36,672 nt of DNA from Lentilactobacillus rapi DSM 19907 = JCM 15042. GTDB lineage: Bacteria; Bacillota; Bacilli; Lactobacillales; Lactobacillaceae. Where the stretch lies: positions 1 through 36,672 of the forward strand of contig NZ_AZEI01000025.1 of the NCBI RefSeq assembly GCF_001436255.1. The letters are read 5' to 3'. The notes under the pieces were generated by a model, which was not told the DNA's origin, searched no databases, and worked only from the letters and a program-made list of their open reading frames with translations. Shown piece by piece: positions 1 to 36,672 of the stretch (positions within the stretch are counted from its first letter, which is position 1; each line of letters starts with the position of its first letter). The translations under genes and the position numbers were made by a program.

Positions 1-2
1 GA

Positions 3-728
3 AAACCAACAGTTCTAACCTGCCGTTTTCCTACATTTTACGGGTGCCTTTTACAAGCCTTGGCATATGTGCGTGATCTGAAGAAGAAAGTCGTATCGAC
101 CACTGTTTTATTTATTGCCGGCAACCACGACATGATCAGAAACGTGACTTATGAGGAGCTTGAAGAGGGCAACTGGCCTGGATATCTTAACAATCGATTT
201 GTTGATATTCCTAACACTGATATTAGAATTATCGGGATTAACGGATGGTATGACTACTCATTTGCCAGCAATGTGGCCAAATCAAAATCAGATTTTTATC
301 ACTGGAAACAGACATATTGGATAGACAGCCAAATTTCGCAGCCTATGAGCGATATTGAACGAGAGAACATCGTTCTTCAAGAATTGGAGAAACAGCTCAT
401 AGCGGCCAAAAATCCGTCGAAAAAGGTGATTGTGATGACGCACTTTGTTCCGAATCAAAAGTTCATTCGATATACAAAAGATTTTCGCTTTTGGAATATG
501 GCAAATGCGATGATGGGAAGCGTCAGATTTCAGGCACTTATTGACCAATATGCGGTTGATTCTGTGATCTTTGGCCACATTCATAATCGGTATGCGCCAA
601 TGAAAATTAAGGCAACCTGGTATTACAACGGAGCAGTTGGCTACCACAATCACCATCATAATGAATGGCAAAGCGCTGATTTCATAACTGAATGGCAACA
701 CCAACTCAAATTTATTCAAATAAATTGA
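3..728 (+). CDS. Metallophosphoesterase, 5'-partial or damaged
   Basis: C-terminal part of a calcineurin-like metallophosphoesterase, probably a hydrolase of phosphate esters; the substrate is unknown. The GNHD metal-binding motif (FIAGNHDM) lies about 20 residues after the TTG at 60. A THFVP histidine segment and a GHIHNR motif follow, which are the later metal ligands of this fold. The reading frame is open to the left edge, and the TTG at 60 has no ribosome binding site, so the true start is outside the window. The residues encoded just before position 60 do not show the GDxxxD motif that normally sits 15-20 residues before this point. The 5' end may therefore be frameshifted. The family call is secure; intactness is not. 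Confidence 0.75.
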   Translation, partial: KPTVLTCRFPTFYGCLLQALAYVRDLKKKVVSTTVLFIAGNHDMIRNVTYEELEEGNWPGYLNNRFVDIPNTDIRIIGINGWYDYSFASNVAKSKSDFYHWKQTYWIDSQISQPMSDIERENIVLQELEKQLIAAKNPSKKVIVMTHFVPNQKFIRYTKDFRFWNMANAMMGSVRFQALIDQYAVDSVIFGHIHNRYAPMKIKATWYYNGAVGYHNHHHNEWQSADFITEWQHQLKFIQIN

Positions 729-737
729 ATATTGCGC

Positions 738-766
738 TTGACGGTGGCCGAAAAATTCTGTATTAT
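738..766 (+). promoter_or_regulatory. Promoter for the tRNA-Tyr/tRNA-Gln unit
   Basis: TTGACG at 738-743 and TATTAT at 761-766 are separated by 17 nt; an overlapping TATAAT-like register also exists. It lies about 35 nt upstream of the tRNA-Tyr 5' end and fits a housekeeping sigma promoter. Confidence 0.7.
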
Positions 767-799
767 AATACTCGTTGGTTTGATAGCAAACACAATGCT

Positions 800-882
800 G
801 GAGGGGTAGCGAAGTCTGGCTAAACGCGGCGGACTGTAAATCCGCTCCTTCGGGTTCGGTGGTTCGAATCCACTCCCCTCCA
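800..882 (+). tRNA. tRNA-Tyr (GTA)
   Basis: An 83-nt class II tRNA. The acceptor stem is GGAGGGG/CCCCTCC with discriminator A. The anticodon loop CTGTAAA carries GTA, a long variable arm is present, and the T-loop is GGTTCGAATCC. The 3' CCA is not encoded. Tyrosine tRNA is the class II tRNA expected with a GTA anticodon. Confidence 0.95.
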
Positions 883-891
883 TTTCATTTT

Positions 892-963
892 TGGGCTATA
901 GCCAAGAGGTAAGGCAACGGGTTTTGATCCCGTGATGCGCTGGTTCGAACCCAGCTAGCCCAA
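892..963 (+). tRNA. tRNA-Gln (TTG)
   Basis: A 72-nt tRNA starting nine bases after tRNA-Tyr. The acceptor stem is TGGGCTA/TAGCCCA. The anticodon stem ACGGG/CCCGT encloses TTTTGAT with anticodon TTG, and the T-arm is GGTTCGAACCC. CCA is not encoded. It is probably co-transcribed with tRNA-Tyr and ended by the hairpin at about 978. Confidence 0.95.
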
Positions 964-977
964 TCGTTACGCCTTTC

Positions 978-1022
978 GTCGTTTTATCAAGTGTTAATCA
1001 CTTGGTATGGCGACTTTTTTTG
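978..1022 (+). terminator. Intrinsic terminator of the tRNA pair
   Basis: Outer stem GTCG/CGAC (978-981/1011-1014) and inner stem CAAGTG/CACTTG (988-993/999-1004) are followed by a run of T from 1015. Confidence 0.75.
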
Positions 1023-1101
1023 TGTCTTTGGATAGCTCTGATTGTCACAGATTAGGGGGAAGGACACAAAGGTTACGATGTTCCTTGATACTATTAAATT
1101 G

Positions 1102-1155
1102 AAAAAGGGCCTCAGATATATCGGATGATAAAAATCCAATATCTGAGGCCTTTTA
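1102..1155. terminator. Bidirectional terminator downstream of the PNPOx gene
   Basis: GGCCTCAGATAT (1108-1119) pairs perfectly with ATATCTGAGGCC (1139-1150). An A-run lies on the left and TTTT on the right, so it can act on either strand. It mainly serves the minus-strand gene ending at 1175. Confidence 0.85.
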
Positions 1156-1174
1156 AAGAAGATAATTTTTAAAC

Positions 1175-1591
1175 TTAGTCCTTCACTGGGTTATTCTCAA
1201 TTTCAATTCCAGCGTTTTTACCGGCATCCAAACTAACTGTTCGATCAACAGAAATCACAACAGCCGCCAATGCCTTAGGAAGTTTATTTGCGGCAGCATA
1301 TTTTTCAGCATCGTCAAATATTTGACCATCCTTGTGAATGGTTGCCTTGCCTTCAACCCGGAAGCCTTTCATGCCGGGATAAGGGTGAAAGGCAGCGGCA
1401 ATCTTAGGATTCACTTGGACGTTGTGCCATGATTGATGACCCGTTTCCTCGTTATAGATTAGATGTTCATCATCAAGAACCCGTAACGTACCCTTAGGGC
1501 CAATTTGTGGATTACCATTTTCATCGACAGTTGCGATAAAGCCAAACGCATCTTGAACTAATTGTTTCTGTTCCTCAGTTAAAGTTGCCAT
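1175..1591 (-). CDS. Pyridoxamine 5'-phosphate oxidase-like flavin-binding protein
   Basis: 138 aa, the size of a single split-barrel (PNPOx-like) domain. The pattern is typical of the family: an N-terminal helix, then GFIATVDENGNPQIGPKG, the strand LRVLDDEHLIYNE, a HQSWHNVQVNPKIAAAF segment and FRVEGKATIH. Such proteins usually bind FMN or F420-like cofactors and act as general oxidoreductases; the true substrate cannot be read from sequence. The start ATG is preceded by AGGAGG. The gene is a single-gene unit on the minus strand ending at the hairpin at 1102-1155. Confidence 0.85.
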   Translation of the reverse strand: MATLTEEQKQLVQDAFGFIATVDENGNPQIGPKGTLRVLDDEHLIYNEETGHQSWHNVQVNPKIAAAFHPYPGMKGFRVEGKATIHKDGQIFDDAEKYAAANKLPKALAAVVISVDRTVSLDAGKNAGIEIENNPVKD

Positions 1592-1710
1592 TATGTGAAC
1601 CTCCTATATTTAAATCAACGTCAAAAATTTTTGATGAACCATGAACAACATTATCGACCCTTTCTTAGGGAAGTGTCAATAATAATGACACGAGTTCAAC
1701 TATTCTCCTG

Positions 1711-2316
1711 CTAATTCGAGCTTACCGATGGACTATTAACCGAAATTGTCACTTCCATCACATAATGGCGAATATGCTCGTGGGCATAACTGAGTGCTTC
1801 GTTAAAGTAATCAAATAAATCATTCACGGAACCGGATAATTTAGTTGCGTAGTGCATTCCTTCAGGATTGAGCCCCTTAGCCTCTGCCATGTTAACGATT
1901 TGCTCGATGTCTTTCATGTAGTCGGCATCCCCAAATGCATAGAAGGAGTACTTACAGTCAACATGCATGTTGGGGAGCGTTTTGCCCAACTTGATTGGGG
2001 TGATTTCTTCATTTAGATAATGATCTGCGTCGGTATCGCCTGGACATCCTTTTGAGAAGGTCAATTCATATACGGTATGAGTTGAATCCGTGTAGGCGAG
2101 TTGGCATGCAGTTTTCACAATATTAACGACATTCTCTTGGCGTCCCCGGTATGTCGTACTGAACATATCCGTTTTTTGCCAAACGGGTAATTCAAGCGAA
2201 TTAAGTTGTTTAATGGCGTCGGTAATGATTGTGGCGAATTGATCGCTCATGGGATAGATACTAAGCTTACAGCCAGTTACGTCTACTGAGCCATCAATAT
2301 TACAGTCGATATTCAT
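1711..2316 (-). CDS. ykoF: YkoF-family thiamine/HMP-binding protein
   Basis: 201 aa, cytoplasmic. Two related halves are visible, one starting at GCKLSIYPMSDQFATII and one at DCKYSFYAFGDADYMKDI. This matches the tandem YKOF domains that bind thiamine and hydroxymethylpyrimidine in Bacillus YkoF. The start is the ATG at 2316. A possible in-frame TTG at 2331 lies inside the GGAGG that serves as ribosome binding site, so it is rejected. The gene follows ykoE after 15 nt and shares its TPP riboswitch. Function is inferred from family and context: holding or delivering imported thiamine precursor. Confidence 0.9.
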   Translation of the reverse strand: MNIDCNIDGSVDVTGCKLSIYPMSDQFATIITDAIKQLNSLELPVWQKTDMFSTTYRGRQENVVNIVKTACQLAYTDSTHTVYELTFSKGCPGDTDADHYLNEEITPIKLGKTLPNMHVDCKYSFYAFGDADYMKDIEQIVNMAEAKGLNPEGMHYATKLSGSVNDLFDYFNEALSYAHEHIRHYVMEVTISVNSPSVSSN

Positions 2317-2331
2317 TTTAAGTTCCTCCAA

Positions 2332-2904
2332 TTATGATTTTCTAGTTTCAAAAGTATGGGCCCGGGTAAATAAATTATGAATCAAACTCACAAGGCCAAC
2401 CGAGAAAATTAGGTTGGAAACTAAGCGAGTGAGAAATAGGGCTAGCATCATCGAAAGTTTTAACTTGATGTAGCCATGGATAAATAACGCAGACCCAAAG
2501 GTGACAACGGTGGACAAAACGGCGGCCAGCAGGAGTGACCGAACATCAAACCGCTTGTATCTAAAGCTCGCAAAACCCAGTTCACTCCCTAGCCCTTGAA
2601 AGAATCCGGCAAATAAGGCCGTAATCCCAAACTGGCCACCCATGCCGCTTTCCAAAAAGGCGCCAAGAATTTCACTGATCAGAGATGAACCTGGCAATCG
2701 AACCACCATAAAAGCGATTGGGCCGCCCATACACCATAGCCCGAATAAGCCTTCACCAACAAAAGGCCCTAAACCAAGTGGTGACAAGATACCGTAAACT
2801 AACGTGTACAGCCAGTCTGAAAAAACAAAAATGAATCCAAACAAAACAGAAATAATTGCAATCGTGATAATATCACGCAAATGCCATTTCGCTAATACTT
2901 TCAA
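2332..2904 (-). CDS. ykoE: ECF transporter S component, YkoE-like (thiamine precursor uptake)
   Basis: 190 aa, highly hydrophobic, about five to six membrane helices. It starts MKVLAKWHLRDI and has the segment GFIFVFSDWLYTLVYG and a FVGEGLFGLWCMGGPIAF region typical of YkoE. It would be the substrate-binding S component of an energy-coupling-factor importer for hydroxymethylpyrimidine or thiamine. The TTG at 2904 is chosen because GGGAGG stands at the correct distance; upstream in-frame codons run back into the riboswitch. No YkoD ATPase or YkoC T component is adjacent, so it probably uses a shared ECF module encoded elsewhere. Control is by the TPP aptamer and terminator at 2924-3096. Confidence 0.88.
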   Translation of the reverse strand: MKVLAKWHLRDIITIAIISVLFGFIFVFSDWLYTLVYGILSPLGLGPFVGEGLFGLWCMGGPIAFMVVRLPGSSLISEILGAFLESGMGGQFGITALFAGFFQGLGSELGFASFRYKRFDVRSLLLAAVLSTVVTFGSALFIHGYIKLKLSMMLALFLTRLVSNLIFSVGLVSLIHNLFTRAHTFETRKS

Positions 2905-2923
2905 AATACAAATCCTCCCAAAT

Positions 2924-2956
2924 AAAAAAGTCCTCAATTCAGTCAGAATTGGGGGC
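2924..2956 (-). terminator. Riboswitch-controlled terminator of the ykoEF leader
   Basis: In the RNA (minus strand) CAATTC and GAATTG pair around TGACT, extended by CC/GG across a bulged A, followed by six U. The 5' half of this stem is also complementary over 10 nt (CCCCAATTCT, 2954-2945) to the 5' flank of the TPP aptamer (AGAATTGGGG, 3091-3082), giving an antiterminator. Confidence 0.8.
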
Positions 2957-3023
2957 CATCGGGTTAAGAACACAAAAATATTACTTAAATACGTTAATAT
3001 TAATTGGTTAACTGATGAAGAAA

Positions 3024-3096
3024 TCCCTTCGCTGATGTTAATCAGATCAGGTTCAATGGGTATATTCTCAGCACGCTGGCACCCCAATTCTCTCTG
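3024..3096 (-). promoter_or_regulatory. TPP riboswitch (THI element)
   Basis: The minus-strand RNA contains the conserved elements in order: GGGGTGCC, GCTGAGA, ATACCC, TTGAACCTGATCTG, then ATCAGCGAAGGGA. These are the pyrimidine- and pyrophosphate-sensing cores of the THI box. It precedes ykoE by about 120 nt with a terminator in between, so thiamine pyrophosphate should reduce expression of the uptake genes. Confidence 0.95.
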
Positions 3097-3099
3097 ATT

Positions 3100-3128
3100 A
3101 TCCTACAGGCTCACCCAAGCATTGTCAA
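3100..3128 (-). promoter_or_regulatory. Promoter of the TPP-riboswitch leader
   Basis: On the minus strand TTGACA (3128-3123) and TAGGAT (3105-3100) are separated by 17 nt. Transcription would start a few bases before the aptamer. Confidence 0.8.
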
Positions 3129-3188
3129 CAGATAACCAGTGATGAAAAGAACGGTATCATTTATTTAACGGTAAACGTGAAATTTTCG

Positions 3189-3217
3189 TTGCAATTTCTT
3201 TTTCAATCCGCTATTGT
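3189..3217 (+). promoter_or_regulatory. Candidate proC promoter
   Basis: TTGCAA (3189-3194) and TATTGT (3212-3217) with 17 nt between, about 38 nt before the proC start. It is divergent from the TPP-leader promoter. Confidence 0.5.
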
Positions 3218-3255
3218 CAAATTATTGATTATTACTTGAAATTAGGAGGCTCATC

Positions 3256-4056
3256 ATGAAAATTGGTTTTATTGGTGTCGGATCGATGGCTCAGGCCATT
3301 ATTCAGGGGCTACTCAAAGCAAAATTGGTGCCGGCAGAGAATATTTTGATTCACAGTGCGCACCAGGCTCATTATGAGAACTATGCCGATAAATTTGGGT
3401 TGACACCGCAGGCAACTAATCTGGACGTTGCCAAGAATAGTGATTTCGTGGTGTTGGCAGTGGTCCCAGCGATTGCCAAGGCTGTGCTTGCCGAAATTCG
3501 TTCAGCGCTCACCAAAGATAAAGTGCTTGTGTCAATTGTGTCAGGAGTTTCCTTGGAGCGATTGGCCGAGCTGACCAATTATGATCTGCCGATTCTCCGA
3601 ACTTTACCAAATATCAATTCGGAATTTGGCCAGGGGATGACCGCGGTTGCTGTCAATGAGAATTTGGCTGGTGACCAAAAAGATCAGGCACTTTCAATTT
3701 TTAAAGCAACCGGTGAAATCAGTGAGTTGCCCGAAACGCTCTTCCCAGTGTTTAGTGCAATTTCTGGTAGCACAGTTGCCTACATTGATTTCTTCATTGA
3801 CGCGCTTAGCCGAGCAGGGGTTAAATACGGTTTGAGTAAGGAGGCCGCCACTAAGATCGCTGCTCAAACGACCTTTGGTTCTGCTGACGCATTGATGCAA
3901 TCTGGAAAGACGCCTGCCGAAATGATTGATAAAGTCTGCTCTCCTGGTGGTGACACAATTGCCGGAGTCTTAGCGATGGAAGAAGCTGGTTTCTTGAGTT
4001 CGGTAGTTAAAGGAATCGATGCAACGATTGACAAGTCAACTGGGAAGACGAAGTAA
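3256..4056 (+). CDS. proC: Pyrroline-5-carboxylate reductase
   Basis: 266 aa, normal length. It catalyses the NAD(P)H-dependent reduction of 1-pyrroline-5-carboxylate to L-proline, the last step of proline synthesis, in the cytoplasm. The Rossmann signature GFIGVGSMAQA is at residues 4-14. The C-terminal family signature SPGGDTIAGVLAMEEAGF begins near residue 229. The ATG follows TTAGGAGG. It stands alone, without proA or proB, and ends at a strong terminator at 4104, so it is monocistronic. It may serve to use pyrroline-5-carboxylate from other sources; that is inference. Confidence 0.95.
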   Translation: MKIGFIGVGSMAQAIIQGLLKAKLVPAENILIHSAHQAHYENYADKFGLTPQATNLDVAKNSDFVVLAVVPAIAKAVLAEIRSALTKDKVLVSIVSGVSLERLAELTNYDLPILRTLPNINSEFGQGMTAVAVNENLAGDQKDQALSIFKATGEISELPETLFPVFSAISGSTVAYIDFFIDALSRAGVKYGLSKEAATKIAAQTTFGSADALMQSGKTPAEMIDKVCSPGGDTIAGVLAMEEAGFLSSVVKGIDATIDKSTGKTK

Positions 4057-4103
4057 GCAACTTCCGGTTAATGGTTTCTGATTCAGCAAGGTTTTGCGGG
4101 CAG

Positions 4104-4151
4104 GGGTTATGCTTGCATTGTCAGTTTGAAATGCAAGCATAACCCTTTTTC
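4104..4151 (+). terminator. Terminator of proC
   Basis: A perfect 15-bp stem GGGTTATGCTTGCAT/ATGCAAGCATAACCC (4104-4118/4131-4145) is followed by TTTTT. Confidence 0.9.
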
Positions 4152-4286
4152 TACGGCCTGAAACGATTGTTCACCGGCACTTCTCAGCATAATCATCCGG
4201 ACAAATTTGGTTTGCAGTGATCTAGACCTCATAGATTTCAATTATTATGTTAAAATGAAGTATAAAGAAGACCAAAGGAGTTGGTA

Positions 4287-4994
4287 ATGGTGGGTTTGCC
4301 AATTTATATTCAGATTCATAATGATATAAAGCGAAAAATCGAAGCCGATAAATGGAAAATTGGTGATCGAATCCCCTCTGAACGTGAGTTGTCTACAGAA
4401 TTTGGCGTTAGTCGGATGACTTTGCGACAGGCCATTCAGACTCTTGTTGACGAAGGAATCTTGGAACGACGGGTTGGTTCTGGAACGTTCGTTGCCAATC
4501 AGAAAGTTCAGGAAAAGATGTCCGGGGTCACTGGGTTCACGGATTTGATGTTGGCCCAAGGCAAGAAGCCGTCGAGCAAAACGGTTTCGTATCATACGAT
4601 GGAACCATCATTGAGTGAAATGGAGAAACTGCACATTACTCAAGATCAACCTGTTTTGCGGATGGAGCGAATTCGATATGGCGACGATGTGCCAATTTGC
4701 TTTGAGGTTGCGACGGTGCCCGAGAATATTGTCGAGGGCTTGGAAAAGTCCGAGGTAACCAGTTCGTTGTATCGGACACTAGAGCAAAAGAAAGACCTTC
4801 AGATTGGTAAAGCCCAACAGACGGTTTCAGCAATGTTGGCTTCCGAACGGATTGCGGAATATCTCAATATTAAGCGAGGAGAGGCAATCTTACGTTTACG
4901 CCAAATTACATATTTACAAGACGGTCGACCATTTGAGTATGTTCGGACGCAGTATGTTGGCGATCGATTTGAGTTTTATTTGGAAAAAGAATAG
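4287..4994 (+). CDS. GntR-family (HutC/UTRA) transcriptional regulator
   Basis: 235 aa. The N-terminal winged helix includes GDRIPSERELSTEFGVSRMTLRQAIQTLVDEGILERRVGSGTF, the standard GntR DNA-binding signature. The rest is a UTRA effector domain (LRMERIRYGDDVPICFEVATVP and LRLRQITYLQDGRPFEYVRTQYVGDRFEFYLE). It is close in style to NagR/YvoA-type repressors that sense sugar phosphates, but the effector cannot be assigned. The start is ATG 4287, six bases after AAAGGAG; a TTG at 4281 directly abuts the Shine-Dalgarno. The gene lies alone between two terminators, so its regulon is probably elsewhere. A TTAAAAT box about 35 nt upstream may be the -10. Confidence 0.9.
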   Translation: MVGLPIYIQIHNDIKRKIEADKWKIGDRIPSERELSTEFGVSRMTLRQAIQTLVDEGILERRVGSGTFVANQKVQEKMSGVTGFTDLMLAQGKKPSSKTVSYHTMEPSLSEMEKLHITQDQPVLRMERIRYGDDVPICFEVATVPENIVEGLEKSEVTSSLYRTLEQKKDLQIGKAQQTVSAMLASERIAEYLNIKRGEAILRLRQITYLQDGRPFEYVRTQYVGDRFEFYLEKE

Positions 4995-5024
4995 GGCACT
5001 TGAATAAAAGTATTTTGACTATCC

Positions 5025-5082
5025 ATAAAGGCTCCAAAGTTAAAATCCCCAAACTGAGGGGGTTTAACTTTGGAGCCTTTAT
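5025..5082. terminator. Bidirectional terminator between the GntR gene and tagA
   Basis: A 20-bp inverted repeat, ATAAAGGCTCCAAAGTTAAA paired with its complement at 5063-5082, with an inner CCCC/GGGG pairing. It lies between convergent genes, so it can end both transcripts, although the T-runs are short. Confidence 0.85.
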
Positions 5083-5138
5083 GTAATGGATGCCGGCAGG
5101 CGGTGAGATTTTCTGACGCAACGATCGCTGACTTAAGT

Positions 5139-5867
5139 TCAGTTTAAAAAGCGCTGTTTTAAGACTTGCAGCAAGTACTTTGGCAGCACCATTAGTCTGC
5201 CGATTCGTGCGGGTTCCTTCATGACGCGGTACAACCACTCCAAGCGCATTTTTTGCCAGGTTGCCGGGGCGCGTTTCACCGTTCCGGTAAGCACATCAAA
5301 CGACCCGCCAATTCCCATCCAAAGGCCATTCGTAACTGCTCGGTTTCGTTCGATAAATTCTTCTTGTTTCGGGTACCCGGTTGCGACAAACACCATATCC
5401 GGATTAGTCCGGCGAATATCGTTAACGATTTGAGTGTCGTTATCAAAATAACCATCATGGGTGCCGGCAATTACAAGATCTGGAAATTGCCTGCTTACAA
5501 CTTCTCGTAGCTTCTGGATGACGGCTGGTTTTGCCCCGACGAAGTAAGCGGACTTTTGATGTTGATTGCCCCAGCTGAGTAAACTTTCAAATAAATCATA
5601 GCCCGTAACCCGTTCCTCAATCGGTGTTTTTAACAGCTTAGCCCCAATCACAATCCCGATACCGTCAGCGACAATAAAATTGGCACTCTTGATTAATTTG
5701 GTGTATTCCGGGTGATTGCGGGCATACATGACAATCTCCGGATTAGCTGTCACCACAAACGTATTTTGTTGCTGGTCGATTCGCTGTTGAAGCGTCTGTT
5801 CAAATGCGCTTTGAGTTGTATTGATAAATGGAATTCCTAAAATCGATACTTTTGATTGCTTGGTCAT
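5139..5867 (-). CDS. tagA: WecB/TagA/CpsF glycosyltransferase (ManNAc transferase of wall teichoic acid linkage)
   Basis: 242 aa. The family transfers N-acetylmannosamine from UDP-ManNAc to undecaprenyl-PP-GlcNAc, making the teichoic acid linkage unit at the cytoplasmic membrane face. The motif VVTANPEIVMYAR with Thr40 and VADGIGIV with Asp68 match the conserved catalytic region of TagA. GYPKQEEF and GIGGSFDVLTGTVKRAP are further family signatures. The C-terminal arginine/leucine-rich tail (residues 205-242) fits the membrane-associating appendage. The ATG follows GAAGGAG. No other tag genes are adjacent. Confidence 0.92.
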   Translation of the reverse strand: MTKQSKVSILGIPFINTTQSAFEQTLQQRIDQQQNTFVVTANPEIVMYARNHPEYTKLIKSANFIVADGIGIVIGAKLLKTPIEERVTGYDLFESLLSWGNQHQKSAYFVGAKPAVIQKLREVVSRQFPDLVIAGTHDGYFDNDTQIVNDIRRTNPDMVFVATGYPKQEEFIERNRAVTNGLWMGIGGSFDVLTGTVKRAPATWQKMRLEWLYRVMKEPARIGRLMVLPKYLLQVLKQRFLN

Positions 5868-5994
5868 AATGACTCCTTCAATAATTATTTTGAAGCAAAA
5901 ACCGCCATTTTTCTGGTCAATATGACGATAAATGATAGAATTAACATGATTACTTAATTATATAACATCTCACCGGGAAGGATATTGAAACAAT

Positions 5995-7452
5995 ATGTCA
6001 GAAAATAATAATTTGACACTTCACACCGATTTTTACGAAATCAACATGATGGCAACTTATTTTGAGAAGCACATGGAGAATCGTCATGCCGTTTTTGAGG
6101 CCTTCTTCAGAAAACTGCCTTTTGGAAATGGGTATGCTGTTTTCGCTGGCTTGGAGCATATTATTCAATATATCGAGAACCTTCACTTTACTGACTCGGA
6201 TATTGACTATCTTAAAGAAGTGACCGATTATCCGGACAGCTTCTTAAACTACCTGCGAAATTTCAAATTTAAAGGCACAGTCCGTTCAGCGTATGAAGGG
6301 GATGTTGTCTTCGCAAATGAACCGATCCTTCAAGTTGAAGGAACTTTGTGCGAATGTCAATTGGTTGAGACTGCAATTTTAAATATGATCAATTACCAAA
6401 CCCTAATCGCAACCAAGGCATCCCGAATTAGGACGGTTGTTGGTGACGATCCACTGATGGAATTTGGCAGTCGGCGGGCCCAAGAAGTTTCGGCCGCAAT
6501 TTGGGGAACGCGGGCGGCCATTATTGGTGGCTTTAATGCGACTTCCAACGTTTTGGCCGGCAAAAAATTTGGGATTCCGATTAGCGGAACTCACGCCCAT
6601 TCACTCGTTGAATCGTTTGGCAATGATTACAGGGCGTTTCATGCCTATGCCCAAACCCATCACGACTGTGTCTTCCTTGTGGATACTTATGATACGCTCA
6701 AAAGTGGCGTTCCCAGTGCAATCAAAGTTGCTAATGAAATGGGCGACAAAATTAATTTTGCGGGCGTTCGGCTGGACTCGGGTGATATGGCTTACTTGTC
6801 AAAACGAGTTCGAGAAGTTCTTGACCATGCTGGGTATCCCAATACGAAGATTTACGCCTCCAACGATCTCGATGAAACGACGATTGCCAGCTTGAAGATG
6901 CAGCACGCCAAGATTGACGTTTGGGGCGTTGGCACCAAAGTGATTACTGCATTTGATCAACCAGCCCTCGGAGCCGTTTACAAGATGGTGTCAGTTGAAG
7001 ATGACGACGGTCAAATGGTCGATCGGATCAAGATTTCCGGGAATGCGGAAAAAGTTTCCACCCCCGGCAAGAAGCAGGTTTGGCGAATTACCGATACTAA
7101 AGACGGCAAGTCTGAAGGTGATTACATCACGTTGTCAACTGAGGATCCTCGGGAAGAGAAATCAATTTACATGTTCCACCCAAATTATACTTACATCAAC
7201 AAGACCGTTGAAAATTTTGATGCGGAACCTTTACTGAAAACTATTTACAGAGATGGCAAATTGGTTTATGATCGTCCTAATTTATCTCAGATCAGCGATT
7301 ATGCCGAAAAAGAATTGGCAGCGTTGTGGCCTGAATACCGACGGGAACTCAACCCACAAAAGTATCCGGTCGACTTATCACAGAAGTGCTGGGATAATAA
7401 GCGTGACATCATTGAAAAGGTCCGCAATTACGTTCAACAAATAAAATATTAA
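5995..7452 (+). CDS. pncB: Nicotinate phosphoribosyltransferase
   Basis: 485 aa. It converts nicotinate and PRPP to nicotinate mononucleotide with ATP hydrolysis, the entry step of NAD salvage (Preiss-Handler route). The N-terminal LHTDFYEINMMATYF, the block MEFGSRRAQ, and GTHAHSLVESF near residues 198-208 with the phosphorylatable histidine region all match the family. FAGVRLDSGDMAYLSK contains the PRPP-binding region. It is followed after only 12 nt by nadE, so the two form a salvage operon. The ATG at 5995 is preceded by GGGAAGGA. Confidence 0.95.
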   Translation: MSENNNLTLHTDFYEINMMATYFEKHMENRHAVFEAFFRKLPFGNGYAVFAGLEHIIQYIENLHFTDSDIDYLKEVTDYPDSFLNYLRNFKFKGTVRSAYEGDVVFANEPILQVEGTLCECQLVETAILNMINYQTLIATKASRIRTVVGDDPLMEFGSRRAQEVSAAIWGTRAAIIGGFNATSNVLAGKKFGIPISGTHAHSLVESFGNDYRAFHAYAQTHHDCVFLVDTYDTLKSGVPSAIKVANEMGDKINFAGVRLDSGDMAYLSKRVREVLDHAGYPNTKIYASNDLDETTIASLKMQHAKIDVWGVGTKVITAFDQPALGAVYKMVSVEDDDGQMVDRIKISGNAEKVSTPGKKQVWRITDTKDGKSEGDYITLSTEDPREEKSIYMFHPNYTYINKTVENFDAEPLLKTIYRDGKLVYDRPNLSQISDYAEKELAALWPEYRRELNPQKYPVDLSQKCWDNKRDIIEKVRNYVQQIKY

Positions 7453-7464
7453 CGAGGGATGCAT

Positions 7465-8292
7465 ATGAGAGCAAAGCAGCAGGAAATTATTAATGCTTTA
7501 AAAGTCAAACCGGAAATTGATCCAAACGAGGAAATTCGGCGCAGCGTCGAATTCTTGAAGAGTTATCTTCGCAAGTTTTCCTTTTTAAAATCCTTGGTAC
7601 TCGGCATCTCCGGTGGGCAGGATTCGACGTTAGCGGGGAAATTGTCCCAAATGGCGATCAGTGAACTGCGTGACGAAACTGGTGATAACAGTTATCAATT
7701 TATTGCCGTCCGGCTCCCTTATGGCGTTCAAGCAGATGAATCTGATGCCCTTGAAGCGATCAAATTTATGAATGCCGACAAGGTTTTTCGGGTTGATATT
7801 CAATCCGCTGTGGATGCAGCCACAGAATCTGTTGAGGCAAATGGCATTCAAATTAGCGATTTTAATAAAGGCAATATCAAGGCTCGTCAACGGATGATTG
7901 CGCAATATGCAATTGCGGGTGAGACTAGTGGCGCCGTAGTGGGAACCGATCATGCTGCCGAAGCTGTCACTGGTTTCTACACCAAATTTGGTGACGGGGC
8001 AGCTGATATCACCCCCCTTTGGCGATTAGATAAACGACAGGGCAAACAACTCTTAAATGAACTTGGCGCACCCAAGCATCTCTATGAAAAGACACCGACT
8101 GCTGATCTCGAAGATAACCGGCCGGCATTGCCTGATGAAGTTGCTTTGGGAGTGACCTACCAGGATATTGATGCCTACCTAGAAGGTAAAAACATTTCTG
8201 AAAAAGCTGCCGAGACCATTGAAGGCTGGTATAACAAGACTGAACACAAGCGTCACACACCAATTAATGTCTATGATACGTTTTGGAAGTAA
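7465..8292 (+). CDS. nadE: NH3-dependent NAD+ synthetase
   Basis: 275 aa, the length of the ammonia-dependent type without a glutaminase domain. It amidates deamido-NAD to NAD using ATP and ammonia. The PP-loop SGGQDST is at residues 49-55, with [19 protein letters not shown] and [17 protein letters not shown] as family blocks. The start is ATG 7465 because GAGGG at 7454-7458 is six bases away; an ATG at 7459 abuts it. It is the second gene of the pncB-nadE operon, which supplies NAD from nicotinate. Confidence 0.95.
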
Positions 8293-8299
8293 TTAAAGA

Positions 8300-8328
8300 G
8301 TGACATTTTATTAGTGATTATGTATAAT
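8300..8328 (+). promoter_or_regulatory. Promoter of the cation-ATPase leader
   Basis: GTGACA (8300-8305) and TATAAT (8323-8328) are separated by 17 nt, with TG one base before the -10. It starts transcription just upstream of the riboswitch. Confidence 0.8.
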
Positions 8329-8334
8329 AATGAT

Positions 8335-8432
8335 AAATAAAGGGAGTAACCAGCAGCGGTATGTTGTGATTATCTCGTCAACGTGAAATATTCGTATTTC
8401 CGGGATAACTCTTAAATGGTGAGACTTGTGGA
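8335..8432 (+). promoter_or_regulatory. yybP-ykoY family (Mn2+) riboswitch
   Basis: Visible elements are AAAGGGAGTAACC at the 5' side, CTCGTCAACGTGAAAT in the middle arm, a TTATCTCG/CGGGATAA helix capped by GAAATA-TTCG-TATTTC, and GGTGAGAC at the 3' side. This order matches the yybP-ykoY motif, known to bind Mn2+ and to precede P-type ATPases in lactic acid bacteria. The closing P1 helix is weak by eye, and GGGAG replaces the more usual GGGGAG. An overlapping terminator follows. Family assignment is by recognition only. Confidence 0.75.
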
Positions 8433-8472
8433 TTCTTCATGTGAAGAAGTCTGCAGGTCTCTTTCTTTTTTA
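8421..8472 (+). terminator. Riboswitch-controlled terminator before the ATPase
   Basis: GAGACTTGTGGATTCTTC pairs with GAAGAAGTCTGCAGGTCTC around ATGT, followed by TTTCTTTTTT. The 5' strand overlaps GGTGAGAC, the 3' boundary of the aptamer, so ligand binding should prevent termination. Confidence 0.8.
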
Positions 8473-8705
8473 AGACATGCCACCCGTTACAGTCAGCGTC
8501 CAAGCATTCATTCGAGGCATTGGGGGATTAGAGCTGGTTTGATGCATCATTCGTTGCTCGTTACTCACTTGAATTTAGGACAGTCCATCCAAGCAGAAGT
8601 TCGCCCATCAGTCCCTCACATATTTCTTTTCTAAAAATGGATATGCGAGGGAGCTCATGTTCAACTTCTCAATGCTCGGCTGGGCTCACTCAGAGGAGGA
8701 AGTTA
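8473..8705 (+). other. Long leader between riboswitch terminator and ATPase start
   Basis: About 230 nt with no supportable gene. One hairpin is clear: CCCTCACATAT (8616-8626) with ATATGCGAGGG (8642-8652), one mismatch. An ORF crossing 8416-8634 overlaps the terminator and has no credible start. No promoter is obvious here. Confidence 0.4.
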
Positions 8706-11375
8706 ATGACACAGGAGAAAAAAATGAGTTATCAGCGATCTGTTGCCGACATCATGCAACAAATGAAGTCCGATCCAAATGGGCTGACGACGAGCATGGT
8801 GGAAGAACGTCGCCAGCAATTCGGTCCCAACAAGTTGACTGCCAAGCGGCGAACCACGCTACTGGAGAAATTTATTGCCCAGTTTAAAGATCTGATGATT
8901 ATCATCTTGATTGTCGCGGCCATTATTGCCGGGATTGCCGGTGAACACGTCGATGCCATTATTATTCTGGCAGTTGTGATTCTCAATGCGATCTTTGGGG
9001 TTTTCCAAGAATCCAAAGCAGAAAATGCAATCGATTCGCTTAAACAGATGTCAGCACCAATGGCAACGGTTCTGAGAAATGGTGAGTCGATCTCAATTAA
9101 AAGTGAAGAGATTGTCCCTGGAGACATTGTTTTACTGGAAGCAGGGGATGTTGTCCCGGCTGACTTGCGGTTGACTGAGGCTAACTCGCTCAAAATCGAA
9201 GAGGCTGCGTTAACGGGCGAATCCGTCCCCGTTAATAAGCAGGTCGAAACGATTTCGGAGGACGACTTACCTTTAGGAGATCGCAAAAATCTCGGCTTCA
9301 TGAACAGTAATGTTACGTCTGGACGCGGTGTTGGGGTTGTGATCGGGACTGGAATGAATACCGAAGTTGGTAAAATTGCCCACATGCTTAACACCACTGA
9401 AGAGTCAACGACCCCACTTCAGGACAATTTGAAGTCCCTTGGAAAAATGCTGACGATTTTGATTTTGGTGATTGCCGTCATTGTGTTTGGCATGGGAATG
9501 CTCCGCGGCCAAGAGAGCTTGATTAACATGCTGTTAACGGCGATTTCATTGGCCGTTGCCGCAATTCCCGAAGGCTTACCCGCAATTGTGACGGTCACCT
9601 TGGCTCTTGGTACTCAGCAGATGGCCAAACATCGGGCATTGATCCGAAAGCTGCCGGCAGTCGAAACCCTTGGGAGTACGGATATTATTTGTTCTGATAA
9701 AACGGGAACGTTGACGCAAAACAAAATGACCGTTGAAAAAGTTTTCCTGAATGAAAAATTGGCCGATTCTGCTGATACCCAACTGGATTTATCTGACCAG
9801 CTTGCCCAAATCATGGTACTGAATAACGATACCAAGTTCCAAGAAGATCAATTGGCCGGTGATCCAACTGAGACGGCGCTTGTGTCCTTTTATTTGAACA
9901 AAGATCAACCTGTTCAAGATTTTGTTAACCAACACAAACGGTTGGCCGAGATCCCATTTGATTCAGAACGAAAACTCATGTCGACCTTTAACCAAATGGA
10001 TAACGGTCAGATCATGATGACGATGAAAGGGGCCCCTGACCAGTTACTACAACGCGTCACAAAGATTAAAGATGGTGAGCAAATTCGAGACATCACTGAT
10101 GGGGATAAGAAACTCATCAGTGATACCAATCACAGTCTGGCAACCCAAGCACTCCGAGTTCTTGCGTTTGCGTACCGAATGGTTGACTCAGTTCCCACTG
10201 ACCTGACGAGTGACGCTCAAGAGCGTGACATGACCTTTGTCGGCTTGATCGGCATGATTGATCCCGAACGACCGGAAGTGGCTCAGGCGGTTGCTGAAGC
10301 CAAATCAGCAGGGATCAAATCCGTGATGATCACTGGGGACCACCAAGACACTGCCCAAGCAATTGCGAAGCGGCTGGGAATTATTGGTCACGGAGATTCA
10401 CAGGACACAGATCAAGTGATTAACGGTGCTCAATTAGATGAAATGTCTGATTCCCAATTCGATGACGCCGTTGGCAATATTGCCGTTTATGCTCGAGTTG
10501 CTCCAGAGCACAAGGTTCGAATTGTGAAAGCTTGGCAGAAAAAAGGGAAGGTCGTTGCCATGACTGGTGATGGCGTGAACGATGCGCCCGCCCTCAAGAC
10601 TGCCGACATCGGTGTTGGCATGGGAATTACTGGGACTGAAGTGTCTAAAGAAGCCAGCGATATGGTTTTGGCCGACGATAACTTTGCCACGATTGTAACG
10701 GCCGTTCGAGCTGGCCGAAAAGTATTCTCAAACATTCAAAAATCACTACAATACCTATTGTCAGCGAACTTAGGAGAAGTTTTAACTTTGTTTGTGATGA
10801 CAATGATGGGCTGGGAAATTTTGGCACCTGTCCAAATTTTGTGGATTAACTTAGTAACCGATACGTTCCCAGCGATTGCATTGGGCGTTGAACCCGCCGA
10901 GCCGGGAATTATGAAACGAAAGCCCCGGGGTAGGTCGTCCAACTTCCTTTCTGGTGGGATCATGAGTAATATCATGTATCAGGGATTCTTTGAAGGCTTC
11001 ATTACGTTAGCAGTTTATGCCTTCGCGATTATCAATCCGGTGCACTCATCAGATGCGTTGGTTCACGCAGATGCCTTGACGATGGCTTATGCCACTTTGG
11101 GATTAATCCAGCTTTTCCATGCGTTTAACTCAAAGACCATTCATCAATCGATCTTTAGGGTGGGGCTGTTCAGAAATAAATTCTTTAACTGGGCATTGTT
11201 GGGATCGACCATTCTGCTAATTGCCACAATTGCAGTTCCTGGTTTCAACGAAATGTTCCATGTGTCTAATTTGATGGCTTCACAATGGGTCGTGGTGGTA
11301 TTTGGTGGCTTTATGATCGTTGTGATCACAGAAGTAGTAAAATACATTCAGAGACACTTTTTCCACAAACAATAA
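8706..11375 (+). CDS. P-type cation-transporting ATPase (PII type; likely Mn2+/Ca2+ export)
   Basis: 889 aa, full length for a PII ATPase with ten membrane helices. Order seen: N-terminal cation ATPase domain, TGES (170-173, actuator), PEGLPA (from 288, helix M4), the phosphorylation site DKTGTLTQ with Asp331, and TGDGVNDAP (620-628). Ion-site residues equivalent to SERCA are present: Glu289, Asn688 and Glu691 in SANLGE, and Asn715 and Asp719 in NLVTD. The start is ATG 8706 after GAGGAGGAAG; a second ATG at M8 also has GGAG. The Mn2+-type riboswitch upstream suggests manganese efflux, as for lactococcal YoaB. Calcium transport remains possible. Confidence 0.92.
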   Translation: MTQEKKMSYQRSVADIMQQMKSDPNGLTTSMVEERRQQFGPNKLTAKRRTTLLEKFIAQFKDLMIIILIVAAIIAGIAGEHVDAIIILAVVILNAIFGVFQESKAENAIDSLKQMSAPMATVLRNGESISIKSEEIVPGDIVLLEAGDVVPADLRLTEANSLKIEEAALTGESVPVNKQVETISEDDLPLGDRKNLGFMNSNVTSGRGVGVVIGTGMNTEVGKIAHMLNTTEESTTPLQDNLKSLGKMLTILILVIAVIVFGMGMLRGQESLINMLLTAISLAVAAIPEGLPAIVTVTLALGTQQMAKHRALIRKLPAVETLGSTDIICSDKTGTLTQNKMTVEKVFLNEKLADSADTQLDLSDQLAQIMVLNNDTKFQEDQLAGDPTETALVSFYLNKDQPVQDFVNQHKRLAEIPFDSERKLMSTFNQMDNGQIMMTMKGAPDQLLQRVTKIKDGEQIRDITDGDKKLISDTNHSLATQALRVLAFAYRMVDSVPTDLTSDAQERDMTFVGLIGMIDPERPEVAQAVAEAKSAGIKSVMITGDHQDTAQAIAKRLGIIGHGDSQDTDQVINGAQLDEMSDSQFDDAVGNIAVYARVAPEHKVRIVKAWQKKGKVVAMTGDGVNDAPALKTADIGVGMGITGTEVSKEASDMVLADDNFATIVTAVRAGRKVFSNIQKSLQYLLSANLGEVLTLFVMTMMGWEILAPVQILWINLVTDTFPAIALGVEPAEPGIMKRKPRGRSSNFLSGGIMSNIMYQGFFEGFITLAVYAFAIINPVHSSDALVHADALTMAYATLGLIQLFHAFNSKTIHQSIFRVGLFRNKFFNWALLGSTILLIATIAVPGFNEMFHVSNLMASQWVVVVFGGFMIVVITEVVKYIQRHFFHKQ

Positions 11376-11394
11376 AAATGGGGGTAATGATAGT

Positions 11395-11826
11395 TTGAAA
11401 CCACAAGATATGCAACGTTATGCAAAGGTCGTATCGGATGTGATTGATTCAACATCCGCAAATGGTACGGACCTCAATGATGATTTTGAAATGTTACGAA
11501 AGGCAATTGATGCCAATACCGTTTCAGAATTGTCAACGGATGAATTAACAAGAATTAAGGCCCATTTCCAGTCAGGAACTGACAAATACAAGGAAAATGT
11601 CAATAAGCTTCAACAGGCACCGGTGCCCGTCAAGGTCTTGGGTAAACATAAGATGTTGGTTCGTCATTACGAGGACTATACCAACGCTTGCCAAGCAATG
11701 ACCGACAGTATTGATCCGGATGCCGCGGCAATTAATGTGGATCAGTTCAATAAGTCGGAAAAGGATCAAGAGGGTAGCATTGCGAAGGTTTCCAGTGTGA
11801 CGACGAGAATTATGGGTGGCATGTAA
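11395..11826 (+). CDS. Small unknown protein downstream of the cation ATPase
   Basis: 143 aa, soluble, no signal peptide, cysteine-free and predicted mostly alpha-helical. I do not recognise a family. It starts with TTG 11395, ten bases after GGGGG; an in-frame ATG at 11410 is an alternative. It follows the ATPase stop after 19 nt with no terminator, so co-transcription under the Mn2+-type leader is likely. Features are an acidic first half and a conserved-looking PVPVKVLGKHKMLVRHYEDY segment near residues 75-95. A role linked to metal export or stress is only a guess from position. Confidence 0.75.
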   Translation: MKPQDMQRYAKVVSDVIDSTSANGTDLNDDFEMLRKAIDANTVSELSTDELTRIKAHFQSGTDKYKENVNKLQQAPVPVKVLGKHKMLVRHYEDYTNACQAMTDSIDPDAAAINVDQFNKSEKDQEGSIAKVSSVTTRIMGGM

Positions 11827-11872
11827 GTAACCGACAGCGACTGTTTCAGATCTAAAAAAAGGGAACGCTAGC

Positions 11873-12040
11873 CGGCAAATTGTTTAAAATGCAACTTGGC
11901 TTTCCCTGATTATATTGATAAAACTTGCGACAAAAGGCTGATCCCGGCCATTTAAGCAAAACAAGCAGTGCATCCAAAAATAGGTGCACTGCTTGTTTTG
12001 CGTAAATTCTGGGATCAAATTGCGGCTCGTCTCAATCTTT
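11873..12040 (+). repeat. Dispersed intergenic hairpin repeat, copy 1 (forward)
   Basis: The left arm starts GGCAAATTGTTTAAAATGCA and runs through ACTTGGCTTT and GGCTGATCCCGGCCATTTAAG. A 23-bp stem (about 11950-12006, one mismatch) follows, then the right arm GGGATCAAA...CGTCTCAATC. The left arm matches copy 3 (22214-22398, opposite strand) at most positions over about 85 nt. It lies between the 143-aa gene and tex, and the hairpin could also end transcription. Confidence 0.85.
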
Positions 12041-12115
12041 CTTCTGCCCAATAATTTTTCTCGCTGACTGAACATGATATAATTAACCGTGACATTATTT
12101 GATGAGGTGGAATAA

Positions 12116-14281
12116 ATGACTGATACACTTGCCGAAAAGATTCGGCATGATTTACCCAAATTACGAATCAAACAAATTTCTGAAACACTGAAAATGTTCG
12201 ATGAAGGCGACACGGTTCCCTTTATTGCCCGGTATCGAAAAGAGCGAACCGGCAACTTGGATGAAGTTGAAATTCGAGATATTGAAGCGGCCGCTCACCG
12301 AATTCAGACGTTGGACAAGCGCAAAGCTGAGGTTATCAAAATCATCACCGAGCAGCAAAAGCTGACGCCTCAGCTCGAATCTGAAATCAACGCCGCAACC
12401 GTTCTCCAACAGGTTGAAGACTTATACTTACCATACAAACAAAAGCGGCGGACAAAGGCCACAATTGCCAAAGAGAAGGGCTTACAGCCATTAGCAGATG
12501 CTGCGTTAAAGTTTGCCCCTAATTTGGATAGTCTGGTTGAACAAGCAGTTGATCCAGAAAAAGAACTTCCTGATAAGGATGCTGTATTTGATGGTATCCA
12601 TGAAATTTTGGCTGAAACATTTGGCGACCGAGCCGACTTTCGAAATTGGGTTCGCCAGAATACCAATCAATACGGTGCCCTGGTGACCAAGATCAAAAGA
12701 GGTGCTAAAGAGGCTGACGAAGAAGGGACGTATCAGCAGTACTATGATTTTTCTCAATCCGTCAAATTAATTCCATCATTTAGAACCTTAGCGATCAATC
12801 GTGGTGAAAAGGAAGGCATTTTGTCGGTGAAAATCGACGTAAATGAAACGCCGATTGACTGGCATTTAAAAGCCAATACGGTTGGTAACCAAACTGGTTT
12901 GGCGGCCGAAGTTGTGGAAAGTGCCGTGTTAGACGCCTATTCACGCTTTATTGGTCCCGCAATCGAACGGGAAATTCGTAAAGAGTTGAGTGAAGTTGCC
13001 TACAATCACGCGATCGATATTTTTGGCAAGAATCTTTATAACTTACTCATGCAGGCGCCGTTAAAGGGTAAAGTTGTCATGGGCTTTGATCCGGCTTATC
13101 GGACTGGTTGTAAGCTCGCCGTGGTTGATCAGAATGGGAAGTATCTGGCCAAAACAGTGATTTACCCTCACAAGCCCGCTGGTGAAGCAAAACGAAAAGC
13201 AGCCAAAGGTGAATTCATTGATTTCATCAACCAAAACCACGTTGAAATGATTGCGATTGGTAATGGGACTGCCAGCCGGGAATCAGAGCAGTTCGTTGCC
13301 GACGCCATCAAAGAAATTGAGACGCCGATCTATTACGTCATTGTGAACGAGGCCGGGGCATCCGTTTATTCTGCCAGCAAGGTTGCCAGAGAAGAATTTC
13401 CAGATTTCAGTGTTGAACAACGATCGGCCGTTAGTATTGCCCGCCGCATTCAAGATCCGCTGGCTGAGTTGGTCAAAATTGATCCCCAAGCCATCGGAGT
13501 AGGGCAATATCAACATGATGTGCCTCAAAAACAGCTAGCTGAAAAACTGGATCAAGTGGTTGAAACCGCTGTTAACCGGGTGGGGGTTAATTTAAATACT
13601 GCCAGTCCGGATTTGTTGGTTCATATTTCTGGTTTAACCAAATCAACCGCAAATAATATCGTTAAGTACCGCAATGAGGCCGGCCAATTTAATGATCGCT
13701 CGGATTTGAAGAAGGTAGCCAGATTAGGACCGAAAGCGTTTGAACAGTCCGTCGGCTTCCTGCGCATCATTGATGGGGATAATCCACTTGATAATACGGA
13801 CATTCATCCGGAAAGCTATCCAGCAACCCACCAATTACTCAAGCAATCCAATCTGAGTGCAGCTGATCTTGGCAAACCGGTTGTTGCCCAAAAGCTCAGT
13901 CAAATTGATTTAGACCAAACTGCTCAGTCGCTAGAAATTGGTCGTGAAACGCTGCAGGATATCGTTAAGGGGATTGAGACCCCCGGCCGGGACTTGCGAG
14001 ATGAGATGCCAGCACCGTTACTCAGAAAAGATGTGTTAACAATGGCGGATTTGAAGCCGGGGATGAAGCTACAAGGAACCGTTCGAAACGTGGTTGACTT
14101 TGGCGTATTCGTGGATATTGGAGTTAAACAGGATGGCTTGGTGCATATTTCCAAAATGAGTGATCATTTTGTCAAAGATCCCAGTAAAGTGGCCTCTGTC
14201 GGAGATATTGTGACCGTTTGGATTGACTCGGTAGATGCTGATCGCCACCGGATTCAATTAACGATGGTGGAACCAGAATGA
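12116..14281 (+). CDS. tex: Tex-family RNA-binding transcription accessory protein
   Basis: 721 aa. Order: N-terminal Tex/HTH region with FDEGDTVPFIARYRKERTG, then a YqgF/RNase H-like domain (VMGFDPAYRTGCKLAVVD near residues 320-340). Next are helix-hairpin-helix motifs (VGVNLNTASPDLLVHISGL and GLTKSTANNIVKYR), and a C-terminal S1 domain (GMKLQGTVRNVVDFGVFVDIG...LVHISKMS). Tex binds nucleic acid and affects transcription and stress tolerance; its exact biochemical role is unsettled. An extended -10 (TGATATAAT, ending 12083) lies 33 nt before the ATG, and GAGGTGG is the ribosome binding site. It is followed directly by the broken sprT. Confidence 0.95.
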   Translation: MTDTLAEKIRHDLPKLRIKQISETLKMFDEGDTVPFIARYRKERTGNLDEVEIRDIEAAAHRIQTLDKRKAEVIKIITEQQKLTPQLESEINAATVLQQVEDLYLPYKQKRRTKATIAKEKGLQPLADAALKFAPNLDSLVEQAVDPEKELPDKDAVFDGIHEILAETFGDRADFRNWVRQNTNQYGALVTKIKRGAKEADEEGTYQQYYDFSQSVKLIPSFRTLAINRGEKEGILSVKIDVNETPIDWHLKANTVGNQTGLAAEVVESAVLDAYSRFIGPAIEREIRKELSEVAYNHAIDIFGKNLYNLLMQAPLKGKVVMGFDPAYRTGCKLAVVDQNGKYLAKTVIYPHKPAGEAKRKAAKGEFIDFINQNHVEMIAIGNGTASRESEQFVADAIKEIETPIYYVIVNEAGASVYSASKVAREEFPDFSVEQRSAVSIARRIQDPLAELVKIDPQAIGVGQYQHDVPQKQLAEKLDQVVETAVNRVGVNLNTASPDLLVHISGLTKSTANNIVKYRNEAGQFNDRSDLKKVARLGPKAFEQSVGFLRIIDGDNPLDNTDIHPESYPATHQLLKQSNLSAADLGKPVVAQKLSQIDLDQTAQSLEIGRETLQDIVKGIETPGRDLRDEMPAPLLRKDVLTMADLKPGMKLQGTVRNVVDFGVFVDIGVKQDGLVHISKMSDHFVKDPSKVASVGDIVTVWIDSVDADRHRIQLTMVEPE

Positions 14282-14300
14282 GGACAGAAGAGATATGCTA

Positions 14301-14771
14301 ATGACAAATACTGAATTATAACACTTAGTCGAACAAGTATCGATCCAATTTTTTTCCAGACCCTTCACGCATCGGGCCTACTTTAATCCCAGATTGCGGA
14401 CAACTGGTGGCCGTTATCATTTAGACAGTCACGACATTGATATCAATCCTAAGATGGACGATGGCCACTCTCATGACATTTTAATTGGCATTATCAAACA
14501 TGAGTTGTGCCATTATCATCTCAATCTCGCCGGATTCAGCGGTCGGCATAATACCCCTGAGTTTAAACAATTGTTACAGGCAGTTGGTGGATCCAGATAT
14601 GCACCACGAATTGAATCAACTACGCCTTCATTTCATGTTAAATATCTTTATCGGTGCACGCACTGTGGTCTGGAGTATCATAGGAAACGAAGGATCAATG
14701 TTTCGAAGTATGTCTGTGGTCGATGCCACAGCAGATTAACGTTAATCAATATCGGTCTCGAGAAACAATAG
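14301..14771 (+). pseudogene. sprT: SprT-like zinc metalloprotein, interrupted by an early stop codon
   Basis: Translating from ATG 14301 gives MTNTEL, then TAA at 14319-14321, then an uninterrupted continuation HLVEQVSIQFFSRPFTHRAY that fits the family N-terminus. The rest contains GGRYHLDSHDIDINPKM, the metalloprotease-like HELCHYHL motif and a zinc ribbon (CTHC...CGRC). Without the stop it would be 156 aa, a normal SprT-family length. No ATG, GTG or TTG occurs in frame after the stop until TTG 14394, which has no ribosome binding site and would lose about 31 residues. The stop is seen directly; a sequencing error is possible. Confidence 0.75.
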
Positions 14772-14798
14772 ATCATTGATAACGAAAGGAGTTTGACA

Positions 14799-15677
14799 AT
14801 GGCAAAACTAATTATTCGCGTTCCGGCGACTTCAGCCAACGTAGGTTCTGGATTTGATTCTGTTGGGGTTGCCCTTCATTTGTATTACACGGTAATTGTT
14901 GAAGAAAAAACCGATAAGTGGAAGGTTAATCATGCCCTGGGAGCTGATGTTCCAACCGATGAGCACAATTTAATCGTCCAGACAATTCTCAAAGTGGATC
15001 CAGACATTCATCCAAGACAGCTGACGGTTATCTCGGATGTTCCGATTGCCCATGGGCTTGGTTCGAGTACAACGGCCGTGGTGGCTGGGATCAAGATTGC
15101 CAATGTCTTAGGTGATTTGGATCTGTCGGTAGCAGATCAAATTAACCTTGGTTCTCGATTTGAAGGGCATTCAGAAAATGTTGCTTCCGCATTGTTGGGC
15201 CAGCTGACCGTCTCAACTTTCGATGGCCAACAAGCCGTTGCAACCCGGATTGAATTACCTGATGTGTACGCTTTGATGTATATTCGTCCTGATGGGATTA
15301 GTGAAGCGGAAAGCCGCAAAAAATTGCCTAAGACAATCAGCTTTGAAAAGGCGATTCATGCCAGCAGCAAAGAAAATGTTTTTGTTGCCCTTGCAGCTCA
15401 AGGTAAGTGGGATGAAGCGGTTAAATTAATCGAAGGGGACCAAATCCATGAGCCGGCTAGAAGAGAACTCGTACCAGAGATGGATACCATTTTGGAAACG
15501 GCGCATAAGCTCAATATTTACGGTACTTATTTGAGTGGTGCTGGACCAACTGTTTCAACTTTGGGAAAACAAGCGGCATTGACTGAACTCAGGATTGAAT
15601 TGCAACAAAAAAATATGAATGGTAGTTTACGACTGTTACAAATAGACCAAGAGGGCGCAACGGTTCGCGGCGAATAA
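14799..15677 (+). CDS. thrB: Homoserine kinase
   Basis: 292 aa, GHMP kinase superfamily. It phosphorylates L-homoserine with ATP in the threonine pathway. The N-terminal VPATSANVGSGFDSVGVAL and the ATP-binding loop PIAHGLGSSTTAVVAG (near residues 84-99) are diagnostic. The C-terminal YLSGAGPTVSTL is the third GHMP motif. The ATG at 14799 follows AAAGGAG; an upstream TTG at 14793 is too close to it. No hom or thrC is adjacent. The gene is followed by its own stop and the tRNA-Leu promoter. Confidence 0.93.
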   Translation: MAKLIIRVPATSANVGSGFDSVGVALHLYYTVIVEEKTDKWKVNHALGADVPTDEHNLIVQTILKVDPDIHPRQLTVISDVPIAHGLGSSTTAVVAGIKIANVLGDLDLSVADQINLGSRFEGHSENVASALLGQLTVSTFDGQQAVATRIELPDVYALMYIRPDGISEAESRKKLPKTISFEKAIHASSKENVFVALAAQGKWDEAVKLIEGDQIHEPARRELVPEMDTILETAHKLNIYGTYLSGAGPTVSTLGKQAALTELRIELQQKNMNGSLRLLQIDQEGATVRGE

Positions 15678-15686
15678 AAAAAGTAT

Positions 15687-15715
15687 TTGTCATGACTGCT
15701 AATTTCTGCTATAAT
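15687..15715 (+). promoter_or_regulatory. Promoter of tRNA-Leu
   Basis: TTGTCA (15687-15692) and TATAAT (15710-15715) with 17 nt between, ending 13 nt before the mature tRNA. Confidence 0.85.
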
Positions 15716-15728
15716 TTTATCTGTTGAT

Positions 15729-15814
15729 GCGGCCATGGCGGAATTGGCAGACGCGCAAGATTAAGGATCTTGTCGAGAATTATCTCGGTGGAAGTTCGAA
15801 TCTTCTTGGCCGCA
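15729..15814 (+). tRNA. tRNA-Leu (AAG)
   Basis: An 86-nt class II tRNA. The acceptor stem is GCGGCCA/TGGCCGC with discriminator A. The anticodon stem CAAGA/TCTTG closes the seven-base loop TTAAGGA, so the anticodon is AAG. The long variable arm (GTCGAGAATTATCTCGGT) and T-arm are typical of tRNA-Leu. A34 is expected to be deaminated to inosine to read CUN codons. CCA is not encoded. Confidence 0.93.
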
Positions 15815-15819
15815 TTATT

Positions 15820-15864
15820 AAAGTCCGAGTTACTATCATTTTGGTAGTAATTGGGACTTTTTTT
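15820..15864 (+). terminator. Terminator of tRNA-Leu
   Basis: AAAGTCC and TTACTA on the left pair with TAGTAA and GGACTTT on the right, followed by a T-run. Confidence 0.85.
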
Positions 15865-16032
15865 GTTGAGGCATGATTGATGAACACTGTTTGATTGGAC
15901 TGCAGCAAAATTTTGACACTGAAAATGTAGTGGCCCATCGGCTCGCAAAGGCAGTTTGAACAGGGGCTTCATTGAAACTACGCAACAACTTAGCGCCACC
16001 TGATTCACAAATCAATAATTGGAGTTGACTGT

Positions 16033-16647
16033 ATGAAGTATTTGATATTTGATGTCGATGGAACTTTAATCGACACAGAAAAAATGTACCTTTTGCCACT
16101 GCATAAAACACTCATCGAGAACGGGTATGATGTTACATATGATGACGTGAAAAAGGTCTTTGGAATCACCGCCACTGACGCCCTCAAGATTTTGGGGGTT
16201 CAGGATGTTGAGGGGATGCTCGCCAAGTGGTTTGGTCAAATCAAGGACTATAAGCACTATGCTCACGTTTATCCCGGAATTACTGACGCGTTGGCTAAGA
16301 TCCACGCTATGCAAAATACGCGGCTGGCAATTGCAACGTCAAAACAGGAAAACGAATTTCATCGAGATGTCACCCGATTTGGTCTGGATAAATATTTTGA
16401 TCAATTTGTATTCTCAAATGAAATTAAACACGGTAAACCAGCTCCTGATATGGTTCTAAAAGGAATCGAAAAATTAGCCGCAAATCCTGATGAAACGATC
16501 TATATCGGTGATACAATTTATGATCTGCAGGCTGCCCACGCTGCAAATGTCAAATTTGCGTTAGCCGGTTGGCGAACCAAAAAAACAGCCGAATTTGAGA
16601 AAACCGATTACGACCTTCATACACCAGCCGACTTACTTAAGATTTAA
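16033..16647 (+). CDS. HAD-superfamily hydrolase (phosphoglycolate phosphatase-like)
   Basis: 204 aa, cytoplasmic. Motif I is FDVDGTLID with nucleophile Asp7 and acid/base Asp9. Motif II is ATSK (near residue 99), motif III Lys lies in EIKHGKPAPD, and motif IV is IGDTIYDL. A helical cap of about 65 residues sits after motif I. This is the HAD-IA/PGP-beta-PGM type that dephosphorylates small phosphates; the substrate cannot be assigned. The start ATG follows TTGGAG. No promoter is obvious in the 168 nt upstream. Confidence 0.88.
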   Translation: MKYLIFDVDGTLIDTEKMYLLPLHKTLIENGYDVTYDDVKKVFGITATDALKILGVQDVEGMLAKWFGQIKDYKHYAHVYPGITDALAKIHAMQNTRLAIATSKQENEFHRDVTRFGLDKYFDQFVFSNEIKHGKPAPDMVLKGIEKLAANPDETIYIGDTIYDLQAAHAANVKFALAGWRTKKTAEFEKTDYDLHTPADLLKI

Positions 16648-16736
16648 GATAACCAAGATGAAACCGCTCTTTTGTGATATATTGGTGGTAACTAAATTTA
16701 GAACATAAGATTAATGACAAATGAAAAGGTGATTGG

Positions 16737-17147
16737 ATGATTTCGATTTTAGTTGCAAGTCATGGTCGACTTTCAGAAGAGATTGTCAAAACTTCTGAAA
16801 TGATTGCTGGCAAGCAGGCACAGATTAGTTGGCTGTCTTTGGATCCCAATGATGGCATTGATTCACTGCAAGCTAAATATAATAAAGCGTTGACAGTGTT
16901 TACTGAACATCATGATGTGTTAATTTTCACTGATATGTGGGGTGGTTCACCATTTGAGGCAGCTGGTCGGATCGTTGCGGACAATCCCAAGCATATTGCG
17001 TTAATTGGTGGCGTTAATTTACCGATTCTGTTAGAGGCGTTTGTTTCCAGAAAGACATCTCTAACCAACTTAGTAGATCATTTGATGTCAGTTTCCAAAA
17101 ATGCCATCCGCCAATTTAAGTTATCAGAAAATCATGAAGGGATTTGA
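16737..17147 (+). CDS. PTS EIIA component, mannose (EIIA-Man) type
   Basis: 136 aa. It begins MISILVASHGRLSEE, with His9 the expected phosphorylation site, and TDMWGGSPFEAA and GGVNLPILLEA are family blocks. It would accept phosphate from HPr. No EIIB, EIIC or EIID gene is adjacent, so it is either an orphan that serves a remote PTS or a regulatory phosphocarrier. The start ATG follows AAAAGGTG. The gene is followed closely by a 106-aa protein of unknown role, probably in the same transcript. Confidence 0.9.
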   Translation: MISILVASHGRLSEEIVKTSEMIAGKQAQISWLSLDPNDGIDSLQAKYNKALTVFTEHHDVLIFTDMWGGSPFEAAGRIVADNPKHIALIGGVNLPILLEAFVSRKTSLTNLVDHLMSVSKNAIRQFKLSENHEGI

Positions 17148-17152
17148 GACCA

Positions 17153-17473
17153 ATGGATAATTTATTCGATGTATTGAAGATGGTGAGTTTCAATCACATG
17201 GGGTTTGATGCTTCTCAGGTGGTCATTACCGATTTGGAAGGGAAACCGAATGGTATTTTAACCGACTTGTACAGAGACGTTGTTAATAAAATTAATTTGT
17301 TTATTGATCTACGGTCGGCAAGAGATGCTGGTGATGTTTTGACGCTATTACGGGCTCATACGCCACTTCCAGATGATGTTCTGGAGGAATATGGTAAGAT
17401 CCTAGAAGAACCGCTTATCAGGATTAATTTCGCTCCTCAGAAGGGACAAATGGAATTACAAGTTCGTGGTTAG
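17153..17473 (+). CDS. Small unknown protein paired with the orphan EIIA
   Basis: 106 aa, not recognised. It starts MDNLFDVLKMVSFNHMGFDA and shows no membrane segment or signal peptide. The ATG at 17153 lies five bases after the EIIA stop; a TTG at 17144 would overlap that stop and is less likely. The Shine-Dalgarno is only GAAGGG at a long distance, so translational coupling to EIIA is plausible. It is followed by a strong bidirectional terminator, so EIIA and this gene form a two-gene unit. A partner or target of the EIIA is a guess. Confidence 0.7.
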   Translation: MDNLFDVLKMVSFNHMGFDASQVVITDLEGKPNGILTDLYRDVVNKINLFIDLRSARDAGDVLTLLRAHTPLPDDVLEEYGKILEEPLIRINFAPQKGQMELQVRG

Positions 17474-17487
17474 TTTTATCCGTTCAT

Positions 17488-17552
17488 CACTATGTTAAAA
17501 AGACCTATTTCGTTAGTCAGTTCGGCTAATGAAATAGGTCTTTTGCATAGTG
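17488..17552. terminator. Bidirectional terminator between the EIIA operon and the LCP gene
   Basis: AAAAGACCTATTTCGTTAG pairs with CTAATGAAATAGGTCTTTT, extended outward by CACTATG/CATAGTG. It sits between convergent genes. Confidence 0.9.
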
Positions 17553-17557
17553 TTTAA

Positions 17558-18664
17558 TTAATAACCATTGTAGGATGATTGATTACCAGTGGTATCAGTC
17601 CCAGTTGTGGTTGATCCATCGGTATCAGTTTGGGTCTGGGAACTTTGTAGCTTCTTTGACTTGGACAGGCCAAGTGTTGATCGAATATCGTTTGAAACCC
17701 GGAGCAATTCAGTTTGAGGAACAACCTGATAGGACAAACCATCGATCATGGCGTTTTCGCCTTGTAAGGTTTGTGACTTAATATGGTGAGTTGCATCGCC
17801 ATATTTTGCGCGAATTGCAATCATGTCATCAAATGTCATGTCAGTTTTCATATTTCCTTTGAGAGATGAAAGAATTGACTTATATCTTGGAAGGGAGGTG
17901 ACGTTCAAACCTTTCATCACCAGCTTCTTGATGATTTGGCGTTGACGGGCTTGACGGCCGTAATCCCCACGAGGATCATCATCACGCATTCGGGCGTAAT
18001 CTAGGGCTTGTTGACCGTTTAGGTGGGTCTTCTTGCCTTTAACGACGTTTGCATGCCCATATTGGAATGTCAGCGGGGGAACAACGTCCACGCCACCGAC
18101 GGCATTGACCATGGTTTCCAAACCGCCCATATTGATGATCGCGTAGAAGTCAATTGGGATATCCAGCAGGTTCTGGACTGTCTTAACGGCTGTTCCCGGC
18201 CCACCAATGGTATAAGCCGCGTTAATCTTCTCGTACTGTTGAGTATCCCCGGGGACGTTAACCTGCGTGTCTCTGGCAATACTGGTTAAATGGATTGTTT
18301 TCTTCTTAGGATTAACAGTTGCCACAATCATGGTATCCGTTCGACCGGTATCGTGACGGCCAAGTGCACCAGTGTCTGTTCCTAGTAACAAGATCGACAA
18401 AGGCTTACCCTTTTGAATGACGGATGACACGTTTCTGGCTTTTTGAATATTTGTTGAATCGTAAGTTTGGGTGAAAGTCTTTTTGGCGCTCTTATAAGCA
18501 CCATAGCCCCAAACAAGTCCGCTCCCGACAATAAGGAGGAAAACCAGAAAGACACTCCAGCCGATGATGCGGCGCTTCTTTTTGTTGCCCTTCTTGTAAT
18601 GGGGCTTTTTGTCAGCCCTTCTTGAATATACAGGTTCAAAATCGTTTTTATTGTTTGATGGCAT
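17558..18664 (-). CDS. LytR-CpsA-Psr (LCP) family cell wall polymer ligase
   Basis: 368 aa. A basic cytoplasmic tail (1-32) is followed by one membrane helix (about 33-54) and an extracellular LCP domain. ILLLGTDTGALGRHDTGRTDTM, TSIARDTQVNVPG and DYARMRDDDPRGDYGRQARQRQ carry the conserved Asp and Arg residues that bind the polyprenyl phosphate. The C-terminus is a Ser/Thr/Gln-rich low-complexity tail of about 35 residues. LCP enzymes attach teichoic acids or capsule to peptidoglycan. ATG follows GAGGAG. The specific polymer is not known, but tagA at 5139 is a possible functional partner. Confidence 0.93.
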   Translation of the reverse strand: MPSNNKNDFEPVYSRRADKKPHYKKGNKKKRRIIGWSVFLVFLLIVGSGLVWGYGAYKSAKKTFTQTYDSTNIQKARNVSSVIQKGKPLSILLLGTDTGALGRHDTGRTDTMIVATVNPKKKTIHLTSIARDTQVNVPGDTQQYEKINAAYTIGGPGTAVKTVQNLLDIPIDFYAIINMGGLETMVNAVGGVDVVPPLTFQYGHANVVKGKKTHLNGQQALDYARMRDDDPRGDYGRQARQRQIIKKLVMKGLNVTSLPRYKSILSSLKGNMKTDMTFDDMIAIRAKYGDATHHIKSQTLQGENAMIDGLSYQVVPQTELLRVSNDIRSTLGLSKSKKLQSSQTQTDTDGSTTTGTDTTGNQSSYNGY

Positions 18665-18739
18665 AGTGACTCCTCATTTATAAAAATTCTTACAAAAGTA
18701 TATTGCACTTTACAGATCAGATGCAGAAATCTTCAGTTA

Positions 18740-18768
18740 TTTAAACATAATTTAATAATTCTCGTCAA
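18740..18768 (-). promoter_or_regulatory. Candidate LCP gene promoter
   Basis: On the minus strand TTGACG (18768-18763) and TTTAAA (18745-18740) have a 17-nt spacer. This leaves a leader of about 70 nt before the start codon. Confidence 0.6.
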
Positions 18769-18865
18769 CTCGTTCCGATGGCCATCCCTCAAATTATAAC
18801 AAAATGTGGATTCTAATTGTGCTATAATGTGTCATTGTTATTCTTGTTAGAAGTGAGGAATGTGT

Positions 18866-19810
18866 ATGGGAGTATTTGGCTCAGCAGTATCCGGGGTCTT
18901 GATTATTCTAATTATGATTGCCCTGGGATTTATATTAGCTAGAAATGATTGGTTTGACAGTAAGATGACCAGCATGTTTGCCAGGCTGGTCACTCAGATT
19001 GCTTTACCAGCGTACATGATATCGACTATCATGAGCAAGTTTACAGCGAAAATGTTATTAAAAACGTTACCGGATTTATTTTTTCCGATTGTATCGATGC
19101 TTTTGCTCTATATTATTTCGATTTTCGTCGTGAGATTTGCTAAGATTCCGAAGATGCACGCTGGCTTATTTAGGTCAATGTTTTCCAACTCTAACACGGT
19201 TTTCGTCGGTTTACCAGTTAATATGGCATTGTTTGGTCGATCGAGCTTGCCGTTTGTTTTGGTTTACTACATGGCTAATACCACATTCTTCTGGACATTA
19301 GGTGTTTACCTGATTCAAAAGGATGGCAAAGGTGAGGGTGAATTCAATTGGAAAACTACTCTGAAAAAGGTGTTTTCACCGCCACTCCTTGGGTTCATGG
19401 TCGGAGTTGTTCTGGTTCTATTTCACGTATCACTCCCCGATTTTATCATGCAGGACTTTAATTACATAGGGAACCTGACAATCCCACTTTCGATGATTTT
19501 CATCGGAATTTCCATTAATAGCGTCGATATCACCCGGGTTCGATTTGATCGCAGTAACTTTTTGATTTTATTCGGTCGGTTTTTACTAGCTCCGGCACTC
19601 ATGTCGCTGCTTGTGATTCCAACCCATTTACCTTTGCTAATGAAACAGGTATTTATCATGCAAGCGGCGATGCCAATCATGACAAACGCACCGGTTGTTT
19701 CCAGGCTCTATCATGCTGACTCGGAATACGCGTCGGTCATGGTTGCCGAAACAACGCTGTTAAGCCTGGTGGTCATTCCAATTCTGATGGTATTAGTTCA
19801 ACAACTATAG
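18866..19810 (+). CDS. AEC (auxin efflux carrier) family permease
   Basis: 314 aa with about ten hydrophobic helices, the typical AEC length. It has the family's pseudo-duplicated plan, with FSNSNTVFVGLPVNMALFG in the first half and NLTIPLSMIFIGISI in the second. In lactic acid bacteria such permeases move malate or other small acids or amino acids; the substrate is not readable. The start is ATG 18866, six bases after GTGAGGA; an ATG at 18860 abuts it. An extended -10 TGCTATAAT (TATAAT 18823-18828) lies 37 nt upstream. It is monocistronic by spacing. Confidence 0.88.
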   Translation: MGVFGSAVSGVLIILIMIALGFILARNDWFDSKMTSMFARLVTQIALPAYMISTIMSKFTAKMLLKTLPDLFFPIVSMLLLYIISIFVVRFAKIPKMHAGLFRSMFSNSNTVFVGLPVNMALFGRSSLPFVLVYYMANTTFFWTLGVYLIQKDGKGEGEFNWKTTLKKVFSPPLLGFMVGVVLVLFHVSLPDFIMQDFNYIGNLTIPLSMIFIGISINSVDITRVRFDRSNFLILFGRFLLAPALMSLLVIPTHLPLLMKQVFIMQAAMPIMTNAPVVSRLYHADSEYASVMVAETTLLSLVVIPILMVLVQQL

Positions 19811-19888
19811 CAGGGGATCTTTGATCATGAGCCACATTATTGGTAACATATTCTTGGATACTAATTTTTGTAAAAAGAGGATGAAAGT

Positions 19889-20563
19889 GTGCCAACACTA
19901 GTCATAATGCGTCATGGTGAAAGCCAAGCAAATCGAGACAATATCTTCACCGGGTGGAGCGACGTTGATCTAACCGAAAAGGGGATTCAACAGGCTCATT
20001 TTGCTGGCCAGGTCATTAAGTCAGCTGGGGTGCAATTTACGGATGTTCACACATCTTTTTTAAAGCGTGCCATTATTACCACCAACATTGTGTTAGATGA
20101 GATTGGACAAAATGATATTGCAGAACACAAAAGCTGGCGGTTAAACGAACGTCACTACGGTGGGTTGCGAGGTAAAAACAAGCTTGCCGTTAAGCGGCAA
20201 GTTGGCGCCGACCAGTTGAAAATCTGGCGAAGAAGTTTTACGGTGGTACCGCCAAAGTTGGCCAAGCGAGATGAGGATCCCCGATATGATCGTTACGGGG
20301 TTCAAATTCCATTGGCAGAAAGCTTGAAAATGACCATGGATCGCTTGATTCCATATTGGGAAGATCAGATTGCACCGCAACTTTTAGACGGCAAAAACCA
20401 GTTAATCGTTGCTCACGGGAGCACGTTGAGAGCCTTAATTAAATTTTTGGAAAATGTTTCTGATGAGGAAATTCCAAATGTTGAAGTTCCAAATGGGAAG
20501 CCGATTCGGTATGATTTTGATGAACATTTAAATATTTTGAATAAAGAATTTATGACCAAGTAA
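19889..20563 (+). CDS. gpmA: 2,3-bisphosphoglycerate-dependent phosphoglycerate mutase
   Basis: 224 aa, glycolysis/gluconeogenesis, interconverting 3- and 2-phosphoglycerate. LVIMRHGESQAN carries the phosphohistidine His9, with FTGWSDVDLTEKG, LNERHYGGL and VAHGSTLRALIK as the other active-site blocks. The start is GTG 19889 after AGAGGATGAAA. The length is slightly below the 228-230 aa of many homologues, and the segment between residues 95 and 150 is divergent. A paralogue may exist elsewhere. It is followed by repeat copy 2. Confidence 0.9.
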   Translation: MPTLVIMRHGESQANRDNIFTGWSDVDLTEKGIQQAHFAGQVIKSAGVQFTDVHTSFLKRAIITTNIVLDEIGQNDIAEHKSWRLNERHYGGLRGKNKLAVKRQVGADQLKIWRRSFTVVPPKLAKRDEDPRYDRYGVQIPLAESLKMTMDRLIPYWEDQIAPQLLDGKNQLIVAHGSTLRALIKFLENVSDEEIPNVEVPNGKPIRYDFDEHLNILNKEFMTK

Positions 20564-20644
20564 CCAGGTTGACAATTAATCACTAGAGGCTTGGACATAT
20601 ATTAATTTTCAATCAGTAATTATTCGCTGGGATCACTGTAGTCA

Positions 20645-20755
20645 CTGGAAAGAAGTTGTACCAGAAGGCAGGCCCTGGCCATTTAATGAAAAGGACCAAC
20701 TATTCCTGCTTTGGAATAGTTGGTCCTTTTCATTAAATTCCGGGATCAAAACTTA
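20645..20755 (+). repeat. Dispersed intergenic hairpin repeat, copy 2 (forward, shortened)
   Basis: A reduced left arm (AAGTTGTACCAGAAGGCAGG..CCATTTAA) is followed by a 26-bp perfect stem (20690-20715 with 20722-20747, loop TGCTTT), then CCGGGATCAAAAC. Identity to copy 1 is clear next to the stem and fades to the left. It sits between convergent gpmA and pepC, where it could also act as a terminator. Confidence 0.75.
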
Positions 20756-20794
20756 GAATTAACAACTTTTTGACCCATGATTATTAGAGTATCT

Positions 20795-22129
20795 TTAGGC
20801 TAAGGCACCCATTGGATCCCATGGCTTCAAAACAGTTGGTTCTTGTTGTTGCGCTTTCTTTTGATCGTCCGAAAGGTATTTCTTATTAATCACAAACTGA
20901 TAAACAAACTCGTCCATCCACTTATCACTCATGACGAAGTAGCCTTTAGTGCCGACTTTTTCTCCCCAGCTGTTTTCAACCTTCCATTTAGTTGGTTTGC
21001 CATCAACGAGATCAACACCGGTGATGACCATTGCGTGGGTCATCAAACTTTCACTGTAGTCCAAACGTTCTGCTTTGGATAATGAAAGGTCAGTGTCGAA
21101 TAATTCATCAGGGGCATATAAATCAGTGTCCATAATTCCTTTTTTGCTGTTAGAACTCTGACCAACATCACTACCAAACCAAACAGATTCGCCATTTTCC
21201 AACTGCATAATGGCTAACTTCTTGAGGTCGGCCATTTTCAAGTTTAGATGTTTGACTTGACGACCATTAACAACGTTACCTAACATTTCGATGGTATAAG
21301 TTTTGTTAAATGGCTTGTCGTCGGTTGGTGAGTTGATGAGCGAAACATAATCTTCAAGATTAATTCCAACGTACTTTTTGAAAAAGTCTTGAGGGGTGAT
21401 GTTTCGATCAATATGGTAATTGTTGTCTTTGTCGCGATATTCGAAGTCGAATTTGGTAACAGGTTCACCGAGTGCGTAAGTCAACATCCGATAAATTTCA
21501 TTGAGCATTTTTTCTTTAGTTTTTGAAATTTTGCTGTCTGATGCTTTGTCAGCAACCAGCTCACGAAGAACGGTCGCGTCATGACGTAGCTTGAGGTTCA
21601 GGTATTTGTTAAGTTGAGCAGACTTTTCACTGCTGAAAGTTTCTGGCATTGCATACTTAGGTACGATGCCATATTTCTCAATTAATGCACACAGCATATC
21701 CCATTGGCCGCCATCCTGTTGAGGCGTTTGCATCAACCAGGAAACTTTTCTGGAATCCAGCGGTTTGTCAGCCGTCTTGAGTACATTTTCCAAGAAGTAG
21801 TTAGACTTTTCGAATTTGTCCCAGAAGTTGGTGTAGTTTTGGGATAATTCAAAATCATCGCTCACTTTTAATTCGTTCATCAAACGAATCCGCATGGTGT
21901 TCAAAGCCGCGAACATCCAGCAACGACCGCTTTGTTTTTGATCGGCAACTTTGCCAGTTGACAGATCAATTGAAAATACAGGGGCCATTTTCGATTCGGC
22001 ACTAAAGTCCTCACTAGAGCCTAATATTCCTTGATGGGAAACAGCTCGTTCAATAACCTTTGAATCCTTGCGGTCATCAAGATTCTGTTGGAACTTGTTA
22101 ATTTGGTCTAATTTGATTTCTGATGTCAA
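20795..22129 (-). CDS. pepC: Aminopeptidase C (cysteine aminopeptidase)
   Basis: 444 aa, a papain-like bleomycin-hydrolase family peptidase that trims peptides in the cytoplasm. The catalytic triad is visible: Cys70 in QSGRCWMF, His365 in MTHAMVITG and Asn386 in VENSWG. The C-terminus PWDPMGALA is the conserved tail that enters the active site and gives aminopeptidase specificity. The start is TTG 22129 with AAGGAGAG nine bases upstream. It is a single gene, common in lactic acid bacteria for casein and peptide use. Confidence 0.95.
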   Translation of the reverse strand: MTSEIKLDQINKFQQNLDDRKDSKVIERAVSHQGILGSSEDFSAESKMAPVFSIDLSTGKVADQKQSGRCWMFAALNTMRIRLMNELKVSDDFELSQNYTNFWDKFEKSNYFLENVLKTADKPLDSRKVSWLMQTPQQDGGQWDMLCALIEKYGIVPKYAMPETFSSEKSAQLNKYLNLKLRHDATVLRELVADKASDSKISKTKEKMLNEIYRMLTYALGEPVTKFDFEYRDKDNNYHIDRNITPQDFFKKYVGINLEDYVSLINSPTDDKPFNKTYTIEMLGNVVNGRQVKHLNLKMADLKKLAIMQLENGESVWFGSDVGQSSNSKKGIMDTDLYAPDELFDTDLSLSKAERLDYSESLMTHAMVITGVDLVDGKPTKWKVENSWGEKVGTKGYFVMSDKWMDEFVYQFVINKKYLSDDQKKAQQQEPTVLKPWDPMGALA

Positions 22130-22213
22130 AAATGATCACTCTCCTTAATACCAAACTATTTTACGCTCATTAAGCTTAAATCGCCAGAACTTCGCAAGCG
22201 AGTGGATAAAATT

Positions 22214-22398
22214 AGATCAGGACGAGATTGAGACGAAAGGTGCTTTGATCCCGTCATTTAAGTGAAAAAAGGAATGCATTCCAAAAAACAGAATGCATTC
22301 CTTTTTTCACTTAAATGACGGAGATCAGCCGTTTGTTACAAGCTTTGTCAATATAAGAATGAAAAGCCAAGTTGCATTTGTAAACATTTTGCTGACTA
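22214..22398 (-). repeat. Dispersed intergenic hairpin repeat, copy 3 (reverse)
   Basis: On the minus strand: GCAAAATGTTTACAAATGCA, ACTTGGCTTTTCATTC and GGCTGATCTCCGTCATTTAAG, then a 30-bp perfect stem (22252-22281 with 22291-22320). The right arm is GGGATCAAAGCACC...CGTCTCAATC. This is the best-preserved copy. It lies between rpiA (3' side) and pepC (5' side), both on the minus strand. Confidence 0.88.
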
Positions 22399-22418
22399 AT
22401 GTCTCCGCCTCAATAAAA

Positions 22419-23102
22419 TTATCTGGCCTTTAATACCTCAGGCCCATCTTCTCGCCCCACAATCACCGTGTTCACGATGTTTAAAAAGAGACCGTGTTCG
22501 ACAATGCCAGTCATTTGATCCAGGTCGACTGCCAAGCTGTGAGGATTTTCGATTTGGTGTAGGTGAAGGTCGATGATATCGTTGTCCGAGTCTGTCTTGA
22601 CTCGTTGACCATCCTGAACTCGAAATTCGGGGTTATAGCCCTTTTCTTTGAGCCGTTTGAATAGTTGGCGGCTACCGTACGGAATAACCTCTAATGGTAG
22701 TGGGAATGACCCCAATTCATCGGCCATTTTGCTTTCGTCAACGATCCACATGTTTTTGTCGGAATTAATGGCAACGATTTTTTCCCAAAGGTGGGCACCG
22801 CCACCGCCTTTGATTCCTTGGAAGTTTTTGTCGATTTGATCTGCACCGTCAATCGTTAAATCAATGTGATCGACTTCGTCTACGCCCTTGGTTGGGATCC
22901 CCAAGAGATTGGCTTGTTTTCGAGTCCGTTCAGAAGTAGGAACGCCAACGATTGACAAGCCCTCGTTCTTAACACGGTCGCCCAATGCATCGACCATGAA
23001 TTTAACCGTGGATCCGGTCCCGAGACCAACGACCGTGTTATTTTCAACATATTTGACAGCTTCTTTACCAACGAGTTGTTTAAGTTCATCCTGATGTGTC
23101 AT
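22419..23102 (-). CDS. rpiA: Ribose-5-phosphate isomerase A
   Basis: 227 aa, interconverting ribose 5-phosphate and ribulose 5-phosphate in the pentose phosphate pathway. [17 protein letters not shown], the [12 protein letters not shown] block, [13 protein letters not shown] and GIVEHGLFL are family signatures containing the catalytic Asp and Lys region. The start is ATG 23102 with AAAGGAA upstream. A longer in-frame reading to 23180 adds a basic tail that lacks a ribosome binding site and is rejected. Confidence 0.96.
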
Positions 23103-23248
23103 AATATAGTTCCTTTCGTTTTTAGCTTGTTTAAAGGTTTTACTTACCCACATTGTGCGTTTTTTTAGCCTTTTTGTCAATGTATCAAATCAGCAACAGT
23201 TAGTTTATACTAGTAAGAATAAAATATTCTCAAGGGAGTTGCATTAAA

Positions 23249-23788
23249 ATGGATCGTGGATTTGAAATTGTGTCAAAATATGCTAAGGATGATTTAACTA
23301 TTCCATACCGAACAACTAAAAGCGCAGCTGGTTATGACTTTGAAAGTGCAATTGACATGACGATCCCGTCAATTTGGAAAATCAACTTTTTGAAGGTTCT
23401 CTGGGCAATCCGTCATCAAAAAACCATTGATGATTCAAAGATCGATGCTGCCAAAAAGATCCTAAAACCATTTTTAATTCCAACCGGCATTAAAGCCTAC
23501 ATGAAACCCAATGAAGTGCTGATCATTGCCAATCGTTCAAGCAATCCTTTGAAACGGGGCCTGGTGATTCCAAATGGGATCGGTGTGATTGACGCTGATT
23601 ACTATAATAACGAAGGGAATGAAGGCGAAATTTTCGTCCAAATCCTCAATTTTGGGATAACTGACATTAAGGTTGCGAAGGGTGAACGGATCGGCCAAGG
23701 GATTTTTATGCCGTATTTGTTAGCCGATCAGGATCAGTCCACTCATAAGCAAACGAGGAGCGGTGGTTTTGGTTCGTCAGGCCGCTAA
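23249..23788 (+). CDS. dut: dUTP diphosphatase (dUTPase)
   Basis: 179 aa. It hydrolyses dUTP to dUMP, keeping uracil out of DNA. The five motifs can be seen: AAGYDFES (1), NRSSNPLKRG (2), GVIDADYYNNEGNEGEI (3), GERIGQGIF (4) and RSGGFGSSG (5). Motif 2 reads NRSSNPLKRG rather than RSSLAxKG, and motif 3 has an extra NNEGNE stretch. About 25-30 residues are inserted between motifs 1 and 2, so the chain is longer than the usual 140-150 aa. The ATG follows AAGGGAG. It is next to radA, separated by about 100 nt. Confidence 0.9.
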   Translation: MDRGFEIVSKYAKDDLTIPYRTTKSAAGYDFESAIDMTIPSIWKINFLKVLWAIRHQKTIDDSKIDAAKKILKPFLIPTGIKAYMKPNEVLIIANRSSNPLKRGLVIPNGIGVIDADYYNNEGNEGEIFVQILNFGITDIKVAKGERIGQGIFMPYLLADQDQSTHKQTRSGGFGSSGR

Positions 23789-23885
23789 AATTTAAGAGTG
23801 GCTAAAGTATGCGGTGAACCAATTATTTTTTAAAGCAAAAGTGCTAAAATTGTTATGTAACATTTAGGAGTAGAGGAGAATTTAG

Positions 23886-25259
23886 TTGGCAAAAGTTAAA
23901 ACCCAATATGTTTGTCAGAATTGTGGCTACATTTCCCCGAGGTATCTGGGAAGATGCCCAAATTGTAATGAATGGAATACCCTGGTCGAGGAAACGGTCG
24001 CGGCCAAGCCCACCGCTTCAAGTGCAACGAGTTTGCGGCGGACCGGCATCCATGATAATAAGCCTGAACCATTAGACAAGGTCAAATTTCAACGAGAAAA
24101 CCGATTTAAAACTTCAATGGAAGAATTGAATCGGGTCCTTGGTGGCGGTGTTGTGCCGGGATCACTGATTTTGATTGGCGGTGATCCGGGAATTGGTAAG
24201 TCGACTTTGATGCTGCAAGTTTCAGGCCAACTGAGCAAATCCGGTAAAATTCTTTATGTTTCCGGTGAAGAAAGTGCCAGCCAAATCAAGATGCGGGCTG
24301 CCAGGCTTGGTGTCAACGGCGATCAACTCTATGTCTATCCTGAAACGGATATGGATGTAATTAAAAGCACCATTAGTGAGATGAAGCCGGATGCTGTCGT
24401 GATCGATTCTGTTCAGACAATGCAAATTCCAGAATTACAATCAGCAACGGGTTCGGTTGCTCAAATCCGCGAAGTGACGGCTGATCTCATGAATATTGCT
24501 AAAGGACAAGGCATCACCGTCTTTGTTGTTGGTCACGTTACCAAGGGCGGCGCCATCGCTGGTCCAAAAATTCTCGAGCATATGGTGGATACTGTGCTCT
24601 ACTTCGAAGGTGATCTCCATCATTCTTATCGGATTTTGCGGACAGTCAAGAATCGGTTTGGCTCGACCAATGAATTAGGGGTTTTCGAAATGCGAATGGA
24701 TGGCTTGCATGAAGTGACCAATCCATCAGAGATCTTTCTGGAAGAACGATTAAAGGACGCAACTGGTTCTGCGATTGTTGTTTCAATGGAGGGTACCCGG
24801 CCAATTTTGGTTGAAATTCAAGCATTAGTGACCGCCTCGGTTTTTGGTAACGCTCAACGGACAGCCGCCGGTCTTGATCGGAATCGCGTTTCACTGATTA
24901 TGGCGGTTCTTGAGAAAAGAGCCGGTTTGATGCTTCAAAACCAGGATGCTTATTTGAAGGCAGCTGGTGGGGTGAAGCTGGATGAACCCGCAATTGATTT
25001 GGCAATGGCCGTTAGTATTGCCTCATCTTACAAGAATCGTGGGACCAGCCCAACAGAGTGTTACGTTGGTGAACTGGGGTTGACCGGTGAGGTTCGACGC
25101 GTTACCAGAATTGAACAGCGGGTTATTGAGGCCCACAAGCTTGGGTTCAAGCGGGTTTTAGTTCCAAGTAACAATTTACAAGGTTGGACGCCACCCAAGG
25201 GAATCGAAGTTGTCGGTGTTTCGACGTTATCGCAAGCATTAAAATTAGCCTTGGGATAA
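23886..25259 (+). CDS. radA: DNA repair protein RadA
   Basis: 457 aa. An N-terminal zinc finger (Cys10, 13, 24, 27) is followed by a RecA-like ATPase with Walker [11 protein letters not shown] (98-107), the KNRFG motif (from Lys255) and a C-terminal Lon-like domain. RadA helps process recombination intermediates and branch migration. The start is TTG 23886 after GAGGAGAA. An extended -10 TGCTAAAAT (TAAAAT 23845-23850) lies about 36 nt upstream. The PIN/TRAM gene follows after 28 nt, likely in the same operon, as in Bacillus (radA-disA/yacL region). Confidence 0.95.
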
Positions 25260-25287
25260 CATTTATTTTTGAGAGAAGGCGATATTA

Positions 25288-26460
25288 GTGAGAAGAAAGA
25301 GAATTGTTCAAATTGTTTTCACCCTTGCTGGGGCCGCAATTGGTGCCAGTTATTTCAAGTTGTTGTGGTTAATTTTACAGGTTAGGTACGGGACGCTTTT
25401 CAACAACACCATTACAAATGCGTTGGTTGGTGCAATTATTTTCTATATTATTTCGTTGTTGACAGGAAATTACGTCCTCAAGCTAATTGACCGAGTTGAA
25501 GGCCAGTTGACCAAGCAGAGCCCATTATCTCTTATCTTTGGGACTTTGGGGCTTATTGTTGGCCTGGTAGTGGCAATATTGATTTCAATCGTATTCTTTA
25601 GAACCCGGACGTTCTTCTTGAATACGATGATTCCAATTATCTTGATGTTGGTCCTTGGGTACTTTGGTTTTCGAATTGGGACAACCCAAAATGATCGTTG
25701 GCGCCGGCTTTTTCAATCAAGACGCAAATCAGAATCTGCTAAGGAATCAGGTGAAAAAATCATTGATAAGCCGGTTGATAAAAATTACCATCATTACAAG
25801 ATTTTGGATACCAATATTTTAATTGACGGCCGAATTTATGACGTCATTAAGACTGGATTTATTGAAGGCACATTGCTGGTTCCTCAATTTGTCCTCTACG
25901 AACTGCAATACATCGCTGATTCTAGCGATAGCGTGAAGCGGGTTCGCGGTCGGCGTGGACTTGATATTCTCAATAAGCTGCAAACCGAAAAATTGATTCC
26001 AATTGAAATTTACGAAAAGGATTATGAGGATATCGATGAAGTTGATAGCAAATTAATCCAGCTTGCCAAGGACATCGATGGTGTGATTATTACAAATGAC
26101 TATAACCTCAACAAAGTGATTCAGTTCCAGCATGTCCAAGTGTTCAACATTAACGCCTTAGCGAATGCATTACGACAAAAGATCCTGCCCGGACAAAATC
26201 TTAATGTGATGGTCGTTAAAAACGGAACTGAGCGGCAACAAGGAGTTGCTTACCTGGATGACGGAACGATGGTGGTTGTTGAAGATGGTCGCTACTTCTT
26301 GAATGATCATATTGACGTTGTGGTTACCAGTGCCATCCAAACTGATGCCGGTAAGATGATTTTTGCCCGACCGGAACATTCAACCAAGAACATTTCTGAA
26401 AATAATGAAGAAGACAGCAAGAAAAACAATTCATCAAAGAAAAATGGTAAAAAGAATTAA
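25288..26460 (+). CDS. yacL: PIN/TRAM-domain membrane protein (YacL family)
   Basis: 390 aa. Four membrane helices span roughly residues 1-135. A PIN nuclease-like domain begins at ILDTNILIDGRIYDV (Asp174), with further acidic residues in EVDSKLIQLAKDIDG and ITNDYNL. A TRAM RNA-binding domain follows, and the tail from about residue 370 is Asn/Lys/Ser-rich. The PIN fold is normally an RNase, but the substrate of YacL is not known. The start is GTG 25288 after GAGAGAAGG. It is co-oriented with radA and followed by repeat copy 4. Confidence 0.92.
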   Translation: MRRKRIVQIVFTLAGAAIGASYFKLLWLILQVRYGTLFNNTITNALVGAIIFYIISLLTGNYVLKLIDRVEGQLTKQSPLSLIFGTLGLIVGLVVAILISIVFFRTRTFFLNTMIPIILMLVLGYFGFRIGTTQNDRWRRLFQSRRKSESAKESGEKIIDKPVDKNYHHYKILDTNILIDGRIYDVIKTGFIEGTLLVPQFVLYELQYIADSSDSVKRVRGRRGLDILNKLQTEKLIPIEIYEKDYEDIDEVDSKLIQLAKDIDGVIITNDYNLNKVIQFQHVQVFNINALANALRQKILPGQNLNVMVVKNGTERQQGVAYLDDGTMVVVEDGRYFLNDHIDVVVTSAIQTDAGKMIFARPEHSTKNISENNEEDSKKNNSSKKNGKKN

Positions 26461-26484
26461 CAACAATCTTTAACTGACACTCAA

Positions 26485-26675
26485 AAGGATGGGATCAAGA
26501 CTAAACGCGGCTTGATCCAAGAATTTAAGAAAAACGGCAGTACATTCTGATTCTGGAATGCATTGCCGTTTTTGCTTAAGCGGCGGGGATTAACCATTTA
26601 TCGCAACCCTTATCAGTATAAAAATTACGAGGTAAGTTACATTCATAAACAATTTGCCGACTAACCTCCCAGCCC
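26485..26675 (-). repeat. Dispersed intergenic hairpin repeat, copy 4 (reverse, diverged)
   Basis: On the minus strand: GTCGGCAAATTGTTTATGAATG, GTTGCGATAAATGGTTAATCCC, a 23-25 bp imperfect stem (about 26523-26580), then TTGGATCAAG. It aligns with copies 1 and 3 but with more substitutions. It lies between yacL and gltX, both on the plus strand, so it is antisense to both. A local GGATCAAG/CTTGATCC inverted repeat sits in its right arm. Confidence 0.8.
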
Positions 26676-26754
26676 TTTATTTTTTAATCAGTTCATTGTA
26701 AACTTTAAATACTGACAAAAATGTCGATTAATATTAAGAAAGAGGCGTTATACA

Positions 26755-28248
26755 TTGGCAAACAATGCAATTCGAGTTCGTTATGCTCCAAGTCCAACCG
26801 GCCACCTGCATATCGGAAATGCACGAACAGCCATTTTCAACTATTTATTCGCACGACACAACAAAGGAAAGTTCATTATCCGAATTGAGGATACTGATAC
26901 CAAACGAAACGTTGTTGACGGTGAAAAGAGCCAGCTTGAAAACTTGAAGTGGCTTGGCTTGGATTGGGACGAAGGTCCTGACGTGGGCGGCGATTTTGGC
27001 CCATATCGTCAATCTGAGCGAAAGGGAATTTATGATCCACTCATTCAACAACTATTGGATGAGGGAAAGGCTTACGAATCATATCGAACTGAAGCGCAAT
27101 TGCAGGCCGACCGCGAAGATCAAAAGGCACGCGGGCAAATGCCTCATTATGAGTATGAGTACAAAGGAATGTCTGAAGAGGAAAAGCAACAAGCAATTGC
27201 CGATGCAAAAGCAAAAGGCTTGAAGCCGGTTATCCGTTTCCGAGTTCCTGAAAATCGTGATTACGCTTGGGATGATATCGTTAAAGGCAAGGTTTCCTTC
27301 AATTCCGATACAATTGGTGGGGATTTTGTCATTGCTAAGCGTGACGGGATGCCAACGTACAACTTCGCGGTTGTTGTTGATGACCACATGATGAAAATTA
27401 GCCATGTTTTCCGTGGTGATGATCACGTTGCCAATACCCCTAAACAGTTAATGATCTACGAAGCATTTGGCTGGAATCCACCTAAGTTCGGCCATATGAG
27501 CTTAATTATTAGTGCTGATACCGGCAAAAAGCTCAGCAAGCGTGATGAATCTGTCCTGCAATTTATTGAACAGTATCGCAAGTTAGGGTATTTGCCTGAT
27601 GCCATGTTTAACTTCATCCTGCTTTTGGGTTGGTCACCAGTTGGTGAAGATGAAATCTTTAACAAGAAAGATTTCATCAAGATGTACGATGAAAATCGTC
27701 TCAGCAAATCCCCCGCTAAGTTTGATTCCAAGAAGCTGGAGTGGATTAATAACCAATACGTTAAGGCTGCCGATGACAGCACCGTGATGGACTTAGCCTT
27801 ACGTCAATTGATTGAAGGGGGCAATATCCCGGAAAATCCTGACGCCAAGACCATCGAGTGGGCCCGCCAACTCATTAACTTATACAAACGAGAAATGAGT
27901 TATATGGCCCAGATTAACGACATGGCTTCTGTTTTCTTCCAAGAACCTGAAGAAATTAGTGGTGAAGCACTGGCCGAAATTTCCAACGACACGGCCCCAG
28001 TTGTTCTGAAAGAATTCCAGAAGCGGATTCAAGCACTTCCAATTTTTGATTCGGTTGAGGTGTTCAAGACAATCAAAGCCATTCAAAAAGATACTGGGAT
28101 CAAAGGCCGTAAACTCTGGATGCCAATTCGGATTGCGGTAACTCATGAAATGCACGGTCCAGAATTACCAGAATCTGTTGAATTAGTTGGTCGACAAAAG
28201 GCTGTTGAACACATTGAGCAGACTTTGAATCAATTAAATAAAGCGTAA
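26755..28248 (+). CDS. gltX: Glutamyl-tRNA synthetase
   Basis: 497 aa, a class I synthetase charging tRNA-Glu; in Firmicutes it usually also mischarges tRNA-Gln, which GatCAB then corrects. The HIGH-type site [12 protein letters not shown] is at residues 12-23 and the KMSKS-type site reads KLSKR (259-263). The start is TTG 26755 with AAAGAGG upstream. A terminator hairpin at 28276 separates it from cysS, although the cluster order is the usual Firmicute one. I see no T-box specifier upstream. Confidence 0.96.
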
Positions 28249-28275
28249 ATTATTAATTTTATTGTTAGATTAATT

Positions 28276-28306
28276 GGTCTCGTTGAAAATTCAGCGAGAC
28301 CTTTTA
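28276..28306 (+). terminator. Terminator of gltX
   Basis: GGTCTCGTTGAA pairs with TTCAGCGAGACC (one bulge), followed by TTTTATTAT. Confidence 0.8.
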
Positions 28307-28389
28307 TTATAGGTTATAGTTAGTTTAATAAACTTAACGGTTTTTATGCTATGATTTTAATATAAACTAGTTAAAGAGAGGAATTCGAA

Positions 28390-29802
28390 ATGCTGCAGAT
28401 ATTTAATACGCTCACCCGCAAAAAAGAAAAATTCGAACCGGTCACTCCTGGCATCGTTCATATGTACGTTTGTGGGCCTACCGTCTATAACTACATCCAC
28501 ATCGGAAATGCAAGGAGTGCAATTGCGTTTGATACGGTTCGCAGGTACTTGGAATATCGCGGCTACAAGGTGAAGTATGTTTCGAATTTTACCGACGTTG
28601 ATGACAAGATGATCAATGCAGCTCGTGAAAATCATACGACCGTTGGCGCAATTGCAGACAAGTATATCGCTGCTTTCATGCAGGATACTGCTGCTTTGAA
28701 TATTTCCTCGGACGTCATCCATCCGCGGGCAACCGAGAACATTCCAGAAATTATTGATTTTGTTAAGACGCTTGTTGATAACGGTTCCGCCTATAATGTT
28801 GACGGGGATGTTTATTTTCGTGCCCGCAAGTTCCCGTCATACGGGGCTTTGCCACACATTAACGTTGATCAGCTCGAAATTGGGGCCAGTCAACACGTGA
28901 GTCAAGAAGAAATGGCTAAAAAAGAAGATCCAATTGATTTTGCCCTCTGGAAAAAGTCCAAAGGCGATGAAATCTCATGGGAGTCGCCATGGGGTAAGGG
29001 GCGGCCGGGCTGGCATATTGAATGCTCAGTGATGTCGACCAAGTACTTGGGTAAAACGATTGATATTCACGGTGGCGGTGAAGATTTGATTTTCCCGCAT
29101 CATGAAAATGAGCGGGCCCAAAGTGAAGCAAAAACTCACCAAACATTTGTGAAATACTGGATGCACAATGGGTTTGTAACCATCGGGGATGACAATGAAA
29201 AAATGAGTAAGTCACTTGGAAACTTCATCACGGTGCATGATTTGCTCAAGCATTTGGATGGCCAGGTGATTCGTCTGCTGATGTCGACGACTCATTATCG
29301 ACGGCCAATTCAGTACAGTGATGCCAGTGTTCAAGAAGCTAAGAGCAATCTTAAGAAGCTGCAAACAGCTTTTAATAACTTGACTTATCGGTTGCATAAC
29401 GCCGAATCGGGGGATGATCCCAAAACCGATCAGGAGGTTCGTCAGATTGTTGCTGATTTTACAGATGCAATGGATGACGATTTCAATGTTCAAAATGGGA
29501 TTGCTGCAGTTTATGAATTGGCGAAGTTTGCCAACACTTACAGCGAACGTTCGGTTGTTTTCCAACTGAGCATTCAATTTATTATTAATACCCTCAAACA
29601 ACTTGCCGGCATTTTCGGGATCAAATTGGAACAAAGTGAATTAAAAGATGACGAAATTTGGAAACTCATTCATGAACGTGAATCCGCCCGCAAGAATAAG
29701 GACTTCATTCGCAGTGATGAGATTCGGGAAGAATTAAAAGCCCGCGGAATTGTTCTTGAGGATACACCGCAGGGAACCCGATTTAGAAAGGAACAACAAT
29801 AG
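28390..29802 (+). CDS. cysS: Cysteinyl-tRNA synthetase
   Basis: 470 aa, class I. Zinc-binding Cys28 is in VCGPTVYN, the HIGH-type HIGN is at 37-40, CSVMS and [11 protein letters not shown] are the other zinc-site regions, and KMSKS is at 271-275. An extended -10 TGCTATGAT (TATGAT 28350-28355) lies 34 nt before the ATG, and AGAGAGGAAT is the ribosome binding site. It begins the cysS-mrnC-rlmB-rae1 string with a gap of only 2 nt to mrnC. Confidence 0.97.
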
Positions 29803-29804
29803 AT

Positions 29805-30215
29805 ATGGCTGACAATTACACTCAGCTCAATGGGATTGCATTGGCTTATATGGGGGACGCGGCGTATGAAGTGTTTATTCGCCGTCACCTCATCGAACAA
29901 GGCTTAACTAGGCCGACAAGGCTGCAGCACGTGGCGACTAACTACGTTTCGGCAAAAGCCCAAGCAGCCTTGATTGATTTAATGGAAACGGATCATTTGT
30001 TAAACGATGATGAGTGGGGCTATTTCAAACGGGGGCGTAACGCTAAAAGTCATACCCACGCAAAAAATACTGATGTTATCACTTATCGGATTTCTACCGG
30101 CTTTGAAGCGGTATTCGGCTACCTATCACTGAGCGATCAAGATGAGCGGATGAAGCAGATTGCCGAATGGTGCATTGATCAAGTTGAAAACGGGAGATTA
30201 AAACATGAAGAATGA
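29805..30215 (+). CDS. mrnC: Mini-ribonuclease III
   Basis: 136 aa. It has the RNase III catalytic fold without a dsRNA-binding domain and matures 23S rRNA ends. The catalytic region is [15 protein letters not shown] with Asp18. The segment [32 protein letters not shown] is diagnostic for the family. The ATG lies just after the cysS stop, with AAAGGAA inside the end of cysS as ribosome binding site. It overlaps rlmB by 11 nt, so translation is likely coupled. Confidence 0.95.
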
Positions 30216-30978
30216 TCACGAAGAATCACAAAGCGAAGAATTTATTATTGGTCGTCACCCGGTCGTTGCGGCTTTAAAGAGTGACAATCCGGTTAACAAG
30301 TTGTTCGTCCAATCGGGCGCCAAAGACGACGATAATATCATTTCAGAAATTATGAATTTAGCTCATAAAAAGCGTTTGGTGATTTCTAAGGTTCCTAAGC
30401 AAAAGTTGGATAAATTATCTAACAATCAAAATCACCAGGGTGTCGTTTTATCTGTTGCGGCTTTCAAGTACGCGACGATCGACGACTTGTTTGCTCATTC
30501 GGAAAAAGCCAGTGTGGCCCCCTTTTTTGTGATTTTGGATAATATTGAGGATCCTCATAATTTAGGTTCAATTATCCGAACTGCTGACGCGGCTGGCGTA
30601 ACTGGCATTATTATTCCTAAACATCGAGCAGTTGGCTTGACTGCGACGGTTGCTAAGACGTCCGCAGGCGCTATTGAGCGGGTGCCGGTTGCCCGGGTTA
30701 CTAATCTCTCGGCAACCGTTAAGGAATTAAAGGAGCGCGGCTTGTGGGTCTTTGGAACCGACATTACCGGGACCGATTACCGTCGTTGGGACGCAAAGGG
30801 TTCAGTTGCAGTGATTATCGGCAATGAAGGTAAAGGCATTTCGCCGCTGCTCAAAAAGCAAGTGGATGAAATGTTGATGATTCCGATGGTCGGTGATATC
30901 CAAAGCTTGAATGCAAGTGTTGCTGCTAGCGTTTTGATCTATCAAGGGTATAATTCACGTCATCCATTAGGGAAATAA
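30205..30978 (+). CDS. rlmB: 23S rRNA (guanosine-2'-O-)-methyltransferase RlmB
   Basis: 257 aa, SpoU/TrmH family. It methylates a guanosine in 23S rRNA (2251 in E. coli numbering). An N-terminal substrate-binding domain ([13 protein letters not shown]) is followed by the knotted SAM-binding domain. The three SpoU motifs are [23 protein letters not shown] and [22 protein letters not shown]. It overlaps the end of mrnC. Assignment to RlmB rather than another SpoU member rests on neighbours and length. Confidence 0.93.
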
Positions 30979-30999
30979 GTTTAGAATTGGTGAGACATT

Positions 31000-31530
31000 A
31001 TGAAAGATGATCTGTTAATAGTTGACGCTTATAATATGATCGGCAACTGGCCACATTTAAATAAACTCAAGCAGGCAGACCGTCTTGAAGATGCTCGGGA
31101 TCAATTGTTAGCGGAGTTGTCCGAGTACAAAAAATACCGAGACATCAATATGATCGTCGTATTTGACGCAATGTATGTTCCCGGTAATTCGAAAAGTTTC
31201 CGTAAGTTTGATATGGAGATCGTTTGGACGAGTAAGGACCAGACTGCCGATAGTTACATTGAGGCATTGGCACGCAAAAAGCAGAACCGGTTTACTCAAG
31301 TGATTGTCGCAACCAGTGACCAAGCGGAGCAGTGGACGATCTTTTCTGCCGGCGCGTTGAGAATCCCCGCCAGAGAACTGCTTGGCGATATGCAGCGGGC
31401 AAAAAAAGAAGTTGATGTTGAAGCACGGAAACTGACTGATCAATCTCAGGTGATTCGTCATTCACCGTGGAACCCGAAACAATTATTGGAACTGGAAAAG
31501 CTCCGGGATCATTTAACGAATGATCAATAA
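31000..31530 (+). CDS. rae1: NYN-domain ribosome-dependent endoribonuclease (Rae1/YacP)
   Basis: 176 aa, a PIN-like NYN domain. LLIVDAYNMIGNW has the family Asp9, with INMIVVFDAMYVPG, SKDQTADSYIEALA and VIVATSDQAEQW as further acidic-site blocks. In Bacillus, Rae1 (YacP) cleaves mRNA in the ribosomal A site. It follows rlmB after 21 nt. The gene then gives way to a separate promoter for sigH. The name is assigned by homology and synteny. Confidence 0.92.
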   Translation: MKDDLLIVDAYNMIGNWPHLNKLKQADRLEDARDQLLAELSEYKKYRDINMIVVFDAMYVPGNSKSFRKFDMEIVWTSKDQTADSYIEALARKKQNRFTQVIVATSDQAEQWTIFSAGALRIPARELLGDMQRAKKEVDVEARKLTDQSQVIRHSPWNPKQLLELEKLRDHLTNDQ

Positions 31531-31543
31531 AAATATTAATTTA

Positions 31544-31573
31544 TTGATATTATAAAATTGGTATAGGTATGAT
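31544..31573 (+). promoter_or_regulatory. Candidate sigH promoter
   Basis: TTGATA (31544-31549) and TATGAT (31568-31573) with an 18-nt spacer. This leaves a leader of about 93 nt containing two hairpins before the start codon. Confidence 0.6.
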
Positions 31574-31581
31574 ATCTGTTG

Positions 31582-31652
31582 AGTGAACCTGGGTTCGCTT
31601 GTCAGTGATTATTTCCTTTTGTAACCTAAGTTGCATGATTCATTACAACTTA
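31582..31652 (+). promoter_or_regulatory. Paired hairpins in the sigH leader
   Basis: AGTGAACC/GGTTCGCT (31582-31589/31592-31599) and TAAGTTG/CAACTTA (31627-31633/31646-31652). The second ends just before the GAGGAAAG ribosome binding site. Neither has a T-run that would make it a terminator. Confidence 0.45.
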
Positions 31653-31672
31653 CGAATGTGAGGAAAGCGATT

Positions 31673-32230
31673 ATGATTACTGATGCAGAAATGAAGGTTA
31701 TTAAGCGAGCCGCGGAAGGTGACCGAGATGCCTTCGAATGGTTATTTAAATTTTACCGGCCAATTTTTAGGAAGATCCGGCGAAACTTTTTCATTGCAGG
31801 GATGGAAACTGAAGACATTGAACAGGAAGCTCGAATCGTGTTGTACCGGTCGGCCAAAAATTTTGAAGATGGCCGCAACGTGTCATTTGGTAGTTATTAC
31901 AGCCACAATTTGAAAAACCGGGTGTTTGATTTGATCAGGTCGAACAATGCCCAAAAACGATTACCAACTGAATTTATGAATTCGGTGGAGGAGAATGAAG
32001 CATTCTATTCAACCACTGTCGCTGACACGTCTGCCTGGGATCCAGAGGCTTTGGTGATCATGAACGATGATTTCCACCGGCTTTATAAAAGTTGTTCTGG
32101 TCTTGAACGCTGGGCGTTTGCGTTAGTATTGCCCAATAGCCCAGATCCGATGTTTTGCATGGCCACTGATCGATCTGTTTTGAACGCTTTTGAACGCTGC
32201 CGATTGAAATATCTTAACCGGATAAGTTGA
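31673..32230 (+). CDS. sigH: Alternative sigma-70 family factor, SigH/ComX-like
   Basis: 185 aa. Region 2 is visible: GDRDAFEWLFKFYRPIFRKIRR, then METEDIEQEARIVLYRSAKNFE and FGSYYSHNLKNRVFDLIR. The C-terminal part has only a weak region 4, ending NAFERCRLKYLNRIS. Position between rae1 and rpmG-secE-nusG is that of Bacillus sigH; the lactobacillal member is the ComX-like factor linked to competence genes. The ATG 31673 is chosen because GAGGAAAG precedes it; a TTG at 31631 lies inside the leader hairpin. Its target promoters are not identified here. Confidence 0.88.
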   Translation: MITDAEMKVIKRAAEGDRDAFEWLFKFYRPIFRKIRRNFFIAGMETEDIEQEARIVLYRSAKNFEDGRNVSFGSYYSHNLKNRVFDLIRSNNAQKRLPTEFMNSVEENEAFYSTTVADTSAWDPEALVIMNDDFHRLYKSCSGLERWAFALVLPNSPDPMFCMATDRSVLNAFERCRLKYLNRIS

Positions 32231-32287
32231 CGTCGTTGCAATTGAATGCTAGAATTACTACGCTTGTACCAAGTAGGAGGTGCCAAC

Positions 32288-32437
32288 ATGGCACAGAAAA
32301 GAGTTGCTTTGGCTTGTTCAGTTTGTGGATCAAGGAATTATACGATTCCCGCCAATCCCAACCGAACAAAGCGACTAGAGCTTAATAAGTTTTGTAAGTA
32401 TTGTGGCAAGTACACTTTGCACAAAGAAACCAGATAG
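32288..32437 (+). CDS. rpmG: 50S ribosomal protein L33
   Basis: 49 aa. It carries the zinc ribbon CSVC...CKYC (the zinc-containing C+ form) and the usual [25 protein letters not shown] tail pattern. The ATG is at 32288, after GTAGGAGG. It lies between sigH and secE, the standard Firmicute location. Confidence 0.95.
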
Positions 32438-32463
32438 TTTATACAAAGTTAGGGGTTAACAAG

Positions 32464-32640
32464 TTGAAATTTGCACGATTTTTAAAAAGCGTTGCTGCAG
32501 AAATGAAGGTTGTTACCTGGCCAACTGCTAAAGAAAACCGGCGTGATACCAGTACTGTATTGGGTACTTCAATTATCATGGCTATCTTTTTAGGCGCAGT
32601 TGACTGGATTGTTCAGTGGGCACTTACATTTCTGGCATAG
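32464..32640 (+). CDS. secE: Preprotein translocase subunit SecE
   Basis: 58 aa with the family pattern: amphipathic N-terminus (FLKSVAAEMKVVTWPTAKENRRDT) and one C-terminal membrane helix. It stabilises SecY in the Sec channel. The start is TTG 32464, reading MKFARFLK, with AGGGG upstream. Longer in-frame starts run back into rpmG and are rejected. Confidence 0.93.
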   Translation: MKFARFLKSVAAEMKVVTWPTAKENRRDTSTVLGTSIIMAIFLGAVDWIVQWALTFLA

Positions 32641-32675
32641 CCAATTCGAAGAAAATTTGATATAGTTATGTTGAT

Positions 32676-32705
32676 AAAACCTGCAAACAGTGTCAGGTTT
32701 TTTTA
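32676..32705 (+). terminator. Terminator-like hairpin between secE and nusG
   Basis: AAAACCTG (32676-32683) and CAGGTTTT (32694-32701) form a stem with loop CAAACAGTGT, continuing into a T-run. It lies inside an otherwise co-oriented string and may be a partial terminator. Confidence 0.75.
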
Positions 32706-32735
32706 TTTGATGTGATTTTTTAAGGAGATTATAAA

Positions 32736-33284
32736 ATGGTTGAGTCAGCAGAGAAGCAATGGTACGTGTTACATACTTATTCCGGATATGAAAATAAAGT
32801 TAAGTTAAACTTGGATAGTCGGAAGGAATCAATGGGGATGCAGGATTACATCTTTAGAGTTGTGGTTCCTGAACAAGAGGAACACGAAGTTAAAAACGGT
32901 AAAGATGAAGAAAAGATGGAAAAAACGTTCCCTGGTTATGTACTGGTTGAAATGATCATGACTGACCAAGCTTGGTATATTGTTCGAAACACCCCAGGTG
33001 TAACCGGGTTTGTTGGGTCACATGGTCAAGGTAGTAAGCCAACCCCATTGTTGCCAGAAGAAGTGGACCTTGTTTTGAAGCGGATTGGGATGAGTTCTCG
33101 TCATGAAGAACTTGATGTCAGTGTTGGCGATACCGTTAAGATCGTTGATGGGGCCTTTACCGGGCTTGATGGTAAAGTAACCGAAATTGATAACGAAAAA
33201 ATGCGTTTGAAGGTTAACATCGAAATGTTTGGCCGTGAGACCAGCACTGAATTGGAATTCAATCAGGTTGACCCAATCGTTTAA
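32736..33284 (+). CDS. nusG: Transcription termination/antitermination factor NusG
   Basis: 182 aa. An NGN domain (QWYVLHTYSGYENKVKLNL..., with FPGYVLVEM and NTPGVTGFVG) is followed by a KOW domain (VGDTVKIVDGAFTGLDGKVTEID). It binds RNA polymerase and modulates pausing and termination. The ATG follows AAGGAG. A terminator-like hairpin separates it from secE. Confidence 0.97.
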   Translation: MVESAEKQWYVLHTYSGYENKVKLNLDSRKESMGMQDYIFRVVVPEQEEHEVKNGKDEEKMEKTFPGYVLVEMIMTDQAWYIVRNTPGVTGFVGSHGQGSKPTPLLPEEVDLVLKRIGMSSRHEELDVSVGDTVKIVDGAFTGLDGKVTEIDNEKMRLKVNIEMFGRETSTELEFNQVDPIV

Positions 33285-33303
33285 CAACAAGTAGGTGGTT
33301 AAT

Positions 33304-34164
33304 GTGTTTGGCATAATCATATTAACTTTGATAATGATTCTATTGGTTGTTGGGTTAGTGATTGCTGCCCATCAATTCAGGTTGCTTGGTAAGCCTTATA
33401 TGAGTCCCGTTTCGACTAACATCTCAACAACCTTGGATTCAGTTCCGACACTTTTTCTGCCGGGGTATGTTGGTAACCGGTATTCATTTGGCTTTTTGTT
33501 AAGGCGGCTGGTGAATCGATATCAAGCAAATAAATCGATGGTTATCTACGTTGATGGCCGCGGCAAGCTTCGAGTTGTTGGTCAACTGGCACAATACCGG
33601 CCACTTATTCAAGTTATCTTTCAGGATAAACGTTCCCGTCCTCAACAACAGTCAAAGTGGCTGTTGTTCATTTGTCAACGGCTAGCCGATCAGTATGGCG
33701 TGGCAACCATTAATCTTGTTGGTCACTCGATGGGATGTATCACAATCTTCTGGCTGCTGACTCACCACCAGCAGGAACTACCCGTGGCAATCAGTCGAGT
33801 TGTGACCATTGCTGGGCCGTTCAATGATTCCGAAATTGCCCGTAATACCAGAGGTGTGGAAGAGTACCCAAATGATTCTGCTGGGCCTCGGAAACGGACC
33901 GCAATCTATCGGGCCCTTGCTAAGAGAGTTTCCGCAATGCCAAAGGGAATCAAGTTTTTAAACATTGCCGGCACGATCAGTTCGGGTCAGCAGAATGATG
34001 GTCAGGTATCTTTAAATAGTGCTTTTTCGCTGAGGTATTTATTGCGGGATCCGATTATTTATTATCGGGAATTGGTCATCAGGGGCAAACGAGCAACTCA
34101 TCGATTACTGCACGAAAATCGAGTTGTTGATGCCCATATTGCCAAATTTATTTGGAATACCTGA
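33304..34164 (+). CDS. Alpha/beta hydrolase, DUF915-like, membrane-anchored
   Basis: 286 aa. An N-terminal membrane helix (about residues 1-21) is followed by an alpha/beta hydrolase domain. The nucleophile elbow is GHSMGC with Ser142; a His in the C-terminal part (VVDAHIAKF) may complete the triad. The FLPGYVGNRYSFGFLLRRL segment fits the DUF915 hydrolases of lactobacilli. The substrate is unknown. The start is GTG 33304 after AGGTGG; an ATG at 33302 is out of frame. It interrupts the usual nusG-rplK neighbourhood, and rplK has its own promoter downstream. Confidence 0.85.
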   Translation: MFGIIILTLIMILLVVGLVIAAHQFRLLGKPYMSPVSTNISTTLDSVPTLFLPGYVGNRYSFGFLLRRLVNRYQANKSMVIYVDGRGKLRVVGQLAQYRPLIQVIFQDKRSRPQQQSKWLLFICQRLADQYGVATINLVGHSMGCITIFWLLTHHQQELPVAISRVVTIAGPFNDSEIARNTRGVEEYPNDSAGPRKRTAIYRALAKRVSAMPKGIKFLNIAGTISSGQQNDGQVSLNSAFSLRYLLRDPIIYYRELVIRGKRATHRLLHENRVVDAHIAKFIWNT

Positions 34165-34173
34165 TTTTAGTTG

Positions 34174-34202
34174 TTGTTCCACATCTTAGTTTATGGTATA
34201 TT
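34174..34202 (+). promoter_or_regulatory. Promoter of rplK-rplA
   Basis: TTGTTC (34174-34179) and TATATT (34197-34202) with a 17-nt spacer, leaving an rplK leader of about 80 nt. Confidence 0.65.
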
Positions 34203-34226
34203 TAACTGGTATGTTTATGCATACTC

Positions 34227-34263
34227 ACGTGGGAGGAGAAATTTTGATCTCCAATTACCACAC
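34227..34263 (+). promoter_or_regulatory. Candidate L1-binding site in the rplK leader
   Basis: CACGTGGGAGGAGA...TCTCC...ACCACACG forms a stem with an internal loop. It shares GTGGGAGG and ACCAC with the site at 34762 before rplA. L1 represses its own operon by binding an mRNA mimic of its 23S site; the assignment is by resemblance. Confidence 0.5.
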
Positions 34264-34286
34264 ACGGACTTAAGGAGGTATGTCTC

Positions 34287-34712
34287 GTGGCTAAAAAAGT
34301 AGCTAATATTGTTAAGTTGCAAATTCCAGCGGGCAAAGCAACACCTGCCCCTCCAGTTGGTCCTGCTTTAGGTCAAGCAGGTATCAACATTATGGGCTTC
34401 ACCAAGGAATTTAATGCACGTACTGCTGATCAATCAGGAATGATCATTCCTGTTGTTATTACTGTGTATGAAGATCGTTCATTCGACTTTATCACAAAGA
34501 CTCCACCTGCTGCTGTTTTACTCAAGAAAGCTGCTGGTGTTCAAAAGGGTTCCGGTGAACCAAATACTAACAAGGTTGCTAAAGTTACCAAAGACCAAGT
34601 TAAGCAGATTGCCGAAACTAAAATGAAAGACCTAAACGCAGCTGATGTCGAAGCAGCAATGCGCATGGTTGAGGGTACTGCACGTAGTATGGGCTTTACT
34701 GTCGAAGGATAG
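34287..34712 (+). CDS. rplK: 50S ribosomal protein L11
   Basis: 141 aa, standard length. The N-terminus [37 protein letters not shown] and the C-terminal rRNA-binding half with [20 protein letters not shown] are highly conserved. It forms the GTPase-associated stalk base. The start is GTG 34287 after AAGGAGG. It is transcribed with rplA. Confidence 0.97.
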
Positions 34713-34761
34713 TTTAACTTGTTACATCGGTATCTTTAACGATGACACACTGTTTCACGTC

Positions 34762-34791
34762 GCGTGGGAGGTTAATCCGTTATAACCACAA
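34762..34791 (+). promoter_or_regulatory. Candidate L1-binding site before rplA
   Basis: GTGGGAGGTTA...TAACCAC (34764-34789) makes a short stem with a GAGG-side bulge, 20 nt before the rplA start. It resembles the site at 34227. Confidence 0.5.
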
Positions 34792-34810
34792 AGCAAGGAG
34801 GAAAACACAC

Positions 34811-35518
34811 ATGGCTCGTAAAAGAGGTAAAAATTATAAGGCAGCACTTGAACAGGTAGATCAAGAAAAATCATATCCTGTAAGCGATGCTGTTGATTTG
34901 GTTAAAAAAATTGACTATGCAAAATTCGACGCAACTGTTGAAATTGTATTTAAATTAAACGTTGATACTAAGCAGGCTGACCAACAATTACGTGGTGCCG
35001 TTGTCTTACCTAATGGAACTGGTAAGGAGCAAACGGTTATCGTATTTGCTAAAGGTGACAACGCTAAAGCAGCAAAGGATGCTGGCGCAGACTTTGTTGG
35101 CGATGCAGACTTAGTTCAAAAAATTCAAGATGGCTGGCTTGATTTCGATGTTGCAATTGCAACACCTGATATGATGGCTCAAGTGGGACGTTTAGGACGA
35201 GTTCTTGGACCAAAAGGTTTGATGCCAAACCCTAAGACAGGAACTGTTACAATGGACGTCGCCAAGGCTGTTAAAGAATCTAAAGCCGGTAAGGTTACTT
35301 ATCGGACTGACCGTGACGGTAATGTTGCCGTTCCAGTTGGTAAGGTATCATTCAGTGCTGACCAATTGGTTGGTAACTTGAAGACCATTGCTGATGTTAT
35401 CGTAAAGGCACGTCCAGCTTCTGTTCGTGGTGTTTATGTTAACAACGTTTCAATCTCATCAACATTTGGCCCTGGTGTTAAAGTGGACCTTGATTCATTT
35501 GATACTGCCAAAGCTTAA
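34811..35518 (+). CDS. rplA: 50S ribosomal protein L1
   Basis: 235 aa. The two-domain L1 is recognisable by [14 protein letters not shown], the central [21 protein letters not shown] and the C-terminal [25 protein letters not shown]. The ATG 34811 follows AAGGAGG; a longer in-frame start is rejected. It forms the L1 stalk and usually represses its own operon. Confidence 0.97.
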
Positions 35519-35535
35519 TGAGTTTTTGATCTAAT

Positions 35536-35682
35536 AAAAATCCCTAATTGACGGTGAACCCTTCGTTGTGGTAAGCTGTTAGTTGCTGATAAATACGCCT
35601 AAGACTCAGGTGGCTTCTTGCCTTAATACCCTGCCGAGGAATTAACTTTCTCTATGTCTTGGTGGGCATGGGGATTTTTTAT
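35536..35682 (+). ncRNA. Ribosomal L10 leader with attenuator
   Basis: The region contains the conserved Firmicute L10 leader features: AAGACTCAGGTGGC, TTAATACCCTGCCGAGG, CTCTATGTCTTGGTGGGC and a closing AAAAATCCC/GGGGATTTTTT (about 35536-35544 and 35670-35680). The L10(L12)4 complex binds it and favours the terminator, adjusting rplJ-rplL expression. Confidence 0.9.
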
Positions 35683-35715
35683 TAAATCCCAACTAGAATT
35701 TTGGGAGGTGAAATT

Positions 35716-36225
35716 TTGAGTAAGGAAACTGTTGCACTTAAATCAAAAAAAGTTGATGAAGTGACTGACTTATTAAAGAATGCTTCATCAATCGTTATTG
35801 TTGACTACCGTGGTTTAACCGTTGCTGAAGTGACTGATTTGCGAAAGCAATTACGTGACGAAGGCGTTAAGATGGAAGTTATCAAGAACAAGATCTTGGA
35901 TCGAGCTTCTGTTAAAGCTGGATACGAAGATTTAAAGGATACATTCAATGGTCCTACAGCTGTTGCATTCTCTTCAGAGGATCCAATTGCCGGCCCTAAG
36001 ATTGTTCACAACTTTGCCAAAACCAATGATGCTCTTCAATTAAAGGGTGGCGTTATTGACGGTAAGGTTGCAAGTCTTGACGAAATTACTGCATATGCTG
36101 CATTGCCTAGCCGTGAAGAATTGTTATCTACTCTTGCTAATATTCTTCAAGCACCTGTACGTAACGTTGCATACGCTGTTAAAGCAATTGCTGACAAAAA
36201 ATCTGACGATGGCGACGCTGCCTAG
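35716..36225 (+). CDS. rplJ: 50S ribosomal protein L10
   Basis: 169 aa. The N-terminus KETVALKSKKVDEVTDLLKNASSIVIVDYRGLTVAEVTDLRKQLR and the C-terminal L7/L12-binding helix are typical. The start is TTG 35716 after GGGAGGTG. It is controlled by the L10 leader just upstream and followed by rplL. Confidence 0.96.
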   Translation: MSKETVALKSKKVDEVTDLLKNASSIVIVDYRGLTVAEVTDLRKQLRDEGVKMEVIKNKILDRASVKAGYEDLKDTFNGPTAVAFSSEDPIAGPKIVHNFAKTNDALQLKGGVIDGKVASLDEITAYAALPSREELLSTLANILQAPVRNVAYAVKAIADKKSDDGDAA

Positions 36226-36263
36226 TTAGATCAAAATAATTCCAATAAATGGAGGAAAATATA

Positions 36264-36629
36264 ATGGCTTTTGATAAAGATAGTATTATTGATCAATTAA
36301 AAGATGCTTCAATCACTGACCTTAACGACTTAGTTAAGTCAATTGAAGACGAATTCGGTGTTTCTGCTTCTGCTCCAGTTGCTGCTGCAGGTGCTGCTGG
36401 TGGCGACGCTGCTACCAAAGATTCATACGATGTTGAATTAACTGAATCTGGTGACCAAAAGGTTAAAGCCATCAAGGCTATCCGTGACATCACTGGTCTT
36501 GGCTTGAAGGATGCTAAGGGTCTTGTTGATAAGGTACCTTCAATCGTCAAGGAAGGCGCTACTGAAGACGAAGCTAACGAAATCAAGGAAAAGCTTGAAG
36601 CCGTTGGTGGTACAGTTACCCTTAAGTAG
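36264..36629 (+). CDS. rplL: 50S ribosomal protein L7/L12
   Basis: 121 aa. An N-terminal dimerisation domain, the Ala/Gly-rich hinge ([13 protein letters not shown], about residues 38-52) and the C-terminal factor-binding domain ([28 protein letters not shown]) are in order. The ATG 36264 follows GGAGGAAAA. The window ends 43 nt later, before the expected terminator. Confidence 0.97.
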
Positions 36630-36672
36630 TAAAGCAACATTTATATCGAAATCAATCGCCTTACATCGACAT

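Follow-up and report, generated by a model that had tools for sequence, protein, structure and literature searches.

The window, a stretch of 36,672 nucleotides from Lentilactobacillus rapi DSM 19907 (contig NZ_AZEI01000025.1), contains four copies of a family of short non-coding repeats that, judged from sequence, probably represents terminator-replacing MITEs of IS1182 type, with an insertion type already known from IS1272. The assignment is based on unrelated hairpins found exactly in the element's place in a close relative, and on ends shared with IS1182 insertion sequences.

Copies in the window

The four copies, which a first-pass annotation had assigned to one dispersed family, are indeed related, as shown by their scores with R1, a covariance model whose 24 training copies include these four. 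A DNA search with copy 3 as the sole query, independent of the model, agrees; it yields 71 rows in the genome, counting copy 3 itself and antisense matches of the hairpin. The features are as follows.

11860-12039 (+): copy 1, full-length, left arm type I, hairpin A, 126.1 bits
11956-12001 (+): apical segment of the hairpin in copy 1 (GCAAAACAAGCAGTGCATCC / GGTGCACTGCTTGTTTTGC), whose two arms bear A and T tracts (by eye), probable terminator
~20586 to ~20767 (+): copy 2, ends approximate, left arm II, hairpin B, right end decayed, 76.2 bits
22224-22409 (-): copy 3, full-length, type I, hairpin A, 123.9 bits
26491-26674 (-): copy 4, diverged although full-length, type I, hairpin A, 106.6 bits

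All four places of the first-pass annotation belong to the family, but the element reaches further out, to the ends GAGRYTGGGACR (left) and GTCCCAGCCTC (right) that bound full-length copies. The words reported as shared by all four are found in copies 1, 3 and 4 at most; copy 2, which belongs to another subtype (left arm II, hairpin B), does not contain GCAAAnTGTTTA, AATGYAACTT or CGTCTCAATC. Copies 1 and 3, said to align almost base for base, are clearly related but show 73% identity over the aligned stretch. The density of four copies in 15 kb amounts to a modest cluster picked post hoc, the genome-wide frequency being about one copy per 23-25 kb (at least 122 places in 2.85 Mb).

The left end of copy 1 lies 33 bp past the stop of the 11395-11826 ORF and its right end is turned towards the start of the gene at 12116-14281, while the left end of copy 3 lies 9 bp from the rpiA stop codon and its right end faces the start of the pepC-like gene. 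Both are in the minority orientation (see below), which we count against the preferred explanation. Copy 2 sits between the convergent pgm-like and pepC-like genes, a locus at which several other Lentilactobacillus species have ordinary-looking terminators instead (by eye). The right end of copy 4 is 30 bp from the end of a PIN-domain ORF, and its left end adjoins a CTTTATTTTT segment that is conserved upstream of gltX. Among ORFs of at least 90 aa, one alone overlaps a window copy (11884-12255, minus strand), and nothing equivalent is found over the remaining copies.

Structure of the element

Full-length copies are MITEs with a long internal hairpin. Members of the family are about 185 bp long (169-188 bp for full-length copies in L. 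rapi), and each copy, at less than 190 bp, is non-coding and has no transposase of its own. Both ends (GAGAYTGGGACR and GTCCCAGCC(TC)) are present in 73 of the 89 L. rapi copies placed on DNA; 13 of these 73 carry a variant left end, CAATCTAAGATTAG, which was not seen on the insertion sequences described below. The modules are mosaic, left arm I or II being found with hairpin A or B in all combinations. The left arm is missing in some copies, and newer copies are nested inside older ones.

The internal hairpin of full-length copies bears A and T tracts in its arms, with a T tract in the 3' arm of 69 of the 73 and both tracts in 61 (script count, one interruption allowed). It is a probable bidirectional terminator, predicted to function as such in vivo. 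None of the internal hairpins appeared in the output of a terminator-scanning program, presumably owing to pairing between the T tract and the A tract. No Rfam family reached its gathering score with the window copies, and under relaxed thresholds the copies of two stretches yielded sub-threshold matches only. No description of the family was found among the matches listed in the open-access literature (including GGCTGGGAC as text and the topics MITE, terminator and IS1182).

Copy number and distribution

The search of the L. rapi genome with R1 returned 137 rows, 15 of them antisense duplicates, corresponding to at least 122 places at E<=0.001; with 150 of 1839 candidates scored, this number is a minimum. 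The analyses used the 114 places with E<=1.1e-8 and omitted the 8 weakest; of the 114, 89 were located on DNA. Matches to R1 occur in 20 of 24 Lentilactobacillus genomes (own included; a single weak row in 4 of the 20), with 0 to 124 rows per genome (82 in G001, 113 in G003, 124 in G004), and in 51 of 151 genomes and 19 of 40 genera in a sample of the Lactobacillaceae (E<=1e-6). The refuting outcomes named in the first-pass annotation have not come about: the arms recur throughout the genome and its relatives, with R1 E-values far below chance.

Gene context

Context was determined for the 89 placed copies using mechanical ORF calls and element ends estimated from the model; it was readable for 74. 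In all 74, the 3' end of one or more neighbouring genes is directed towards the element, as in 64 of 65 cases in the close relative L. dabitei (genome G003, taken as this species). The L. rapi copies comprise 39 between convergent genes, 29 and 6 in the two tandem orientations and none between divergent genes; the tandem bias (29/35) corresponds to p=5.8e-5. The median distance from the right end to the stop codon is 24 bp, and it is 77 bp or less in 62 of 68 cases.

Hairpin replacement at orthologous sites

When 25 sites were queried in L. dabitei, 10 were readable, 10 matched close to the end of a contig and 5 lacked a strong match; the 10 readable sites together with site L149 make up the 11 that were compared. 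At seven of these, L. dabitei has an unrelated hairpin exactly in the element's place ('unrelated' meaning no R1 match better than E=0.1; z from -3.0 to -11.7). Five of the seven are typical terminators; the hairpin at C12:520494 is without a T tract, and that at C28:942 is weak, with the T tract on the opposite strand. Two further sites have hairpins weakly matching R1 (C71:1599, 44.8 bits; C22:28869, 41.6 bits), which may be worn relatives of the family. At the last two the element is present in L. dabitei with an internal deletion, so that both genomes are occupied and the sites are uninformative on replacement. The boundaries of the element fall within the stem, the A tract or the T tract of the former hairpin, and target duplication is absent. 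Site L149, where the outgroups G006 and G009 also have terminators, is the sole one with outgroup evidence on the direction of change. Site L157, at first read as a case without an element, proved to hold a new copy nested beside a worn relative.

The flanks of the 73 full-length copies, read on the sense strand, are T-rich after the left end and A-rich before the right end. Overall, the left and right flanks are no more complementary to each other than in shuffled pairings (4.10 versus 3.92), although survival of both arms of the old hairpin should produce an excess. When the comparison was reversed, both flanks were located in L. rapi loci for 42 of 74 L. dabitei copies; an element is present at 40 of these loci and absent at 2.

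Named Levilactobacillus species have similar sites: elements occur in L. andaensis and L. fujinensis, oriented oppositely, where L. koreensis carries a terminator. Twelve places were tried in Levilactobacillus, L. diolivorans and Lapidilactobacillus; two are clear empty sites with a hairpin between close species (L064:1911-2052 versus L070; L070:7351-7492 versus L064), and the other ten are shared, too diverged or without a comparable locus.

Relation to IS1182 transposases

The genus has IS1182 insertion sequences that bear the element's terminal repeat. One IS1182 transposase (305.8 bits, cut-off 270) adjoins an end identical to that of the element. Ten of 30 returned IS1182 loci, picked among the stronger matches plus short C-terminal pieces, were examined: GTCCCAGCCTC occurs with at most one mismatch at seven (about 0.05 expected per locus) and with two mismatches at two, and one locus has no such end. 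Matching ends occur at both termini of two full insertion sequences, L304 (1709 bp) and L302 (1797 bp). The stretch in common is short: a single copy agrees on average with the insertion sequence end at about 12 of 20 positions, and beyond this stretch the element shows no apparent relation to the insertion sequences seen. An IS1182 transposase above the cut-off was found in 3 of the 24 genomes of the genus, that of L. rapi carrying an in-frame TGA, and none above the cut-off was found in the copy-rich genomes G001, G003 and G004. We infer from the common ends that the element is mobilised in trans by a transposase of this type.

The view of the first-pass annotation that the repeats are mobilised non-autonomous elements is supported by their high copy number and patchy distribution, by differences in presence between closely related species, by nesting, and by terminal inverted repeats in common with IS1182 insertion sequences. 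A 1.2-kb size difference between L173 and L204, next to one copy, was considered as a possible autonomous version and rejected; its long ORF is by eye transporter-like and not a transposase.

Proposed mechanism and alternatives

The explanation that accounts best for these observations, and which we hold with good confidence, is the replacement of terminator hairpins by an IS1182-type MITE. A transposase supplied in trans would recognise the ends of the element and insert it into hairpin-forming DNA, chiefly intrinsic terminators just past stop codons, with the hairpin DNA itself probably serving as the target. Part of the target hairpin would be deleted and no target duplication formed, which would account for the old A and T tracts flanking the element. 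The element's own hairpin, with its A and T tracts, would then take over termination, so that insertion would be cheap for the host; newer copies would lie inside older ones because this hairpin is itself a target.

A conserved structured RNA, i.e. a 3'-UTR terminator family kept by selection for RNA function and multiplied incidentally, is unlikely, even though copies stand directly past stop codons and pairing is strongly conserved across genera. In an alignment of 42 rows fitted to the model (2 antisense rows included), both partners have changed in 40 of 45 pairs, and the covariation score is 0.560 versus a shuffled mean of 0.163. However, the hairpin arms appear to have been corrected against each other and the loops are inverted in some copies, processes that yield covariation without selection on RNA. 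The absence of the element at orthologous sites in other species, the range of 0 to 124 rows per genome between species, the unrelated neighbouring genes and the lack of an Rfam match also argue against it. The term conserved RNA family, which the first-pass annotation had offered as its other option, holds as a description (a conserved hairpin, probably a terminator), but pairing of DNA or arm correction explains the conservation equally well.

Very unlikely, in our judgment, is a transposase-free swap of A/T-tract hairpins by template switching or microhomology at replication forks, with the family as the commonest donor. Such a process would fit the A-tract and T-tract borders common to old and new hairpins, the absent target duplication, the mosaic modules (arm I/II x hairpin A/B) and the copies without a left arm. 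Against it stands a published transposon of the IS1182 family with the same insertion mode, as far as the account considered describes it (PMC4923244), together with the match of the conserved ends to IS1182 ends.

A Y1 transposase (REP-associated/IS200) or a reverse transcriptase (RT) as the mobiliser, in the manner of REPINs or retroelements, is extremely improbable. REP elements are typically short hairpin-rich repeats at gene 3' ends, which the family resembles, and the loss of the left arm from some copies would also agree. Both mobilisers were rejected on their distribution across genomes: Y1 (PF01797) occurs in 7 of 24 genomes (once in L. rapi, but not in several that are rich in copies), RT is found in 8 of 24, and G001 (82 rows), G008, G013, G014 and G022 have neither.

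Comparison with known systems

Group IIC introns are mobile retroelements associated with terminators, inserting next to the stem. The present family shares the association with terminators, but no RT tracks it.

Members of the IS1182 family in staphylococci, IS1272 and TnSha1, are described in the part of the report considered (PMC4923244) as targeting hairpins, transcription terminators included, in either orientation, with partial deletion of the hairpin and no target duplication. The insertion mode is the same, as is the transposase family of the insertion sequences with the present ends. IS1272 encodes a transposase and TnSha1 is a 3 kb transposon, whereas the Lactobacillaceae element is a non-coding unit of 185 bp with more than 100 copies and its own hairpin terminator.

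The SPRITE, RUP and BOX elements of Streptococcus pneumoniae are short intergenic repeats that insert in one another. SPRITE is terminator-like, enriched near gene 3' ends and has AAAA/TTTT ends and an 18-bp duplex; in the portion of the article considered, its authors found neither an empty site that could be compared easily nor an insertion sequence that matches (PMC3049150). For the present family there are both empty sites and an insertion sequence family with matching ends. Repeated stem-loops were surveyed in 40 genomes, including Lactobacillus johnsonii; the part of the survey considered contains neither Lentilactobacillus nor terminator replacement (PMC2267715).

Implications

The findings suggest a route for the wholesale replacement of intrinsic terminators in evolution, in which a selfish element repairs the function that it destroys, and link a large unnamed repeat family of the Lactobacillaceae to a transposase family. 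It is possible, if not quite probable, that IS1182-type MITEs drive the turnover of terminators throughout the Firmicutes. In that case a transposase recognising the shape of DNA would swap terminator hairpins genome-wide, so that about 100 gene 3' ends of a copy-rich species bear one and the same mobile hairpin. Further terminator-like repeats still without an explanation, e.g. pneumococcal SPRITE, may be of the same kind. The more than 100 natural insertion sites in one genome make the recognition of hairpin DNA by IS1182 testable. The elements may also explain assembly breaks, as the flanks of 10 of the 25 L. dabitei sites lie within about 300 bp of a contig end.

Family size and host genome

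The first-pass annotation had read four intergenic elements of the window as copies of one family. All four places (4/4) were members by the covariance model, whose training set of 24 copies included four Levilactobacillus ones. The copies, together with two ordinary features found with Rfam, are:

3007-3096, - strand, TPP riboswitch
11860-12039, + strand, element copy 1, full-length
about 20586-20767, + strand, element copy 2, different subtype with worn right end
22224-22409, - strand, element copy 3, full-length
26491-26674, - strand, element copy 4, full-length
35580-35689, + strand, ribosomal protein L10 leader

The host is a Lentilactobacillus whose genome amounts to 2.85 Mb, assembled into 87 contigs. 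Judging from a pepC-like protein (100% identical) and from the DNA flanking copies 2, 3 and 4 (95-98% identity), it is close to L. dabitei. Copy 3 alone, used as DNA query, gave 71 rows in this genome, antisense hairpin matches counted in. The model gave 137 rows; less 15 antisense hairpin duplicates these are at least 122 places, a lower bound with 150 of 1839 candidates scored. A family-wide search yielded matches in 51 of 151 genomes (own included) and 19 of 40 genera (E<=1e-6). Strongly diverged relatives (L037:9665-9805 and 14707-14848; L034:20526-20667) were found in L. diolivorans and L. kisonensis, and subfamilies thus seem to differ from species to species.

Structure of the element

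Read from left to right in the orientation of the first-pass annotation, the element opens with GAGGCTGGGACA as its left end and continues with a left arm (about 65 nt), TTGCGACAAACGGC, TGATCCC, the long hairpin, GGGATCA, GCC and TTTCGTCCCAATCTC. Two sequence types are distinguished for the left arm (I and II) and two for the hairpin (A with ..AAGTAATGCATTCC.., B with ..GACCAACTATTCC..). The 73 full-length copies of the window's genome combine as I-A (21), I-B (6), II-A (4), II-B (26) and II-other (3), or, with a variant left end, as Ib-A (9) and Ib-B (4); every arm type is found with every hairpin type, so the element is modular. Type Ib (13/73; e.g., L004:4201, L025, L030 and L011) has CAATCTAAGATTAG in place of GAGGCTGGGACATTAG. 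At C13:9145 a plain hairpin of L. dabitei corresponds to an Ib copy, so the variant end seems to be mobile too.

One hairpin arm carries an A tract and the opposite arm a T tract. Allowing one interruption, both tracts are present in 61/73 copies and the T tract in 69/73.

TTGCGACAAACGGC pairs with GCCTTTCGTCCCAA and TGATCCC with GGGATCA, and the long hairpin folds back on itself. Levilactobacillus elements form these helices from different letters (GTGGGACAAAAGGC / GCCTTTTGTCCCAC; AGTCAA / TTGACT), and across 42 matches both partners have changed in 40 of 45 pairs. This covariation could be caused by an RNA function; alternatively, it could stem from DNA hairpins or arm-to-arm correction. Compared by eye, window copy 3 (22224-22409) has its loop inverted relative to its L. 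dabitei counterpart (L033:9729-9916), and changes in one arm are matched in the other, which is what loop inversion and quasipalindrome correction between arms would produce. The same pattern was seen at L001 and L005.

Gene context

In the window's genome 89 copies were placed on fetched DNA and 74 were readable; of the others, 11 overlapped an ORF or lay at an edge and four were far from genes. At least one neighboring gene has its 3' end towards the element in all 74: 39 copies lie between convergent genes, 29 in tandem with the stop codon on the right-end side, six in reverse tandem and none between divergent genes (37, 22, 5 and 1 in L. dabitei, n=65). Right ends that face a stop codon are a median of 24 bp away from it (<=77 bp in 62/68). 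Window copies 2 and 4 have the majority orientation; copies 1 and 3, whose left end is next to the stop, have the minority one. The sense-strand flanks are A-rich before the right end and T-rich after the left end and so resemble the borders of terminator hairpins.

Hairpin replacement

L. dabitei was checked for 25 sites of the window's genome that had no known counterpart, and 10 were readable across; an eleventh (L149) came from a separate comparison of copies with L. dabitei loci. In seven of the 11 an unrelated hairpin (folding z -3.0 to -11.7; no family-model match better than E=0.1) occupies the element's place. Five have a T tract and are typical terminators (L149, C9:18468, C45:5999, C13:9145 and C12:30899), one is a long hairpin without T tract (C12:520494), and one is weaker, with the T tract on the other strand (C28:942). 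One such site reads TTAAAAAA-GTACCTACGAATTCAAATCGTAGAT-ACTTTTTTAATG in L. dabitei and TTAAAAAA-GAGATTG...CCCAACC-ACTTAATG in the window's genome. Counting against replacement, two of nine replaced-looking hairpins match the family model (C71:1599, 44.8 bits; C22:28869, 41.6 bits) and could be worn relatives of the element. At C22:3173 and C43:2461 L. dabitei carries the element with an internal deletion.

At L149 terminators also occur in G006 and G009, two further species that share the gene order, so the element is the newcomer there; elsewhere the direction of change rests on the element's identity. No target duplication was seen by eye at the sites read, and flank complementarity showed no excess overall. 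Element ends fall in one of the two tracts (A or T) or at the base of the stem, and a few copies keep both old stem arms, up to 12 bp. Newer copies are nested within the hairpin of older ones at L009, L161, L176, L157, L152, L007 and L003.

Among 41 copies with both flanks in L. dabitei loci, a set biased towards shared sites as these loci were fetched for L. dabitei's own copies, the element is at the same place in 39 and absent in two (L149 and the nested L157). The L. dabitei copies L188:1591-1735 and L234:3877-4016 have no model match at the orthologous places of the window's genome and are possible L. dabitei-specific insertions. At L173:1908-2828 of the window's genome a transporter-like gene (by eye) lies beside a copy, and L. 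dabitei is about 1.2 kb shorter there. Element-site flanks lie at the ends of L. dabitei contigs C165, C39, C54, C19, C178, C193 and others; for 10 of the 25 flanks looked up, a contig start or end is no more than about 300 bp away, and the repeat is thus a probable breakpoint of short-read assemblies.

Twelve places were tried for cross-species comparison in Levilactobacillus, L. diolivorans and Lapidilactobacillus; apart from two in Levilactobacillus, they were shared, not comparable or too far diverged. At one, L. koreensis (L070) and two more Levilactobacillus species (L063, L076) have ordinary-looking terminators, and oppositely oriented elements are present in L. andaensis (L064) and L. 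fujinensis (L071). At the other, L. andaensis has a plain hairpin and L. koreensis the element.

Relationship to IS1182

Exact matches to GAGRYTGGGACR numbered 24, against two for the reversed control. One of them (C7:1853-1864) is the end of an insertion sequence and not an element copy; ATTTTTT follows, and the stop codon of the next ORF lies 14 bp on. Its transposase matches IS1182 with 305.8 bits (cut-off 270). This gene (C7:201-1751) has one in-frame TGA, and no other IS1182 match was found in the genome of the window; its contig begins about 200 bp before it, leaving the other end of the insertion sequence outside.

Seven of 10 IS1182 loci examined contain GTCCCAGCCTC with at most one mismatch (chance expectation about 0.05 per 3-kb locus), two have two mismatches yet within the same GGGACTTNTGTC context, and in L325 this end is absent. 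Both sides of the full insertion sequences L304 (1709 bp, starting GAGGCTGGGACATAAGTCCC) and L302 (1797 bp) have matching ends. L302 is flanked by the inverted arms ATGAACTGAA and TTCAGTTCAT, which make up a hairpin target. Over 20 positions, the first two just outside the element end as drawn, the left-end consensus agrees with the IS end at 15 (type II, the first 14 consecutive) or 16 (type I). Single copies agree at about 12 on average (best 17), random 20-mers of the window at 4.9 (>=14 in 4 per 100000).

Against a link to IS1182 stand the variant left end of the Ib copies, the in-frame TGA in the IS1182 gene of the window's genome, and the scarcity of IS1182 genes over the cut-off in copy-rich genomes (by protein family, 3/24 genomes of the genus; any match in 15/24). 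Y1 transposases and reverse transcriptases were rejected as mobilizers, since their distribution does not track copy number.

The staphylococcal IS1182-family elements IS1272 and TnSha1 reportedly always integrate into hairpins (5/7 confirmed as terminators by RNA-seq), which are partly deleted without target duplication; the authors point to a review for IS1182 members that target palindromes (PMC4923244). A large survey reports IS1182 as over-represented between convergent genes (PMC9208149). Given these precedents, the element works like an IS1182 element, with which it has common ends, and it is filed here as a MITE of that family with putative mobilization in trans. The element picked out by the first-pass annotation is real and mobile. 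It is mechanistically telling in that a selfish element destroys one terminator and supplies another. By look, the closest repeat is SPRITE of pneumococci (PMC3049150).
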